Of a stretch of DNA of 64,000 nt, positions 1 through 64,000 are shown in pieces. The notes beneath the pieces were generated by a model. The model was not told the origin of the DNA and did not search any database. It saw nothing but the letters and a program-made list of their open reading frames with translations. The stretch is from Lachnospiraceae bacterium (GTDB lineage: Bacteria; Bacillota; Clostridia; Lachnospirales; Lachnospiraceae), in assembly GCA_017621815.1 (NCBI GenBank), contig JAGASK010000026.1:42311-106310 (forward strand). Direction: 5' to 3'. Position numbers and translations under genes: made by a program. Each line of letters begins with the position of its first letter. The stretch's first letter is position 1.

Positions 1-687
1 ACTTCAATCGTACCAGAAGGAACTGATATAAAGGATTTGATTACCTTTAACGGAACCGCAGGCGCTACCTTTACGCCGCCCGGAGGTACTGAACAAACGG
101 TGCAGAATGCGGCATTGCTGAAATATGATGCGTCAAACGGCAATTTTTCGTACGTGGGTGCGGCAGGTGGAACAGCAGTTACACTGGCTTTTGATACAAC
201 GGCCTTTCCCAGTTTCCAAAATATAAGCATTGATTTTTCCGCCACTACCAATGTAAATAACAACGAATATTCCACCGCAACGGCAATCAGAGGTGATTCT
301 GAAGGAAGGAATGCCGGACGTAAGGTCGGTGAAATGAGTGGCATTGATATTCAGAAGGACGGTATGATTTATGCTACATATGACAACGGCCAGAAGAGAC
401 TGCTCGGACAGATTGCGGTAGCTACCTTTGCCAATGCTTCCGGCCTTGCCAAGGAAGGCGATAACCTGTATTCCGCAACTATGAACTCCGGTGAATTTGA
501 CGGCATCGGAACGGATATTACTTCAGGCGGCGGATATATGAATACAGGCGTTTTGGAAATGAGCAATGTTGATCTTGCAGCTGAATTTACGGAAATGATT
601 ACCACACAGAGGGGTTTTCAGGCAAACAGCCGTATTATTACGGTTTCAGATACTCTGCTTGAGGAACTTACAAACCTGAAGCGTTAG
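1..687 (+). CDS. flgE: Flagellar hook protein FlgE, C-terminal part (5' end outside window)
   Basis: The frame is open from base 1 to the TAG at 685-687, so this is the last 228 residues of a gene that begins upstream. The C-terminus carries the signature shared by rod and hook proteins: a SNVDLAAEFTEMI segment followed by TQRGFQANSR, then a leucine-rich terminal helix. The middle is the variable hook domain. FlgE polymerises into the extracellular hook joining rod to filament. It is the first visible gene of a motility operon that continues in the same direction for 22 kb. The family signature could also fit another axial protein such as FlgF or FlgG, but its place just before flbD-motA-motB favours FlgE. 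Confidence 0.9.
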   Translation, partial: TSIVPEGTDIKDLITFNGTAGATFTPPGGTEQTVQNAALLKYDASNGNFSYVGAAGGTAVTLAFDTTAFPSFQNISIDFSATTNVNNNEYSTATAIRGDSEGRNAGRKVGEMSGIDIQKDGMIYATYDNGQKRLLGQIAVATFANASGLAKEGDNLYSATMNSGEFDGIGTDITSGGGYMNTGVLEMSNVDLAAEFTEMITTQRGFQANSRIITVSDTLLEELTNLKR

Positions 688-707
688 AATGATTAATTAG
701 ATAGGAT

Positions 708-740
708 AAGGGAACCGGATTTTCGGTTCCCTTAGGTTTT
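708..740 (+). terminator. Hairpin with short T-run between flgE and flbD
   Basis: A perfect 10-bp stem pairs 708-717 with 724-733 around a 6-base loop, and a TTTTT run lies at 737-741. The downstream genes belong to the same operon, so this is more likely a partial terminator or an mRNA-stabilising stem that would leave flgE transcripts in excess of downstream ones. The T-run is short and interrupted from the stem by AGG. Confidence 0.5.
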
Positions 741-755
741 TGGAAAGGGAAACAG

Positions 756-941
756 ATGATAGAAGTAACCAAAATAAATGGTACGAAGGTTTTGATAAAT
801 CCGGATTTGATGGAGCTTGTGGAGGAAACACCGGATACGGTAATTGCTTTTACCACAGGCAGAAAAATAATTGTAAAAGAAAGTAGACAAGAGGTGAAAA
901 ATCTTGTAAAATCGTATAGAAAGGATATTTTTGCGGATTAA
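756..941 (+). CDS. flbD: FlbD family small flagellar protein
   Basis: A 61-residue protein, the usual size for Firmicute FlbD. It starts MIEVTKINGTKVLINPDL and continues with the ETPDTVI and FTTGRKIIV segments typical of the family. Its molecular role is not established; it is consistently encoded between flgE and motA or fliL in clostridial and Bacillus motility operons, as here. The ATG at 756 has an AAAGGGA ribosome binding site 5 bases upstream. It should not be confused with the unrelated Caulobacter NtrC-type regulator also called FlbD. Confidence 0.85.
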   Translation: MIEVTKINGTKVLINPDLMELVEETPDTVIAFTTGRKIIVKESRQEVKNLVKSYRKDIFAD

Positions 942-961
942 CGCAAAAACAGGTGGGAATT

Positions 962-1759
962 GTGGATTTAGCGTCAATTTTGGGATTGATATTATGTTTT
1001 GCCATGTGTGCATACGGCATTCTTAACAGTGCCGGATTGGAAAATATAGGTCGTTATGTGGATTATTCGTCGGCAATTATAACCTTTGGCGGTTCTTTTT
1101 TCGCTATAATGGCGTCTACCTCCATGAAGGATTATATTGGCGGCTTAAAAAGTTTTACCCTTGTTTTCAGAGCCCCGATTATTGATGCAAGAGCCATGAT
1201 TCAGAAAATAATTGATTTATCCAACATCGCCAGAAAGGAAGGGCTTCTTTCTCTGGAAGAGGCAGCCGGAGAGCTGGATGATGATTTTATGAAAAAAGGC
1301 ATATTGCTTATTGTGGATGGAACGGACCCTGAGCTTGTCAGGGGAATTCTGGAGACGGAGCTTGTCAGTATAGAAGAGCGTCATAAAAAAAGAATTTCCT
1401 TCTGGGAAGATCTTGGAGCCATGGGACCGGCATGGGGTATGATCGGTACCCTTATCGGACTTGTTAACATGCTGTATGAAATGGACGATCCTTCCAAACT
1501 CGGGCCTAACATGGCAGTTGCCCTTATCACAACGTTGTATGGTTCCCTTCTTGCAAACTGGATTTGTATTCCTGTTGCCAGCAAGCTGAAAGCGAATAAT
1601 GCCAGTGAAATTATGATGAAGGAAATAATGATAGAAGGGCTCTTATCCATTCAGGCAGGAGAAAACCCCAGAGTTATTGAAGAAAAACTGAAATCCTTCT
1701 TATCACCCGGCGACAGAATCAGTCAGGGTGAGGGCGACGGAGGTGAGGAGAATGGCTAA
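962..1759 (+). CDS. motA: Flagellar motor stator protein MotA
   Basis: Forms the proton- or sodium-conducting stator with MotB in the cytoplasmic membrane. About 265 residues. I choose the GTG at 962 because AGGTGG (951-956) sits 5 bases before it and it gives the family-typical start MDLASILGLIL; an in-frame GTG at 953 would overlap that ribosome binding site. Hydrophobic segments lie at about 4-22 and 31-50 and again around 145-205, where the AWGMIGTLIGLVNML segment is the conserved pore region. The C-terminus is cytoplasmic and acidic. It overlaps motB by 8 bases, so the two are translationally coupled. Ion type cannot be decided from the sequence. Confidence 0.93.
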   Translation: MDLASILGLILCFAMCAYGILNSAGLENIGRYVDYSSAIITFGGSFFAIMASTSMKDYIGGLKSFTLVFRAPIIDARAMIQKIIDLSNIARKEGLLSLEEAAGELDDDFMKKGILLIVDGTDPELVRGILETELVSIEERHKKRISFWEDLGAMGPAWGMIGTLIGLVNMLYEMDDPSKLGPNMAVALITTLYGSLLANWICIPVASKLKANNASEIMMKEIMIEGLLSIQAGENPRVIEEKLKSFLSPGDRISQGEGDGGEENG

Positions 1760-2558
1760 GCGAAAGCCCGATGAGCCGCCCAAAGGAGCCCCGGCATGGC
1801 AGTCTACTTTTGCTGATTTGATGAATCTGCTTCTCTGCTTCTTTGTTATGCTGTTTTCCATGTCTACCATGGATGCACATAAATTTGAACTGCTGGCAGC
1901 ATCCTTCAGCCAGACTTTCAGCATTTTCTCGGCAGGAGCAACAGCAATCGGAGACGGCGTTTTGATTAGCAACGGTGTCAGCCAGCTGAATGAACTGGAT
2001 GAATATATTAACAGTACGGGAAGAGATGCGGAAGGGGAAACTATTCCGGAAGACCTGCAATCTGCTGCTGAGACCATGGAAGAAGCCAAATTGAAGGAAT
2101 CAGAGGAACTGGCAGAAAAAGTAGAGGAAGCGCTTCAGGAAAAAAATCTTGAAAATGAAATTGATATCGAATTTACTTCTCAGTATGTACAGCTTACCTT
2201 AAACGGAGCAATTTTGTTTGACTCCGGAAGCGTGGAACTTAAGGAGGAAGCTCTTCCGATTTTGAACCAGGTGGGAATTATTCTTCAGAAATACAGTACC
2301 GGAACGATTGAGATAGAAGGACATACAGACAATGTACCGATGTCCGGTGCCAAATATTCTAATAATGATGAATTGAGCAACGGTCGTGCGCTTTCTGTTT
2401 TTTATTACTTAGAAGAAAATACTACATTGAACCCGGCAAATATAAAGCATTCCGGAATGGGGGAATATGTTCCGATTGCAGATAATTCCACGGCGGAAGG
2501 ACGTGCCAAGAACAGAAGAGTAGAAATTAAGATCTATAATTCTTTAAGTTCATATTAA
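1752..2558 (+). CDS. motB: Flagellar motor stator protein MotB
   Basis: A 268-residue stator partner of MotA. The ATG at 1752 follows GGTGAGGAG and overlaps the end of motA. One membrane helix at about 19-40 contains the ion-carrying aspartate D22 in FADLMNLLL. A Glu/Lys-rich coiled linker follows (about 85-140). The C-terminal half is an OmpA-like peptidoglycan-binding domain, with EGHTDNVPM and the GRAKNRRVEIKI ending that anchors the stator to the wall. All expected residues are present. Confidence 0.95.
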   Translation: MAKRKPDEPPKGAPAWQSTFADLMNLLLCFFVMLFSMSTMDAHKFELLAASFSQTFSIFSAGATAIGDGVLISNGVSQLNELDEYINSTGRDAEGETIPEDLQSAAETMEEAKLKESEELAEKVEEALQEKNLENEIDIEFTSQYVQLTLNGAILFDSGSVELKEEALPILNQVGIILQKYSTGTIEIEGHTDNVPMSGAKYSNNDELSNGRALSVFYYLEENTTLNPANIKHSGMGEYVPIADNSTAEGRAKNRRVEIKIYNSLSSY

Positions 2559-2583
2559 TAATTAGAAGAAAAGGGAGTAAATT

Positions 2584-3105
2584 ATGAAAAAAAATCTGAT
2601 CTCAATTATAATACTGGCACTTTTAATTGTGAATATTGTGCTTTCTGCGATTACCTTATCTAGTGTTGTAAGCACTAACAAAAAGACAGCGGCGCTGGTA
2701 ACTGACATTGCATCGGCCATTTCGCTGGATTTGGGAATAAGCGGTGATGAAGATGAAGCAGAAGAAACAGTTTCCATGGAGGATGTGGAGCCTTACGATA
2801 TTGCTGAAATGACCATTCCTTTAAAAAAGGATGAGAACGGGGACGGCAAAGACCATTTTGCATTAATGTCCATAACGCTTTCCATGAATACCAAAGATAA
2901 GGGTTATAAGAGCTATGGCTCCGATATGGATACCAGAGTGAGTTTGATTAAGGGTGAGATTAATGATGTAGTATCACAGTATACTGTGGATGAGGCAAGG
3001 GAAAGTAATCACGCAATTGAGGAAGAAATCCTTCAGAGAATTCAGACTATGTTTGATTCCAAGTTTATTTATAAGGTGACAATAAGCAGCGTTATATATC
3101 AGTAA
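2584..3105 (+). CDS. fliL: Flagellar basal body-associated protein FliL
   Basis: A 173-residue single-pass membrane protein: MKKN, then a hydrophobic helix at about 5-27, then an extracytoplasmic domain ending in an SSVIYQ strand. The run of acidic residues after the helix is common in FliL. It associates with the stator and supports torque. Ribosome binding site AAGGGAG lies before the ATG. The gene sits between motB and fliM, its usual place. Sequence conservation in FliL is low, so the call rests on length, topology and context as much as on motifs. Confidence 0.88.
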   Translation: MKKNLISIIILALLIVNIVLSAITLSSVVSTNKKTAALVTDIASAISLDLGISGDEDEAEETVSMEDVEPYDIAEMTIPLKKDENGDGKDHFALMSITLSMNTKDKGYKSYGSDMDTRVSLIKGEINDVVSQYTVDEARESNHAIEEEILQRIQTMFDSKFIYKVTISSVIYQ

Positions 3106-3145
3106 CAACATGGAATCTGACATAAAATGAAGGAGGTGGGCTTTC

Positions 3146-4126
3146 GTGGGTGAGGTACTGTCTCAGAGCGAGATTGACAACCTGTTGGCGGCGTTAAGTA
3201 CCGGTGAACTGGATGTGGAAAATATGCAGGACTCCGGTGATAAAGTTGTTAAGGATTATGACTTTAAACGCCCTGCAAAGTTTTCTAAAGAGCATCTGCG
3301 TACATTGGAAATTATTTATGAGCATTACGGAAGATTAATTTCAACCAATCTTCCTGTATATTTAAGAAAAAACATTCAGGTAAGTGTAACCAGTTCCGAA
3401 ACGGTCACTTTTTCGGAATTTACTAATGCATTGTCCAATCCTGTTATATTAGGGATTGTTGATTTTAAACCTTTAAACGGCAATATAATTATAGAGCTTG
3501 CCTCCAATCTGGGGTTTGCAATGATTGACAGGATGCTGGGCGGACAGGGACTTCCCCTTGACAAGGTCAGGGATTTCTCTGAAATAGAAATGACGATTCT
3601 TGAAAAGCTGATGATTATCTGCATGCAGCTGATGAGGGAACCGTGGAAGAATGTGGTGGACTTGAATCCGGTTATGGAGAGGATAGAAACCAATGCCCAG
3701 TTTGCACAGGTAATTGCTCCGAGCGATATGATAGCCATTGTCACCATGAATGTAAAGATTGGTGATGTGGAAGGTTTGATGAATATATGTCTTCCGTATT
3801 TTACCCTGGAAGATGTAATGGATAAACTGAACACCAAGTATTGGTTTTCAACCATGCAGAAAGAGGGCTCTGAAGATTATGAGGAGCACATTGAGGCTCT
3901 TATCAGAAGAATCGATATGCCTGTAAAGGCAATACTCGGCAAAAGCCAGGTTTCGGTCAATGATTTTATCAATCTTCAGCCGGGAGATATTATAAGACTG
4001 AATACGGGAGTCTCTTCGGAGATGGAAGTTTATGTAGGCAATATCAGAAAATTTACGGCTCTGCCCGGCTCCAGTAAAGATAAATATGCAGTACGGGTAA
4101 CATCAGTAATCAGAGAGGGGGAATAA
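3146..4126 (+). CDS. fliM: Flagellar motor switch protein FliM
   Basis: A 326-residue C-ring component. It opens with LSQSEIDNLLAAL, the peptide that binds phosphorylated CheY, followed by the CheC-like middle domain (about 40-230, including a GGQGLPLDK loop) and a C-terminal SpoA/FliN-like domain (about 255-325, with LQPGDIIRLN). The GTG start has an AAGGAGGTGG site at 3129-3138, 7 bases upstream. It lies 3 bases before fliY. Confidence 0.95.
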   Translation: MGEVLSQSEIDNLLAALSTGELDVENMQDSGDKVVKDYDFKRPAKFSKEHLRTLEIIYEHYGRLISTNLPVYLRKNIQVSVTSSETVTFSEFTNALSNPVILGIVDFKPLNGNIIIELASNLGFAMIDRMLGGQGLPLDKVRDFSEIEMTILEKLMIICMQLMREPWKNVVDLNPVMERIETNAQFAQVIAPSDMIAIVTMNVKIGDVEGLMNICLPYFTLEDVMDKLNTKYWFSTMQKEGSEDYEEHIEALIRRIDMPVKAILGKSQVSVNDFINLQPGDIIRLNTGVSSEMEVYVGNIRKFTALPGSSKDKYAVRVTSVIREGE

Positions 4127-4129
4127 GGT

Positions 4130-5371
4130 GTGGACGGAATGTTATCACAAGATGAAATAAATGCACTGCTGAGCGGCATGGATCTGTCAGGAGAGTCGCC
4201 GGCAGAAGAAGCAGGCAGTACATCTGAAACACCGGTAATAGATGAGAGTTTGCTGACGGATACGGAAAAGGATGCCATAGGAGAAATTGCCAATATCAGT
4301 ATGGGATCCTCTGCAACTACCTTATATTCTTTGGTAAACAGAAAAGTAAACATTACAACGCCTGTGGTTACTCTTGCGTCCTGGGAGAGTGTAATAGAGG
4401 ATTATCAGAAGCCATGTGTTTTTATTCAAATCAGATATACCGCAGGGCTGGATGGTTCCAATATTATGGTTCTTAAGGAACATGATGTTAAAGTAATCAC
4501 CGATTTAATGATGGGCGGAGACGGAAGCAATACGGAAGGCGAGTTGGGTGAGCTCCATTTAAGCGCCATATCAGAAGCAATGAATCAGATGATGGGAGCA
4601 GCGGCTACGTCAATGTCTACCATGCTTGGAAAGATGATTGATATCAGCCCCCCGGAAGCCAGTCTTGTGGACTTGCAGGATTTTCAACAGGGAGGAGATA
4701 TTGCTGATTTCCTAAATGAAACTTTTGTTAAGATTTCTTTTCGGATGCAGGTTGATGATCTGGTTGACAGTACAATCATGCAGCTATATCCGATTGATTT
4801 TGCCAGAAGCCTGTATGAGACTTTTATCTCATCACAGACAGGTGGAGAGCCTGTTGCAGAACCTGAGCCTGAACCTGAGCCTTACATACCGCCGACAGCA
4901 GTACCTGAACCGGCACCGGATGCGATGGCACAGCCCGGTATGGGAATGCCTCAGATGAACATGAGTCAGGCGGGCTATGGAATGCCTCAGATGAATATGG
5001 CACAGCCGGGCTATGGAATGCCCCAGATGAACATGAATCAGGCTGGTTTCGGAATGCCTCAGCCTAATATGCAGAACATGAATGTACAGCCTGCGCAGTT
5101 CCAGAGCTTTTCCGGCGCAAATAATACATTACCGGGACAGGAAAATATCGGTCTCATTATGGATGTGCCTCTTGAAGTGACTGTAGAACTTGGCAGAACC
5201 AAGAAATCCATAGCAGAAATACTTGATTTTGCACCGGGCACCATTATTGAACTGGATAAAATTGCCGGTGAACCCATAGATGTATTGGTTAACGGAAAGT
5301 TTGTAGCCAAAGGCGAGGTAGTGGTAATTGAAGAAAGCTTCGGCGTTCGTGTAACGGAAATTATAAAATAA
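4130..5371 (+). CDS. fliY: Flagellar motor switch phosphatase FliY
   Basis: A 413-residue switch protein combining a FliM-like N-terminal CheY-binding peptide (MLSQDEINALLSGM), a CheC-type phosphatase domain, and a C-terminal FliN/SpoA domain (LAPGTIIELD-type strand near 370). Both phosphatase E-x2-N sites are visible, in EIANISMG and EAMNQMMG, so it should dephosphorylate CheY-P at the switch. Between the phosphatase and FliN domains lies a Pro/Glu stretch and then 12-residue repeats rich in Gly, Met, Pro, Gln and Asn. GTG at 4130 is taken as start; an in-frame ATG at 4139 is also possible. Longer than the Bacillus protein because of the linker. Confidence 0.94.
   Translation: MDGMLSQDEINALLSGMDLSGESPAEEAGSTSETPVIDESLLTDTEKDAIGEIANISMGSSATTLYSLVNRKVNITTPVVTLASWESVIEDYQKPCVFIQIRYTAGLDGSNIMVLKEHDVKVITDLMMGGDGSNTEGELGELHLSAISEAMNQMMGAAATSMSTMLGKMIDISPPEASLVDLQDFQQGGDIADFLNETFVKISFRMQVDDLVDSTIMQLYPIDFARSLYETFISSQTGGEPVAEPEPEPEPYIPPTAVPEPAPDAMAQPGMGMPQMNMSQAGYGMPQMNMAQPGYGMPQMNMNQAGFGMPQPNMQNMNVQPAQFQSFSGANNTLPGQENIGLIMDVPLEVTVELGRTKKSIAEILDFAPGTIIELDKIAGEPIDVLVNGKFVAKGEVVVIEESFGVRVTEIIK
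4943..5065 (+). repeat. 36-bp in-frame tandem repeats in the FliY linker
   Basis: Three consecutive 36-base units (4943-4978, 4979-5014, 5015-5050) and a degenerate fourth encode 12-residue blocks of the form GMPQMNM-x-Q-x-G-Y/F. They lie in the linker between the phosphatase and FliN domains. The DNA copies are similar but not identical. Confidence 0.85.
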
Positions 5372-5388
5372 AAGTTAGGAGAGAAGAT

Positions 5389-5751
5389 ATGGCAAAGAAT
5401 ATTTTAATTGTTGATGATGCTGCATTTATGCGAATGATGATTAAGGACATTCTTACTAAGAATGGGTATAATGTGGTAGGAGAAGCGGAAAACGGAGCAA
5501 AGGCATTTGAAAAGTACAATGAGATAAAGCCCGACCTCGTTCTTATGGATATTACAATGCCTGAAGTTGACGGTATTCAGGCTCTTAAGAACATTAAGGC
5601 TGCAGACCCGGGAGCAAAAATTATTATGTGTTCCGCTATGGGACAGCAGGCCATGGTTATTGAATCCATTCAGGCAGGCGCAAAGGATTTCATTGTAAAA
5701 CCTTTCCAGCCGGACCGTGTTCTGGAAGCAGTGAAAAAGGTAGTAGGTTAA
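5389..5751 (+). CDS. cheY: Chemotaxis response regulator CheY
   Basis: A 120-residue stand-alone receiver domain. The acidic pair D9/D10 is in ILIVDDAAFM, the phosphoacceptor D54 in LMDITMPEVDG, the switch Ser in MCSAMG, and the conserved Lys in DFIVKPF. Phosphorylated by CheA, it binds FliM and FliY at the switch and is dephosphorylated by FliY and CheC. An AGGAGAGAAG site precedes the ATG, and fliO starts 1 base after the stop. Confidence 0.95.
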   Translation: MAKNILIVDDAAFMRMMIKDILTKNGYNVVGEAENGAKAFEKYNEIKPDLVLMDITMPEVDGIQALKNIKAADPGAKIIMCSAMGQQAMVIESIQAGAKDFIVKPFQPDRVLEAVKKVVG

Positions 5752-5752
5752 T

Positions 5753-6121
5753 ATGCTGACTGCAGGTGTAAGCACGACGGACAGCTATGTACAGTTTATA
5801 ACTGTTTTGATTCTGTTCGTGTTTGTGCTGGCAGTTACTTATGTAACTACCAGATGGATAGCTAATTATCAGAAGGGGAAAGCGGCGGGCGGCAATCTGG
5901 AAATTGTTGAAGCCATAAGAGCCGGAAACAATAAGTATATACAGATTGTGAGAGCCGGCAGTAAGTATCTGATAATTGGAGTAGGAAAAGATGAAATCCA
6001 TATGCTCGGAGAATTATCTGAGGATGAACTTGTGATTTTAAAGAACAAAAGCAGTGAAGGTATGGATTTTGGCAGTATACTTGAAAAATTAAAAAAACAA
6101 AGCGGAAAAGACAATGACTAA
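5753..6121 (+). CDS. fliO: Flagellar biosynthetic protein FliO
   Basis: A 122-residue membrane protein with a short periplasm-side N-terminus, a hydrophobic helix at about 15-35, and a small basic cytoplasmic domain with the family-like pattern GGNLEIVEAIRAG and YLIIGVG. FliO helps assemble the FliP ring of the export gate. It is encoded between cheY and fliP as in other Firmicutes and overlaps fliP by 8 bases. Confidence 0.87.
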   Translation: MLTAGVSTTDSYVQFITVLILFVFVLAVTYVTTRWIANYQKGKAAGGNLEIVEAIRAGNNKYIQIVRAGSKYLIIGVGKDEIHMLGELSEDELVILKNKSSEGMDFGSILEKLKKQSGKDND

Positions 6122-7004
6122 GAAAAATGGCAATAGGAAAAGATGTTTTGCCGCAAAGAGAATAAGAACAATAATATGCCTGCTGCTGACGGTGGGCATA
6201 TTGTGTATTATTTCCGGTATAAACGCAAAAGCATCGGAAGTGGAAACTAACCTGACCGGTACGACAGAAGAACGTACTTACATAGAAGAACCCGGCAGTG
6301 CGCAGACACCGGATGAATTGGCAGAACTTAACATAGCCAATCATCTGACGGTAACTTATAATGACGGTAACGGTGAAATAAACGGTACTCTGCGTATTTT
6401 AATTACGCTTACGCTGATATCGCTGGCACCGATACTTCTGATTATGCTCACCTCTTTTACAAGGTGTCTCATTGTGCTTCATTTTACGAGGGCGGCCTTA
6501 AATACCCAGACAGCGCCGCCTAATCAGGTACTGATCGGACTTGCGCTGTTTTTAACGTTTTTTATTATGCGCCCCTATATGACTCAGATTTATGAGGAAG
6601 CAATTGTTCCTTTTGATGAGGGCAGAATTAATCAGGAAGAATTTCTGGAGAAGGGTATCCAGCCTCTCCGTGATTTTATGTATACACAGACGGAAACAAA
6701 GGATGTCAGAGTTTTTATGGAAATCAGCGGTGAAGAATGGGATGGAAGCCTGGATGGAATTCCGCTTACGGTTCTTGTTCCGGCTTTTATAGTCGGTGAA
6801 TTAAGAGAGGCATTCATTATCGGTTTTTATATTTATATACCGTTTATTGTGATTGATATGGTTGTGGCATCCACACTGATGAGTATGGGAATGATGATGC
6901 TGCCGCCCACTACGATTTCCATGCCCTTTAAGATTCTTTTGTTTGTAATTGCTGATGGATGGAATTTAATTATTGTTAACCTGATTCAGACGTTTTATCA
7001 TTAA
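6114..7004 (+). CDS. fliP: Flagellar export gate protein FliP
   Basis: A 296-residue export gate subunit. After a basic start there is a signal-like hydrophobic stretch (about 17-40) ending near INAKA, an exported linker, and then the conserved core with LLIMLTSFTRCLIVLHFTR and APPNQVLIGLALFLT. The C-terminal helices include VVASTLMSMGMMMLPP. FliP forms the FliPQR gate with the next two genes. Residue pattern and length match the family. Confidence 0.95.
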   Translation: MTKKNGNRKRCFAAKRIRTIICLLLTVGILCIISGINAKASEVETNLTGTTEERTYIEEPGSAQTPDELAELNIANHLTVTYNDGNGEINGTLRILITLTLISLAPILLIMLTSFTRCLIVLHFTRAALNTQTAPPNQVLIGLALFLTFFIMRPYMTQIYEEAIVPFDEGRINQEEFLEKGIQPLRDFMYTQTETKDVRVFMEISGEEWDGSLDGIPLTVLVPAFIVGELREAFIIGFYIYIPFIVIDMVVASTLMSMGMMMLPPTTISMPFKILLFVIADGWNLIIVNLIQTFYH

Positions 7005-7019
7005 AGGAGGCGACAGGTT

Positions 7020-7289
7020 ATGACTATTGATGAGGTAACAGCCATTGCCGGAGAGGCACTGTTTTTGATTATTAAGGTATCAGCACCGGTTCTTTTGGTA
7101 TCACTGATCGTGGGTCTGATTGTCAGTATTTTTCAAACGGTTACTTCTATTCAGGAGCAGACCCTTACCTTTGTGCCGAAGATTATTGCTGTATTTCTGA
7201 CATTGATTGTACTTGGAAACTGGATGCTGACCGAGCTTTCGGAATTTATGAACAGGCTCTGGTCTAATTTCAGCCTGTATACAAGGTAG
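7020..7289 (+). CDS. fliQ: Flagellar export gate protein FliQ
   Basis: An 89-residue protein with two membrane helices (about 15-40 and 50-75) and the conserved SIFQTVTSIQEQTLTFVPK loop between them. It completes the FliPQR gate. AAAGGAGG lies before the ATG, and fliR follows 5 bases later. Confidence 0.95.
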   Translation: MTIDEVTAIAGEALFLIIKVSAPVLLVSLIVGLIVSIFQTVTSIQEQTLTFVPKIIAVFLTLIVLGNWMLTELSEFMNRLWSNFSLYTR

Positions 7290-7294
7290 AACTT

Positions 7295-8080
7295 ATGATT
7301 AATTATGCATTTTCTTATGCAGATTTAGAATATTTTTTGCTGATATTTGTGAGAATTACCTGTTTTGTTTATATTGCCCCTTTTTTCAGCATGAGTAATA
7401 CGCCCAGAAATGTGAGAATAGGGCTCAGCTTTTTCCTGACGGTTTTGCTGTATCATTCTGTTCCCCGTGCAGATGTGGTATATAATACGCTTATCGGCTA
7501 TTTTATTATTGTTATGAAAGAAGCGGTAACGGGATTTTTGATAGGTTTTGGAGCCAATCTTTGTACGGCGATAGTTTCTTTTGCAGGTCAGGTGGCGGAT
7601 ATGGAAATGGGACTGTCGATGGTCAGCCTGTTTGACCCCGCTACAAAGCAGAATACTACAATAACCGGTGTTTATTATAATTACATGGTGCTTCTTATGC
7701 TGGTTATATCGGGAATGCATCAGTATCTTTTAAAGGCGCTTTCGGAAACCTTTCTGTTGATACCCATAAACGGCGCTGTTTTGGAAAGCGATGCTATTTT
7801 GCAGTCCATGCTTGAATTTATGGCAAATTATATTATCGTGGGATTCAGAATCTGCCTTCCTGTTTTTGCGGTAATGCTCATTCTGAATGCGGTGCTTGGC
7901 GTACTGGCGAAGGTTTCTCCCCAGCTTAATATGTTTGCTGTAGGTATTCAGATGAAAGTGCTTGTAGGGCTTTGCGTTTTATTTGTAACAACTGCCATGC
8001 TTCCGGACGCAGCAGGTTTTATCTATGAGCAGATGAAATCTATGGTAGTAAGCTTTGTGGAAGCTATGGGTGGTGCATAG
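7295..8080 (+). CDS. fliR: Flagellar export gate protein FliR
   Basis: A 261-residue multi-helix membrane protein with the family-typical PFFSMSNTPRNVRIGLSF near residue 30 and KEAVTGFLIGFGANL near 72-90. It forms the export gate with FliP and FliQ. The stop codon is 1 base before the flhB start, so translation is likely coupled. Confidence 0.94.
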   Translation: MINYAFSYADLEYFLLIFVRITCFVYIAPFFSMSNTPRNVRIGLSFFLTVLLYHSVPRADVVYNTLIGYFIIVMKEAVTGFLIGFGANLCTAIVSFAGQVADMEMGLSMVSLFDPATKQNTTITGVYYNYMVLLMLVISGMHQYLLKALSETFLLIPINGAVLESDAILQSMLEFMANYIIVGFRICLPVFAVMLILNAVLGVLAKVSPQLNMFAVGIQMKVLVGLCVLFVTTAMLPDAAGFIYEQMKSMVVSFVEAMGGA

Positions 8081-8081
8081 G

Positions 8082-9206
8082 ATGGCTGGAAATATGATTT
8101 TGAAATATAATCTGCAGTTTTTTGCAAAAGACGGTCCGGGCGGTGAAAAGACGGAACAGCCTACCGCCAAAAAACTGGAAGATGCCAGGAAAGAAGGACA
8201 GGTAGCTAAAAGTAAGGAAATTGCCAATGCTTTCGGTCTTCTTGCATTATTCCTGATAATGAAGATTTATGTGGGCAATATGGGAACAGGGCTGATAGAG
8301 TGTTTTGCCGGAGTTTATAACCAGATTCCTGACGCCATAAAAATGTACAACGGACAAATTCCGGTTGCTGCAATTACCAGTCTTATTGTAAGTATGATGC
8401 TGAAGATGATGCTGATAATTGCGCCGATTCTTTTGGTTGGTGTTCTGGTTGCCATTGTATGTGACGTGGCTCAGGTAAAATGGAAACCCACAACCAAGCC
8501 TTTACAGCCCAAATTCAGTAAATTAAATCCTGTAAAGGGTTTTGGAAGAATTTTTTCCAAGAATTCACTGGTGGAATTACTTAAATCCATTGCAAAGATT
8601 GCTGTTGTGGGTTATGTGGCTTATTCTTATTTAAAAGACAAAATTGGCGGAATCTTTATCCTGTATAATATCGGATTGAATGAGGCTATCGTGCGGATAG
8701 GCGAAATTGTAACGGACCTGGGGATAAGGATAGCCGCAGTATATATGGTTATTGCTTTTATTGACTTCGCATATCAGAAATGGAAATTTAAAGATGATAT
8801 GATGATGACGAAGCAGGAAGTCAAGGATGAATATAAAAATCAGGAAGGTGACCCGCAGGTTAAAAGCAAGCAGAAGCAGCGTATGATGGAAGCTTCCAGA
8901 CGGCGTATGATGCAGCAGCTGCCGGAAGCGGATGTGGTCATCACCAATCCTACCCATTATGCGGTAGCCATAAAATATGACCCTGACAGATATGATGCGC
9001 CTTATGTTATTGCGAAGGGTGAGGATTACCTGGCGCAGCGGATTAAAGAAATCGCAAAAGAAAATGACGTTGAAATCGTTGAAAATAAACCGTTGGCGAG
9101 AATGCTTTATGCCAATGTGGATATTGGCGGACTGGTACCGCCGGAATTATATCAGGCGGTAGCTGAAGTGCTTGCTTTTGTATACCATCTGAAAGGCAAA
9201 GTCTAA
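8082..9206 (+). CDS. flhB: Flagellar export switch protein FlhB
   Basis: A 374-residue export component that switches substrate specificity from hook to filament. It has the N-terminal KTEQPTAKKLEDARKEGQV motif, four membrane helices, and the autocleavage site NPTH (in VVITNPTHYAV) in the cytoplasmic domain. I place the start at ATG 8082, directly after the fliR stop; an ATG at 8094 is also plausible. An upstream ATG at 8055 inside fliR is unlikely. Confidence 0.94.
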   Translation: MAGNMILKYNLQFFAKDGPGGEKTEQPTAKKLEDARKEGQVAKSKEIANAFGLLALFLIMKIYVGNMGTGLIECFAGVYNQIPDAIKMYNGQIPVAAITSLIVSMMLKMMLIIAPILLVGVLVAIVCDVAQVKWKPTTKPLQPKFSKLNPVKGFGRIFSKNSLVELLKSIAKIAVVGYVAYSYLKDKIGGIFILYNIGLNEAIVRIGEIVTDLGIRIAAVYMVIAFIDFAYQKWKFKDDMMMTKQEVKDEYKNQEGDPQVKSKQKQRMMEASRRRMMQQLPEADVVITNPTHYAVAIKYDPDRYDAPYVIAKGEDYLAQRIKEIAKENDVEIVENKPLARMLYANVDIGGLVPPELYQAVAEVLAFVYHLKGKV

Positions 9207-9233
9207 TACTAAGATACGAAAGGAGATGGGTAT

Positions 9234-11267
9234 ATGAAAAAAGCGGATTTAGGTGTAGGGGCATACCTTCTTACCGCATTTATCATGATGATAGTACCTG
9301 TCCCAAGCGGACTTCTTGATGTGTTGCTTGCCTGCAATATTGCAATTGCATTTACGATTCTTTTTACGACTATGTTTTCCAAGGAAGTTCTGGATATGTC
9401 CTTTTTCCCGACTATCCTTCTTTTTACGACTATATTCAGAATTGCTTTGAATATTTCTTCCACCAGGCTGATTCTGACGGAAGGTGACCCCGGTGAAGTG
9501 GTAAAAACCTTCGGAAGCTATGTAGGCGGCGGAGATTTGATAGTAGGTGTTATTGTATTTTTAATTCTGATTATAGTGCAGTTTATGGTTATTAACAAAG
9601 GTTCCGAAAGAGTAGCAGAAGTAACGGCAAGGTTTACTCTGGATGCCATGCCGGGTAAACAGATGGCTATCGATGCGGATTTGAATACAGGGGCTATCAA
9701 CGATGCGGAAGCAAAAAGACGCAGGGACAAGATTCAGGAGGAAGCAAGCTTTTTCGGCTCTATGGACGGTGCCGTTAAGTATGTAAAGGGAGATGCAACA
9801 GCCGGTCTTATTATTACGGTGGTGAACATTGTTGGCGGAATTGCCATGGGTGTGTTACGGGGCGGCATGGATTTTAATTCGGCGCTCAACCAGTATGCCA
9901 TCCTGACTATCGGTGACGGTCTGGTCAGCCAGATTCCATCCCTTTTGATATCATTATCTACCGGTATTTTAGTAACCAAAGGCTCCAAGGATGCGGATTT
10001 CGGCTCAGTGCTTATTAAGCAGATATTCGGCATTCCAAAAGTAATGTATATCGTAGGGGGCATTATCACAGGACTTGGCATTCTTACTCCTTTTCCGACC
10101 GTAATATTTTTATCCCTTGGACTTATTTTTATCGTTTGCGGAAGGGTGATTGCAGGAGAAATTGAGACTGCCCAGATTGAGGGAGAAGTGGATGAGGAAG
10201 AAGCGGCTGCGGAAGAAATCAGACAGCCTGAAAATGTCAACAGCCTGCTGCAGGTTGACCCTATTGAACTGGAATTCGGTTATGGCATTATTCCCCTTGC
10301 CGATGTGAACCAGGGAGGCGATTTGCTTGACCGTGTGGTTATGATAAGGAGGCAGATTGCACTTGAACTGGGTACTGTAGTTCCGATTATCCGGCTTCGT
10401 GATAATATACAGCTTAATCCGAATCAGTATATTATAAAGATTAAAGGCATACAGGTTAGTGAAGGGGAAATTTTGTTTGACCACTATATGGCCATGAATC
10501 CCGGCTATGTGGAAGAAGAAATTACAGGTATTCCGACCTTTGAACCTTCCTTCCATCTTCCGGCTATCTGGATTACGGAAGGACAGAGGGAGAGGGCGGA
10601 AAGTATGGGCTATACGGTTGTAGACCCGCCTTCCATTATTGCCACTCATCTGACGGAAATTATAAGGCAGCATATTTCCGAGCTGCTTACAAGGCAGGAT
10701 GTACAGAATCTTGTTAATAATTTGAAGGAAACAAACCCTACGCTGGTGGAGGAACTGATACCCAAGCTTCTGGGGCTTGGAGAAATTCAAAAGGTGCTTC
10801 AGAATCTTTTGAAGGAGGGCATTTCCATAAGAGATTTGCTTACTATTTTGGAAACATTGGCGGATTATGCGCCCAGTACAAGGGATACGGATATTTTGAC
10901 GGAATATGTGCGGCAAAGCCTGAAACGTGCTATATCCAGTAAATTCTTCCCGGCTAATGAAACCACAAGTGTGGTTACATTGGATCCTAAGCTTGAACAG
11001 GAGATTATGGCCAGTGTGAAGCAGACGGAGAACGGAGCTTATCTGACCCTGGATCCGGAAAAGACAAGAAGCATTATGAAGTCGGTGGAAAATGAAATAG
11101 CAAAGCTGGAAAATCTGGGAAAGAATCCTATTATCATAACATCGCCCATTGTGCGTATGTATTTTAAACGGCTGACAGAGGATTACTATAAAGACCTTAT
11201 AGTGGTATCATATAACGAGATTGAAAGTAACATTGAATTACAATCTGTAGGAATGGTGACAGCATGA
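9234..11267 (+). CDS. flhA: Flagellar export gate protein FlhA
   Basis: A 677-residue protein with about eight membrane helices in the first 310 residues and a large cytoplasmic domain that docks export substrates and chaperones. The family segment ARFTLDAMPGKQMAIDADLN and the following AEAKRRR are intact. Length is normal. AAAGGAGATGG precedes the ATG; the stop codon overlaps the flhF start by 4 bases. Confidence 0.96.
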   Translation: MKKADLGVGAYLLTAFIMMIVPVPSGLLDVLLACNIAIAFTILFTTMFSKEVLDMSFFPTILLFTTIFRIALNISSTRLILTEGDPGEVVKTFGSYVGGGDLIVGVIVFLILIIVQFMVINKGSERVAEVTARFTLDAMPGKQMAIDADLNTGAINDAEAKRRRDKIQEEASFFGSMDGAVKYVKGDATAGLIITVVNIVGGIAMGVLRGGMDFNSALNQYAILTIGDGLVSQIPSLLISLSTGILVTKGSKDADFGSVLIKQIFGIPKVMYIVGGIITGLGILTPFPTVIFLSLGLIFIVCGRVIAGEIETAQIEGEVDEEEAAAEEIRQPENVNSLLQVDPIELEFGYGIIPLADVNQGGDLLDRVVMIRRQIALELGTVVPIIRLRDNIQLNPNQYIIKIKGIQVSEGEILFDHYMAMNPGYVEEEITGIPTFEPSFHLPAIWITEGQRERAESMGYTVVDPPSIIATHLTEIIRQHISELLTRQDVQNLVNNLKETNPTLVEELIPKLLGLGEIQKVLQNLLKEGISIRDLLTILETLADYAPSTRDTDILTEYVRQSLKRAISSKFFPANETTSVVTLDPKLEQEIMASVKQTENGAYLTLDPEKTRSIMKSVENEIAKLENLGKNPIIITSPIVRMYFKRLTEDYYKDLIVVSYNEIESNIELQSVGMVTA

Positions 11268-12421
11268 TAATCAAGAAATTTCAGGGAAAAACAGAAGCGG
11301 AAGCGGTTGAGACTGCAAAAAAAGAGCTGGGAAACAATGTGGTAATTATGAATGTCCGGAGCGTGAAAAGCAAAGGAATATTCAGCTTTTTAAAACCTCA
11401 GCTTACCGAAGTGACAGTTGCGCTGGAAGAAGAAACTGAGCAGCGTATCATACCTGTTAAGCGGGAAGAAATAAAAAGGGCTGAGATTAAGAAAGAAGAA
11501 GTAAAACCGGACAGCAGTGTAATTGAAGAAAAACTGGATAATCTTCATACACTTCTTGAGCAGCAGCTTCAAAGGCCCGAAGAAGGCGGGGATTCTGAGT
11601 TTACAGAGGAAGAAGACAGCGAAATGGAGCGTTTTATGAAGCTTCTTTACAATACGATGCTGGAGAATGAAGTAGATGAAAAGTATGCCAATCAGATTAT
11701 AGATGAGATTGAAAAGATGAATAAGCCGGGGATGCCCTTTGACTATGCGCTTGCCAATGTATACCAGAAAATGGTATTAAAATTCGGTAAGCCCAGGCAG
11801 ATAGAAGCTTCTGAAAAGGGACCTAAGGTAATTTTCTTTGTGGGTCCCACAGGCGTTGGCAAAACAACTACGATTGCCAAGATAGCATCAAAATTCAGGG
11901 TTGAAGAAGGCAAGAAACTTGCCCTTCTTACGGCAGATACCTACCGGATAGCAGCAGCAGAACAGCTCCGTACTTATGCCAGCATTTTGGAAGTGCCCTT
12001 CAGGGTGATATATACTTCAGAAGAAGTGGAAAAGGCTTTGAAAGATTTCAAAGAATATGATTTTATTTTACTGGACACTGCCGGTCACTCACACCGAAAT
12101 GAAGCCCAGAAGGATAATTTGAAGGATTTTATTCATTCGGTGGATGACCTTGCGGAAAAAGAGGTTTTTCTGGTGCTCAGCGCCACAACCAAATATGCAG
12201 ATCTTGTAAGCATAGCAGATGCTTACAGTGTCATGACGGATTACAAACTGATATTTACCAAGCTGGATGAAACTACGGCACTTGGAAATCTGCTTAATTT
12301 AAAGCTCCATACAGGGGCGGATTTGTCGTATGTTACCTGCGGGCAGAATGTACCCGATGATATTGAAAATTTTAATCCTCAAAAAACAGTGAAGCAGCTT
12401 TTAGGAGGCAGAAAAAAATAG
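11264..12421 (+). CDS. flhF: Flagellar SRP-type GTPase FlhF
   Basis: A 385-residue SRP-family GTPase that positions flagella and promotes assembly. Variable basic/acidic N-domain (1-180), then the G domain with P-loop FVGPTGVGKTTTIAKIA, TADTYRIAAAEQLRTYA, DTAGHS (usually DTAGRS) and TKLDET. The start overlaps the flhA stop by 4 bases. It pairs functionally with FlhG, encoded next. Confidence 0.95.
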   Translation: MIIKKFQGKTEAEAVETAKKELGNNVVIMNVRSVKSKGIFSFLKPQLTEVTVALEEETEQRIIPVKREEIKRAEIKKEEVKPDSSVIEEKLDNLHTLLEQQLQRPEEGGDSEFTEEEDSEMERFMKLLYNTMLENEVDEKYANQIIDEIEKMNKPGMPFDYALANVYQKMVLKFGKPRQIEASEKGPKVIFFVGPTGVGKTTTIAKIASKFRVEEGKKLALLTADTYRIAAAEQLRTYASILEVPFRVIYTSEEVEKALKDFKEYDFILLDTAGHSHRNEAQKDNLKDFIHSVDDLAEKEVFLVLSATTKYADLVSIADAYSVMTDYKLIFTKLDETTALGNLLNLKLHTGADLSYVTCGQNVPDDIENFNPQKTVKQLLGGRKK

Positions 12422-12453
12422 AAGTTTTGATGATGAATAAGTGAGGAATGAAG

Positions 12454-13338
12454 ATGGACCAGGCCGAACAATTAAGAAATATCATAAAAGCCAACAATAA
12501 TCCGAGACCTGCGGCGCGAATCATTACGGTAACCAGCGGCAAAGGCGGTGTAGGTAAATCCAATACGGCAATTAATCTGGCAATACAGTTCAGAAAGATG
12601 GGACAGAGGGTAATTATTCTGGACGCTGATTTTGGGTTGGCAAATATAGAAATTATGTTTGGAGCAGTGCCCAAGCATAATCTTTGTGATTTGATTTATC
12701 AGGGAAAAAATATCAGGGAAATTATTACATGGGGTCCCATGGAGGTGGGCTTTATTTCAGGCGGCTCCGGAATAGTGGGCTTATCCAATTTAAGCAGGGA
12801 TTATCTGATATACATTGTCCAGAATCTGGCGGAGCTTGATACAATCGCAGATATCATTATAGTGGATACCGGAGCGGGAATTTCCGATGCAGTGCTTGAA
12901 TTTCTGGTGGCAAGCGGAGAAATACTGTTAGTAACCACACCTGAGCCTACGTCAATTACGGATTCTTATTCTCTTTTAAAGGCCCTGAGACATCATCCGA
13001 GATTTTCGGAAACAGCTTCTCAGATAAAAGTGATTGCCAATAAGGTTGACAATCAAAATGAAGGTCAGGTTTTATTTAATAAACTGAACACAGTAGTGGG
13101 ACGGTATTTAAAGCTTCCGATTATGTATCTGGGAGCAGTACCGCAGGACAGCCAGCTTTCCAGGGCCGTTATGCAGCAGATGCCGGTATCCCTGCAATCG
13201 CCCGGCGCCAAATCAGCTCTTGCCTATGAGGCAATAGCGGCTAAGATGATGAATAAAGAACTTGGTCAGTCTGTAACAAAACGGGGAATGGCTGCATTCT
13301 TTTCCCACATTGTTGCAGGTAAAAAAAATAACGATTAG
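12454..13338 (+). CDS. flhG: MinD-like ATPase FlhG (YlxH)
   Basis: A 294-residue ParA/MinD-family ATPase that controls flagellar number and placement with FlhF. The deviant Walker A SGKGGVGKSN is at about 24-33; DADFGLANIEI and IVDTGAGIS follow. I take the ATG at 12454 (protein starts MDQAEQLR) because GTGAGG at 12441-12446 is 7 bases upstream; the ATG at 12448 is only 1 base from that site. Confidence 0.94.
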   Translation: MDQAEQLRNIIKANNNPRPAARIITVTSGKGGVGKSNTAINLAIQFRKMGQRVIILDADFGLANIEIMFGAVPKHNLCDLIYQGKNIREIITWGPMEVGFISGGSGIVGLSNLSRDYLIYIVQNLAELDTIADIIIVDTGAGISDAVLEFLVASGEILLVTTPEPTSITDSYSLLKALRHHPRFSETASQIKVIANKVDNQNEGQVLFNKLNTVVGRYLKLPIMYLGAVPQDSQLSRAVMQQMPVSLQSPGAKSALAYEAIAAKMMNKELGQSVTKRGMAAFFSHIVAGKKNND

Positions 13339-13349
13339 GGGGAAGCAAA

Positions 13350-14075
13350 ATGCTGTCAAAATATGTGATACCGGGTAATAAACTGGAAATACAGGCGGTG
13401 GAAAGAGTAAAGTATGTAGACGAGACGGAAAAGAAAAAAGTATACCAGACTCTTGTATATGATGTGCTTTCCGATGACCGTCTGGAAATTTATATGCCTG
13501 TGGAAAAGTCAAAACTGATTTTACTGCCCATAGATGTGGAGTATGACTTGTATTTTTATACTGCAGCCGGTTTATATCAGTGCTTTGCCAAAGTAATTGA
13601 CAGATATAAATCCGATTCCAAATACATTCTGCAGCTTGAACTCACCAGTAACTTAAGAAAGTTTCAAAGAAGAGAATATTACCGTCTGAGCTGTGCCCTT
13701 GAGATGAATGCCCGTGCCCTTGAAAAGGAAGAAATACAGGCAGTGGAAAAGAAATCAAAGTATCTTGTGCCGGGGCTCCCTTTGAAGCACAGTATTATTG
13801 TGGATATCAGCGGCGGGGGCATCCGCTTTGTAGGAGACTACTGTTATGAGCCGGAGAGCCTGATTTGCTGTAAATATCATCTTCTGATAAAGGGAAGAGA
13901 TAAAGAATATACGCTGATTGCTAAAATTATAGCCGTCAGGGAGCTGGATGACAGACCGGGGCTCTATGAGCACCGTGCACAATACATAGATATTGATACC
14001 ATGGACAGGGAAGAAATTATCCGGTTTATTTTTGAAGAGGAAAGAAAGAGCAGAAAAAGAGAAAAAGGTCTTTGA
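13350..14075 (+). CDS. PilZ-domain flagellar brake protein (YcgR-like)
   Basis: A 241-residue protein with an N-terminal YcgR-like beta domain (about 1-105) and a C-terminal PilZ domain. The cyclic-di-GMP binding signature is visible as RREYYR (an RxxxR) and VDISGGGIRF (a DxSxxG-type motif). In relatives such proteins bind c-di-GMP and slow or stop the motor. Its place between flhG and cheB supports that. No c-di-GMP synthase or phosphodiesterase gene lies in the window. Confidence 0.88.
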   Translation: MLSKYVIPGNKLEIQAVERVKYVDETEKKKVYQTLVYDVLSDDRLEIYMPVEKSKLILLPIDVEYDLYFYTAAGLYQCFAKVIDRYKSDSKYILQLELTSNLRKFQRREYYRLSCALEMNARALEKEEIQAVEKKSKYLVPGLPLKHSIIVDISGGGIRFVGDYCYEPESLICCKYHLLIKGRDKEYTLIAKIIAVRELDDRPGLYEHRAQYIDIDTMDREEIIRFIFEEERKSRKREKGL

Positions 14076-14087
14076 TGATTACTATGC

Positions 14088-14106
14088 ACTCATGAGAAGC
14101 ATGAGT
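14088..14106. other. Perfect inverted repeat upstream of cheB
   Basis: ACTCATG at 14088-14094 and CATGAGT at 14100-14106 form a 7-bp perfect stem with a 5-base spacer, followed directly by TATACT at 14112-14117, which resembles a -10 element. A second small inverted repeat (CCGGA/TCCGG) lies at 14129-14142. No convincing -35 is visible, so promoter status is uncertain. Confidence 0.4.
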
Positions 14107-14169
14107 TGTGTTATACTAAATTGACAGGCCGGAGTAATCCGGACAGGAGTAATATAGAATAGGGAAAGT

Positions 14170-14781
14170 ATGGGTGTCATGAAAACAGACATAAAACAAA
14201 CCGGTAAAAAAATTATTGCGGTTGCCAGTTCCACCGGCGGACCTAAAGCATTACAGGTTTTGATTCCGAAACTTCCTTCCAATTTGAATGCTCCGGTACT
14301 TATTGTGCAGCATATGCCGGCTGGGTTTACCGAAGCACTTGGAAAACGGCTTGATTCTTTAAGCGAGCTTTCTGTTAAAGAAGCGTCAGAAGGTGACATT
14401 CTTGAGAATGGGCATGCTTATCTGGCCAAGGGCGGAAGACATATGAACGTAATGAGGCAGGGCAGCAGGCAGATAATTCATTACACAGATGAGCCTCCGA
14501 GAGAAGGGGTAAGACCCTGTGCTAATTTTATGTATGAATCACTTTCTGAGAGCATCTATGATGAAGTGATATGCGTGGTTCTTACAGGCATGGGTGCTGA
14601 TGGAACTGCCGGAATCAAAATGCTGAAAGAAAAGAAAAAAATAACGGTAATTGCCCAAAACGAAGAAACCTGTGTGGTGTATGGAATGCCGAGAAGCGTT
14701 ACGATAGCAGGATTAAGTGATAAGGAAATGCCGTTGGAACAAATTGCAAATGAAATCATTAAGAACGTGGGGGTAAGTTAA
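14170..14781 (+). CDS. cheB: CheB-type methylesterase domain without receiver
   Basis: Only 203 residues and consisting solely of the methylesterase/glutamine deamidase domain. The catalytic Ser is in VASSTGGPKAL, the His in VQHMPAGFT and the Asp in GMGADGTAG, so it should be active in removing methyl groups from chemoreceptors. The N-terminal receiver domain and linker of ordinary CheB (total about 350 residues) are absent, and only 94 bases separate it from the PilZ gene, too little for a broken receiver. Regulation by CheA phosphorylation through a fused receiver is therefore not possible. AGGGAAAG precedes the ATG. Confidence 0.85.
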   Translation: MGVMKTDIKQTGKKIIAVASSTGGPKALQVLIPKLPSNLNAPVLIVQHMPAGFTEALGKRLDSLSELSVKEASEGDILENGHAYLAKGGRHMNVMRQGSRQIIHYTDEPPREGVRPCANFMYESLSESIYDEVICVVLTGMGADGTAGIKMLKEKKKITVIAQNEETCVVYGMPRSVTIAGLSDKEMPLEQIANEIIKNVGVS

Positions 14782-14782
14782 A

Positions 14783-16849
14783 ATGGATGTAAATCAATAT
14801 CTGGGAATTTTTCTTGATGAAACAAAGGAGCATTTGGAAAGTCTGAATGCGCAGATTTTAAATCTGGAACAGTCACCGGAGGATTCGGATACGATCAATG
14901 AAATATTCCGTGCAGCCCATTCGTTAAAGGGAATGGCGGGAACCATGGGATATAAGCGTATGCAGACGCTGACCCATGACATGGAAAATGTATTTTCCGA
15001 AATCAGAAACGGTTCCATGAAAGTGACTTCCGGATTAATTGATATTTTATTCCAGTGCCTGGATGCGTTGGAGGAATATACCAATAATATTCAGGAGTCG
15101 GCAGATGAAGGAACTAATGATAATAAGCCGTTGATTGACCAGCTGAATGCATTTTTAAATTCCGGTAAGGATGAGGCAAAGGCACAGCCGGAAAGTAAGC
15201 CTGAAGAACCGGCAGCTCCCGCAGCCAGTGAGGCCAGATGGAAAGAGGTTCCCTTAGGAGAGCCGGAAAAGCATGTTTTTGCTGCAGCAAAAGAGCAGGG
15301 AAAACAGGTATACGGTCTTGATATCAGGGTGCAGGAAACCTGTATATTAAAAGCTGCCAGAGCCTTTTTGGTATATAAGGCTGTGGAAGAAAAAGCGGAA
15401 ATCATTGTATGCAGCCCTTCCGCACAGGATATTGAGGATGAGAAGTTTGAACTGGAATTCAGCCTGATAGTTGTTTCCAATAATTCCCTTGAGCAGATTA
15501 TTCAGGCAGCGCAGGGTGTGTCCGAAATCGAATCGGTAACGGGCGGCGTGCTTGATGTAGAAAATATAGTTACAGAGAAGTCATCTGAAGAACCGGCGGA
15601 AACGAAGAAGGAAGAAACAAAGCCGGCAGTATCTGCTGAAAAGGCTCAGGGAACTCCTGCAAAGCAGAATGATAAAAAAGCAGGCAAACCGGTAGTGAAC
15701 AGAACAGTCCGTGTTGACATTGAAAAACTGGATGTTCTTATGAACCTTGTAAGTGAACTTATTATTGCCAAGAACTCTCTGGTTTCCGCATCCAATACAG
15801 AAGGAGTGTCCGGAGGTTCCGGTTTTAATGAACAGATTGAATATCTGGAAAGCGTTACCACTAACCTTCATGAATCGGTTATGAAGGTACGAATGGTGCC
15901 TATAGAGAGTGTTGTAAGCAAATTCCCCAGAATGATTCGGGAGCTTTCCAAAAAGCTGGATAAAAAGATGGAACTGTATATGTCCGGTGAAGAAACGGAG
16001 CTTGACAGAACAGTAGTTGATGAAATCGGGGACCCTCTGATGCATCTTTTACGTAATTCCGCAGACCATGGGCTTGAATCGGCAGAGGTTCGTGCGCAGA
16101 GAGGCAAGCCTGAAGTCGGCTCCATATTCCTGGATGCATATCAGGATGGCAATAACGTAGTAATTGAAGTGCGTGACGACGGTAACGGAATTAACGTTGA
16201 GGCTGTTAAGAATACGGCGATTGAGAGAGGCGTTATTACACCGGAACAGGCAGAAAGCATGAGTGAGAAGGATATCATTAATCTTCTGTTCCATGCAGGC
16301 TTCTCTACAGCCAAGAAAATTTCCGATGTATCGGGAAGAGGCGTAGGCCTTGACGTGGTAAAATCCAAAATTGAGTCCTTAAGCGGAGAAGTAGAGGTAA
16401 AATCAAAGCTTGGAGAGGGCAGCACATGGATTATCAGACTGCCGCTTACCCTTGCGATTATTCAGGCTCTTATGGTAACTGTGGGAGGAGAAAAATATGC
16501 AATTTCCCTTGGCAGCATCCAGACCATAGAAGATATCAGCCCCAGTGAAATCAAGCTGGTAGGAAATAAAGAGGTAATTAATCTGAGGGGAAATGTGATT
16601 CCGATTATCAGATTAAGCGAGGAACTGGATATTGACAGTCTTAAATCATCTGAAGACAATATGGTAGTTGTTATTGTTAAAAAGGGAGAAAAACTGGCAG
16701 GTCTTGTAGTGGATGAGTTGATGGGACAGCAGGAAATTGTTATCAAGTCCCTTGGCAAATATATCAGTAAATGTAAGATTATCAGCGGCGCAACTATTTT
16801 AGGTGACGGTGAAGTAGCGTTGATACTTGATGCAAATGCATTGATTTAG
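14783..16849 (+). CDS. cheA: Chemotaxis histidine kinase CheA
   Basis: A 688-residue kinase. Order: HPt domain with phosphorylated H46 in AAHSLKGMAG; variable P2-type region (about 130-300); dimerisation helix pair starting near VDIEKLDVLMNLVSELI; ATPase domain with HLLRNSADHGLE, DDGNGIN, GRGVGLDVV; and a C-terminal CheW-like regulatory domain from about 555. All catalytic boxes are intact. It phosphorylates CheY; no receiver-bearing CheB is encoded here. One base separates it from cheB. Confidence 0.96.
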   Translation: MDVNQYLGIFLDETKEHLESLNAQILNLEQSPEDSDTINEIFRAAHSLKGMAGTMGYKRMQTLTHDMENVFSEIRNGSMKVTSGLIDILFQCLDALEEYTNNIQESADEGTNDNKPLIDQLNAFLNSGKDEAKAQPESKPEEPAAPAASEARWKEVPLGEPEKHVFAAAKEQGKQVYGLDIRVQETCILKAARAFLVYKAVEEKAEIIVCSPSAQDIEDEKFELEFSLIVVSNNSLEQIIQAAQGVSEIESVTGGVLDVENIVTEKSSEEPAETKKEETKPAVSAEKAQGTPAKQNDKKAGKPVVNRTVRVDIEKLDVLMNLVSELIIAKNSLVSASNTEGVSGGSGFNEQIEYLESVTTNLHESVMKVRMVPIESVVSKFPRMIRELSKKLDKKMELYMSGEETELDRTVVDEIGDPLMHLLRNSADHGLESAEVRAQRGKPEVGSIFLDAYQDGNNVVIEVRDDGNGINVEAVKNTAIERGVITPEQAESMSEKDIINLLFHAGFSTAKKISDVSGRGVGLDVVKSKIESLSGEVEVKSKLGEGSTWIIRLPLTLAIIQALMVTVGGEKYAISLGSIQTIEDISPSEIKLVGNKEVINLRGNVIPIIRLSEELDIDSLKSSEDNMVVVIVKKGEKLAGLVVDELMGQQEIVIKSLGKYISKCKIISGATILGDGEVALILDANALI

Positions 16850-16866
16850 GACAGGGGGATAAATAT

Positions 16867-17331
16867 ATGGACCAGTTGAAATTAGCAGATTTAAATGAAG
16901 CAGGTGAAACTGCGCAGTATATAGTAATTAAACTTGGCGCTGAGCAATACGGTATTGACATTAAATATATTGATAATATCGTGCGCATGCAGCACATTAC
17001 CAGAGTGCCTAAGGTTGCCGGTTATTTAAAGGGCGTAATTAATCTTCGCGGTGAAGTGATTCCAGTTATGAGTATACGGCTGAAAATGGATCTTCCGGAA
17101 GATGAATTTACAAAGGCAACCAGAATTATTATCCTGAAGCTTGAGCAGCATGGTACCATAGGAGTTATCGTTGATGAAGTAAAAGAGGTTGTGACTCTGA
17201 TGTCTTCTGAGATAGAAAAGGTTTCCTATGACAGTCAGGAAGGAAAAGCAAACTTCATATTCGGTATTGGTAAGCATAATGATGAATTAATCTCCTTACT
17301 TGACCTGAATGTGGTGGCAATGGAAAAATAA
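16867..17331 (+). CDS. cheW: Chemotaxis coupling protein CheW
   Basis: A 154-residue adaptor linking chemoreceptors to CheA. It contains the family pattern YIVIKLGAEQYGIDI, then GVINLRGEVIPVMSIR and VDEVKEVV. It follows cheA by 17 bases with GGGGGATA before the ATG. No chemoreceptor gene lies in the window. Confidence 0.94.
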   Translation: MDQLKLADLNEAGETAQYIVIKLGAEQYGIDIKYIDNIVRMQHITRVPKVAGYLKGVINLRGEVIPVMSIRLKMDLPEDEFTKATRIIILKLEQHGTIGVIVDEVKEVVTLMSSEIEKVSYDSQEGKANFIFGIGKHNDELISLLDLNVVAMEK

Positions 17332-17354
17332 TTGCGTCTTAGTTAGGAGAAGTT

Positions 17355-17990
17355 ATGAAAGACCTTAGTATGGAAGAATTAACAAGTCAATATTATGATG
17401 TGTTAAAAGAACTTGGAAACATTGGGGCCGGAAATGCTACCACAGCCCTGGCTCAGTTGATTGGCTGTAAGGTGGATATGTCTGTTCCGCAGGTTCAGCT
17501 GCTTGAATTTAATGAGCTGGGAGAAATTGTCGGCGGTGAAGATGAAATTATGGTCGGCATTTATCTCCAGGTGGAAGGTGACATAGAAGGCAGCATGATG
17601 TTTATACAGAAAAAGCTGTCAGCGGCGCACTTGGTAAATAAGCTGATGTGCGGTATGCTTGGTGTGGATGATGAAGAAATAGCCAGCGCTGAATTCGGGG
17701 AAATGGAGTGTTCAGCAATTAAAGAGGTGGGAAATATCATTACCGGTGCATATTTAAATGCGTTATCCTCTTTAACCGGTCTGAAAATATACCCTTCGGT
17801 TCCGCAGCTCGGCATTGATATGGCAGGAGCCCTTTTAAGTGTACCTGCTGTAGAATTTGGCCTGTTTGCCGATAAAATTCTTTTGGTGCAGACAAAATTT
17901 TCCGATGATGTTGAACTGGATGGCTACTTTATCCTGATACCTGATATGGAATCTTATGAGAAGATTTTAAAGGTACTGGGTGTTATGTAA
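17355..17990 (+). CDS. cheC: CheY-P phosphatase CheC
   Basis: A 211-residue CheC. Both phosphatase motifs are present: ELGNIGAGNATTALAQL near residue 15 and EVGNIITGAYLNALSSL near 120. CheC dephosphorylates CheY-P and binds CheD, encoded immediately downstream, giving adaptation feedback. Together with FliY it is the second CheY-P phosphatase of this operon. Confidence 0.94.
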   Translation: MKDLSMEELTSQYYDVLKELGNIGAGNATTALAQLIGCKVDMSVPQVQLLEFNELGEIVGGEDEIMVGIYLQVEGDIEGSMMFIQKKLSAAHLVNKLMCGMLGVDDEEIASAEFGEMECSAIKEVGNIITGAYLNALSSLTGLKIYPSVPQLGIDMAGALLSVPAVEFGLFADKILLVQTKFSDDVELDGYFILIPDMESYEKILKVLGVM

Positions 17991-18020
17991 GGATAAAAAC
18001 AGGATGGGAGCCATAGGGGT

Positions 18021-18506
18021 ATGAGTGAGGTAATAAAAGTAGGAATGGCGGATATGGCCGTTTGCAGTGGTGATGATGCAGTTACAACTCTGGGTCTTGG
18101 TTCCTGTATCGGGATAGCCATCAGGGATCCGTCTGCAGGCATAGGGGGACTGGTGCATATTATGCTGCCTGACAGTACGGAAATCAGAAATAATACGAAC
18201 AGGCTTAAATTCGCTGATACAGGCATTGAAGATCTGGTGAATGAAATTATAAAAAAAGGCGGCAGCAAAAGCAGACTGGTAGCTAAGATAGCGGGCGGAG
18301 CGCAGATGTTCAGCTCAGGAGGTAAAAGCGATACTATCCGTGTGGGTGAGAGAAATGCCCAGGCCAGCAGAAAAAAACTCATGGAATTGAAAATACCGCT
18401 GCTTTCTGAGGATACGGGAAAAACCTATGGAAGAACAGTTGTTTTTTATCCTAAAACAGGTGATTACGTTATTCGTTCTGTAGGAATGCCGGAGAAAAAA
18501 ATATGA
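18021..18506 (+). CDS. cheD: Chemoreceptor glutamine deamidase CheD
   Basis: A 161-residue deamidase. The catalytic C29 is in LGLGSCIGI and the catalytic H46 in GGLVHIMLPDS, at the family spacing. It deamidates chemoreceptor glutamines and enhances CheC activity. Its 3' end overlaps the next gene by 4 bases (ATGA). Confidence 0.94.
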   Translation: MSEVIKVGMADMAVCSGDDAVTTLGLGSCIGIAIRDPSAGIGGLVHIMLPDSTEIRNNTNRLKFADTGIEDLVNEIIKKGGSKSRLVAKIAGGAQMFSSGGKSDTIRVGERNAQASRKKLMELKIPLLSEDTGKTYGRTVVFYPKTGDYVIRSVGMPEKKI

Positions 18507-18778
18507 AAAAGAGCAGGTTATTTGCCCCCTTTTTAATGCTTTTTGCAGGAGCAGTCACAAGTATTGTGATGTTTAAGGGAAACTATGATACTACAGACTT
18601 ACTTATAATACTGCTGTGCGTGATGGTGTTTTTTTATCTTGCAGGCTGCCTGATTCAGAAGAAAGTGCTTTCTTTTATAAATCAGATTAGGGAAAAAGAA
18701 GCAGCAGAAGCAGAAAATGAGGGTGAAGTGATAGAGAAGGAAGTTCCTGCCACGGATGAAAATGGCATGGAAGCTTAG
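18503..18778 (+). CDS. Small two-helix membrane protein between cheD and sigD
   Basis: A 91-residue protein of unknown function. Two hydrophobic segments (about 6-24 and 33-50) are followed by a charged helix and an acidic tail rich in Glu and Ala. It is translationally coupled to cheD by an ATGA overlap. Small membrane proteins of this kind are seen at this position in clostridial fla/che operons; a role in motility or in envelope placement is inferred from context only. Confidence 0.75.
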   Translation: MKKSRLFAPFLMLFAGAVTSIVMFKGNYDTTDLLIILLCVMVFFYLAGCLIQKKVLSFINQIREKEAAEAENEGEVIEKEVPATDENGMEA

Positions 18779-18823
18779 AAACGATAGCAACTGCCGGGCA
18801 GGGCAATTGTTTTGGAGGGTATA

Positions 18824-19588
18824 ATGGACGAAGCAGGCAGAGCAAAGCTTTGGGACGATTATGCAAGGACCAAATCGCCTGAAATCAGAGAAAAAATCAT
18901 ATTGGAATATGCACCGCTTGTAAAGCTGGTAGCCGGACGGCTCAGTATGTATTTAGGGTATAATGTTGAATATGATGATTTGGTAGGATACGGTGTTTTT
19001 GGATTGATAGACGCCATTGATAAGTATGACAATATGAAGGCTGTAAAATTTGAAACATATGCGAGCCTTCGGATTAGAGGCGCTATTCTTGACCAGATTC
19101 GTAAAATGGACTGGATTCCCCGCACAATCAGACAAAAGCAGAAAAAAATAGATGCGGCCATGAAAGAAATTGAGAGTACCAAAGGGAGGGCAGCTACTGA
19201 CGAAGAAATTGCATGCAGTCTTGGTATCAGTGAAGAGGAATATACCTCCTGGCAGTCGCAGATGAAGATTACGGGGGTAGTATCTTTAGATGAATTTATG
19301 GAATCGGGAAGTGAAGCGCCTGCGGTACAGAATGTACAGCAGAGGTTTGACGGACCTGAAGAAGTAATTGAAAAGGGAGAAATGAAGGAAGTGCTGGGTC
19401 AGGCGCTTGAATTACTGACTGAAAAAGAAAAAAAGGTTATTTTGCTTTATTATTATGAAGATTTGACACTAAAGGAAATAAGCAATGTGCTGGAGGTTTC
19501 GGAATCAAGGATTTCCCAGTTACATACAAGGGCGTTGCAGAAATTAAAGACAAAAATGGGAAATTATATGGGATTTTTCTCCATATAA
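18824..19588 (+). CDS. sigD: Flagellar sigma factor SigD (FliA, sigma-28)
   Basis: A 254-residue sigma-70 family factor. Region 2 includes EYDDLVGYGVFGLIDAIDKYD and FETYASLRIRGAILDQIR; region 3 has PRTIRQKQK; region 4 ends in VLEVSESRISQLHTRAL. It directs late flagellar and chemotaxis promoters. The ATG at 18824 follows GGAGGG at 18814-18819; an upstream TTG at 18812 lies inside that site and is rejected. No anti-sigma factor flgM is in the window. Confidence 0.95.
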   Translation: MDEAGRAKLWDDYARTKSPEIREKIILEYAPLVKLVAGRLSMYLGYNVEYDDLVGYGVFGLIDAIDKYDNMKAVKFETYASLRIRGAILDQIRKMDWIPRTIRQKQKKIDAAMKEIESTKGRAATDEEIACSLGISEEEYTSWQSQMKITGVVSLDEFMESGSEAPAVQNVQQRFDGPEEVIEKGEMKEVLGQALELLTEKEKKVILLYYYEDLTLKEISNVLEVSESRISQLHTRALQKLKTKMGNYMGFFSI

Positions 19589-19603
19589 TAAAGAGGTATG
19601 TAA

Positions 19604-21205
19604 ATGAAAAATGGCTATTTTCAGTTGGTATGCGGCGAAAAGGGAACTGCGCTTAAGATTATAGCGCCGAAGGAAGGCGGCAGTCATGTATTTGTCAGGG
19701 AAATCATGGATTACCTGAACCTTCAGGGAATTATGTATGATACGGCCACATTGAATGCCGGGCTTCAGAATGCCAGAAACTCGGATGCGGAAGAGTATCA
19801 GTTTCAGATTAATAAAGACGCTGTTTCAGAGGTGCGTGAAAGTTATAAATTGAATGTCAGTCAGAATAAAATGACTGTGATGGCAAGGTTTTACGCCCCT
19901 TCCTTAAAGGGCGGAAGAATGGATGCCGATGAATTTTTGCGGGATCTTGCCGGCAAGAATATTGTGAACGGAATCAAAAAAGAAGAAATACGGAAGTTTT
20001 TTGATTCTCCGGAATATTGTAAAGATGTTTTTGTGGCACAGGGGCAGCTGCCGCGGCATGGAAAAGATGCCAGAATAGAATATTACTTTGATACGGATTT
20101 GAAGGCAAAGCCGACGCTGAACAGTGACGGCAGCGTGGACTTTTTTCATTTAAATACTATTTGTCACTGCAGTAAAGGCGATGTGCTTGCAAGATTGTTT
20201 CCGGCAGATACAGGCGCCTATGGCATGACGGTTTATGGTGAGAAGGTTAAGCCCAGGGATGTTAAACATGCAGCATTAAAATTCGGGCATAATATCAGCA
20301 TTTCAGAGGATAAACAAGTACTTACCGCAGAAACGGACGGGCATGTGACCCTGGTTGAGGGCAAAGTTTTTGTCTCCAATGTTTTTGAAGTGGAAAATGT
20401 GGATATATCCACCGGGGATATAGATTATGAAGGCAGCGTCAAGATAAACGGAAACGTGTGCACTAATTTTACGGTGCGGGCATCAGGCAATATAGAGGTA
20501 AGAGGTGTAGTTGAGGGCGCTTATCTTGAAGCCGGCGGTGATATTATTATCGCAAGAGGAATGAACGGAATGGCAAGAGGCGTGCTTAAAGCCCAGGGGA
20601 ATGTTATTTCCAAGTTTATTGAAAATGCCAAAGTGTCGGCAGGAGGCTATGTCTCAACGGAATCCATTCTTCACAGTGAAGTAATGGCAGGAACGGAAAT
20701 TCTGGTAACCGGCAAGAGAGGGTTTATTACCGGCGGACGTGTTTCCGCATCTAATCTGGTACTGGTTAAGACTCTCGGTTCATCTATGGGCGCGGATACA
20801 ATTGTTGAGGTGGGAATTGATCCCGGAATTAAAGTTAAGATACAGCAGCTGCAGAAGCAGATTGCAGATAATCGTAAAAATATTGAAAAGATTCGTCCTG
20901 TGCTTTTAGCATTTAAACAGAAGATAGCCCAGGGGGCAAAACTGAAGCCCGAACAGTTAAAAAATGTTCAGGATATGCTGCAGAAAGAAAAACAGATACA
21001 GCAGGACCTGGAAACAGATACGGCAGAGCTTTCATCCCTGCAGCAGATGATGGAGGGAAGCAATCAGGCCCGGATTGAAGTTACGGGAGAAGTGTTCGCA
21101 GGAACTAAAATTTGTATTTCCGATGTCTCAATGGTGGTAAAAAACAGTATGTCTTATTGCAAATTTATAAAGGAACACGGAGATGTAAAGATGGCACCCT
21201 TATAA
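19604..21205 (+). CDS. FapA-like DUF342 protein
   Basis: A 533-residue protein with an N-terminal domain of about 170 residues, a central glycine-rich beta-helix-like region of polymerising type (about 210-405, segments such as GSVKINGNV and GNIEVRGVVEGA), and a C-terminal coiled coil (about 405-490). This layout matches FapA/DUF342 proteins, often found in motility operons and linked to envelope or polar placement. Function in this organism is unknown. It follows sigD by 15 bases. Confidence 0.82.
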   Translation: MKNGYFQLVCGEKGTALKIIAPKEGGSHVFVREIMDYLNLQGIMYDTATLNAGLQNARNSDAEEYQFQINKDAVSEVRESYKLNVSQNKMTVMARFYAPSLKGGRMDADEFLRDLAGKNIVNGIKKEEIRKFFDSPEYCKDVFVAQGQLPRHGKDARIEYYFDTDLKAKPTLNSDGSVDFFHLNTICHCSKGDVLARLFPADTGAYGMTVYGEKVKPRDVKHAALKFGHNISISEDKQVLTAETDGHVTLVEGKVFVSNVFEVENVDISTGDIDYEGSVKINGNVCTNFTVRASGNIEVRGVVEGAYLEAGGDIIIARGMNGMARGVLKAQGNVISKFIENAKVSAGGYVSTESILHSEVMAGTEILVTGKRGFITGGRVSASNLVLVKTLGSSMGADTIVEVGIDPGIKVKIQQLQKQIADNRKNIEKIRPVLLAFKQKIAQGAKLKPEQLKNVQDMLQKEKQIQQDLETDTAELSSLQQMMEGSNQARIEVTGEVFAGTKICISDVSMVVKNSMSYCKFIKEHGDVKMAPL

Positions 21206-21220
21206 GGGCAGGGGGTTTTT

Positions 21221-21538
21221 ATGACAATCAGTCGTGTTGAAATTCAGGGGCAGTTAACACGGGCTCAGGATTTTACAACTATAAAACAAAATCAGGATAA
21301 CAAAGGACTGGTAGACCAGACTAATTTCCAAAAGCAGTTTAACCAGACTGTGGAAAATAAGGTTCGTCAGGTTCATCAGGGCGATAAGGCGGAGAATGAA
21401 GGAAAACGGTTTGATGCCAAGGAAAAAGGAAACGGAACATATTACGGTGACGGCGGAAAACGCCGGAAAAAAGAGGAAAAAGAAAAGGACGGAAAAGTTG
21501 TCTTAAAAGGGCATGGCAGCTTTGATATGAAAATCTAG
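21221..21538 (+). CDS. Uncharacterised motility-operon protein, 105 residues
   Basis: A hydrophilic 105-residue protein without membrane segment or recognised domain. The N-terminal half is Gln/Asn/Thr-rich and the C-terminal half is highly charged with Lys/Glu runs. The start MTISRVEIQGQLTRAQD is clean, with GGGGG-type ribosome binding site upstream. Its place in the operon suggests a motility role but nothing in the sequence says which. Confidence 0.7.
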   Translation: MTISRVEIQGQLTRAQDFTTIKQNQDNKGLVDQTNFQKQFNQTVENKVRQVHQGDKAENEGKRFDAKEKGNGTYYGDGGKRRKKEEKEKDGKVVLKGHGSFDMKI

Positions 21539-21557
21539 CGGATATACAGGTGAAATT

Positions 21558-22337
21558 ATGGGCATAACAGAATTGATTCTTTTGATTTTCGGGGGGCTGG
21601 TATTTACAATAAGTTTTTTTCTGCCATCGGGGCGTAAGAAGGAAACGGATAATATTCCCGGGATTGATGAAGAAGAGATAAAGGAAATAATTGATAAGGA
21701 AATTGAAGAGGCCAAAACACAAATTCACGATATTGTGGATGAGACGATAAATTATTCAATGGAAAAGACCGAGCGTTCCATGGAACGGATTACCAATGAA
21801 AAAATTATGGCCGTAAATGAATTTTCTGGCACTGTTTTAGAACAAATAAATAAAAATCATAAGGAAGCGGTATTTCTTTATGATATGCTGAACGACAAGC
21901 ATGAAAGTCTGAAAACTGCTGTCAGTGAAGCATCAAAAGCAGCGGAAGAAGTAAAGCAGACGGTTAAGGAAGCAGAGTTTCTTCCTTTTAAGCCTGAGAA
22001 AGTAGAGATTGTAAGCGCTTCTGAAGAGAAAGAGGAAAAGCCGGAAAAACCCAGAAAGAAAACAACAAGAAAAGCAAAAACGGCAGAATCAGAGAAGCTG
22101 CAGGAGCCGGAAAAGGCAGAAACATCAGTAAAATCAGATGAGTCTTCAGAAAAAACACAGAAGGCAGCTAAAGTTGATGTGAGCCTTGTTGCCGGAGGAA
22201 AAGCCGGAAGCGGCAACAGTAATGAGAAGATTCTTGAACTGCATAAGGCAGGAAAATCCAACATGGCAATCGCCAAGGAACTGGGGCTTGGAATCGGTGA
22301 GGTGAAACTGGTAATTGACCTCTTTGAAGGAATCTAA
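21558..22337 (+). CDS. SwrB-like membrane protein downstream of sigD
   Basis: A 259-residue protein with one N-terminal membrane helix (about 3-22), a long charged coiled-coil (30-140), a Lys/Glu/Pro linker (150-210), and a C-terminal helix-turn-helix-like end (ILELHKAGKSNMAIAKELGL). Bacillus encodes SwrB, a single-helix activator of flagellar export gate assembly, near sigD. Topology and position match; the sequence similarity is not verified. The C-terminal helical motif could also be a DUF6115-type element. Confidence 0.65.
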   Translation: MGITELILLIFGGLVFTISFFLPSGRKKETDNIPGIDEEEIKEIIDKEIEEAKTQIHDIVDETINYSMEKTERSMERITNEKIMAVNEFSGTVLEQINKNHKEAVFLYDMLNDKHESLKTAVSEASKAAEEVKQTVKEAEFLPFKPEKVEIVSASEEKEEKPEKPRKKTTRKAKTAESEKLQEPEKAETSVKSDESSEKTQKAAKVDVSLVAGGKAGSGNSNEKILELHKAGKSNMAIAKELGLGIGEVKLVIDLFEGI

Positions 22338-22352
22338 GGATGGAGTAGCATA

Positions 22353-22931
22353 ATGAATTTGAAATACTATCTGAGAGGGCTGGGAATTGGAATCGTTGTA
22401 ACTGCAGTGATTATGGGAGCAGCATCAGGAGGAAAAAAAGATAAGATAAGTGATGCTGAGATTAAGGCACGTGCGGCAGAACTCGGAATGGTTGAAGCAC
22501 AGACAGAGGGTGTGCTTGCGGATTTAGAACAGATGCCTCAGGAAGAAACAGATTCTTCCGAAGAAACACCTGCCAAAGATGCGGCAGCTGCGGAAGGGTC
22601 GGCGGTGCCGCCGGAAAATGAAGCAGATGCTGCGGATGAAGAAGTGAAGGAACTGGAAGAAACACCGTCTCCCGAGCCGGAAGAAACATCGTCTCCGGAG
22701 CCTGAGGAACCGGATTTATCTGAAAGTATTATTATTGAAATTAAAGAAGGTGAAAGCTCCTATGCCATATGCCAGAAGCTGGAAGGGGCAGGTCTTATTG
22801 GATCGGCATTCGCCTTTGATGCATATCTTTATGAAAATGGATTTGACAGAAAGCTTCGCACTGGCTCCTATGAAATACCTGCAGGTGCGGAACCTGAAAC
22901 CATAGCTGAAATACTTACTTTTGGAAGATAG
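22353..22931 (+). CDS. MltG/YceG-like membrane protein lacking the transglycosylase domain
   Basis: A 192-residue protein with an N-terminal membrane helix (about 7-24), an acidic Glu/Pro/Ala-rich linker, and a C-terminal domain of about 60 residues (SIIIEIKEGESSYAICQKLE to EILTFGR) that looks like the LysM-like N-terminal domain of MltG: IPEG-type loop, a helix and GSYEIPAG. The catalytic part of MltG is absent, and the gene ends naturally before a terminator. It may bind glycan or be a regulator. It is the last gene of the motility cluster. Confidence 0.68.
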   Translation: MNLKYYLRGLGIGIVVTAVIMGAASGGKKDKISDAEIKARAAELGMVEAQTEGVLADLEQMPQEETDSSEETPAKDAAAAEGSAVPPENEADAADEEVKELEETPSPEPEETSSPEPEEPDLSESIIIEIKEGESSYAICQKLEGAGLIGSAFAFDAYLYENGFDRKLRTGSYEIPAGAEPETIAEILTFGR

Positions 22932-22942
22932 GAAATTTTGAT

Positions 22943-22967
22943 AAAACCCCTTGCACAAAGGGGTTTT
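22943..22967 (+). terminator. Intrinsic terminator ending the motility operon
   Basis: A 10-bp perfect stem (AAAACCCCTT at 22943-22952 with AAGGGGTTTT at 58-67) and a GCACA loop, ending in TTTT. It closes the 22-kb operon. The -35 element of the rpsB promoter lies within it. Confidence 0.8.
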
Positions 22968-22980
22968 GTTATGTTATAAT
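22951..22980 (+). promoter_or_regulatory. rpsB-tsf promoter overlapping the upstream terminator
   Basis: TTGCAC (22951-22956), 18-base spacer, TATAAT (22975-22980) with an extended -10 TG at 22972-22973. The -35 is inside the terminator hairpin. The 5' leader before rpsB is about 105 bases; it contains an inverted repeat (roughly 22983-23010) whose first few bases may precede the start of transcription. Confidence 0.8.
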
Positions 22981-23093
22981 TTGCACGTTGTGACTATAAA
23001 TCACGTGTGCCTATTTTCTGTCGGTGCCTTAAAACGCGGGGTAGGCAGTTGAGTAAAGGGTGCACGGAAGCAAAACCAAACGGAGGTAGAAAC

Positions 23094-23867
23094 ATGAGCG
23101 TTATTTCAATGAAACAGTTATTAGAAGCAGGTGTTCATTTCGGACATCAGACAAGAAGATGGAACCCTAAGATGGCTCCTTACATCTTCACAGAAAGAAA
23201 CGGTATCCACATTATCGACTTACAGAAATCTGTAGGTAAGGTTGATGAAGCTTACAGAGCAGTATTTGAAATCGCTTCACAGGGAGGAACCATTCTTTTC
23301 GTAGGAACCAAGAAGCAGGCACAGGATGCTGTTAAGACAGAAGCAGAGCGCTGCGGTATGTATTATGTAAATGAAAGATGGTTAGGCGGTATGCTTACCA
23401 ACTTCAAAACGATTCAGAGCAGAATTGACAGATTAAAAGCTATTGAAACCATGTCAGAAGACGGTACTTTTGATGTTCTGCCCAAGAAGGAAGTTATTGC
23501 TCTTAAAAAGGAATGGGAAAAGCTGGAAAAGAACCTTGGCGGTATCAAGACCATGACAAGAATTCCTGACGCTATTTTCGTAGTTGACCCTAAGAAGGAA
23601 AGAATCTGCGTACAGGAAGCTCATACACTCGGAATTACATTAATCGGTATCGGTGATACAAACTGTGACCCTGAAGAATTAGATTATATTATTCCCGGCA
23701 ATGATGATGCTATCAGAGCCGTAAAATTAATTGTTGCAAAAATGGCTGATGCTGTTATTGAAGCTAATCAGGGTGAAGAAGCTATTACATCTGAGATGGC
23801 AGAAGCAGTAGAAGAGGCAGAAGCTACAGATATTGAAGAAGTAGCAGATGCAGCAGACGCAGAATAA
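23094..23867 (+). CDS. rpsB: 30S ribosomal protein S2
   Basis: A 257-residue S2. It starts [20 protein letters not shown], and includes the conserved [13 protein letters not shown] and [12 protein letters not shown] segments. CGGAGG lies 7 bases before the ATG at 23094. An in-frame open stretch from 23007 would add 29 residues without family similarity. The acidic C-terminal tail is common in Clostridia. Co-transcribed with tsf. Confidence 0.97.
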
Positions 23868-23901
23868 TTAATTCATGACAATAAATCAGGAGGATTTAAA
23901 A

Positions 23902-24840
23902 ATGGCTAACATTACAGCAGCTATGGTAAAAGAATTAAGAGAAATGACCGGTGCAGGTATGATGGACTGCAAAAAGGCCCTTGGCGAAACCGATGGCGAT
24001 ATGGATGCAGCTGTTGAATTCCTTAGAAAGAACGGTCAGGCAAAGGCTGAAAAGAAAGCAGGAAGAATTGCAGCAGAAGGTCTTTGCAGAGTAGCGCTTA
24101 AGGGAGATAATACAGCAGCAGTTGTTGAAGTTAACTCTGAGACAGACTTTGTTGCAAAGAATGAAGAATTCCAGAATTTTGTTGCTGCAGTAGCGCAGCA
24201 GGCAGTAAATTCCGATGCAGCTGATATGGATGCTTTTATGGCTGAAAGCTGGAATCTCGATGCATCTAAGACCGTAAAGGATGCTCTTGTTGAGAAGGTT
24301 GCCAAGATTGGTGAGAACTTAAACATCAGAAGATTTGAGAAGGTTGTTGCAGAAAACGGCTGTGTAGTATCTTATGTACACGGCGGCGGAAGAATCGGCG
24401 TTATTGTTGAAGCCGATACAGATGTAGTAAACGATGCAATCAAGGAAGCTCTTACTAACCTTGCTATGCAGGTAGCAGCACTTTCTCCTAAATATGTGTC
24501 TACAGCTGATGTTTCCGAAGAATTTAAGGCTCATGAAAAAGAAATCCTTATGGCTCAGATTGCCAATGACCCTAAGATGGCAGGAAAGCCTGAAAAGGTT
24601 ATTGAAGGTGCAGTAACAGGACGTCTTAACAAGGAATTAAAGGAAGTATGTCTGTTAGAGCAGGCTTATGTTAAGGCTGAAGACGGCAAGCAGACAGTTG
24701 CCCAGTATGTTGCACAGGTTGCAAAAGAAAACGGTACAAACCTTTCCATTAAGAAATTCGTTCGTTTTGAAACTGGCGAGGGTCTTGAGAAAAAGGTTGA
24801 TGACTTCGCAGCAGAAGTTGCAGCTCAGGCTGGTCTGTAA
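23902..24840 (+). CDS. tsf: Elongation factor Ts
   Basis: A 312-residue guanine nucleotide exchange factor for EF-Tu. The N-terminal UBA-like segment VKELREMTGAGMMDCKKAL and the core SETDFVAKNEEF motif are intact. The ATG at 23902 follows AGGAGG by 8 bases; the open frame upstream to 23875 is non-family. Standard rpsB-tsf pairing. Confidence 0.97.
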   Translation: MANITAAMVKELREMTGAGMMDCKKALGETDGDMDAAVEFLRKNGQAKAEKKAGRIAAEGLCRVALKGDNTAAVVEVNSETDFVAKNEEFQNFVAAVAQQAVNSDAADMDAFMAESWNLDASKTVKDALVEKVAKIGENLNIRRFEKVVAENGCVVSYVHGGGRIGVIVEADTDVVNDAIKEALTNLAMQVAALSPKYVSTADVSEEFKAHEKEILMAQIANDPKMAGKPEKVIEGAVTGRLNKELKEVCLLEQAYVKAEDGKQTVAQYVAQVAKENGTNLSIKKFVRFETGEGLEKKVDDFAAEVAAQAGL

Positions 24841-24874
24841 AATAAATTAAGACAAATCGAAGAGATTAAAGCCG

Positions 24875-24910
24875 CAGCAGTTATAAGAGGAATCTTATAG
24901 CTGCTGTTTT
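24875..24910 (+). terminator. Intrinsic terminator after tsf
   Basis: A 14-bp stem (24875-24888 with 24893-24906, one G-T pair) with a GGAA tetraloop, followed by TTTT. Confidence 0.85.
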
Positions 24911-24963
24911 ACTGTGAATTTATAAAAAAAACATAAATTTTGTGGAAAAAGCATGAAAATTAA

Positions 24964-24993
24964 TTGACAACTCTAATACATTTTTGTTAGAAT
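24964..24993 (+). promoter_or_regulatory. Promoter of the opp operon
   Basis: TTGACA (24964-24969), 18-base spacer, TAGAAT (24988-24993) with an extended -10 TG at 24985-24986. The leader to oppB is about 85 bases and contains imperfect complementary purine/pyrimidine arms (about 25005-25016 and 25044-25058) that could form a weak stem-loop. Confidence 0.75.
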
Positions 24994-25083
24994 ATTGAAG
25001 TTGTAAAAAGAGGAACGATGGGGTTTGACATAAATGAACACTATGGTTCTTTTCTTTTTAATATCTGATAAGGAGTTGTAAGT

Positions 25084-26001
25084 ATGTTAAAGTATGTTGC
25101 GAAACGAATCGGCCTTGCAATTGTTACCATATGGGCAGTTGCTACCATCACATTTTTTCTGATGAATTTGGTTCCCGGCGGACCCTTCCTTTCGGAAAAA
25201 GCAATCAGTCCTCAGGCAACGGCAGCACTGGAGGCTAAGTATGGACTGGACAAGCCATTGTTTCAGCAATATCTCACTTATATAGGGGATGCGCTGCATG
25301 GTGATTTTGGTGACAGTTTAAAGCAGCGCGGACGTACTGTTATGGATATTATTTTGATGAAATTTCCGGTATCGGCAAGAGTGGGAGGAATTTCCGTTTT
25401 GGTTTCCCTGCTTGTGGGGGTTCCCCTGGGCTGTATTGCGGCACTTAAGAGGGGCAAATTCCTGGACAGCTTAATCAGTGTAATATCTACCTGCGGCATT
25501 GCAGTTCCAAGCTTTGTTATATGTACATTATTATTATATTTCTTTGGGGTTAAGCTGATGATCCTTCCCACATTGGGACTTACTTCATGGAAACATTATA
25601 TTATGCCGGTTATGGCATTGTCTTTCTACCCTACGGCATATATTATGAGACTGATGCGTTCCTCCATGCTGGATGTGCTGGGGCAGGATTATATGCGTAC
25701 CGCAAAAGCCAAAGGTCTTGCTGGCGGCATCATATTGTTTAAGCATGCGCTTAGAAATGCAATTCTGCCGGTCATTACTTATGTAGGACCGCTGCTTGCC
25801 TATACTGTAACGGGAAGCTTTGTAGTGGAAAAGATTTTTACGATTCCGGGGCTTGGCGGTGAGTTTATATCAGCTATCAACGGACGTGATTATACACTGA
25901 TTATGGGAACTACGATTTTCCTTGCAACCCTGATTATTGTCATGAATGTGGTTGTAGATATTGTCTACAAGATTGTAGACCCCAGAATTAAATTAAAGTA
26001 A
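25084..26001 (+). CDS. oppB: Oligopeptide ABC transporter permease OppB
   Basis: A 305-residue permease with six membrane helices. The start MLKYVAKRIGLAIVTIWAV and the EAA loop (AKAKGLAGGIILFKHALRN) are typical of the OppB/DppB family. It forms the channel with OppC. Peptide class cannot be fixed from sequence; nickel or dipeptide transport is the alternative but less likely given the context and OppA-like binding protein. Confidence 0.92.
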   Translation: MLKYVAKRIGLAIVTIWAVATITFFLMNLVPGGPFLSEKAISPQATAALEAKYGLDKPLFQQYLTYIGDALHGDFGDSLKQRGRTVMDIILMKFPVSARVGGISVLVSLLVGVPLGCIAALKRGKFLDSLISVISTCGIAVPSFVICTLLLYFFGVKLMILPTLGLTSWKHYIMPVMALSFYPTAYIMRLMRSSMLDVLGQDYMRTAKAKGLAGGIILFKHALRNAILPVITYVGPLLAYTVTGSFVVEKIFTIPGLGGEFISAINGRDYTLIMGTTIFLATLIIVMNVVVDIVYKIVDPRIKLK

Positions 26002-26017
26002 GGAGTTTAAGGCAAAC

Positions 26018-27064
26018 ATGAAACAGAATCCAATCAGTTTTCAATTAAAACTTAATCCCGAGGATTTTCTGCCTGCTACGGAAGAAGAAAAGCAGAGTCA
26101 GGTAATCATGAGGGAAAGCGTAAGCTTCTGGAAGGATGGTATGCGCCGCCTTGTAAAGAATAAAGTAGCTATGGTGAGCCTTGTGGTTATTATTCTGGTT
26201 ATGATTTTTTCATTTATTGTTCCTGCCTTTTATCCTTATACTTATAAGGAACAGATTAAAGGTGCCAATAATCTGGCTCCCATGCAGTATTCAGAAGAAG
26301 AGCAGGCAAGAATCGATGCGGGAGAAAAGGTATTTCCCCACATTTTCGGAACAGATAAGATGGGCCGTGACTATGCAATCCGTGTGATGATGGGAAGCCG
26401 TATTTCCCTGCTGGTAGGTTTGATAGCAACCGGTATTATCTTAATTATCGGTTCCGCATATGGTTCCATTGCAGCTTTCTTCGGCGGCTGGGTAGATTTG
26501 ATTATGATGCGTATCGTGGATATTATTTATACGGTGCCCGATATATTGCTGATAGTTCTTTTATCATTTGCTTTAAAGGCTCCTTTAGCTAATTTGAAGA
26601 CAGTGCCCGGATTTTCATGGGTTGGTATAGTAGGAGAAAACCTGATTAGTATTTTTGTGGTATTTGCTCTTTTGTACTGGGTAGGTATGGCGAGAATGGT
26701 CAGAAGCCAGGTATTAATGTTAAAGGAAAGTGAATATGTTACAGCGGCAAGGGCGTTGGGAGTAGGCAATGCCAAAATTATTAAGAAGCATTTGCTCACC
26801 AACTGTATCGGTACTTTGATTGTTACCACAACGTTGCAGATTCCGTCCTCAATTTTTACGGAAAGCTTTTTAAGCTTTCTGGGTATGGGTGTAGCGGTTC
26901 CCCTTCCTTCGCTGGGAAGCCTTGCAAGCGATGCAATTAACGGCATGAACACATATCCCTATTTATTGTTTATTCCCGCCCTTTTAATCAGTTTGATTAT
27001 TTTAAGCTTCAATCTGTTAGGTGACGGACTTCGGGATGCATTTGACCCCAAATTAAAGAATTAA
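26018..27064 (+). CDS. oppC: Oligopeptide ABC transporter permease OppC
   Basis: A 348-residue permease with a long N-terminal extension, the OppC-typical HIFGTDKMGRDYAIRVMMG segment after the first helix, and the EAA loop in ARALGVGNAKIIKKH. Six membrane helices in all. Partner of OppB, 16 bases downstream. Confidence 0.92.
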   Translation: MKQNPISFQLKLNPEDFLPATEEEKQSQVIMRESVSFWKDGMRRLVKNKVAMVSLVVIILVMIFSFIVPAFYPYTYKEQIKGANNLAPMQYSEEEQARIDAGEKVFPHIFGTDKMGRDYAIRVMMGSRISLLVGLIATGIILIIGSAYGSIAAFFGGWVDLIMMRIVDIIYTVPDILLIVLLSFALKAPLANLKTVPGFSWVGIVGENLISIFVVFALLYWVGMARMVRSQVLMLKESEYVTAARALGVGNAKIIKKHLLTNCIGTLIVTTTLQIPSSIFTESFLSFLGMGVAVPLPSLGSLASDAINGMNTYPYLLFIPALLISLIILSFNLLGDGLRDAFDPKLKN

Positions 27065-27109
27065 TGTATCAGGAAAAGTGCAGCGCAGCTGTACGGAAAA
27101 GAGGAATAT

Positions 27110-28111
27110 ATGTCAGAATATCTTGTAGATATAAAAAATGAACGGCTTTCTTTTTTCACTCCTGCGGGAGAGGTAAAAGCATTAAATGATGTCTCTATTC
27201 ATTTAAAAGAAGGAGAAGTGCTTGGAATAGTCGGAGAAAGCGGTTCGGGTAAATCTGTAACGGCTTACAGCCTGATGGGACTTACTGCTTATCCCGGTAA
27301 GTTGATTAGCGGAAGCCTTCAGTTTAACGGTCATCAGATTGATCAGATGAGTGATAAAGAAATGAGAAAAATAAGAGGAAATGAAATATCCATTATTTTT
27401 CAGGATCCCATGACCAGCTTAAACCCTGTATATACTATCGGAAATCAGATTATGGAAGCAATTCTGCTTCATACAGATAAAAATAAAGCCCAGGCTAAGG
27501 AAAGGGCAAAAGAACTTTTGGAACTTGTAGGCATTAATGAGCCCGCAAAGAGGTTAAAGCAGTATCCTCATGAGCTGTCAGGCGGTATGAGGCAGCGTGT
27601 CATGATTGCCATGGCTCTTGCCTGTGAACCCAAGCTTCTGATTGCGGATGAGCCCACGACAGCGCTTGATGTTACCATTCAGGCACAGATATTAGAACTG
27701 ATGATGGAACTTAAGGATAAACTTGGCATGGCTATTATCATGATTACCCATGACCTGGGAGTTGTGGCCAGCATGTGCGAAAGAATTGCGGTAATGTATG
27801 CAGGTAAAATTATAGAATACGGAACCGCAGATGATATTTTTTACAATCCGAGGCATCAGTACACGAAAGGACTGATTCGTTCCATTCCGAGAATTGACAC
27901 TAAGGAACATGAAAGACTGGTACCCATAGAAGGAACTCCGGTTGACCTTTTGAATCCGCCCAAGGGATGTCCTTTCGCTCCCAGATGCGAAGAATGTATG
28001 AAGATTTGTTTGAGAGAAATGCCCCCGGTTACCAACTTCGGAGAGATTCATTATACCCAGTGCTGGTTGAACCAGAAGGAAGAGATGGAGAAAGGAGCCG
28101 CAAATGAGTGA
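27110..28111 (+). CDS. oppD: Oligopeptide ABC transporter ATPase OppD
   Basis: A 333-residue ATPase. Walker [12 protein letters not shown]-loop [11 protein letters not shown], signature LSGGMRQRV, Walker [13 protein letters not shown]. The C-terminal oligopeptide/dipeptide extension has the [14 protein letters not shown] cysteines typical of OppD, where an iron-sulfur cluster is reported in relatives. Overlaps oppF by 8 bases. Confidence 0.94.
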
Positions 28112-29093
28112 TAAATTAGTTCAGGTAGAACATTTACAGCAGTATTTTCCTGCAGGCGGTTACGGTAAGAAAAAGAAATATATTCAGGCCGTTGATGATG
28201 TTTCCTTTACCATCGAAAGAGGAGAGACCTTAGGTCTTGTAGGAGAGTCGGGCTGCGGTAAAACTACTACAGGACGTACACTGCTCCGCCTGTATGAGCC
28301 CACCGGAGGAAAATTTATTTATGATAATGAAGTGATTTTTGATGTGGAAAAAAAGATTTATGCTGATATGCTTCCTTATCGTAAAAGAATGCAGATTGTA
28401 TTTCAGGATCCATATGCCAGCCTTGACCCCCGTATGACGGTAGGCGATATTGTGGGTGAAGCCATTGATGTCCATAAAATGGCAGCAAATAAACAGGAAA
28501 GATATGATATTATTATAGAAATGTTAAGACGTGTAGGTCTTAACTCCGAACATGCTAACCGTTATCCCCATGAATTTTCCGGCGGACAGCGCCAGAGAGT
28601 GGGAATTGCAAGGGCGCTTGCGGTAAATCCGGAATTTATCGTCTGTGATGAACCGATTTCCGCATTGGATGTTTCTATTCAGGCTCAGGTTATCAACATG
28701 TTTGAAGATTTACAGGCAGAAATGGGGCTGACTTATCTTTTCATTGCCCACGATTTATCTGCTGTAAAGCATATTTCCAACAGGATTGGAGTTATGTACC
28801 TTGGAAGAATGGTGGAACTTGCGGACAGCTATGAGCTGATTACCCGTCCCCTGCATCCTTATACCAAGAGTCTGATATCCGCAATTCCCATTGCGGATCC
28901 CAGGATTGCAAGGGAGAGCAAGCGTATTGTGCTTGAGGGAGATGTTCCAAGTCCTTTAAATCCTCCGTCAGGGTGCCGGTTCAGAACCAGATGTCCTTAT
29001 GCGGATGAGAGGTGTGCGGCAGAGGTTCCCAAGTGGAGTGAGGTGGAAAAGGGGCATTTTGCTGCTTGTCATCATATTGACAAGTGTAACTAG
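28104..29093 (+). CDS. oppF: Oligopeptide ABC transporter ATPase OppF
   Basis: A 329-residue ATPase, second of the pair. Walker [12 protein letters not shown], signature [10 protein letters not shown], Walker [13 protein letters not shown], and the C-terminal cysteine group [15 protein letters not shown]. Start overlaps oppD. Confidence 0.94.
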
Positions 29094-29101
29094 TTAAGCA
29101 C

Positions 29102-29125
29102 TTACAGGTATTATGATATCTGTAA
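29102..29125 (+). other. Short stem-loop between oppF and oppA
   Basis: TTACAG (29102-29107) and CTGTAA (29120-29125) pair around an AT-rich loop. No T-run. Such a stem may protect or set the level of the downstream oppA message; that is inference. Confidence 0.35.
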
Positions 29126-29164
29126 TGTTTATAAATATTTTATATTATAAGAGGAGGAAAAACT

Positions 29165-30859
29165 ATGAAAAAAAGAGTAATCGCCTTATTATTGGCAGTT
29201 ACTATGGTTTTCGGACTGACAGCATGCGGCGGTTCAGGTGCTGCTGAAGGCTCAGGTGCAGCCGAAACCACAGAAAGTACAGAAAGTACTGAAACTACAG
29301 AAAGTACAGAAGCAGCTTCTACAGAAGGTGGCAAGATTTTATCCGTTCAGGTAGGACCTGACCCTGAAACAATTGACCCCGCACTGAACAGTGCAGTAGA
29401 CGGCGGCAACATGCTGCTTCACTCTTTTGAATGTCTTTTAAGCGTAGACCAGGACGGCAAGCTGGCTCCCGGTCAGGCTGAAAGCTGGGAAACAAGCGAG
29501 GACGGTCTTACATGGACTTTCCATTTAAGAGAAGGCCTTAAGTGGTCTGACGGTTCTGATTTAACAGCTAATGACTTTGTTTACAGCTGGAAGAGAGTAT
29601 GTGACCCCATGGTAGCTGCTCCTTATGCAGAAACAGTTTTAAGTATGGTAGAAGGCTTCGAGGATGCAGCCGGAGGCAATCTGGATGCTCTTCAGGTAGC
29701 TGCGCCTGATGATTTGACATTTGTTGTTACTTTAAATGCACCCTGCTCCTATTTCGGCAGCCTTGCTGCATTTGCTACTTTAAGCCCTGTACAGCAGGCT
29801 ACTGTTGAAGCAAACGGTGATGCATGGGCAACTTCAGCAGAAACTTATATTTCAAACGGACCTTTCTACATTTCAGAATGGGTACCCGGTTCTCATATCC
29901 TTATGAGCAAGAACCCTTACTACTGGAATGCAGATGCCATTAAGTTAGACGGTATTAAGTGGAACCTGATTGAAGATGCTAACGCATCCTACAGTGCATA
30001 TCAGACAGGTGAAGTTCTGATGATTAAGGATGTTCCTACAGAAGAAATTCCTTCTTTGAGAGATAATCCGGAATTCCATGTAGATCCTATTATCGGTACC
30101 TATTATCTGAGCCTTAACCTTGACAGAGAACCTTTCAATGATGCAAATGTACGTAAGGCATTAAGCCTTGCTATCGACCGTGAATATGTTGCAGGCACCT
30201 TAATGCAGGGCACTTATACAGCAGCAAGCAACTTCATGGGACCCGGCTGGGTTGATACAGACGGAAGCCAGTTTATGGACAATGCAAACGGCGGTCAGCC
30301 TTACATTGATACCGCAAACTTTGAGGCTAATTTAGAGGAGGCTAAGCAGCTTCTTGCAGATGCAGGATATCCTGACGGAGAAGGTTTACCTGCCATTACC
30401 TACTCTACAAATGACGCAGGTTATCATAAAGTTGTAGCTGAATATTTACAGCAGGCATGGGCTGAAATCGGTGTTGACCTTCAGGTAGAAATCGTTGAAT
30501 GGGCAAGCTTCACTCCTATGCGTCGTAACGGTGACTATGATTCTTCACGTAACGGCTGGGTTGGTGACTACAGTGATCCTTCCAACATGCTTGATTTGTT
30601 CTATTCCACAAACGGAAACAATGACGGTAACTTCAATAACGCTGAATATGATGCGGCTATGGATATTTCCAGAACTACACTTGATGCAGCAGAACGTTCT
30701 GAAGCTCTTCATAAAGCAGAAGATATCCTTATGGAAGAAGCAGGATGTATTCCTGTAGCTTACTACAATGACTTCTGGTTACAGAGCGAAAAGATTACAG
30801 GTTCATGGCATTCACCTTATGGCTACTGGTACTTTATGTATGCAGATATTGCTGAATAA
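29165..30859 (+). CDS. oppA: Oligopeptide-binding lipoprotein OppA
   Basis: A 564-residue extracellular solute-binding protein (family 5). The lipoprotein signal MKKRVIALLLAVTMV ends in lipobox LTAC with C21 as the lipidated residue, followed by a Ser/Thr/Glu-rich linker (25-55). The mature domain has the family features KWSDGSDLTANDFVYSWKR and NVRKALSLAIDREYV. It is the last gene of oppBCDFA; GAGGAGG precedes the ATG. It delivers peptides to OppBC. Confidence 0.93.
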   Translation: MKKRVIALLLAVTMVFGLTACGGSGAAEGSGAAETTESTESTETTESTEAASTEGGKILSVQVGPDPETIDPALNSAVDGGNMLLHSFECLLSVDQDGKLAPGQAESWETSEDGLTWTFHLREGLKWSDGSDLTANDFVYSWKRVCDPMVAAPYAETVLSMVEGFEDAAGGNLDALQVAAPDDLTFVVTLNAPCSYFGSLAAFATLSPVQQATVEANGDAWATSAETYISNGPFYISEWVPGSHILMSKNPYYWNADAIKLDGIKWNLIEDANASYSAYQTGEVLMIKDVPTEEIPSLRDNPEFHVDPIIGTYYLSLNLDREPFNDANVRKALSLAIDREYVAGTLMQGTYTAASNFMGPGWVDTDGSQFMDNANGGQPYIDTANFEANLEEAKQLLADAGYPDGEGLPAITYSTNDAGYHKVVAEYLQQAWAEIGVDLQVEIVEWASFTPMRRNGDYDSSRNGWVGDYSDPSNMLDLFYSTNGNNDGNFNNAEYDAAMDISRTTLDAAERSEALHKAEDILMEEAGCIPVAYYNDFWLQSEKITGSWHSPYGYWYFMYADIAE

Positions 30860-30891
30860 AATGATACTGCGCTGAAGCAAGCGGAAATTTA

Positions 30892-30930
30892 AAAGCAGAT
30901 TTAAGTCTTGTGGCTTAAATCTGCTTTTTG
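30892..30930 (+). terminator. Intrinsic terminator of the opp operon
   Basis: A perfect 14-bp stem (30892-30905 with 30914-30927) around an 8-base loop, followed by a TT-rich tail. Confidence 0.85.
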
Positions 30931-30932
30931 TA

Positions 30933-31014
30933 ATTCATGATAATAGAAAGTTCGCAAACTGTGCTTTCTATTATTCATGATAATAGAAAGTTCGCAAAGC
31001 GTACTTTCTATTAT
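30933..31014 (+). repeat. Two tandem copies of a 40-bp hairpin repeat
   Basis: Two units with a 40-bp period (30933-30972 and 30973-31012) start with ATTCATGATAATAGAAAG, and each forms a perfect stem of TAATAGAAAG with CTTTCTATTA around a 13-base loop (arms 30941-30950/30964-30973 and 30981-30990/31004-31013). A third copy lies at 47402-47448. Loop bases are also conserved among copies. Confidence 0.85.
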
Positions 31015-31044
31015 TTTACTCTTTTAAAGAATGAAATATTATGC

Positions 31045-31050
31045 TACAAT
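31045..31050 (+). promoter_or_regulatory. Extended -10 promoter for the deacetylase gene
   Basis: TACAAT at 31045-31050 with TG at 31042-31043. The -35 region (about 31022) is poor (TTTTAA). Expected transcript start near 31057, which supports translation from 31082 rather than the earlier ATG at 31031. Confidence 0.55.
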
Positions 31051-31081
31051 GTATACAAATCGTGTTGAAGGAGTAAAGTGC

Positions 31082-32014
31082 ATGGAGGAAACGGCCGCCC
31101 GGAGAAAACGGATTAATCGTCTGAAAAAAATGATACTGGGCACGGCAGCCATGGCAATTCTGATTCCGCTTGTAATCTGTATTGTTTTAGGCGTGCGGGT
31201 GGCACAGTTGTCGGGTGAAGTACAGGATTTGGAAGCTCTTCTTGAAGAGGAAAGAAACAAAACGGAAGAAATAACAGGTGTATTTTCTACCGCTTATGTG
31301 GAAGAATCTCCAAGAGAGCCTGAGACAGAGGTTTTGTCCAAAGAAGAGGAAGAACCGGAAGTAAAGGAATATGAAAAAGAGATATATCTTACCTTTGATG
31401 ACGGACCAAGCAGTAATACGGATGCAATTCTTGATATCTTAAAGGCTTATGATGTAAAGGCCACCTTTTTTGTAGTAGGCAAAACGGATGAAAAATCGAA
31501 AGCTGCTTATCAGAGGATTGTTGCGGAAGGCCATACACTTGGAATGCATTCTTACAGTCATAAATATGATGAAATCTATCAGTCAAAGGAGAGTTTTATA
31601 GAGGATTTAACAGCCTTGCAGGAATATCTTTATGAAGTAACAGGTGTTTGGTCGAGATATTACCGCTTTCCGGGAGGGAGTTCCAACACGGTCAGCAGGG
31701 TGGATATGCAGGAGCTGGCTTTGTGGCTTTCTGAAAATGATATATCATATTATGACTGGAATATGGCTTCAGGCGATGCGGTAAGCGGGCAGATTTCAAA
31801 AGATACTATTGTAAGCAACTGCCTTAACGGTCTTGACAGTCAGTCCAGATGCATGATACTGATGCATGATGCAGCGGAAAAAAACACTACGGTAGAAGCA
31901 TTGCCGGAAATTATTACACAGATCAGGCTAAGGGGAGATTCCTGTTTTCTTCCCATTACAGATGAAACAAAACCTATTCAGCATTTAAAAGTACAGGAAA
32001 GCAATAAGCAATAA
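31082..32014 (+). CDS. Membrane-anchored polysaccharide deacetylase (NodB family)
   Basis: A 310-residue protein: basic cytoplasmic start, one membrane helix (about 15-38), a Glu-rich linker (50-95), then a NodB domain. Metal and catalytic motifs are visible: TFDDGPSS, HSYSH, RFPGG, DWNMASGDA and LMHD. It likely deacetylates peptidoglycan or another cell-surface glycan outside the membrane. ATG at 31082 follows AAGGAG by 8 bases. Substrate not determinable from sequence. Confidence 0.88.
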   Translation: MEETAARRKRINRLKKMILGTAAMAILIPLVICIVLGVRVAQLSGEVQDLEALLEEERNKTEEITGVFSTAYVEESPREPETEVLSKEEEEPEVKEYEKEIYLTFDDGPSSNTDAILDILKAYDVKATFFVVGKTDEKSKAAYQRIVAEGHTLGMHSYSHKYDEIYQSKESFIEDLTALQEYLYEVTGVWSRYYRFPGGSSNTVSRVDMQELALWLSENDISYYDWNMASGDAVSGQISKDTIVSNCLNGLDSQSRCMILMHDAAEKNTTVEALPEIITQIRLRGDSCFLPITDETKPIQHLKVQESNKQ

Positions 32015-32055
32015 AAATATACACAACGATAACGATACGAATGGAGGACCTGAAA

Positions 32056-32790
32056 ATGGGATTTTTCTCAGATTTGAAGGATGATTTATCACAGGCGGTC
32101 AATGAACTGATGCCGGAAGAGGAAGTAAAAGCAGAAGGTGAAAAGGCAGTTTCGGAAAATGCCGAAGAAAAAAAGGCGGGAACAGGAGCAACAGTGAACG
32201 GCTTTGATGCAGATTTAGGAGAGATGCTTGATAAGGTAGAAGAACTGGAACTGCCGGAAGAAGCAATTTATGTGGCACCTGCAGCTGCGGAGCAGAAGGC
32301 AGAATCAGGAAATACTTCCAGACGCCCCAGTGATGAGGTCTCCGTGCTGACTGACAGCATGATTATTAACGGTAACATTGCAACAGAAGGCGGCCTGGAT
32401 GTAAGAGGAAGCATTGTAGGAAATGTAGAGGCTCTCGGAAAGTTAAATATAACAGGCGTTATACAGGGAAATTCCCAGGCATCTGAAATTTTTGCAGAAG
32501 GAGCAAGGATCACAGGAGAACTCAGAAGCGCAGGCAGCGTAAAAGTCGGGCAGAGTACAGTTATTATCGGTAATATTTCTGCAAGCAGCGCTGTTATTGC
32601 AGGTGCGGTAAAAGGCGATATTGATGTAAAGGGACCTGTTATACTTGATTCTTCCGCAATTGTTATGGGTGATATCAAATCCAAGTCCGTTCAGATTAAT
32701 AACGGTGCGGTAATTGAAGGTTTGTGTTCACAGTGCTATGCGGAAGTTAATCCTACATCCTTCTTTGAGGAATTGAAAAAAATGAAATAG
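32056..32790 (+). CDS. Bactofilin-type polymer-forming protein
   Basis: A 244-residue protein with an acidic N-terminal region (1-95) and a central right-handed beta-helix of bactofilin type (about 100-225), seen as repeated strands such as GLDVRGSIVGNVEA and GAVKGDIDVKGPV. Bactofilins form membrane-associated filaments that organise wall enzymes. The neighbouring deacetylase may be a partner. The start at 32056 has GGAGG 8 bases upstream; an ATG at 32041 has no site. Confidence 0.85.
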   Translation: MGFFSDLKDDLSQAVNELMPEEEVKAEGEKAVSENAEEKKAGTGATVNGFDADLGEMLDKVEELELPEEAIYVAPAAAEQKAESGNTSRRPSDEVSVLTDSMIINGNIATEGGLDVRGSIVGNVEALGKLNITGVIQGNSQASEIFAEGARITGELRSAGSVKVGQSTVIIGNISASSAVIAGAVKGDIDVKGPVILDSSAIVMGDIKSKSVQINNGAVIEGLCSQCYAEVNPTSFFEELKKMK

Positions 32791-32802
32791 TGAGGCGGAA
32801 AA

Positions 32803-33498
32803 ATGCAGAGAATATTACTGAAATTAAGCGGAGAGGCTCTGGCAGGAGAAAAGAAGACAGGCTTTGACGAAGAGACTGTAAAGGGAGTAGCGATGCAGGT
32901 AAAACAGCTTGTGGACGACGGCATACAGGTGGGCATCGTAACCGGCGGCGGTAATTTCTGGAGAGGACGTTCCAGTGAGAATATTGACAGAACCAAGGCT
33001 GACCAGATTGGAATGCTGGCAACAGTTATGAACTGCATTTATGTTTCTGAAATTTTCAGAAGCGTGGGAATGAAAACGGCAGTTCTTACCCCTTTTGAAT
33101 GCGGTTCTTTTACAAAACTTTTTTCCAAGGATCGTGCCAACAAATATTTTGAAAGAGGCATGGTGGTATTTTTTGCGGGAGGTACGGGACATCCTTATTT
33201 TTCAACTGATACCGGTGTGGTTTTAAGAGCCATTGAAGTGGAAGCGGAGGTGATTCTGCTTGCCAAATCCATAGACGGTGTTTATGATTCAGACCCTAAG
33301 TCCAATCCTGATGCCGTAAAATATGATGAAGTCACTATTGATGAAGTAATTGCAAAGAATCTTCAGGTAGTGGATATGACAGCTTCTATTCTTGCCAGAG
33401 ACAATAAGATGCCCATGTGGGTGTTTGGCTTAAATGAAGCAAACAGCATTGTAAATACGGTAAAGGGTAACTTTAACGGAACCAGGGTTATTGTATAA
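32803..33498 (+). CDS. pyrH: UMP kinase
   Basis: A 231-residue hexameric bacterial UMP kinase. The start ILLKLSGEALAGEK, the GIVTGGGNFWRGR loop, and LLAKSIDGVYDSDPK are family-typical. Makes UDP for nucleotide and cell wall supply. Followed by frr, the usual neighbour. Confidence 0.96.
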   Translation: MQRILLKLSGEALAGEKKTGFDEETVKGVAMQVKQLVDDGIQVGIVTGGGNFWRGRSSENIDRTKADQIGMLATVMNCIYVSEIFRSVGMKTAVLTPFECGSFTKLFSKDRANKYFERGMVVFFAGGTGHPYFSTDTGVVLRAIEVEAEVILLAKSIDGVYDSDPKSNPDAVKYDEVTIDEVIAKNLQVVDMTASILARDNKMPMWVFGLNEANSIVNTVKGNFNGTRVIV

Positions 33499-33535
33499 AC
33501 AGCAGCACAGGCAGAGAGAAAGGACGGACAAAGAA

Positions 33536-34084
33536 ATGAATGAAAAAATAAAAGTTTATGATGAAAAAATGCAGAAAACATATGACCACCTTGTAAGCGA
33601 TTATCAGGGAATCCGGGCAGGACGTGCCAATCCTCATGTTCTTGATAAGCTGAGAGTGGATTACTACGGTACACCTACCCCTATCCAGCAGGTGGGCAAT
33701 GTCACTATCCCTGAAGCAAGAATGATTCAGATTGCTCCCTGGGAAAAATCACTGATTAAAGATATTGAAAAAGCAATCCTTGCTTCCGATATCGGAATTA
33801 CGCCTTCCAATGACGGTGCTGTAATCCGTCTGGTATTTCCTGAACTTACCGAGGAGCGCAGAAAAGATCTTGTAAAGGACGTTAAAAAGAAGGCTGAGGA
33901 ATGCAAGGTTGCTGTCAGAAATATCAGAAGAGACGGAAATGATGCATTCAAGAAGATTGCCAAGGAGATTTCAGAGGATGAGGTAAAGGAGCTTTCCGAT
34001 GAACTTCAAAAGCTTACCGACAAATATATTAAAGATGTGGATAAGCTTATGGAAGAGAAGTCAAAGGAAATCCTTACAGTATAA
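33536..34084 (+). CDS. frr: Ribosome recycling factor
   Basis: A 182-residue protein. RAGRANPHVLDKL, GNVTIPEARMIQIAPW and GNDAFKKIAKE are hallmark segments. The ATG at 33536 gives the standard length; in-frame sequence back to 33491 is not family-like. It releases ribosomes from mRNA after termination. Confidence 0.96.
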   Translation: MNEKIKVYDEKMQKTYDHLVSDYQGIRAGRANPHVLDKLRVDYYGTPTPIQQVGNVTIPEARMIQIAPWEKSLIKDIEKAILASDIGITPSNDGAVIRLVFPELTEERRKDLVKDVKKKAEECKVAVRNIRRDGNDAFKKIAKEISEDEVKELSDELQKLTDKYIKDVDKLMEEKSKEILTV

Positions 34085-34099
34085 AATGTAAACAAAGGG

Positions 34100-34130
34100 A
34101 GGGGCAGGCAATTATATTCTGCCCCTTATT
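34100..34130 (+). terminator. Hairpin after frr
   Basis: GGGGCAG (34101-34107) pairs with CTGCCCC (34119-34125), extended by one or two pairs, then TTATTCTGT. The T-run is weak, so readthrough into uppS is likely. Confidence 0.5.
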
Positions 34131-34180
34131 CTGTGATAAAAACCGGCAATAAGGCTATTGTCTGAAGAGAGGAAAAGAAA

Positions 34181-34897
34181 ATGGCAGAAAGCAGCGGACT
34201 TAAGATGCCGAATCATGTGGCAATTATACTGGACGGCAACGGAAGATGGGCAAAGAGCAAAGGAATGCCCAGAAATTACGGTCATGTGCAGGGCGCAAAG
34301 ACGGTAGAGGTAATTTGCGAAGAAGCATATAAAATGGGGATACAATATCTGACAGTATATGCGTTCAGCACGGAAAACTGGAACAGGCCCAAGGATGAAG
34401 TGGATGCTTTGATGAAGCTCCTTCGGAATTATATGAAAACCTGTCTGACTACGGCGAAAAAGAACAGAATGTGCGTCAGAGTACTGGGGGATAAGACGGG
34501 ACTTGATGAAGATATCAGAAACAGAATTGCGGAGCTTGAAGAATCCACTAAGAATAATGACGGTCTTCATTTTCAGATTGCATTAAACTATGGAGGCAGG
34601 GACGAGATTGTCCGTGCTGCAAGGAAAATGGCGGAGGATTTGGAAAAGGGAGCCTTTGCGAAGGAGGATATCAGCGAAATCAGCTTTGCCCATTATCTGG
34701 ATACTGCCGGCCTGCCTGAACCTGACCTTTTGATTCGGACCTGCAATGAACAGAGGATTTCCAATTTTCTTTTGTGGCAGCTGGCTTATACGGAGTTTTA
34801 TTTTACTGATGTGGCCTGGCCTGATTTTACCAAAGAAGAATTGATTAAGGCTGTAGAAGCATATAATCATAGAGACAGAAGATACGGCCGCGTTTAA
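34181..34897 (+). CDS. uppS: Undecaprenyl diphosphate synthase
   Basis: A 238-residue cis-prenyltransferase that makes the lipid carrier of wall synthesis. LDGNGRWAKSKGMPRNYGH carries the catalytic Asp, and YAFSTENWNRP follows. The late motif reads RTCNEQRISNF where most relatives have RTSGExRxSNF; the substrate-contacting Arg and Ser residues are kept. The gene precedes cdsA as usual. Confidence 0.94.
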   Translation: MAESSGLKMPNHVAIILDGNGRWAKSKGMPRNYGHVQGAKTVEVICEEAYKMGIQYLTVYAFSTENWNRPKDEVDALMKLLRNYMKTCLTTAKKNRMCVRVLGDKTGLDEDIRNRIAELEESTKNNDGLHFQIALNYGGRDEIVRAARKMAEDLEKGAFAKEDISEISFAHYLDTAGLPEPDLLIRTCNEQRISNFLLWQLAYTEFYFTDVAWPDFTKEELIKAVEAYNHRDRRYGRV

Positions 34898-34910
34898 GGA
34901 GGAAACGATT

Positions 34911-35735
34911 ATGTTTAAAACAAGGCTGATAAGCAGTATTGTGCTTGTGATAATTGCGCTTGTTACCATTTTGCAGGGAGGTTATCTGCTTGCGGCGGTG
35001 CTTTTGTTTCTTGCACTTGTTGCCTATCGGGAGCTGATGCGGGCATGCAAGCTTTCAGGGGAAGGAAAAAAATGCAACGGGCTGGAAATGACAGGGTATG
35101 CAGGGATAGTTGTTTATTATCTGCTCATGACTTTTACGACAGAACGCATTTACTTATTTCTTGCGGTAATTATGATACTTGCAGCCTTTATGTTTTTGTA
35201 TGTATTCACCTTTCCGAAGTACCGTGCGGAACAGGTGATGTGTGCTTTTTTCAATGTAGCCTATGCGCCTGTGATGCTGTCCTGCATTTATCTGGTAAGA
35301 AGCCTTCCTTACGGCGTTTATTCCGTATGGATGATTTTTATCAGTTCATGGATTTGTGATACCTGCGCTTATGCGGTGGGAATTTTATTCGGAAAGCATA
35401 AAATGGTTCCCAGGCTCAGCCCCAAGAAATCCATTGAAGGCGCTGTTGGCGGCGTTGTGGGTTCCGCACTTGTAGGCGCTTTATATGGATATTTTATCGT
35501 TGAACCCGTAATAACGGAGCAGAAGGTGACATGGGTCTTTGTGCTGATCAGCGCTGTGGGAGCCGTGATTTCCCAGATAGGAGACCTTACGGCATCTGCA
35601 ATTAAAAGGAATCATGAAATTAAGGACTACGGAAAGCTGATACCGGGGCACGGAGGCGTAATGGACCGTTTTGACAGCGTGATTTTTACCGCTCCCATGA
35701 TTTATTTGCTGGTATTTGTATTTATACATGGATAA
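34911..35735 (+). CDS. cdsA: Phosphatidate cytidylyltransferase
   Basis: A 274-residue polytopic membrane enzyme that makes CDP-diacylglycerol. The C-terminal signature SAIKRNHEIKDYGKLIPGHG followed by GVMDRFDS is intact. About seven helices. AGGAGG lies before the ATG. Confidence 0.95.
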   Translation: MFKTRLISSIVLVIIALVTILQGGYLLAAVLLFLALVAYRELMRACKLSGEGKKCNGLEMTGYAGIVVYYLLMTFTTERIYLFLAVIMILAAFMFLYVFTFPKYRAEQVMCAFFNVAYAPVMLSCIYLVRSLPYGVYSVWMIFISSWICDTCAYAVGILFGKHKMVPRLSPKKSIEGAVGGVVGSALVGALYGYFIVEPVITEQKVTWVFVLISAVGAVISQIGDLTASAIKRNHEIKDYGKLIPGHGGVMDRFDSVIFTAPMIYLLVFVFIHG

Positions 35736-35782
35736 AGTCATAAATTATGTTTATATTCCGGCTTTCGGGATGGAGGATTGTG

Positions 35783-36928
35783 ATGAAAAAAATAGGAATT
35801 CTGGGTTCTACAGGATCTATCGGAACTCAGACACTTGATATCGTACGAAGCAACAGTGATTTGCAGGTAGTGGCGCTGGCAGCGGGAAGCAATGTTTCCC
35901 TGATGGAAAAACAAATCAGAGAATTTAAACCGAAGCTCTGTGTTATGTGGAGCGAAGAAGCAGCCAGAGAATTAAGGATAAAAACGGCAGATTTGCCGCT
36001 GCAGGTGCTTTCCGGCATGGAAGGACTTCTTACACTGGCAGTTTTAGAGGAAATGGAAGTTTTAGTTACGGCAATTGTGGGAATGATAGGAATAAAACCT
36101 ACCATTGCAGCTATTGAAGCCGGAAAGACGATTGCCCTTGCCAATAAGGAAACACTGGTTACGGCAGGTCATATTATCATGCCTCTTGCGGCGGAAAAAA
36201 AGGTTCCTATCCTGCCGGTTGACAGTGAGCACAGCGCCATTTTTCAGTCCATGAACGGAGAAAATAAAAAGAGGGTAAGCAAGATTCTGCTGACGGCCTC
36301 AGGGGGGCCTTTCAGGGGCAGAAAAAAAGAAGAACTGAAGGACATTACAGTGGAAGATGCTTTAAAACATCCTAACTGGTCCATGGGAAGAAAAATTACG
36401 GTGGATTCATCCACTCTTGTTAATAAAGGTCTGGAAGTGATTGAGGCCAAGTGGCTGTTCGGCGTGGAGCCCGAAAATATTCAGGTAATTGTCCAGCCTC
36501 AGAGTATTATTCATTCCATGGTGGAGTATGAAGACGGTGCAGTTATGGCGCAGCTGGGCACACCGGATATGAAGCTGCCCATTCAATACGCACTCTTTTA
36601 TCCGGACAGAAGGCCTATGGACGGAAAAAGAATTGACTTTTATGAGCTTGGCTCTATTACCTTTGAAAAACCTGATACCGAAACTTTTAAAGGGCTTTCA
36701 ATGGCATATGATGCAATCCGTGTGGGAGGAAGCATGCCCACAGTATTTAATGCAGCGAATGAAATGTCGGTAAGCCTTTTCTTAAACAGAAAAATCAAGT
36801 TTCTGGAAATCTATGATTTGATTCAGGGGGCTATGGAAAATCATAAAGTTGTGGCAAATCCTTCCGTGGAGGAGATTCTTGAAGCGGAGACTGCCGCATA
36901 TGAATTTATTCGAAGCAATAGAAAGTGA
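35783..36928 (+). CDS. dxr: 1-deoxy-D-xylulose 5-phosphate reductoisomerase
   Basis: A 381-residue MEP pathway enzyme. NADPH-binding ILGSTGSIGTQTLDI at the start, metal-binding VDSEHSAIFQSM, and the flexible substrate loop are present. The ATG at 35783 follows GGAGG; the earlier ATG at 35747 would add 12 unrelated residues. With ispG downstream, two MEP steps are encoded in the window. Confidence 0.96.
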   Translation: MKKIGILGSTGSIGTQTLDIVRSNSDLQVVALAAGSNVSLMEKQIREFKPKLCVMWSEEAARELRIKTADLPLQVLSGMEGLLTLAVLEEMEVLVTAIVGMIGIKPTIAAIEAGKTIALANKETLVTAGHIIMPLAAEKKVPILPVDSEHSAIFQSMNGENKKRVSKILLTASGGPFRGRKKEELKDITVEDALKHPNWSMGRKITVDSSTLVNKGLEVIEAKWLFGVEPENIQVIVQPQSIIHSMVEYEDGAVMAQLGTPDMKLPIQYALFYPDRRPMDGKRIDFYELGSITFEKPDTETFKGLSMAYDAIRVGGSMPTVFNAANEMSVSLFLNRKIKFLEIYDLIQGAMENHKVVANPSVEEILEAETAAYEFIRSNRK

Positions 36929-36949
36929 CAGCTACAGGAGGACTGAAAT

Positions 36950-37999
36950 TTGGTAGTATCGATTATTTTATTTATTATTATCTTTTGTGTAATTGTTGTT
37001 TCCCATGAATTCGGTCACTTCATTATTGCAAAAAAGAACGGAATTCATGTTGTGGAATTTTTTATCGGTATGGGGCCTTCCCTGTTTTCTTTTGTAAAAG
37101 GAGATACAAAGTATTCGCTGAAGCTTTTTCCTATCGGAGGAGCCTGCGTATTTGAAGGGGAAGACGGGCTTGAAACAGAAAAAGGAGAATTATCCGAAGG
37201 CGCTTTTCCCAATGCATCTGTGTGGGCAAGATTTGCTACGGTTTTTGCGGGACCGCTTTTTAATTTCCTGACGGCATTTCTTATGGCTGTGGTGCTGGTA
37301 TGGGCCTGCGGCGTTGCCCTGCCGGTGGTGCAGAGCGTATCGGAAGGCAGCGCTGCCGAGGAAGCAGGGCTGGAAGAAGGAGACGTTATCCTTAAGATGA
37401 ACGGAAGCCATGTCCATATGCAGGATCAGGTTTATTTCTTTTCGGCAATTAACAGGGGAGAACCCATTGAAATTCTGTATGAGCGCGACGGGGAAAAATA
37501 TGGCACAACAGTTGTGCCGGAATTCAGCGAGGCGGATAACAGATATTATATGGGAATTACAAGCGGGAAGTTTCTTGACTGTAATGTATTGCAGACCTTC
37601 CAGTATGCTTTTTATACCATGGAATATACGGTTCAGTCCACAGTAAAAAGTCTTTCCATGCTGGTCACCGGGCAGCTTACCAGAAATGATATATCGGGTC
37701 CTGTGGGAATTGTAAAGGTGGTGGATGAAACCTATGATGTTGCCAAGGATTACGGAGTTTCCAGCGTAATTTTGTCCATGATTAACATTGCACTGCTTTT
37801 GTCGGTGAATCTGGGAATTATTAATCTGCTTCCGCTGCCGGCGCTTGACGGAGGGCGTTTGGTATTTTTGCTGATAGAGGCAGTCAGAGGAAAACCGATT
37901 CCTCCGGAAAAGGAAGGAATGGTGCATTTAGGCGGAATGATGGCATTAATGTTACTTATGGCACTGATTTTTGTTAACGATATTACAAAATTTTTCTAA
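36950..37999 (+). CDS. rseP: Site-2 protease RseP (RIP metalloprotease)
   Basis: A 349-residue membrane protease. The zinc motif HEFGH is in the first helix; a PDZ domain (about 120-200) follows, then the SGPVGIVK region and the second catalytic motif NLLPLPALDGGR. It uses a TTG start at 36950 with CAGGAGG 8 bases upstream; no better ATG fits. It trims regulatory membrane proteins such as anti-sigma factors. Confidence 0.93.
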   Translation: MVVSIILFIIIFCVIVVSHEFGHFIIAKKNGIHVVEFFIGMGPSLFSFVKGDTKYSLKLFPIGGACVFEGEDGLETEKGELSEGAFPNASVWARFATVFAGPLFNFLTAFLMAVVLVWACGVALPVVQSVSEGSAAEEAGLEEGDVILKMNGSHVHMQDQVYFFSAINRGEPIEILYERDGEKYGTTVVPEFSEADNRYYMGITSGKFLDCNVLQTFQYAFYTMEYTVQSTVKSLSMLVTGQLTRNDISGPVGIVKVVDETYDVAKDYGVSSVILSMINIALLLSVNLGIINLLPLPALDGGRLVFLLIEAVRGKPIPPEKEGMVHLGGMMALMLLMALIFVNDITKFF

Positions 38000-38019
38000 A
38001 TGGAAATGCAATCAAAAGG

Positions 38020-38085
38020 AAGAATCCTGTACAAAATTACTGAAATTGCGGTTTTGGTAATTTTGTATAATGGATTCTTTTTTTT
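38020..38085 (+). terminator. Long intrinsic terminator after rseP
   Basis: Two-part stem: AAGAATCC (38020-38027) with GGATTCTT (38072-38079) and an inner 11-bp stem (38030-38040 with 38057-38067), then eight T bases (38078-38085). It closes the pyrH-to-rseP operon. The rest of the gap to 38225 shows nothing certain beyond a TGGTATAAC box at 38091-38099 that could be an extended -10. Confidence 0.85.
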
Positions 38086-38225
38086 ATTCATGGTATAACT
38101 GGTACAAGCAATTCAAATCTTAAAAATTCAGCAGATTATGCATGACATTCACATCAAAACTTCATTCAGTGGTTCACTGTATTTTTCATTGCAGGATTTT
38201 TATCGGTTTTACAGGGAGGTTAATT

Positions 38226-38942
38226 GTGAAAATTATTTCGGGAATTTACTGGGATAAAGGGATGAGAAGTAAAAATCAGGATTCCCTTTTCTTAGAACAG
38301 GTATTTACAAACAAAGGGAGAGTGCTTATTGCGGCAGTCAGCGACGGAATAGGCGGACTTGAAGAGGGAGAAACTGCAAGCGGTTTTATTCTGGAAAAGC
38401 TGCTTGAAAACTTTTATCATCAAATGGTGGTGCTGATTGGGCGCGGAAAAGGGAAAAAAGCGCTTAAAAGAAGTCTTCTGCGGTGTTTTTTTGAGACAAA
38501 CCAGATGCTGAATCAATATGCGGGCAGCAGGGATTTTAAGCTGGGAGCCACAGTTTCCGTGCTGCTGATTTGGAAAAAAAATTATCTGGCAGCCCACCTT
38601 GGAGACAGCAGAATTTATCAGTTTAAAGAAGAAAACAGGATTTTACAGTTGACAAAGGATCATTCGGACGGGAAAAATGCATTAACCAGATGTATGGGAA
38701 GCTTTGCTTATCAAAGTCCTGATATTTACAGTGGAAAAATAAAAAAGAAATCAGGTTTTTTACTTTGTTCTGACGGCTTTTATCACTGTCCCGATAAGCA
38801 GATGCTGGGGGAGTTGCTTGGAACAGAAGAGGTGAAGGATGAAGAGCAGATTGAAAAAAGGCTTAAAGAACTGGCCGGTTATGATATGAAGCGGGGAGAG
38901 CAGGACAATATTTCTGCCCTGTATATTCTCTGCAGCAGATAA
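38226..38942 (+). CDS. PP2C-family Ser/Thr phosphatase
   Basis: A 238-residue metal-dependent phosphatase. Motifs: RSKNQDS, SDGIGG, LGDSRIY, CSDGFYH and EQDN. GTG start at 38226 with GGGAGG 6 bases upstream; open frame continues upstream to 38142 but lacks support. It should reverse the action of the kinase encoded 12 bases downstream. Shorter than many relatives in the loop between motifs. Confidence 0.88.
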   Translation: MKIISGIYWDKGMRSKNQDSLFLEQVFTNKGRVLIAAVSDGIGGLEEGETASGFILEKLLENFYHQMVVLIGRGKGKKALKRSLLRCFFETNQMLNQYAGSRDFKLGATVSVLLIWKKNYLAAHLGDSRIYQFKEENRILQLTKDHSDGKNALTRCMGSFAYQSPDIYSGKIKKKSGFLLCSDGFYHCPDKQMLGELLGTEEVKDEEQIEKRLKELAGYDMKRGEQDNISALYILCSR

Positions 38943-38954
38943 GGGGAAAAGAAA

Positions 38955-40301
38955 ATGAAACAAATATTATGCAATAAATATGAGGTATTAAAACCCGTTG
39001 CAGAAGGCGGAATGGGAATTGTATATCTGGTCAAGGATTTACATTTAAATAAGCTGGCAGCGGTGAAGGTCAGTAAAAATCCGGGCAGTCAGCAGGAGAG
39101 GGAGATTGTTCTGAAGGAAATGGAAGTGCTGAAAGGTCTGTCACATCCTGCGCTGCCGGGAATCATTGATTTTTTTGAGGAGGGAGGAAATATCTGCCTG
39201 GTTATGGAATATGTGGAAGGAATTACCCTGGAACAGTATTTGAGGAAATTTACCAGGGTGGAACTTGCAAAAGCCGTAAGGTGGGCGGTGGAACTGACAG
39301 AAGTATTGGGTTATCTCCATAAGCAAAACCCGCCTGTAATCTACAGGGATTTAAAACCGGCAAACATTATGATACAGCCGGACGGGAAGCTTAAGCTGGT
39401 GGATTTCGGTGCAGCCTTTGTGATGGCCTATGGGCAGGAAAGGCATCAGATGATGATGGGGACACCGGGTTACAGCGCTCCCGAACAGTGGCACAGCGGA
39501 AATGCCGGAAAAGGAAGTGATATTTACGGAGTGGGTGCCGTCCTTCATGAAATGCTGACAGGAATAAGCCCGGGGAACTTATTTCATGAAAGGCGTCCTG
39601 TCAGGGAATATGACAAAAGTATTCCCAAGGAGCTGGAAAAGGTGATTATTGTATGTACGAAAAAAAGGCCTTTTGAACGTTATTCATCCATGGAGCAGCT
39701 TAAAAATGCTCTTTTAAGCTTCGGAAAAAAGGAAAGAAATAAGGAAATTGGTTTTACGGTAAGAAAAGGAGCGGGAGCATTGCTCCTTATTGCAGCGGCG
39801 GGACGAACTGTACTGCCTTTTCTTAAGGGAGTGCCGGAAAGTGATTTGCCCTTTCCCTATATGGAATGGCCTGGCATCTTATGGGGAGGGGCGATTATTT
39901 ACCGGCTGATTTTTCTGCGGAAGAAGACAGGCAAAAAGATTCTGAGGAAGCAGGAAAAAAGTGTTTTTCTGACGGAAAAGAGGTTTCCGGGGATTTATGT
40001 GGCAGAATTTTTGATGGTTTTGTTTTTGACAGGACTGTTTTTGAGAGGTGAGGGAAGCTTTCATGTAAAGGCAAAGGAAGCGCCGGGAAAGCTCTGGGTG
40101 GAAATGAGGGATGAATATGACCGTAAGCTTCTTTTAAAGGAGGAGTCTGTTTACCGTGCAGGGGAAAGGATAAGATTTGAGATTCCCACAGAGCGGATGC
40201 CGGAGGGAGAAAGTGCTTTGTGGCTGACAGCGGAAGGGGAGGAGGGGAAGATATACAGGAGCAGAATTTTTCTCATTGAAAAGGAAGAGGAACCGTACTA
40301 A
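38955..40301 (+). CDS. Membrane Ser/Thr protein kinase without PASTA domains
   Basis: A 448-residue Hanks-type kinase. Glycine loop AEGGMGIVY, catalytic K38 in AAVKVS, loop YRDLKPANI (Tyr for the usual His) and DFGAAFV are intact. After the kinase domain (to about 265) come three hydrophobic segments (about 270-295, 305-322, 338-360) and a short hydrophilic C-terminal domain of about 85 residues. There are no PASTA repeats, so it is not a typical PrkC/PknB wall sensor. Pairs with the PP2C gene upstream. Confidence 0.9.
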   Translation: MKQILCNKYEVLKPVAEGGMGIVYLVKDLHLNKLAAVKVSKNPGSQQEREIVLKEMEVLKGLSHPALPGIIDFFEEGGNICLVMEYVEGITLEQYLRKFTRVELAKAVRWAVELTEVLGYLHKQNPPVIYRDLKPANIMIQPDGKLKLVDFGAAFVMAYGQERHQMMMGTPGYSAPEQWHSGNAGKGSDIYGVGAVLHEMLTGISPGNLFHERRPVREYDKSIPKELEKVIIVCTKKRPFERYSSMEQLKNALLSFGKKERNKEIGFTVRKGAGALLLIAAAGRTVLPFLKGVPESDLPFPYMEWPGILWGGAIIYRLIFLRKKTGKKILRKQEKSVFLTEKRFPGIYVAEFLMVLFLTGLFLRGEGSFHVKAKEAPGKLWVEMRDEYDRKLLLKEESVYRAGERIRFEIPTERMPEGESALWLTAEGEEGKIYRSRIFLIEKEEEPY

Positions 40302-40341
40302 AATAAAAAGATAAAGGCAATATTTTTCGGGAGGGTGACTT

Positions 40342-41397
40342 ATGACCAGAGAGCATACGAAAACAGTGAAAATCGGGGACCGGATTATAGGAGGCGGCAA
40401 TCCTGTTTTAATCCAGTCCATGACAAATACAAGAACAGAGGATGTGAAAGCAACCGTAGCCCAGATTAAAGAACTGACAGCGGCAGGCTGTGAAATCATC
40501 CGCTGCACGGTACCTGCTTTAGAAGCGGCGAAGGCCATTTCGGAAATTAAAAAGCAGATTACAATTCCCCTTGTAGCGGATATTCATTTTGATTACAAAA
40601 TGGCCATTGCAGCAATAGAAAACGGCGCTGACAAAATCAGAATTAATCCCGGAAACATCGGCGGAAGAGATAAGGTAGAGGCTGTTGTTAAAGCGGCAAG
40701 GGAAAGAAATATTCCTATCCGTGTAGGGGTAAACAGCGGCTCACTGGAAAAAGAACTGGTGGAAAAATATCATGGTGTTACGGCAGAAGGAATTGTGGAA
40801 AGCGCCCTTGATAAGGTACATATGATAGAAGACCTTGATTATCAGAATCTTGTTATCAGTATTAAGTCTTCGGATGTAATGATGTGTGTCAGGGCTCATG
40901 AGCTGCTTGCAGGGCAGACGGATTATCCTCTGCATGTGGGAATTACGGAATCAGGAACAATAATCAGCGGCAACATTAAATCCGCTATCGGCCTTGCACT
41001 GATCTTAAATCAGGGAATCGGAGATACTATCCGTGTATCCCTTACAGGAGACCCGGTAGAGGAAATTAAATCTGCGAAGCTGATTCTGCGCACATTGGGA
41101 CTCAGAAAGGGCGGTATTGAAGTGGTATCCTGTCCTACCTGCGGAAGAACCAAGATTGATTTAATAGGTCTCGCCAATCAGGTGGAAACTCTGGCAGCGG
41201 GGTATTCTCTGGATATCAAGGTTGCAGTTATGGGCTGTGCGGTAAACGGTCCCGGCGAAGCAAAGGAAGCGGATATCGGAATTGCGGGAGGAATCGGAGA
41301 AGGCCTTCTTATTAAAAAAGGTGAAATTATAAAGAAGGTGCCGGAAGATAAGCTTCTTGCGGTACTTAAGGAAGAGCTGGATAACTGGCAGGAATAG
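40342..41397 (+). CDS. ispG: 4-hydroxy-3-methylbut-2-enyl diphosphate synthase
   Basis: A 351-residue MEP pathway enzyme with a [4Fe-4S] cluster. The cluster cysteines lie in VSCPTCGRTKID and in VMGCAVNGPGE. Catalyses the reductive step after the cyclodiphosphate. Normal length. Start ATG with GGGAGG upstream. Confidence 0.96.
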   Translation: MTREHTKTVKIGDRIIGGGNPVLIQSMTNTRTEDVKATVAQIKELTAAGCEIIRCTVPALEAAKAISEIKKQITIPLVADIHFDYKMAIAAIENGADKIRINPGNIGGRDKVEAVVKAARERNIPIRVGVNSGSLEKELVEKYHGVTAEGIVESALDKVHMIEDLDYQNLVISIKSSDVMMCVRAHELLAGQTDYPLHVGITESGTIISGNIKSAIGLALILNQGIGDTIRVSLTGDPVEEIKSAKLILRTLGLRKGGIEVVSCPTCGRTKIDLIGLANQVETLAAGYSLDIKVAVMGCAVNGPGEAKEADIGIAGGIGEGLLIKKGEIIKKVPEDKLLAVLKEELDNWQE

Positions 41398-41411
41398 GAG
41401 ATTTAGAATAA

Positions 41412-44400
41412 ATGGCAAAGCAGTTTTTTGATGTGTTTCCGAATCTGAAGCTGGATAAAAAGAATCAGGATTTGTTTGAGCAGGCAATGGTAGAAAAGGT
41501 TTCCGCTACAAAAAGCAGGGAACTGATTCGTGTTACTTTTGTCTGCGGTCATCTGATTCAGAAGGAAAATGTCCTTAAAGTAGAGGAACAGATTAAAAAA
41601 CAGTTTTTTGAAAATCATACGGTCAGGGTGAAGCTTTATGAGCGTTTCAGGCTGTCTGAACAGTATACTCCCGAAAAACTGATGGATGTTTATAAGGACA
41701 GCATTCTTCTGGAACTGCGTAATTACAGTCCTGTGGAATATAATATTTTTAAAGGGGCGGACATTGCCTATCCTTCTGAAATGGAGATGGAACTGACTAT
41801 AGAGGATACTGTGCTTGCAAAAAGCAGGGCAGATGAGCTTGTAAGGATTTTGGAAAAAATCTTCAATGAAAGATGCGGTTTTCAGGTAAGTGTTGCCGTG
41901 AAATATAAGGAAAAGAAAACAGGAAAGTATAAAGAAGAGGATGACCTTAAAATAGCAAGACAGGTAGCTGAAATTGCAGCCCGTGCCCATGGGGCATCCG
42001 CAGGTGAGGAGACTTTTGAAGGCAGCGGTAAAGCTGCCGGCGCAGGAGAAGAAGGACAGGCTTCGGAAAGCCGGGCAGGAAAAGAGGCGGCATCTGCCGG
42101 ACGGGGAACAGTGAGCGCCGGTGCGGCAGCAGGCGGCAAATCCGGCGTAAGCGCAGGAGACGGAAGGACAGCAGCAAGGGAAGGCGGATTTGCCGGTAAG
42201 ACAGGAGCTTTTAACGGCAGAGAAAAGAAAGGCTTTAAGAAAGGGGATTTTGTGCGTCCCGTAAAACGCTCCGAAAATCCTGATGTATTATATGGACGGG
42301 ATATTGAAGAAGAAGCCATACCTATAGAGGAAGTTATCGGTGAAATCGGAGAAGTGGTTATCAGGGGTAAGATTATCCGGTTTGACAGCAGGGAGATCAA
42401 AAATGAAAAAACCATTCTGATGTTTGATGTTACTGATTTTACAGATACGATGACAATTAAAATGTTTGCCCGCAATGATCAGGTCGGCGAAATTACGGCA
42501 GGCATGAAGGTAGGGGCTTTTGTCAAGCTGAAGGGTGTCACCATGATAGACAGATTTGACAATGAGCTTACGATTGGTTCCATTGCAGGCGTAAAAAAAA
42601 TTCCCGATTTTACTACCTCACGGAGCGATAACAGCGCAAGAAAGAGAGTGGAGCTTCATTGTCATACGAAAATGAGCGATATGGACGGTGTTTCCGAGGC
42701 AAAGGATATTGTAAAGAGGGCCTATAAGTGGGGGCATCCTGCCATAGCCATTACAGACCATGGGGTAGTGCAGTCTTTCCCGGATGCCAATCATGTATGG
42801 GAAGATCTCTGGAAAGCAGAGAAAAGTAAAAGAAAAGAAGCAGGGGATGAAAATCCTGATAAACAGGACTTTTTTAAGATTATTTACGGAATGGAAGCTT
42901 ATCTGGTAGATGATTTAAAGGAAATCGTAACCGGAGATGACGGTCAGGATTTCACTTCCGATTTTGTGGTATTCGATATTGAGACCACCGGTTTTTCTCC
43001 TGTGAATAACAGAATTATTGAAATAGGTGCGGTAAAGGTTTCAGGAGGGAAAATTACAGAGCATTATTCCACCTTTGTCAATCCCGAGGTGCCCATACCT
43101 TTTGAAATAGAAAAGCTGACGGGCATTAACGATTCCATGGTTATGGATTCTCCAACCATTGAGACTGTTCTGCCGGAGTTTCTGGAGTTTTGCCAGGATG
43201 CGGTAATGGTTGCCCATAATGCCAATTTCGATATGAGCTTTATCATGGAAAATGCACAGAGACAGGGAATTAAAAGGAAATTTACCTATGTGGATACGGT
43301 GGGGATTGCAAGGATTTTACTGCCGGGTCAGGCAAAGCATACTCTGGACGCAGTGGCGAAGACTCTTGGGATTTCCCTTGAGAACCATCACAGGGCGGTG
43401 GATGATGCCCAGGCTACCGCAGAAATTTTTGTGAAGTTTATTCCCATGCTGAAGGAAGCAGGGGCGGACACCCTTTCAAAGGTTAATGCCATGGGTGCGT
43501 CCAGCCCTGATATTATTAAGCGTCTGCCAAGCTATCATGCCATTATTCTGGCAGAGAATAACATCGGGCGGGAAAATTTATATACGTTGGTATCGGAATC
43601 CCATATTAATTATTTCAGGAAGCAGCCCAGGGTTCCCAAGAGCCTTCTTTTGAAGCACAGGGAAGGATTGATTCTGGGGAGCGCCTGCGAAGCAGGAGAA
43701 TTGTACCGTGCCCTTCTGGAGGGCAAACCGGACTCGGAAATAGCCAGAATTGTTAATTTTTATGATTATCTGGAAATCCAGCCTCTGGGAAACAACAGGT
43801 TTATGATTGAGTCAGATAAAATACCTGCTGTAAATGATATAGAGGATATTAAGAATTTCAACCGCAGGATAGTGGAGCTTGGAGAAGAATTCGGCAAACC
43901 CGTAGTTGCCACTTGTGACGTGCATTTCCTTGACCCTGAGGATGAGGTGTACAGGAGAATCATTATGGCAGGAAAGGGCTTTGATGATGCGGATAATCAG
44001 GCGCCTCTTTACCTTCGTACCACAGAGGAGATGCTGAAGGAATTTGAATATCTCGGCAGTGATAAGGCAGAAGAAGTGGTGATTACCAATACCAATAAAA
44101 TTGCGGACAGAATCGATGTGATGTCACCGGTAAGGCCTGATAAGTGTCCGCCTGTTATTCCCGACAGTGATAAAACTCTGACAGAAATCTGTTATAACCG
44201 TGCCCATGAACTGTATGGTGAAGAACTTCCCAAAATCGTGGAGGACAGACTGGAAAAGGAACTTCATTCCATTATAAGCAACGGATTTGCGGTGATGTAT
44301 ATCATTGCACAGAAGCTGGTATGGAAATCAGTGGAGGACGGATATCTGGTAGGCTCCCGTGGCTCCGTAGGTTCGTCCCTGGTAGCATTTATGGCTGGAA

Positions 44401-46040
44401 TCACGGAGGTTAATTCCTTAAGCGCCCATTACAGGTGTCCAAACTGCCGTTATTATGATTTTGAATCACCGGAGGTAAAAGCTTATGCCGGGAACTCTGG
44501 CTGTGATATGCCCGATAAAGATTGTCCCGTATGCGGCAAGCCTCTTGTAAAAGACGGATTTGACATTCCCTTTGAGACATTCCTGGGATTTAAGGGAGAT
44601 AAAGAACCGGATATTGATTTGAACTTTTCGGGAGAATATCAGAGTAAAGCCCATAAATATACAGAAGTTATTTTCGGTGCCGGTCAGACCTACAGGGCAG
44701 GAACTATCGGTACATTGGCAGACAAGACAGCGTTCGGCTATGTAAAGAATTATTATGAAGAGCGCGGGAAAAGAAAACGGAACTGTGAGATTAACCGCAT
44801 TGTGCTTGGATGCACGGGAGTCAGAAGAAGCACGGGGCAGCATCCCGGCGGTATTATTGTGCTTCCCATGGGGGAGAATATTAATTCTTTCACTCCGGTT
44901 CAGCATCCCGCCAATGATATGACTACGGATATTGTAACGACGCATTTTGATTATCATTCCATTGACCACAACCTTTTAAAGCTTGACATACTGGGACATG
45001 ATGATCCTACTATGATTCGTATGCTGCAGGATTTAACGGGGATAGACCCCACAAAGATACCCCTGGATGATAAGGGGGTTATGTCACTGTTTCAGAATAC
45101 GTCGGCTCTTGGCATTACCCCTGACCAGATTGACGGCTGCCCGCTGGGCTCTTTGGGAATTCCAGAATTCGGTACTGATTTCGTTATACAGATGCTGCTC
45201 GATACCAAGCCCCAATGCTTTACTGACTTAATCAGAATTGCCGGGCTTGGACATGGAACAGATGTATGGCTTGGAAATGCGCAGACGTTGATTGCGGAAG
45301 GGAAAGCAACAATTTCCGGCTGTATCTGCTGCCGTGATGATATTATGATTTATCTGATAAATAAAGGAGTGGACAGCGCTTTGTCTTTTACCATCATGGA
45401 AAGCGTACGTAAGGGAAAGGGTTTAAAGCCGGAGTGGGAAGCAGCCATGAAGGAAAAGGATGTGCCGGACTGGTACATCTGGTCCTGTAAAAAAATTAAG
45501 TATATGTTCCCTAAGGCTCATGCGGCGGCATACGTTATGATGGCATGGCGTATTGCCTACTGTAAAATTAATTACCCGCTGGCTTATTATGCAGCCTTTT
45601 TCTCCATTCGCGCAAAGGCCTTTTCCTATGAACTGATGTGCCAGGGACAGCAGCATCTTGAAAATGTAATGGCGGATTATAAAAGAAGAGGCGATAGCCT
45701 TTCCCAGAAAGAGCAGGCATCCTACAGGGATATGAAAATCGTGCAGGAAATGTATGCAAGAGGATTTGAATTTATGCCTATTGATATTTTTACTGCTCAT
45801 TCCCGGAATTTCCAGATTATAGACGGCAAGTTGATGCCTTCCTTAAACAGCATAGACGGATTGGGGGAAAATGCTGCGGACGCTATTGTGGAAGCAGCCA
45901 AGGACGGACCGTTCCTTTCCAAGGATGATTTCAGACAGAGAACCAAGGTATCAAAGACGATTATTGATTTAATGGACAGCTTGAATCTTCTGGGAAAACT
46001 GCCTGAGTCCAATCAGATTAGTCTGTTTGATTTTGTGTAA
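41412..46040 (+). CDS. polC: DNA polymerase III alpha subunit, PolC type
   Basis: A 1542-residue replicative polymerase with proofreading. N-terminal region to about 195; a Gly/Ala/Ser-rich flexible linker (about 195-275); OB domain; PHP domain near 412 (ELHCHTKMSDMDG); 3'-5' exonuclease near 517 (VVFDIETTGFSP); polymerase core with zinc-type cysteines (CPNC and CPVC) and catalytic DIDLNFS near 1066. All Gram-positive PolC landmarks are present; the linker is longer and lower in complexity than in Bacillus. Nothing suggests truncation. Confidence 0.96.
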   Translation: MAKQFFDVFPNLKLDKKNQDLFEQAMVEKVSATKSRELIRVTFVCGHLIQKENVLKVEEQIKKQFFENHTVRVKLYERFRLSEQYTPEKLMDVYKDSILLELRNYSPVEYNIFKGADIAYPSEMEMELTIEDTVLAKSRADELVRILEKIFNERCGFQVSVAVKYKEKKTGKYKEEDDLKIARQVAEIAARAHGASAGEETFEGSGKAAGAGEEGQASESRAGKEAASAGRGTVSAGAAAGGKSGVSAGDGRTAAREGGFAGKTGAFNGREKKGFKKGDFVRPVKRSENPDVLYGRDIEEEAIPIEEVIGEIGEVVIRGKIIRFDSREIKNEKTILMFDVTDFTDTMTIKMFARNDQVGEITAGMKVGAFVKLKGVTMIDRFDNELTIGSIAGVKKIPDFTTSRSDNSARKRVELHCHTKMSDMDGVSEAKDIVKRAYKWGHPAIAITDHGVVQSFPDANHVWEDLWKAEKSKRKEAGDENPDKQDFFKIIYGMEAYLVDDLKEIVTGDDGQDFTSDFVVFDIETTGFSPVNNRIIEIGAVKVSGGKITEHYSTFVNPEVPIPFEIEKLTGINDSMVMDSPTIETVLPEFLEFCQDAVMVAHNANFDMSFIMENAQRQGIKRKFTYVDTVGIARILLPGQAKHTLDAVAKTLGISLENHHRAVDDAQATAEIFVKFIPMLKEAGADTLSKVNAMGASSPDIIKRLPSYHAIILAENNIGRENLYTLVSESHINYFRKQPRVPKSLLLKHREGLILGSACEAGELYRALLEGKPDSEIARIVNFYDYLEIQPLGNNRFMIESDKIPAVNDIEDIKNFNRRIVELGEEFGKPVVATCDVHFLDPEDEVYRRIIMAGKGFDDADNQAPLYLRTTEEMLKEFEYLGSDKAEEVVITNTNKIADRIDVMSPVRPDKCPPVIPDSDKTLTEICYNRAHELYGEELPKIVEDRLEKELHSIISNGFAVMYIIAQKLVWKSVEDGYLVGSRGSVGSSLVAFMAGITEVNSLSAHYRCPNCRYYDFESPEVKAYAGNSGCDMPDKDCPVCGKPLVKDGFDIPFETFLGFKGDKEPDIDLNFSGEYQSKAHKYTEVIFGAGQTYRAGTIGTLADKTAFGYVKNYYEERGKRKRNCEINRIVLGCTGVRRSTGQHPGGIIVLPMGENINSFTPVQHPANDMTTDIVTTHFDYHSIDHNLLKLDILGHDDPTMIRMLQDLTGIDPTKIPLDDKGVMSLFQNTSALGITPDQIDGCPLGSLGIPEFGTDFVIQMLLDTKPQCFTDLIRIAGLGHGTDVWLGNAQTLIAEGKATISGCICCRDDIMIYLINKGVDSALSFTIMESVRKGKGLKPEWEAAMKEKDVPDWYIWSCKKIKYMFPKAHAAAYVMMAWRIAYCKINYPLAYYAAFFSIRAKAFSYELMCQGQQHLENVMADYKRRGDSLSQKEQASYRDMKIVQEMYARGFEFMPIDIFTAHSRNFQIIDGKLMPSLNSIDGLGENAADAIVEAAKDGPFLSKDDFRQRTKVSKTIIDLMDSLNLLGKLPESNQISLFDFV

Positions 46041-46090
46041 CAGAAAGTTAAAGATAATTGTGCAAAAAAATGCAAAAGGAGTGTGATAAT

Positions 46091-46402
46091 ATGGCAAATA
46101 GTGAAAAGATAGATTTAATTCTTACAAAAATATCAAATTTAGATGAAAAGGTAACAAATTTAGATGAAAAGGTAACAAATTTAGATGAAAAGGTAACAAA
46201 TTTAGATGAAAAAGTAACGGGTTTAGATGAGAAGGTAACAGTTTTAGACCGGAAGGTAACAAGTTTAGAGAAGGACATGATTGAGGTTAAAGCCGATTTA
46301 AAGTGTTTGCATCGTGATGATAATTTAATTCTTGATGAAGTTGAAAGAGTGCATGAAATACTTCTAACGCATATGAAAGATAAATCGAAGCATACAGCAT
46401 AA
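46091..46402 (+). CDS. Small coiled-coil heptad-repeat protein
   Basis: A 103-residue cytoplasmic protein of unknown role. The core (residues about 16-57) is a run of NLDEKVT heptads with Leu and Val at the a and d positions, so a parallel coiled coil is expected. The C-terminus continues as a charged helix and ends in HMKDKSKHTA. The ATG at 46091 follows AAGGAG by 9 bases. It follows polC by 50 bases. Confidence 0.75.
   Translation: MANSEKIDLILTKISNLDEKVTNLDEKVTNLDEKVTNLDEKVTGLDEKVTVLDRKVTSLEKDMIEVKADLKCLHRDDNLILDEVERVHEILLTHMKDKSKHTA
46136..46261 (+). repeat. 21-bp in-frame tandem repeat encoding coiled-coil heptads
   Basis: Six 21-base units. Units 1-3 (46136-46156, 46157-46177, 46178-46198) are identical; units 4-6 diverge stepwise. 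The identical copies suggest recent slippage, so copy number may vary between strains. Confidence 0.9.
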
Positions 46403-46472
46403 TGTTTATGCCTGTATTGCAAATATTTTGCGGAAAATGCAGAAAATGCGGAAAAATTTTACATCAGCCTAC

Positions 46473-46501
46473 TTGATTACTTTTTGTCAATATGATACAA
46501 T
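46473..46501 (+). promoter_or_regulatory. Promoter of mntP
   Basis: TTGATT (46473-46478), 17-base spacer, TACAAT (46496-46501) with extended TG at 46493-46494. Transcript start is expected near 46508, leaving a leader of about 270 bases. Confidence 0.7.
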
Positions 46502-46507
46502 TCAATG

Positions 46508-46634
46508 CATATCAAGCTCCAAGAGGGAGTAATCGGCATAGAAATATGTAGTACTATCGACATAATGGTGCTGCACGTAAAATCCGCCTGACATGTGGTC
46601 GTGGAAGCAGCGGAGTGCAGATGCCCGGTATTAC
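46508..46634 (+). ncRNA. Structured leader RNA upstream of mntP, candidate metal riboswitch
   Basis: This fills most of the 370-base gap before mntP. Pairings seen: closing stem GTAAT/CGGCAT (46529-46539) with 46621-46634; CTGCAC (46571-46576) with GTGCAG (46615-46620); TCCGC (46583-46587) with GCGGA (46610-46614); and a small hairpin near 46538-46558. The GGGAGTA run at 46525-46531 recalls the conserved loop of the yybP-ykoY manganese riboswitch, which commonly controls mntP-type genes, but I cannot match the rest of that consensus, so the class is open. A strong terminator follows, as expected for a transcriptional switch. Confidence 0.55.
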
Positions 46635-46644
46635 TGTAAACGAT

Positions 46645-46690
46645 GAGACTCATGGACAGCAATGAAAAGCTGTCTATGAGTCTCTTTTTT
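46645..46690 (+). terminator. Strong terminator in the mntP leader
   Basis: A 16-bp stem (46645-46660 with 46669-46684, one G-T pair), 8-base loop, TTTTTT at 46685-46690. It lies after the leader structure and before the mntP start, so it is best read as the expression platform of the switch. Confidence 0.88.
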
Positions 46691-46776
46691 CTTCCGTAAA
46701 AGGTAAAATTTGTATGCAATTGATGAAACGGGGTTTGATATAAATGGGATCACATGATTACGAAAGGGAAAAGATT

Positions 46777-47334
46777 ATGGGAATTGTAGAGTTGTTTGTA
46801 TTGGCAGTAGGTCTGTCAATGGATGCTTTTGCTGTATCCATTTGTAAGGGATTGTCCCTTGGAAAAATTGAAGTAAAGCATATGTGTATTGCTGGAGCCT
46901 GGTTTGGTGGATTTCAGGCGCTGATGCCTTTAGCCGGATATTTTCTGGGAAGCTTTTTTGCTGATATGATTACACATTATGCCCATTACATTGCATTTGC
47001 GCTGCTTTTATTTCTGGGAGGTAAAATGGTGAAGGAAGCCTTTGGTAAGGAAGAGGAATTGGACAGTTCCATGACTTTTGGCTCCATGCTGCTGTTGGCA
47101 GTGGCTACCAGTATTGATGCATTGGCTGTAGGCGTTACTTTTGCATTTCTTAAAGTAGCTATTATTCCTGCCGTATCTTTTATAGGTATTGTGACTTTTA
47201 TTTTTTCAGCTGTGGGCGTAAAAATCGGCAGCATGTTCGGAATGAAATATAAATCCAAGGCAGAAATCTGCGGCGGTGTGATATTAATATTGATAGGCAT
47301 TAAAATTCTTTTAGACGGACTGGGAATTCTATAG
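46777..47334 (+). CDS. mntP: Manganese efflux protein MntP
   Basis: A 185-residue, six-helix membrane protein, the normal MntP length. Two inverted halves with conserved [14 protein letters not shown] and [11 protein letters not shown] segments, each with the metal-coordinating Asp. Exports Mn(II). The ATG at 46777 follows a GAAAGGG site; an earlier ATG at 46744 is unsupported. Likely regulated by the leader RNA and terminator upstream. Confidence 0.93.
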
Positions 47335-47401
47335 AAAACGGCTGGAATGTGAAATGTTTGAAGAAAGGCAGTTGTTTGAACCGGAGTTCTATGTGGCTTT
47401 T

Positions 47402-47448
47402 ATTCATGACAATAGAAAGTGTGCAGAGCGTGCTTTCTATTGTTTTTT
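47402..47448 (+). repeat. Third copy of the 40-bp hairpin repeat, with terminator-like T-run
   Basis: ATTCATGACAATAGAAAG starts the unit. A perfect 10-bp stem (47410-47419 with 47433-47442) is followed by six T bases (47443-47448), so this copy looks like the terminator of mntP. The loop matches the two copies at 30933-31014 at most positions. Confidence 0.8.
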
Positions 47449-47598
47449 ATATGTTGGCGCTTCTTAAACATATAGGGGGTATAAGAAGTTATATATGGTT
47501 TTCTATATCAGACATTTTAAATCTGACATAAATATTGTAGAGTATATAAACTTATTTAATAGGGAATACATTATATAAATGGGAGAAGTGCACATATT

Positions 47599-47886
47599 AT
47601 GGGAGAATACGGAACAATCAGAATTCATCTTTCCGAATTGATAACAGAATCCGGCATCAGCAAAAACAAGCTGTGCCACAGAGCAGAATTGCAGAGAGCG
47701 CAGTTAAATAATTACTGCAATAATAATGTTGTGAGAATGGATATTGATGTGCTGGCAAGAATCTGTACAGCTATGAACTGCCGGATTAGTGATTTACTGG
47801 AATTCATTCCGCCTGATGCCGAAACAACGGCAGAAGGAGAAGAAGCACAAGAAGAAGCAAAAAAAGAAGCAAACGATAATAGTTAA
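47599..47886 (+). CDS. Small XRE-family HTH regulator
   Basis: A 95-residue Cro/CI-type protein: helix-turn-helix across about residues 10-65 (SKNKLCHRAELQRAQLNNY then VLARICTAMNCRISDLLEF), and an acidic tail. DNA-binding helix 3 is RAQLNNYCNNN. GGGAGAAG lies 10 bases before the ATG. It precedes the agr-like signalling genes; the upstream 150 bases are AT-rich without a clear promoter. Confidence 0.85.
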   Translation: MGEYGTIRIHLSELITESGISKNKLCHRAELQRAQLNNYCNNNVVRMDIDVLARICTAMNCRISDLLEFIPPDAETTAEGEEAQEEAKKEANDNS

Positions 47887-47932
47887 ATACTTTTTGTGTA
47901 AAAGAATTATGGCTTACGGAGTTGATAAAAAT

Positions 47933-48703
47933 ATGTATGAAATTGCAATATGCGATGATTCATCCCTGGACAGAATGGCATTAAGGCAGGACATTGAACA
48001 AAACAGTGAATTGCAGATGGGATTGAACTTTCATGAATACTGTTCCGGTAAAGAATTATTAGATGGGATGAATGAAATTAAGTTTTCCATGATTTTTTTG
48101 GATATTCAGATGCCGGAAATGGATGGGGAAATAGTAGCAGAAGAAATCAGAAAGAGAGACAGTGATGTAATATTAATGTTTTGGACCGGATATGCAGACC
48201 CCACCCCTCACAGTATTAAAGCTCAGCCATTTCGGTTTATGAAGAAAGGAATGCCGGAGGAAAATAAAAGAAAAGATATAAATGATGCAATTCAGAAGAT
48301 GATTGAAAAATCACAGGTCCCTACTTTTCTGGGCAAGATGGGCAGCAGCAGATTGATTTTGAAGCCGGATGATATTGTATATATAGAAAAATACAAAAAA
48401 TCTGTTAAAGTGCATATTTCCAACGCGGCAAAAAAATTCCATTGTATACAGGCAGAAGACAATAATGAACCGGATATCAGATTTTTTGAGAAACTGGGAA
48501 TTCTGTATGATGAATTCAAAGAGTTTGGCTTTGGATATCCTCATGACAGTTATATTATTAACTTTAAATATATGACATCCTGTTCAGGAAATGAAATTAA
48601 ACTGGAAGGCTTTCATGATGTCGTGTTCAAGGTGTCCCGTAGTAAAGCAGTTGAGTTTAATCGTTTAAAGAGGGAATATTTAACAGCAAAATACGGGAGA
48701 TAA
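47933..48703 (+). CDS. LytTR response regulator (AgrA-like), copy 1
   Basis: A 256-residue regulator. Receiver with D8/D9-type acidic pair in IAICDDSS and phosphoacceptor D57 in IFLDIQMPEMDG; LytTR DNA-binding domain from about 145 to 250. I chose ATG 47933 for its canonical MYEIAICDD start; ATG 47909 is possible and neither has a strong ribosome binding site. Pairs with the histidine kinase 6 bases downstream. Confidence 0.88.
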   Translation: MYEIAICDDSSLDRMALRQDIEQNSELQMGLNFHEYCSGKELLDGMNEIKFSMIFLDIQMPEMDGEIVAEEIRKRDSDVILMFWTGYADPTPHSIKAQPFRFMKKGMPEENKRKDINDAIQKMIEKSQVPTFLGKMGSSRLILKPDDIVYIEKYKKSVKVHISNAAKKFHCIQAEDNNEPDIRFFEKLGILYDEFKEFGFGYPHDSYIINFKYMTSCSGNEIKLEGFHDVVFKVSRSKAVEFNRLKREYLTAKYGR

Positions 48704-48709
48704 GCTAAA

Positions 48710-50029
48710 ATGAAATTTGAATATGTTCTGCTGCTAAAGTTACTTTTTTGCAGTCTTGATGGGTTAATGCTTTGTATTTTTTTTAAGGCATTATTTAAAA
48801 GACAAATGAAAAGGCTTAAGTTTTTATGTAATTTTACAGTAATGATATTGGTTTTAGTTACAATAAATTTATTAAATGTTTCTTTGCTTAAACTTTTGGC
48901 AGTACCATTATCATTTTTTGTGTTTTCTATTTTGACATTTCAAATATCTGTACATAAGGGATTTATATATACGTTTATCTATTATATTGTATTCTGCTGC
49001 GGTAAAGAGATGGCATTTGAAATGCTGCTGCGCCTTTTATCGGCAATATTTCCTCAAATGAATATGATGTTAACGTCTGTTCAGGGAACAGTATTCCTGT
49101 TGGCAGAGTATGTCTTTTCATTTTTGTTTTTGATATATGTGAAACGCTATATTTCAAAAATTGAAATCGGTGAAGACAATCGTTTTGAATGGTATATGCT
49201 GATTATGCCCATGGCATCAATCATGATTTTGTTCAGTTTTGTTTATATGGATTATCCCAATGACAGATATATACAGATTCTTATGTGCGGAGGCGCATTC
49301 TTACTTTATTTTTCCAATATAGTCATTTTTATTATACTTGCTCATTTTACCGAAGCTATGAACCGGGCGAAGGCAGTGGAATTATCAGCTTTGAAAAAGG
49401 ATTTAGAGATAAGCAATTTTGAAAACATAGAGAAAATGAATATTGTATACAGGAAATATATGCATGATATTCATAAGTATTTTAATCAAATAAGATATTT
49501 GGCCAAAGCAGGTGAAAATGAAATAATTGTAAATATTATCGATGGATGGGAAAAGGGATTGGCAAGTGAGAAACCAATTCTGTACACCGGCAGTGCGGTA
49601 CTTAATTCGATTTTGACGGAATACTCAAAAAAGGCAGGAGAAAGAGATGTAGAGTTCTCCATTTTTGCGGAAGATAATATAAAATTGGATTTTATTTCCG
49701 ATACGGATAAGATTCCCCTGTTTGGAAATCTTCTTGAAAATGCGCTGGAAGCTGCATCGAAATGTGATAAGAACAATCGGAAGATTCAGATACGGCTGTT
49801 TATGGGAAGTGAATATATTCTTGTATTTCAAGTAAAGAATACATGGATTATGGATGCGGAAAAAGAGGGGATGCGCCTGCTCAGTACTAAGAAGAATGCC
49901 GGGAATCATGGATTGGGAGTAGGAATTATCCGGGAGCTTGCGAAGAAATATGCAGGTAATCTGGAATTAGAAGAACTGGAAGAATGGTTTATAGCCACAC
50001 TTATGCTTTCTATTGTCATGAATAAGTAA
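48710..50029 (+). CDS. GHKL histidine kinase (AgrC-like), copy 1
   Basis: A 439-residue sensor with about six membrane helices in the first 225 residues, as in AgrC peptide receptors. The likely phosphorylated His is about residue 252 in YMHDIHKYFNQI; the ATPase domain has GNLLENALEAA and the NHGLGVGIIREL G-box. Extracellular loops would read a peptide signal. Cognate regulator is the gene just upstream. Confidence 0.87.
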   Translation: MKFEYVLLLKLLFCSLDGLMLCIFFKALFKRQMKRLKFLCNFTVMILVLVTINLLNVSLLKLLAVPLSFFVFSILTFQISVHKGFIYTFIYYIVFCCGKEMAFEMLLRLLSAIFPQMNMMLTSVQGTVFLLAEYVFSFLFLIYVKRYISKIEIGEDNRFEWYMLIMPMASIMILFSFVYMDYPNDRYIQILMCGGAFLLYFSNIVIFIILAHFTEAMNRAKAVELSALKKDLEISNFENIEKMNIVYRKYMHDIHKYFNQIRYLAKAGENEIIVNIIDGWEKGLASEKPILYTGSAVLNSILTEYSKKAGERDVEFSIFAEDNIKLDFISDTDKIPLFGNLLENALEAASKCDKNNRKIQIRLFMGSEYILVFQVKNTWIMDAEKEGMRLLSTKKNAGNHGLGVGIIRELAKKYAGNLELEELEEWFIATLMLSIVMNK

Positions 50030-50054
50030 AGTGCCAATTTTGTCCTTTTTACGG

Positions 50055-50060
50055 TATAAT
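50055..50060 (+). promoter_or_regulatory. Possible promoter for the second two-component pair
   Basis: Consensus TATAAT at 50055-50060 in the 134-base gap; the -35 region is poor. The gap is AT-rich and otherwise featureless. Confidence 0.4.
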
Positions 50061-50163
50061 TTTGGAATCTTTATTGTTTGGAACATTATTTTGAGGTAAG
50101 GTTAAATAAGGAAGAATTCCAGAAATCAAATGATAAAATAAATAAACAAAGGAATCAATAACA

Positions 50164-50898
50164 ATGTACAATATATTGATATGTGATGATGAACCGGTAA
50201 CATGCACATACATAGAAGGGATTTTTTCTGATTATGCAAAGAAGAATAAAATTGATATAAAAGTAGAATTGTTTTTTAATGGACAAGAGTTACTGGAGTA
50301 TATAAGTAAGAATAGTAATATCGATTTATTGTTTCTCGATATTGAATTGCCTGATAACAGTGGGGCAGAAGTTGGTAAAATTCTTCGGGAGAATTTACAA
50401 AATGAAGTAATTCAAATTGTATTTATTTCATCAAAAGAAAAGTATGCCATGCAGCTTTTCAGGATCAGGCCTTTTGATTTTCTGATAAAACCGCTTGACG
50501 AGAAAATGATTATTGATGTTTTTGAAGAATACGAAAAAATATATTCTAAAAACAGGAAATTTTTTGAATATAAGATAGGGAAGCAGACTGAAAAAATCCT
50601 GTTATCGGAAATTATGTACTTTATGTGCGATAATAGAAAAATCTGTATCGTAACAACCGGTGAAAAAATATTCTTTTACGGAAATATGAAAAAGATGCGT
50701 GAAACATTTAATGAAGACGGATTTTGGTCAGTGCATAATTCCTTTATTATCAATATCATGTATGTAAAATTATTCAGAGACAGAGAAATAGTTATGTGTG
50801 ACGGCAATGTTGTACCGATAAGCAATGCTTATAAAAAGAGCATAAGGAAAAGGTTGATGGAATTAGATGAGGTAAAAAGAGATGGCAGGTTGGGATAG
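50164..50898 (+). CDS. LytTR response regulator (AgrA-like), copy 2
   Basis: A 244-residue regulator. Acidic pair in ILICDDEP, phosphoacceptor D59 in LLFLDIELPDNSG, conserved Lys in FDFLIKPLD, and a LytTR domain from about 140 (KTEKILLSEIMYFM). Only distantly similar to copy 1. It overlaps the next kinase gene by 17 bases. AAAGGAATC precedes the ATG. Confidence 0.88.
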   Translation: MYNILICDDEPVTCTYIEGIFSDYAKKNKIDIKVELFFNGQELLEYISKNSNIDLLFLDIELPDNSGAEVGKILRENLQNEVIQIVFISSKEKYAMQLFRIRPFDFLIKPLDEKMIIDVFEEYEKIYSKNRKFFEYKIGKQTEKILLSEIMYFMCDNRKICIVTTGEKIFFYGNMKKMRETFNEDGFWSVHNSFIINIMYVKLFRDREIVMCDGNVVPISNAYKKSIRKRLMELDEVKRDGRLG

Positions 50899-52153
50899 TA
50901 TATTTTACTTGTTTTTAAATGCCTTCAGAATTTATATTATATATAGATTTATAGGATTATTTTTTGAAGATAATGCAAAGAGAGCATGGGTACCATGCCT
51001 TTATTTCGTTTTTTATTTATTTAACAGCATTGAGTATATTTTCATTAACATTGACATAGTGAATCTGGCTGTAAATTTTGGTGGGCTTCTTTTGATAACA
51101 TTGATTGGTTATCAGGGCAGTATGATCAGAAAAATTCTGGCAGTTGTTTTAAATTTGGGTATAGGAGTTTTAGCGGAAAATCTTGCATGGGTATTATTTG
51201 TGAAAGGAAAACCACCGCAAATGGAAAGATATGGGATTTTCTTTTTTACGTTTGTCCTTTTTTTACTGGAGCTGATTATCGAAAGAACTGTAAAATTGCG
51301 TAAAGGCATTGAAGTACCATTATATAAAAATATTTTTCTGGCATTAATTTCTCTGGGAAGTATGTTTGTCGCCAATGTGTTGATTGAAAGCTCTTATCGG
51401 AAAGTTCCCTGGCTCATAGCGGCACTGTGTATTTTATTGATGATAAATTTATTTGTTTTGTACTTGTATGAAAAAATTTTGGATGACTATGTAAATCTGA
51501 AAGAAAAAGAAATGTACAACCTGCAGCTTACGATGTACCAGAACCAGTTAAAAATTATGGAAAGTGTTAATGATACTTATGACAGGTTACGACATGATAT
51601 GAAACACCATATTGTTTTGCTTTCAGACTATATAGAAAATGAGGAGAATGAAGAAGCATTACAGTATTTGTCTAAAATAACTCATTATATGAGTAACGGC
51701 AATCAATATATTGAGACAGGAAACAGGAGTATAGACAGTATATTGAATTATATAATTGAAGAAATTCACAGAGACGGCGGCAGTGTAATTACAGATATCA
51801 AGATTGCTGAAAACATTCCGATTGATGATTTTGATATTAACATAATTCTGAGTAATCTTCTGATGAACGCATGTGAAGCTATTCAAAAGTGTGATGAGAA
51901 AAAGCTTGAAATAATAATGAGGTATAACAGGGGAATATTGAGCTTTAAGTTTATTAATACATATGACGGATTGATTAAGGACAAGAGGGGAAAACTACAG
52001 TCAACTAAAGAAAAGTCGGAAAATCATGGAATTGGTCTTACAAGTGTAAAAAAGACAATAGAAAAATATAATGGAGAAATGAAGCTTCAATATACAGGGA
52101 ATCTATTTGAAGCAGATGTTCTCTTGTATATTTCAGATGAGGAAAATGAATAA
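50882..52153 (+). CDS. GHKL histidine kinase (AgrC-like), copy 2
   Basis: A 423-residue AgrC-like receptor: about six hydrophobic segments (to residue 200), then RLRHDMKHHIVLL with the phosphorylated His near 237, NLLMNACEA N-box, and HGIGLTSVKKT G-box. It overlaps its regulator and lies directly before agrD-agrB, so it is the better candidate for the cognate receptor of that peptide. Confidence 0.88.
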   Translation: MAGWDSIFYLFLNAFRIYIIYRFIGLFFEDNAKRAWVPCLYFVFYLFNSIEYIFINIDIVNLAVNFGGLLLITLIGYQGSMIRKILAVVLNLGIGVLAENLAWVLFVKGKPPQMERYGIFFFTFVLFLLELIIERTVKLRKGIEVPLYKNIFLALISLGSMFVANVLIESSYRKVPWLIAALCILLMINLFVLYLYEKILDDYVNLKEKEMYNLQLTMYQNQLKIMESVNDTYDRLRHDMKHHIVLLSDYIENEENEEALQYLSKITHYMSNGNQYIETGNRSIDSILNYIIEEIHRDGGSVITDIKIAENIPIDDFDINIILSNLLMNACEAIQKCDEKKLEIIMRYNRGILSFKFINTYDGLIKDKRGKLQSTKEKSENHGIGLTSVKKTIEKYNGEMKLQYTGNLFEADVLLYISDEENE

Positions 52154-52161
52154 GGAGACAG

Positions 52162-52200
52162 GCAGGAATCATTTCGAAATTTTGGTTCCTGCTTTTTTTT
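52162..52200 (+). terminator. Intrinsic terminator after the second kinase
   Basis: A 10-bp stem (52162-52171 with 52183-52192) and eight T bases (52193-52200). It separates the two-component genes from agrD-agrB, which therefore use their own promoter. Confidence 0.87.
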
Positions 52201-52251
52201 ATCCTGAATTATTTCGCAGATGACTAAAAATTACAATAATCGACATAAAAA

Positions 52252-52290
52252 TTTCAACTTGAAAAAACAGGGATAAAAATATGATACAGT
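52252..52290 (+). promoter_or_regulatory. agrD promoter with overlapping palindrome
   Basis: TACAGT (52285-52290) with extended TG (52282-52283) is the best -10; TTGAAA (52259-52264) could be the -35 but with a long 20-base spacer. A perfect palindrome TTTCAA-C-TTGAAA (52252-52264) covers that -35, which is where a LytTR activator or repressor could bind. Confidence 0.5.
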
Positions 52291-52324
52291 TTATTTAATA
52301 ATAAATCACATGGAGGTAAAAAAG

Positions 52325-52471
52325 ATGAAAAGATTTTTAGTAAAGGTTTCCAAAGGGCTTTTATGCATGGCGATGCTGGTATCCACAGTAATGGTTAATG
52401 CGACTTGTTATTATAAGCTTTATCAGGAAGAACTTCCGGCAGAGCTTAACAAGTTAAGAAAGCATGTTTAG
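52325..52471 (+). CDS. agrD: AgrD-like cyclic autoinducer peptide precursor
   Basis: A 48-codon gene. The peptide has a basic amphipathic N-terminal helix (MKRFLVKVSKGLL), then NATCYYKL, then the AgrD-type tail YQEELPAELNKL. In Staphylococcus AgrD, the thiolactone ring is made from a Cys plus four residues, directly before a VEVPKEL tail; by this alignment the ring here is Cys28-Leu32, CYYKL, released by AgrB. GGAGG lies 8 bases before the ATG; it overlaps agrB by 8 bases. Confidence 0.88.
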   Translation: MKRFLVKVSKGLLCMAMLVSTVMVNATCYYKLYQEELPAELNKLRKHV

Positions 52472-53030
52472 CAGTTGGCTTTCGGATATCATTATTAAAA
52501 AGAGCAACGTGCCGGAAGAAGACATAGTGGTATTGAAGTACGGGCTTTTAAAAATGTTTATGCTGATTGAAGATATAATATTCACTCTGGCATTAGGGCT
52601 TGCTTTGGGAATCATCACAGATAGTATCATTTTTCAGATATCATTTATGCTTCTGAGATTATATGCAGGCGGCTATCATTCCAAAACGGAAATAAGGTGT
52701 AAAATCCATTCCGTTTTGGTAACAGCCGTCTCTTTGACCGGTATAAGGCTGATGCCGGCAGGATATCCGCCAATGTGTTTTATTATGATTATGGCCAGCC
52801 TCATAATAGGAATTTTGTCTCCTGTGGAGGCAAAAAACAAGCCTTTGTCTGAAACGGAGAAAGAAGTTAATTACAAAAAAACGATTGGCATTTTAATAAT
52901 GTTAAATCTGATTGCAATCATTGATTTGATTTTCAGGTGGGGAGTTTTTTACAGAGCAATTACGATAGTCGTATCGGGAGTGGGAATTTTAGTGATTGCG
53001 GGGGAAATAGACAATAGGAGTAAGAGATAA
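52464..53030 (+). CDS. agrB: AgrB-like peptide-processing membrane protease
   Basis: A 188-residue integral membrane cysteine endopeptidase. The catalytic H72 and C79 (LYAGGYHSKTEIRC) show the 7-residue spacing of AgrB H77/C84. About five membrane helices. It cleaves AgrD and cyclises the peptide. Overlaps agrD (8 bases) and the following VWA gene (1 base), so all three are coupled. Confidence 0.92.
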   Translation: MFSSWLSDIIIKKSNVPEEDIVVLKYGLLKMFMLIEDIIFTLALGLALGIITDSIIFQISFMLLRLYAGGYHSKTEIRCKIHSVLVTAVSLTGIRLMPAGYPPMCFIMIMASLIIGILSPVEAKNKPLSETEKEVNYKKTIGILIMLNLIAIIDLIFRWGVFYRAITIVVSGVGILVIAGEIDNRSKR

Positions 53031-54814
53031 TGAAATCTTTGATGTATGGGGATAGGAAGACGGAAATGAAAGGCAAAAAGAAAATAATATTATTTTCAAT
53101 AGTGCTTTTCTTGTTTATATTTCCGTGCATTACATTAAATGCCCAGGAAATAAATGCAGATGAGACAATGGATGTAATCATTGTTCTGGACAACAGTCAG
53201 TCTATGACAAATGTTGATAGTGACTACAGAGCATCAGAGTTCATCAAAGCACTTACCAGTATATTACCAGGCAGTTACCGCACAGGTCTCGTAGCCTACA
53301 ATCAGGAAGTCTGCATCAGCCTGCCGCCGGAAAGCAGTCCGGAGGATATAGAGCAGGCGTTGCAGGATATTTCCTACAGAAATTACGGAAATGCAGGAGC
53401 GGGGCTTTCCGAAGCAGTGTCATATCTTAAAAAGAGCCGGAATAAAAAGAAAATTCTTGTCATATCCGACGGTGAAAACCTGATGAATTCAAAGGAGAGC
53501 ACAGAGGAATCGGTTCAGCTTTTTGAAGCAGCCCTGGAGGAAGCAAAGAACCAAAATATCACCATAGATATCATAAATCTGGGAAACAGAATAGAAGACA
53601 GTCCCAATATCTATCCGGCAGCAGCCGCAACAGGAGGGAAAATTTATGATCTGGAAAATGGAGGGGAACTTGAAGCTTTTGCTGAAAAGTATTTATTTGA
53701 AGAACTGAAAATAGAAAGCCGTCCGGTGGGAAAAATCAGCGGCAATACCGGGGAGTTAAAGATAACGCTGCCGGACTGTCTGATGGAAAAGGCAAAAATT
53801 GTTTTGCTTGGCAGGCAGCAGAATGAAAATATAGTGTCAGGCTGTGAGGCCGGGAAAATACAGGTTCTGAAAGGGACAGGGCACACAGTTCTGGAACTTG
53901 AAAATCCGGTTTCCGGGGATATTACAGTACAGATAAGTTCTGAAGAAAGCATGAACATTAATGCATATCTGATGGCAGAGTACCGATATGAAGCAGAAGC
54001 TGAATGCGAATATCTTCCTGATATGGAGCAGGTGGAAATCATCATCAGCCTTAAAAACAAAGGGGGCAGAAGCCTTCTGACAGGGCATTTGGCTAATGGT
54101 GGGCTTTCGGTGCTTCTGGGAGGGAAAGAGTGCGATTATGTGATAAGAGATGAAAAACTTATTGTAAACAGAAGCGCTTTACAGGATGAAACAGTGGAGC
54201 TTACCTTGCAGTTTGGGGATGGTTTTGGAATTTATTACGGAGAAAAGAATTTAAAAGCAGAGATTATCCTTCCAAAGCCGGAAGAAGAGCCGGAGACGGA
54301 CTGGTTTTTCCTTTCAGTGATTATTATTTTTGCGGCAGCGCTGCTGCTGATTTTCCTGATGGCAGTAAGAAAGAAAAAAGCGCCTGCAGCCGGGAAAAGA
54401 ATGATTGAGGAAAGCAGGATGCTTCCAAAGGAAAGCGGCATTCGGGGCAATGATTTTTGCGGTAAGCTGATGGTTTATGTGATACATAACAGGGATGATA
54501 TTGATTACCCTCCCGAAAGCATTAACTTATTTGCCAGATGCAGCCGGGAGGTGATTACCCTTGAATGGATTCTGGATGCCTGCAATCTGCCCCTTAATCT
54601 GAAGGGAGCGGAAAAAATTGTGATGAAACCGGGGGATGACAGAAGCCTGATTATTAAGAACAACGGAGTGGCAGCTGCAATGAAGGGCAGGGAACTTCTA
54701 GTTAAAGGACGCTCTTATCATATGTATTATCATGAAAAAGTAACTTTTATTTTTGATAAGGAGGATACAGAAATAGAAGTTCACTATAAGGATTTAAAGC
54801 CAAACGAAAGATGA
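53030..54814 (+). CDS. VWA-domain membrane protein with an FHA-like C-terminal part
   Basis: A 594-residue protein. Signal sequence (about 18-38, ending LNA), extracellular VWA domain (about 45-225) with MIDAS residues in LDNSQS (D54, S56, S58) and ISDGE but without the usual Thr, a beta-rich region to about 420, one membrane helix (424-446), and a cytoplasmic domain with an FHA-like strand pattern (LIIKNNGVAA then KGRELLVKG). The FHA assignment is tentative. It starts inside the agrB stop codon with AGGAG 9 bases upstream, so it is in the agr transcript. Confidence 0.8.
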   Translation: MKSLMYGDRKTEMKGKKKIILFSIVLFLFIFPCITLNAQEINADETMDVIIVLDNSQSMTNVDSDYRASEFIKALTSILPGSYRTGLVAYNQEVCISLPPESSPEDIEQALQDISYRNYGNAGAGLSEAVSYLKKSRNKKKILVISDGENLMNSKESTEESVQLFEAALEEAKNQNITIDIINLGNRIEDSPNIYPAAAATGGKIYDLENGGELEAFAEKYLFEELKIESRPVGKISGNTGELKITLPDCLMEKAKIVLLGRQQNENIVSGCEAGKIQVLKGTGHTVLELENPVSGDITVQISSEESMNINAYLMAEYRYEAEAECEYLPDMEQVEIIISLKNKGGRSLLTGHLANGGLSVLLGGKECDYVIRDEKLIVNRSALQDETVELTLQFGDGFGIYYGEKNLKAEIILPKPEEEPETDWFFLSVIIIFAAALLLIFLMAVRKKKAPAAGKRMIEESRMLPKESGIRGNDFCGKLMVYVIHNRDDIDYPPESINLFARCSREVITLEWILDACNLPLNLKGAEKIVMKPGDDRSLIIKNNGVAAAMKGRELLVKGRSYHMYYHEKVTFIFDKEDTEIEVHYKDLKPNER

Positions 54815-54826
54815 CAGAGCACAGAA

Positions 54827-54859
54827 AAGACCCATGTCAGCACTGCATCCGTGGGTCTT
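54827..54859 (+). other. Stem-loop without T-run between VWA and sheath-like genes
   Basis: AAGACCCATG (54827-54836) pairs with CGTGGGTCTT (54850-54859) over 10 bp with one G-T pair. It is followed by AAGAAAAAC, not T bases, so it is not a standard terminator and may instead mark RNA processing or attenuation. Confidence 0.5.
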
Positions 54860-54894
54860 AAGAAAAACAAAAGCAGTGCAGAAAGAGGAAGGTA

Positions 54895-57075
54895 ATGAGC
54901 ATTATCAGACAGACGAACAGGACATTGTTGTTTGAGGAAATCAATCCGGAGAAGCCGGACCTTTTAACTCTGGTAGGTGATGTAAGGGGGATTGACAGCT
55001 TAAGCGACGAAAAAATCAAAGAAATGAATGAGGCATTGCTGGTAAAAAGCTTTGATGAATTTATAACAAAGTTTGACCCGGTAGTATATTCTTTTTTCAA
55101 TGCCAATAACCAGAAAATTATGTACACGCTTCAAAAGCCGGAAAGCATTCCTGAAGATATGCTGACGCCGATTCACTTAAACCGTCAGAATGACTTCTTA
55201 AAAATGCTGATGTCCCTGGTGGAGGCCAAACGTTCCCAGAGCATTATCAATGTGGACTTCCGGTTCGATAAGCTGACGGATATGATATCCCCGAAAAAGG
55301 TCATGGAGGATATCAAGCAAAACCGTAAAGAGCTTCAGTACACCTACAAAACATATGCGCAGCTTGAGGACGGAGACCCACATAAGCTGGATCTGGCAGA
55401 TAAACTCAATGTGATGTTTGAGGAAGCCAGCGTCAATTATAACAATGTACTTGCCATGCTTCCCCTTGCCATAGCGGATATTAAAACAAGGCTGCTTCTG
55501 ACAGAAGCCGTAGAGAAGAAAGATAACACTCCACTTGCCCTTGGTGTTTTAAGCATGGATGAAAAAGGTGAACTGAAGGTGCTCGAAGCACCGAAGCAGG
55601 AAACGGCAGAGCTTATGGTGGTGGATGACAATGTGAATGCAGGACTGATTGCGGCACTTGAGGATGATTATGAAGCTCTGAATGAAGAAAGCAGCGATTA
55701 TGTAAAAGCCCTTGTTACAAGAACCTATTGTCCCCTTGCTTCCACCATGGTGAGCAGCATTGATGTGAAGCAGGAGGTTGCCAATTATAATTCCTATCTG
55801 GAATTTTACAAGAACGCTAAGGATGATTTTATTAAGGCAGTAAAGCCTCTGATTGAAAAAATATTGGGCGTATGGGCATTCTTTGAACAATATCCCGGGA
55901 ACTTAAAGGGCATGAAGCCGAGCTTATTTATTACCAATGTATCCAATGACATGCTGGTTAAGAGCAGCAACCTTCCGAGACTGATTGCTTACTTAAATAC
56001 TGTAAATGCAAAAAATGATTTTACCAATACCGTGTGGTATGGAATTGTGCCTTCTGTTTCTCTGGACCAGAATTCAGGCATCAGACTCACCAGACAGCGC
56101 TTTAAGGGAAATGAAACCACGGAAAAAACGGGCATAAACAGCGTGGAAGCCCTTGTAAGGCTTCTGGATGTGCTGAAGGATTATTCGGTACAGTGCTTTT
56201 TCAGCTATGAAACAGGGGATAAAACTACTTTTAATTATATGGCAACGGAAGGAATTGAAAAGTTTGAGGAACGCTGCAGTTCACTGGTGGGAAAGGCGTA
56301 CAGCGAGTTTGCTATTCCCTGTATTCCCAACTTCACCATTATTCCCAAGGAAAAGTCAGGCGTCATTCTGGATAAGCGTATGCTGGTGAATGAAAATGAT
56401 GTGGCAGAGTTATCCAAAGAAAAAGAGGATATTATGAAGCTTTGGATTGACGGCGTTTATGTGGGAGCCGCTTATATTGCAGCCGGACTTGTGGCGGCAT
56501 ATCAGTGCCCTGATTACCTGAAAGAGAAATTTAAGAAAAATGTAGATGAGGAACTTCCCGGCGTCAGATTTGACATTGAAGCGGGAGACCATCCGCTCCG
56601 GGTTCAAACGGTTATGGCAAAGGAAATTACCGGTTTTACCAACTCAATTAAGAATGAGATTAACAGGCGCAGCTTCGGTTTTGTATTTTCTTCCGAAAAT
56701 GCAATGCTGGGGACGGAAAATATCCATAACATCATGGTCTATAAAGCAAGAAACCTTATGAATGACGGCAAGACCTATGAACCGATTTATAAAACCCAGG
56801 TTACCACTTATATCGAAAGAGTTCTGCGTCATGCCACCAGCGACTACAAGCAGGAAAATATTGTACAGTTTTTCTCAGGCAATCCTGCCAGCCAGAAGAG
56901 CAGGTGGCTTGAAAAGAAAAACTGCGTCAATGCGGTACTGGGAGCCGGAGACGATGTGGAATATGAAATTGATGAAGCAAACGGATACTGCACATTAAAT
57001 ATCACATTTAATGGAAATGTGAAGAACCTTGAGGTCGAAATTAACAGATTCAACTCACAAAGCAGGGCAATATAA
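54895..57075 (+). CDS. Contractile sheath-like protein (TssC/phage-sheath type, putative)
   Basis: A 726-residue soluble protein with no signal or membrane helix. The last 100 residues resemble sheath C-terminal parts: TYIERVLRHATSDYKQENIV, a conserved-looking helix, and a closing beta hairpin ending in LEVEINRF. The N-terminal 110 residues (SFDEFITKFDPVVYSFF, LMSLVEAKRS) recall TssB-like helices, so a TssB-TssC fusion is possible. Direct upstream of two Hcp-like tube genes. Evidence is pattern and context, not a database match; GAAAGAGGAAGG precedes the ATG. Confidence 0.6.
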   Translation: MSIIRQTNRTLLFEEINPEKPDLLTLVGDVRGIDSLSDEKIKEMNEALLVKSFDEFITKFDPVVYSFFNANNQKIMYTLQKPESIPEDMLTPIHLNRQNDFLKMLMSLVEAKRSQSIINVDFRFDKLTDMISPKKVMEDIKQNRKELQYTYKTYAQLEDGDPHKLDLADKLNVMFEEASVNYNNVLAMLPLAIADIKTRLLLTEAVEKKDNTPLALGVLSMDEKGELKVLEAPKQETAELMVVDDNVNAGLIAALEDDYEALNEESSDYVKALVTRTYCPLASTMVSSIDVKQEVANYNSYLEFYKNAKDDFIKAVKPLIEKILGVWAFFEQYPGNLKGMKPSLFITNVSNDMLVKSSNLPRLIAYLNTVNAKNDFTNTVWYGIVPSVSLDQNSGIRLTRQRFKGNETTEKTGINSVEALVRLLDVLKDYSVQCFFSYETGDKTTFNYMATEGIEKFEERCSSLVGKAYSEFAIPCIPNFTIIPKEKSGVILDKRMLVNENDVAELSKEKEDIMKLWIDGVYVGAAYIAAGLVAAYQCPDYLKEKFKKNVDEELPGVRFDIEAGDHPLRVQTVMAKEITGFTNSIKNEINRRSFGFVFSSENAMLGTENIHNIMVYKARNLMNDGKTYEPIYKTQVTTYIERVLRHATSDYKQENIVQFFSGNPASQKSRWLEKKNCVNAVLGAGDDVEYEIDEANGYCTLNITFNGNVKNLEVEINRFNSQSRAI

Positions 57076-57120
57076 ATTACACCATAAAAAATACAATACA
57101 TTACAAAGGAGGTAAAAGAA

Positions 57121-57549
57121 ATGGGTTTCAGATTGAATGTGTCAGGAGGTGCGGAGCAGATAGCTCTGGACGAAAAAAGTATTAAAAAAGTGGACTTCGG
57201 CTCTGAGTCGGCGCCTGATTCCAATGCAAGGGCAACGGATTTCGGGGTGTCCATGAAAGTGTGGGGCAAAATGCTCTATAAGCTTGGCGGAGAAGGAAAT
57301 GATGGTACCCTGGGACTTTCCAAATGGTCGGTGGTTCCTTCGGAAAAAGCAGACTGCTATAGAAATGCCACAGTGGAAGTAGTTTCAGCAGGACAGGTAG
57401 TCCGCAAATTTGAAGTTCCCAATGCGTTTGTCATGGAATATTCAGAGGAAATGGACGACGAAACCGGAGTGGGAACCTTTTATCTGCATATGAAGCAGAA
57501 AAAGGACGAAAACGACAAGATAAAAATCGAAGGTGGATACGCAATGTAA
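57121..57549 (+). CDS. Hcp-like tube protein 1 (putative)
   Basis: A 142-residue beta-rich protein. SNARATDFG, KWSVVPSEKADCYR, VPNAFVMEYSEEMDDETG and GTFYLHMKQ follow the order of T6SS/phage tube proteins: an N-terminal strand pair, extended loop, and a terminal NAF-Y-E-TF-L-K beta sheet, as in TssD. Homologous to the following gene. AAAGGAGG before the ATG. Confidence 0.65.
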   Translation: MGFRLNVSGGAEQIALDEKSIKKVDFGSESAPDSNARATDFGVSMKVWGKMLYKLGGEGNDGTLGLSKWSVVPSEKADCYRNATVEVVSAGQVVRKFEVPNAFVMEYSEEMDDETGVGTFYLHMKQKKDENDKIKIEGGYAM

Positions 57550-57584
57550 AGGCTGAAGGTTAAGAAAGAGAGGAGAAAAAAGCA

Positions 57585-58010
57585 ATGGCATTTGTTGTAA
57601 AAGTGGAAGGCGCAGAAGCCTTTGAAATATCCAAGGAATGTGTAAAAAGTGTAAAGATGACTACCGATATTCCCCTGGACTCCAATGCGAGAACAAAGGA
57701 TGTTGGCGCAACCATGACAATTAAAGGGAAAATCCTGACAGCCGTAGACGGAGATCCTTTCGACAGCACAAGAAAAATTGCGCTGTGGTCAGTAGTTCCG
57801 GCAGAAAAGGCGGACAGCTACAGGAAAGTGACAGTTGAATATGTGGCAGCAGGCATTATGGAAAGAAAATACTGTTTCCCCAATGCTTTTGTTGTGGATT
57901 ATAAAGAAGACTACGGCGATGAGGCAGGAACAGGAACCTTTACACTGGTAATTAAGCAGAAAAAAGACAAAATCAGCACAGTTACAGTAGAAGGCGGGTA
58001 TTCCGCATAG
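57585..58010 (+). CDS. Hcp-like tube protein 2 (putative)
   Basis: A 141-residue paralogue of the preceding gene (shared SNAR, LWSVVPAEKADSYR, PNAFVVDYKEDY, GTFTLVIKQKKD and a closing EGGY). Hcp-fold assignment rests on the same pattern. Two tandem tube-type genes next to a sheath-like gene fit a contractile system with two tube subunits or a chaperone-like variant. Confidence 0.65.
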   Translation: MAFVVKVEGAEAFEISKECVKSVKMTTDIPLDSNARTKDVGATMTIKGKILTAVDGDPFDSTRKIALWSVVPAEKADSYRKVTVEYVAAGIMERKYCFPNAFVVDYKEDYGDEAGTGTFTLVIKQKKDKISTVTVEGGYSA

Positions 58011-58030
58011 GGGTTTTCAGTGTGTCAGGC

Positions 58031-58073
58031 AAAGAGCGTATGCAGCTGAAGACTAAGGTTGGGTACGCTCTTT
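58031..58073 (+). other. Stem-loop between tube 2 and J-domain genes
   Basis: AAAGAGCGTA (58031-58040) pairs perfectly with TACGCTCTTT (58064-58073). The only T bases after the stem are those of its own arm. It could be a weak terminator or processing site that limits downstream expression. Confidence 0.5.
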
Positions 58074-58092
58074 GAAAAGAGAGGAATCAGGG

Positions 58093-58503
58093 GTGGACTA
58101 TTATAAAATTCTTGGAATAGAACAGCAGGCAGATGAAGAGCAGATTAAGCAGGCTTATCGTAAGCTTGCCAAGAAATATCATCCGGATTTGAATCCCGAT
58201 AATCCGGAGGCGGAAGAAAAGTTTAAAAACATTGTAGAGGCATATGAGACGTTAGGAGATGCCGCAAAGAGAAAAGAATATGATTTAAAAAGAAAAAAGA
58301 CCGGAATAAAAGGCGGCGCAGGAGAAAAGAAAGCTGCCAAAGCTCCGGATTTTGATATAGGCAATTTTACAAGGGATATGGAAAAATATTTTGGCTTTTC
58401 CTTTTCAGGGGGCGATGCGGATGTGCAGGGGCAGAGCGCCAAAGGAAAGAAAAATCCCCTTGATGTGACGGACATGTTTGAAGCATTTATGAAGGTAAAA
58501 TAA
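58093..58503 (+). CDS. J-domain co-chaperone in the injection-system cluster
   Basis: A 136-residue DnaJ-like protein: J-domain with HPD in KKYHPDLNP and YRKLA (about 1-70), then a basic linker and a Gly-rich C-terminal segment; no Zn-finger or C-terminal substrate domain. I place the start at GTG 58093 with GAGGAA 8 bases upstream, because TTG 58072 falls inside the preceding stem. It could help fold or load the large RHS effector. Confidence 0.82.
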
Positions 58504-58549
58504 AGTTTCGGAGAATAAAATGCGGAATTGTAATAAATATCTAATGGTT

Positions 58550-58588
58550 ATGATGCAAAAATGATGCAGAAATATTCTATAATATAAT
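58550..58588 (+). promoter_or_regulatory. Candidate RHS promoter with direct repeats
   Basis: Two overlapping TATAAT boxes (58578-58583 and 58583-58588) precede the RHS gene. Upstream ATGATGCA occurs twice, at 58550-58557 and 58561-58568, 11 bases apart (one helical turn), with no good -35, suggesting a regulator-dependent promoter. Confidence 0.45.
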
Positions 58589-58603
58589 AAGGGGAAATAA
58601 GAG

Positions 58604-61600
58604 ATGGGGAAGGAATATCTGGTTGAGGGCGCAGAACTGATTTGTGTAAACGGGAAAGGGATTAAGAAATTAAAAATTGAAGAAAAGCGCGGGTGTACGG
58701 AAAACGGAAATGAGAAAGCAAACTGTAAGGATTGCGTAGCAGAAAAAAATATTCCCTATTTTGATTACTGCAAAAAAAATACAAAAGACCATAAGTGCAA
58801 GGGTTATATGAAGCTTGCAGGCAAATGGGAAAATACGGAAGGGCTGTCTTTCAGCCGGGAAAAGATTAACGGTGAGGAAGCCATTACCATGAGCAGTGTT
58901 CTTGTCTGTGAAAAGGGAGGGCTGATTCTGCCTGTTACCTCAGGACAGGGAGGCAGGGAAATGTTGGATATGGGGCTGTTCGGTCTCAGATATCTGAAAG
59001 CTGCAGGCTGGGCGAAGGGGAAGGGGCTGGGCTGCCAGATATTCGGCTGGGACCCCATTAACCTAAATACCGGAAATTTTATCTACGAAAAAGAAGACCT
59101 TGTGATACCGGGGATCACCACCCTTTCCTTCCACATTTTTTATAACTCCATGGATGAGGAAGGGGGAAGCCTTGGAAAGGGCTGGCACCACAGCCATGAG
59201 GTGAGGATAAGGAGGAAAGAAAAGGAACTGCTGGCGGTCTGCCTGGGGGACGGAAAGGAGATTCCTTTCCGCAGCCTTACAAGCGGCCTGTATGCGCCGG
59301 TACTGGGGGATAAGGGGCTGCTGGCAGAGGATAAGGAAGGCTTCCGGTATGCCGGGAGCGGCGGCGTAGAGTACAGCTTCAATAAAGAAGGACAGCTTCT
59401 TTGTAAAAAGGATAAAAACGGAAATAAAGATACCTGTACTTATAATGCCAAAGGGCAGCTTGCCAGTGTAAAAGGGGCAAACGGGGGAGAATTATTCTTT
59501 ACCTACAATAAAGAAAGAAACCTCATTGGCGTAAAGGATCATACGGGCAGGGAAGTGCGCCTGTGGTACCGCTACGGGAAGCTGTGGAAATTCGTCAATG
59601 CCTCAGGGCATGCCTATACCTACGAATACAACGTGAACGGAAGGCTGGAAAGCGTGCTGACACCCAGGGGAATCGTCGGGGTGAAGAATGAATATGATGC
59701 GGGGAACCGGGTCGTGAAGCAGACCATGCCGGACGGCAGTGTGGTGGAGCTTAAGTATGACGACAAAAACAGGCGCACCTATGTAAAGGAGCCTGACGGG
59801 AACCTGGTTTCCTATGAAAGCGATGACAGGTGCCGCAATACAAAAACAGTGTACGGGGACGGGGAGGAAAGCTTCCGGTACAATGACAAAAACCAGAGAA
59901 TACTGTATACGGACAAGAACGGCAGCCAGACCAGATACCGTTATGATGAGAACGGGAACCTGACCGGAATCATCAATGCATTAGGGGAGCAGACAGAGTT
60001 TACCTACAATAAGGAGGGAAACCTGCTTACGGCAGCAGTGGGAGGAATGGTGCGCATCAGAAACCGCTATGATGAAGGCGGGAGGCTGACGGAAACAGAG
60101 GATGCCCTGGGAAGATGCCGGAAGACGGCTTATGGCCCCAAGGGGCTTCCGGCATGCCTGACCCTGCCTGACGGGAGCGTTACCAGACTCCTTCGGGATG
60201 AAAGGGGAAATATAGAAAAAATCATTGACCCTTACGGCGGGGAGACCAGCTACGTTTATGATGAGTTAAACAGGGTAACGGAAACCACGGATGCAGAGGG
60301 GAATACCGCCAGGTACCGGTATGATGAAGGGAACCGCCTGCTTGAGGTAATGAATGCAGAGGGAAATACCAGGGCATATGCTTATAATGAAAGCGGCAGA
60401 CCGGTGCAGGTGAAGGACTTTGACGGGGGCATCCTGTCCGTAGCCTACAATGCCATGGGAAAACCGGAAAAGCTGACCGATAAGGAAGGTCGGGAAACAA
60501 AACGCACCTATAATGAAATGGGAAATATTTCAGAGGAAATATCCCCTTCCGGCGCAGTGACCTGTTTTTCCTATGATAAAAACAGCCGCCTTTCCAGGGT
60601 GGAAGTAAAAAAGGACAGTAAGGAATGGGAGGGCGGCTGCGTCATTACCTATGCCCATGACCCGGAGGGAAACCTTGTGAAGGTACAGGCGGGAGACGGA
60701 AGGGAAGTCCTTTCGGAAACCTGTTTTGTTTATGACGCATTAAACAGGGTAACAGAAGCTGTCAGCCCTTCCGGCGGAAGGACAGTTTATACCTATGATG
60801 CTTCAGGCCATGTGGACAGTATCACAGACCCGGCAGGGAACCGCCGCAGTTTTTCCTATAATGAGGCAGGGGAACTGATGGAGGAAACAGATATCCGGGG
60901 GAATACCACCCGGTATGAATACAACCTCCTGGGACAGCCAGTTTCCATTACGGACGGCGCAGGCAGACAGACAAGGCATTTTTATCTGCCGGGAGGGCGC
61001 CTTAAAAATACCGTTTACCCTGATGGGAGGAAGATAAGCTATACCTATGACAGGCTGGGAAGAATCCTGACGAAAACGGACGGACAGGGCTATCAGCTGT
61101 CCTATGGGTATGACAGCATGGGGAGGGTCATAAGCGTTACCAGCAGCACGGGCCAGAAGAAATCCTATACTTATGATGCACTGGGAAATGCAGCCTCCAT
61201 GACGGATGCCAATGGAAATACCACCGTCTATGAATATACCTTAAGCGGCAGGTTAAAGGCGGTAACAGACGCCCTGGGAGGCAGGGCGGAGTATGCTTAT
61301 GATAAGGAAGACCGCCTGGTTTACATCTGCCGGAAGGGGAAAGCAGGGGAGGAAGAGCGGGAAACTTTTTATGAAAGAAATCCCTTAGGGCAGGTGGAAT
61401 GCATCAGGGATGCCCTTGGGAATGAGGAGCATTTCAGTTATGACGCCCTTGGCAGGACCATAGGAAAAACAGACAGGGACGGATACCATACGGCTTATTC
61501 CTATACACCGGACGGAAAGGTAAAGGGCATTTCTTATGACGATGGCACCGGGGTGGAAATGGAATATACCGCCCTGCGCCAGCTTGCCCGTGTCAGGGAC

Positions 61601-63727
61601 TGGCTTGGGGAAACAAGGATTGAAAGGGATGAAGCAGGAAATCCCCTCCGCATCACGGACCACAAGGGAAGATGCGTGTCCTATGAATGGGGAGCCATGG
61701 GAGAGCGGAAAAGCATTGCCTACCCTGACGGAAGGAAGGTCAGGTACCAGTATGACGGGCTGCTGCGGCTTAAGGGGATGCAGATGGAAAGGGAAACCGG
61801 GATAAAGGCAGGGGGATTTGAAGAAATCAGGTACCGTTACGATGAAACGGGAAGGGTTTCGGAAAAACTGTTCCCGGATGGAATACGCACCTGCTGGCTC
61901 TATGATGAAAGGGGATTGCTGAAGGAGCTTGTCCATAAGGACAGCCATGGGATCCTTGACAGGTACCGGTATGAATATGACCCCATGGGAAACAAGACCG
62001 CCGTCACAAAAGAGAGGCGGGGGCTTTCAGAGGAAGCGGGACGGTATGAGTACGGCTATGATGCTTTAAGTAGGCTTTCGCAGGTTTCCCGAAACGGGGA
62101 AATGTTAAGGAGCTATGAATACGATTCCTTCAGCAACAGGAGCTGCCTTAAGGATTTTGGAAAGGGGAAGAGCTGCTTTTACCATTATGATGTTTTAAAC
62201 AGGCTGACGGCGGCAGAAGAGCAGCAGGGAGAAGCCGCGGTGCAAAAGGCTTATGCTTATGACGGCAGGGGAAATTTGGTCAGGGAGGAAACTGACGGAA
62301 ACCTGTTCCATGGATATGAATACGGAGCCATGAACCGGCTTACCGGGGCGTGGGATAATAAGGGGAAAAAAGCGGAATATTTTTATAACGGCCTGGGACA
62401 GAGAGTAGGAAGGACTGTCAGCACAGGAAATGATCCAGGCGTTAATAATGCCATAAATTCCGTCAGCTCCGTTTACAGTGCTGACGGAGAGGAAGAGGAT
62501 TATATCCTGGATTTGACACGTCCGTACCACAATCTTCTTGAAATCAGGAAGGGCAGCCACTGCCAAAGCTTTTTCTTTGACGGAAGCGTGGCAGCCATGG
62601 AAGAAGGCGGAGGGGGCTTTGCCAGTGCTGCAGGAAGTGAAAGGCGATGCCTGCCGGGGCTGCATTATTATCTCCATGATGAGCTGGGAAGCCCCGTGCG
62701 TGTCAGCGGATACCGGGCAGAAAGCGGTTCTTTTGCAGGCATAAGTGATTACCTTACCTATGGGTATGATGAATTCGGCAATGATTTGGGGAAAGAACCG
62801 AAGGAAACAGGCATACCGAATCCCTATGACAGACAGGGAGAGGGACAGCCTTTCGGATATACAGGCTACCGGCATGACGGAATAAGCGGGTCTTATTTTG
62901 CCCAGGCAAGGGAGTATAAGCCTGAGGCAGGCAGGTTTATGGCAGAGGATGTGATTAAAGGAAACGGCGCCGCACCGATGACACTGAATCAGTATGGGTA
63001 TTGCTGGGGAAATCCGCTGATATGGGTAGATTTGAATGGGCTTGACCCGGCATGGTATGAAGGGATTTATGCTCATCTACAATTGGAAGCAGAATTTATG
63101 GCATATTATGCATGGGGAGAATTAAGGGATATGTTTATTAATAAAGAATTCCCTGATGTGTTTGGTTTGGTAAATGTGTATATACCGGGCGGCGGAAGAT
63201 TTGGAGGGAGAGGATATGCAGATATGGTTTTATATGAAAATAATACTGTAAATATATATGAGATTAAGCCAGAAAATCATCATGATGATACAACTAAATA
63301 TGATAAAGGAATAAAACAATTATTAAGATATATTGAACATTATCCCAGATTTGGAAGGAATATAAATGGAGGTGAAAGAAAATATTTGGAACCCATGTTA
63401 GATGTGGAATACCCGTTTGTTTTGGATCCTAAAGGAGCAACAATCGTATATCATATGTATGAAAATTCACCAGGAATGGTATATTATGAAATTATTAGAA
63501 ATGATAAAGAACTCTCGCCTGAAAAAGTAAAACAAAAAGTTGCAGAACCATCATTTAAAAATGTAATGAAATTTATGGCAGTTGGGTTAGCGAGCACAGT
63601 AGTACTAGAGGAATTGCTTAATAAGTTGGAATTGTATATGGGACCTATTATTATGCTCAATCCGGATAGTTATCAGTTTTTAAAGACACCGTATGGAGAA
63701 GGAAATGACTGCTGTTCATATTCATAA
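58604..63727 (+). CDS. RHS-repeat effector with PAAR-like N-terminus and nuclease-like tip
   Basis: A 1707-residue polymorphic toxin. Residues 1-125: Cys-rich PAAR-like (DUF4280-type) domain, with GAELICVNG and SSVLVCEKGGLILPVTSGQ. Residues about 145-215: RHS-associated opening, DPINLNTGNFIYEKEDL. Then dozens of YD repeats (Y-D/G-R/N-L/G) forming the shell. The RHS core ends near LNQYGYCWGNPLIWVDLNG (about 1462-1480). The remaining 225 residues are a distinct tip with ADMVLYENN and YEIKP (D1540, E1553, K1555), a PD-(D/E)XK nuclease-like arrangement. The tip is AT-rich versus the core. It follows the J-domain gene. Confidence 0.9.
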   Translation: MGKEYLVEGAELICVNGKGIKKLKIEEKRGCTENGNEKANCKDCVAEKNIPYFDYCKKNTKDHKCKGYMKLAGKWENTEGLSFSREKINGEEAITMSSVLVCEKGGLILPVTSGQGGREMLDMGLFGLRYLKAAGWAKGKGLGCQIFGWDPINLNTGNFIYEKEDLVIPGITTLSFHIFYNSMDEEGGSLGKGWHHSHEVRIRRKEKELLAVCLGDGKEIPFRSLTSGLYAPVLGDKGLLAEDKEGFRYAGSGGVEYSFNKEGQLLCKKDKNGNKDTCTYNAKGQLASVKGANGGELFFTYNKERNLIGVKDHTGREVRLWYRYGKLWKFVNASGHAYTYEYNVNGRLESVLTPRGIVGVKNEYDAGNRVVKQTMPDGSVVELKYDDKNRRTYVKEPDGNLVSYESDDRCRNTKTVYGDGEESFRYNDKNQRILYTDKNGSQTRYRYDENGNLTGIINALGEQTEFTYNKEGNLLTAAVGGMVRIRNRYDEGGRLTETEDALGRCRKTAYGPKGLPACLTLPDGSVTRLLRDERGNIEKIIDPYGGETSYVYDELNRVTETTDAEGNTARYRYDEGNRLLEVMNAEGNTRAYAYNESGRPVQVKDFDGGILSVAYNAMGKPEKLTDKEGRETKRTYNEMGNISEEISPSGAVTCFSYDKNSRLSRVEVKKDSKEWEGGCVITYAHDPEGNLVKVQAGDGREVLSETCFVYDALNRVTEAVSPSGGRTVYTYDASGHVDSITDPAGNRRSFSYNEAGELMEETDIRGNTTRYEYNLLGQPVSITDGAGRQTRHFYLPGGRLKNTVYPDGRKISYTYDRLGRILTKTDGQGYQLSYGYDSMGRVISVTSSTGQKKSYTYDALGNAASMTDANGNTTVYEYTLSGRLKAVTDALGGRAEYAYDKEDRLVYICRKGKAGEEERETFYERNPLGQVECIRDALGNEEHFSYDALGRTIGKTDRDGYHTAYSYTPDGKVKGISYDDGTGVEMEYTALRQLARVRDWLGETRIERDEAGNPLRITDHKGRCVSYEWGAMGERKSIAYPDGRKVRYQYDGLLRLKGMQMERETGIKAGGFEEIRYRYDETGRVSEKLFPDGIRTCWLYDERGLLKELVHKDSHGILDRYRYEYDPMGNKTAVTKERRGLSEEAGRYEYGYDALSRLSQVSRNGEMLRSYEYDSFSNRSCLKDFGKGKSCFYHYDVLNRLTAAEEQQGEAAVQKAYAYDGRGNLVREETDGNLFHGYEYGAMNRLTGAWDNKGKKAEYFYNGLGQRVGRTVSTGNDPGVNNAINSVSSVYSADGEEEDYILDLTRPYHNLLEIRKGSHCQSFFFDGSVAAMEEGGGGFASAAGSERRCLPGLHYYLHDELGSPVRVSGYRAESGSFAGISDYLTYGYDEFGNDLGKEPKETGIPNPYDRQGEGQPFGYTGYRHDGISGSYFAQAREYKPEAGRFMAEDVIKGNGAAPMTLNQYGYCWGNPLIWVDLNGLDPAWYEGIYAHLQLEAEFMAYYAWGELRDMFINKEFPDVFGLVNVYIPGGGRFGGRGYADMVLYENNTVNIYEIKPENHHDDTTKYDKGIKQLLRYIEHYPRFGRNINGGERKYLEPMLDVEYPFVLDPKGATIVYHMYENSPGMVYYEIIRNDKELSPEKVKQKVAEPSFKNVMKFMAVGLASTVVLEELLNKLELYMGPIIMLNPDSYQFLKTPYGEGNDCCSYS

Positions 63728-63781
63728 AATATAATAGTATATTATTATATTTCATAACGTTTAATAAAGAAGGAGGATGTG

Positions 63782-63820
63782 ATGTATTTTACGGAGTATA
63801 TCACAAGCAATAGAGAATGA
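63782..63820 (+). CDS. Short upstream ORF coupled to the candidate immunity gene
   Basis: A 12-codon ORF (MYFTEYITSNRE) with AGGAGG at 63771-63776, five bases before its ATG. Its stop overlaps the next ATG as ATGA at 63817-63820, so translation of the downstream gene may depend on it. Too short to be judged as a protein. Confidence 0.4.
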   Translation: MYFTEYITSNRE

Positions 63821-64000
63821 ATATTACAAAAAATATAGAAAAAATAATAGGATATATGCTAAAGGAACAGGGATTTGTTTTAAAAAAGGATATACGTGTC
63901 TGGCAGTATACAAGAAAAAAGGGAGAAATAAACCAGAATATCATTTTTCTTGGACACCGGTATTTCAAGGGTCATATCAAGGCGATTTTTTATGCAGACG
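63817..64000 (+). CDS. Candidate immunity protein, 3' end beyond window
   Basis: At least 61 codons, open at the window edge. It starts MNITKNIEKIIGYMLKEQGF and continues with VWQYTRKKGEINQNIIFLGH, a small mixed alpha/beta protein rich in Lys and Ile. No recognised family. It lies 89 bases after the toxin tip, is equally AT-rich, and has the position expected of an RHS toxin immunity gene. Function inferred from position only. Confidence 0.5.
   Translation, partial: MNITKNIEKIIGYMLKEQGFVLKKDIRVWQYTRKKGEINQNIIFLGHRYFKGHIKAIFYAD

Follow-up and report, generated by a model that had tools for sequence, protein, structure and literature searches.

The window analysed here is a stretch of 64,000 nucleotides from a Lachnospiraceae bacterium. 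It ends where contig C14 of the source genome ends, and genes of the locus beyond the RHS region are absent from it. A sequence-only reading had described a run of genes on a single strand, from a helix-turn-helix (HTH) gene through to an RHS gene. This order was borne out by the ORF table and by family scans: the HTH gene, two LytTR/GHKL pairs, agrD, agrB, a VWA gene, a gene for a 726-aa protein, two tube candidates, a J-protein gene and the RHS gene all lie on the plus strand. The features are as follows.

47599..47886, + strand, HTH_26 (Cro/C1-type) regulator (PF13443, E 2.8e-19)
47939..48703, + strand, LytTR response regulator of pair 1 (Response_reg E 2.4e-12, LytTR E 3.1e-5)
48710..50029, + strand, GHKL sensor kinase of pair 1 (HATPase_c_5 E 1.4e-20)
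50164..50898, + strand, LytTR response regulator of pair 2, the pair adjoining agrD/agrB (LytTR E 8e-17, Response_reg E 2.7e-15)
50882..52153, + strand, GHKL sensor kinase of pair 2 (HATPase_c_5 E 1.9e-20)
52154..52201, + strand, terminator-like hairpin with T-run between the kinase 2 gene and agrD (RNA fold of 52154-52205, -18.5 kcal/mol)
52225..52255, + strand, imperfect direct repeat TAAAAATTAC / TAAAAATTTC, period 21, candidate LytTR operator (single-locus p 0.052)
52325..52471 (ORF from 52310), + strand, agrD, autoinducing peptide precursor (TIGR04223 E 1.7e-5, 24.8 bits, cut-off 19)
52464..53030, + strand, agrB, peptide-processing membrane protease (PF04647 E 3.7e-29, 101.8 bits, cut-off 23)
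53030..54814 (alternative start 53066), + strand, VWA membrane protein (PF13519 E 2.4e-14; hydropathy)
54895..57075, + strand, candidate contractile sheath protein of 726 aa (conserved alignment A1; weak TssB-like N-terminus)
57121..57549, + strand, possible Hcp-like tube protein 1 (aligned to protein 2 in A2; joint profile against PDB Hcp1 6bdc)
57585..58010, + strand, possible Hcp-like tube protein 2 (PF17642 TssD E 0.036, below cut-off; alignment A2)
58072..58503, + strand, J-domain protein (PF00226 E 6e-28)
58604..63727, + strand, RHS polymorphic toxin (predicted) with N-terminal DUF4280 (PF05593 in 22 stretches, PF20148, PF14107 E 3.9e-11, TIGR03696)
63817..64000, + strand, start of an ORF cut off by the contig end, whose position alone makes it a candidate immunity gene (ORF table)

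The components by which an Agr system is recognised are present in the window, namely AgrB, an AgrD adjoining agrB, and a GHKL kinase with a LytTR regulator. In the AgrB alignment, the His column is kept in 37 of 38 sequences and the Cys column in all 38, and we take these two columns to be the catalytic residues. The VWA domain is flanked by two hydrophobic segments according to hydropathy. The RHS protein contains RHS/YD repeats and an RHS core-associated domain and is a predicted toxin; an EIKP motif seen by eye at its C-terminus resembles the ELKP tabulated for a restriction-endonuclease-fold toxin (PMC3482391). The ORF piece at the contig end has no Pfam match, and Rfam gave no match at gathering scores across 40000-64000. 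Two minor observations lie upstream. A small ORF (46058-46402) carries tandem seven-residue repeats (LDEKVTN...), with matches that are only coiled-coil-like and below cut-off, and at 38142-40301, away from the cluster, a PP2C-like gene recognised by eye precedes a gene for a Ser/Thr kinase (Pkinase E 2.8e-46).

The position of AgrB was surveyed in 112 loci, comprising the window, the best 80 of 180 loci from a genome contig collection, 30 further stretches and G401b. Those with under 2.3 kb of upstream sequence, namely L030, L041, L048, L050, L053, L064 and L081, were dropped, which left 105; of the seven, L041 has an AgrB fragment at its edge. The search patterns behind the best 80 of the 180 loci derive from the protein of the window itself, which favours near relatives, and the 105 may include same-species pairs (the known duplicates G088, G387 and G016 were not refetched). 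With an AgrB profile built from seeds shorter than 230 aa and a match threshold of E<=1e-5, AgrB was found at the VWA gene on the same strand in 19 of the 105 loci (17 of 103 without the window and G401b, the latter having been reached through its AgrB). It is inverted near the VWA gene in two, L083 and L056, with an HTH ORF in between in L056. At the same threshold there were no matches elsewhere in the upstream stretches of the 105 loci, and 84 have no AgrB nearby. The linked loci extend to sheath subtypes about 73% (L182) and about 58% (L193 and L196) identical to that of the window. An AgrD-like ORF adjoins agrB in the linked loci that extend far enough; in G401b and L193 it lies between agrB and the VWA gene and has Ser where Cys is usual. 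G401b (G401:C19; L179 and L180) is a second agr-fronted cluster in the genome of L046 and contains nearly all the genes, with no J-protein ORF picked.

A sample of 397 family genomes, assembled without regard to agr, has 23 sheath loci, of which 4 are linked (G000, G274, G302 and G111; G016 in this sample has only 2.1 kb upstream), against about 0.03 expected from the 36 AgrBs counted in its 20 sheath genomes, which total 69 Mb. AgrB occurs in 138 of the 397, and the VWA gene adjoins 2 of the 30 best-scoring AgrB loci from family genomes. Among 20 genomes picked for carrying the cluster, AgrB is found in 17 and in none of the other three (those of L038, L047 and L054), and in G398, G402, G805, G806 and G807 the linked AgrB is the sole AgrB found. 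Because 84 of the 105 loci have no nearby AgrB and 3 of the 20 cluster genomes have none at all, agr is not required by the cluster. Conserved linkage in relatives, the point on which the earlier reading had offered its claim to checking, was nevertheless encountered: agrB occupies the same slot on the same strand in 19 loci, across these sheath subtypes, with AgrB fused to the VWA protein in five and with signs of repeated recruitment. Both the linkage of agr to the cluster and the AgrB-VWA fusion are thus recurrent.

Phylogenetic analysis was performed with two sets of AgrBs. In a careful tree of 36 sequences, with L162 labelled unlinked, the linked AgrBs need 5 changes, 4 of them forced by well-supported branches, and a single clade of linked AgrBs is rejected (p-AU 4.5e-78). 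A quick tree of 65 AgrBs (SH-aLRT only), in which L162 was relabelled as linked since it adjoins a second cluster, needs a minimum of 11 changes, 7 of them forced, of which some may be losses; several long branches, the window's included, are uncertainly placed. The label unlinked denotes no VWA gene within the fetched flank of at most 1.5 kb (shortened by contig ends in L172 and L176); L154F and L156F were omitted as second finds of L037 and L040, and L217 and L236, two of the 30 best-scoring AgrB loci, gave no row. On these trees the linked AgrBs are polyphyletic, pointing to repeated recruitment of AgrB to the slot. Eight linked AgrBs that were compared with the window's are 23-33% identical to it. 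The pair 1 regulator of the window shares 53% identity with its counterpart in L033 and 50% with that in L034, both of them agr-linked loci, and the pair 1 kinase is 52% identical to the kinases beside agrD in the two. Another regulator/kinase/agrD/agrB set lies between pair 1 and the VWA gene, so that the front end of the window looks like an agr cassette replacement, in which the L033/L034-type pair persists and a new agr set stands before the VWA gene. Where agrB is missing, the slot contains a regulator alone (L031, L183, L181), a regulator and a kinase (L063, L189, L197) or, in many loci, nothing recognised. Given the large share of loci without nearby AgrB, agr can be no more than one regulator among several that serve in this slot. 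Lookalikes of a BlaI-type repressor and a BlaR1-type sensor were seen by eye in the agr slot of L046 (6265-7970) and L047 (6149-7855).

The sequence-only reading had let the HTH gene, both sensor pairs, agrD and agrB run directly into the VWA gene. The hairpin of -18.5 kcal/mol separates the kinase 2 gene from agrD; because this terminator-like structure is strong, agrD likely opens a new transcription unit, and agrD-agrB-VWA-sheath is probably transcribed apart from the sensor genes. The consensus terminator scan allows loops up to 8 and hence omits this hairpin. Within that loop limit the scan picks out no such site between any of the genes from agrD to the RHS gene, and it calls promoter- and terminator-like sites as often in shuffled sequence as in the window. 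The likely start of agrD is 52325 rather than 52310, with a GGAGG ribosome site at 52312-52316. The stop codon of agrB (TAA, 53028-53030) shares one base with the first possible ATG of the VWA gene at 53030. An alternative VWA start at 53066, 12 codons downstream, is served by a better ribosome site (AGGAAG, 53054-53059), for which reason the translational link between agrB and the VWA gene, taken as given before, is kept here as a possible coupling; the one-base overlap exists only with use of the first ATG. In L033 and L034, an A+T-rich hairpin with a T-run, similar in the two loci, lies between agrB and the VWA gene; it may be a terminator or attenuator that could end transcription, and is therefore evidence against a single transcript in those two loci.

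Direct repeats before agrD were sought in the 140 bases 5' of the gene (10-base repeats, period 20-22, 500 dinucleotide shuffles per locus). They reach p<=0.052 in 7 of 16 related loci and p<=0.05 in 5 of 16, with a Fisher p of 3.2e-5 over the 16 loci that is inflated by their relatedness. In 9 of 16 the repeats are not above shuffles (p 0.996 in L034), and by this test L033 and L034 have no direct repeats before agrD. The clearest is exact at 10 of 10 bases and belongs to L044, a locus with fused AgrB and VWA; by the same test repeats are absent from L035. The repeats sit 15-87 bases 5' of agrD and no single motif is common to the loci. Because of these varying distances and the absence of a common motif, the repeats are only suggested as a candidate LytTR operator, with predicted binding.

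The genes and their recurrence are probably best explained, with real room for error, by an Agr peptide circuit that amplifies itself and has come to regulate a type VI-like injection cluster from its front end. AgrB would cut and cyclise AgrD, and the peptide would exit the cell; the neighbouring GHKL kinase would sense it and activate the LytTR regulator, which would bind the direct repeats before agrD and drive one transcript spanning agrD, agrB, the VWA protein, the sheath candidate, the tube proteins, the J-protein and the RHS cargo. The weapon would thus stand within the autoinduction loop rather than as a distant target, and both machine and cargo would therefore be produced when cells sharing a peptide type are dense. 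The slot for the regulator would be exchangeable, being filled in relatives by different agr cassettes, by regulators without agrBD or by other genes. We infer peptide control, contraction and the killing of neighbours from the gene content. The earlier claim of an agr-governed weapon stands in part: the linkage recurs in relatives, but most loci have no nearby AgrB and the weapon genes are only partly recognisable (VgrG-like, weakly Hcp-like, DUF4280/RHS).

The 726-aa protein is strongly conserved, with a mean column identity of 64% in alignment A1 (48 rows). The family sample has it in 20 of 397 genomes and the phylum sample in 13 of 398; in the genome contig collection 180 loci were confirmed and the best 80 retained, the hosts among these 80 including Lachnospiraceae, Pelosinus, Lachnoanaerobaculum, Clostridium, Paenibacillus, Brevibacillus and others. 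At E<0.01, Pfam, NCBIfam, PHROGs and PDB yield no match to the protein, and the phage and plasmid collections contain no relative. An hhalign matrix (11 x 12) compared cluster families with twelve T6SS reference families, aligned from E. coli W and ten plasmids, with VgrG from two sequences only. In this matrix the best match of the 726-aa protein is TssB (score 30.3, probability 9.1%), all other non-VgrG pairs scoring 21.9 or less. Its N-terminus alone scores 30.5 against TssB (28%), and 25.7 (8.3%) with more rows, against a null maximum of 19.2 from 60 column-permuted TssB alignments; the C-terminus gave no signal above background against TssC. The gene that had been called sheath-like therefore keeps that name as a weak call based on one TssB-like profile match at the N-terminus, next to the lack of significant matches in the four databases. 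The two tube candidates (141-142 aa) are related to each other (alignment A2), and their joint profile matches PDB Hcp1 6bdc at E 0.0026. Protein 1 alone has no family match in Pfam, NCBIfam or PHROGs. The best T6SS match of the tube candidates is Hcp (hhalign E 0.032, probability 1.6%), no better than a c24-TssE pair at E 0.026; because this score matches chance pairs, their Hcp kinship rests on the PDB match and on the Pfam TssD match (E 0.036), which one of the two proteins shows, so that the name tube-like is modestly justified.

Profiles of the genes that follow the RHS region in relatives located further members of the locus where contig C4 of the source genome ends. These are two VgrG-like genes (one at G000:C4:109058-110446), two FHA genes, a PP2C gene, a PP2C-like protein of 606 aa, six unnamed families (c17, c18, c20, c21 (twice), c23 and c24) and an 866-aa protein of family c19. 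The motifs DFGTSNTT and DCGGGTTD of the c19 alignment (A3) look Hsp70/actin-like by eye; for an Hsp70 identity of this 872-aa family, the PDB profile search was empty at 0.01 and NCBIfam DnaK was reached only at E 0.18. The source genome thus seems to carry the whole locus, divided between the ends of contigs C14 and C4. The VgrG-like family matches VgrG in hhalign with 93.9% probability (E 1.5e-7, two sequences on the VgrG side) and TIGR01646 at E 7.5e-7, below its cut-off. Taken across families, the profiles suggest a kinship that is clear for VgrG and weak for TssB and Hcp. The sheath, tube and RHS genes may instead form a phage-tail-derived assembly with a different role, which we regard as unlikely, if still a serious contender. 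It would fit the profile comparison, in which TssC, TssE, TssF, TssG, TssK, TssA, TssH and DotU have no clear counterpart, the chance-level hhalign score between the tube proteins and Hcp, and the several core genes that are unnamed. The VgrG-like genes, the PDB Hcp1 match, the DUF4280 heads found on RHS or phage-lysozyme proteins in cluster loci, and the variable ORFs between the J-protein and FHA genes argue against it. Such variable ORFs were seen in L031, L036 and L038 and may mark an effector hotspot.

The cluster is accordingly compared with known systems as a type VI-like injection cluster of Bacillota, presumably contractile. It resembles the T6SS, the FHA/PP2C phosphorylation module of the latter included, in having FHA and PP2C proteins, a spike like VgrG, RHS cargo with DUF4280, a candidate tube that is weakly Hcp-like and a weakly TssB-like sheath N-terminus. 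DUF4280 is described as PAAR-like (PMC5014421). It differs in having a single 726-aa sheath candidate instead of TssB plus TssC, a J-protein, an Hsp70-like protein (motifs by eye) and Bacillota hosts. Profile comparison of c16-c24 with alignments of TssE, F, G, K, A, H and DotU gave nothing significant, the best pairs being c24-TssE (E 0.026) and c24-TssA (E 0.04), both below 2% probability. Membership of the canonical T6SS was set aside. With the eCIS/PLTS (Afp/PVC) of Bacillota the cluster shares phage-tail-derived content in Paenibacillaceae and Clostridiales and toxin cargo. Phage-tail clusters of Bacillota have been located by baseplate J, sheath, VgrG and gp25, always with an AAA+ ATPase (PMC4122934). 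Among the cluster proteins scanned, Pfam recognises no phage sheath, baseplate J, gp25, LysM or gp19 tube, and no AAA+ ATPase of such a core. Membership of the eCIS was set aside. An AAA+ gene lies upstream in L033. The cluster may represent a new branch of injection systems.

The likeness to the Agr systems of Staphylococcus (agrBDCA) and clostridia (agrBD) lies in AgrB, AgrD, the GHKL kinase, the LytTR regulator and the candidate repeats before agrD. In S. aureus, agr output runs via RNAIII and a second promoter; here agrD and agrB come first in the candidate output operon and the weapon genes follow at once. Phage phiCDHM1 of C. difficile carries agr genes (PMC3901668), and since agr genes there travel with phage genes, it is a precedent for agr near tail-type genes; it differs in being a whole phage, as against an injection cluster with VWA, FHA and RHS genes. 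Quorum-sensing control of the T6SS has been reported for Chromobacterium violaceum (PMC9430734) and Aliivibrio wodanis (PMC8861277), where a density signal likewise governs an injection weapon through another signal class and regulator. In these two systems the signalling genes are not known to be part of the weapon operon. No published description of agrBD joined to a contractile injection system was found among the titles and openings of abstracts listed (mostly open-access papers, preprints excluded), and none of an AgrB-VWA fusion. Agr and T6SS-like clusters are known kinds; their combination at one slot, with fusions, appears new.

In five loci (L035, L037, L039, L040 and L044), 5 of the 19 that are linked on the same strand, AgrB and VWA form one stop-to-stop ORF of 776-792 aa that keeps the AgrB motif GGYH...C. 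The five fall in a single AgrB clade, which also includes the unfused L049, and in all six the regulator and kinase genes are divergent from agrD-agrB-VWA. In L182 the VWA gene is broken into two ORFs, and in most Paenibacillus and Brevibacillus loci it is divergent from the sheath gene. These in-frame fusions, with an AgrB-VWA adjacency that persists when the regulators lie on the opposite strand, would suit a reading in which AgrB and the VWA protein are one membrane unit, for peptide processing or anchoring of the apparatus, and density sensing is secondary. This is distinctly unlikely: AgrB cannot be an essential part of a machine that in most loci has no agrB nearby, agrD and the regulator/kinase genes also occur in the linked loci as signalling predicts, and for fusions from one clade with an unfused member the loss of a stop between overlapping genes suffices. 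A bolder form of it, to which we give little credence, would make AgrB physically part of the injection machine's membrane unit. The fusion would then couple peptide maturation to a firing site marked by the VWA protein, so that exporting the self-peptide would at once license the weapon, as a kin-recognition trigger; the machine would belong to a branch of type VI-like systems in Bacillota that has no name as yet.

That a mobile agr cassette merely landed beside the cluster, with no regulation, is very improbable: the many clusters without nearby agr and the low identity of linked AgrBs to that of the window speak for it, but AgrB arrived at one slot time after time, always by the VWA gene and nowhere else upstream, and gene fusions arose too. 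Agr as a functionless neighbour was set aside.

Agr is the classic peptide quorum system of Gram-positive bacteria, and Gram-positive contractile weapons are little understood. With agr as front end of the weapon, cassettes that recur at one slot and in some loci are joined to a machine protein would open contact killing gated by a peptide to direct tests. The arrangement suggests that Lachnospiraceae and related Clostridia may arm a weapon by sensing their own numbers. It would also indicate a widespread Bacillota injection cluster, of which the sheath candidate and several core genes have no curated Pfam or NCBIfam name, and the sheath and tube candidates no PHROGs name either; these would be targets for annotation, with a new sheath candidate for structural biology. 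At G000:C4:90000-95516 (L246), two large ORFs of 805 and at least 1035 aa follow the injection genes; the first contains a GHTSSGKT nucleotide-binding motif and the second begins similarly, and they may be defence genes.
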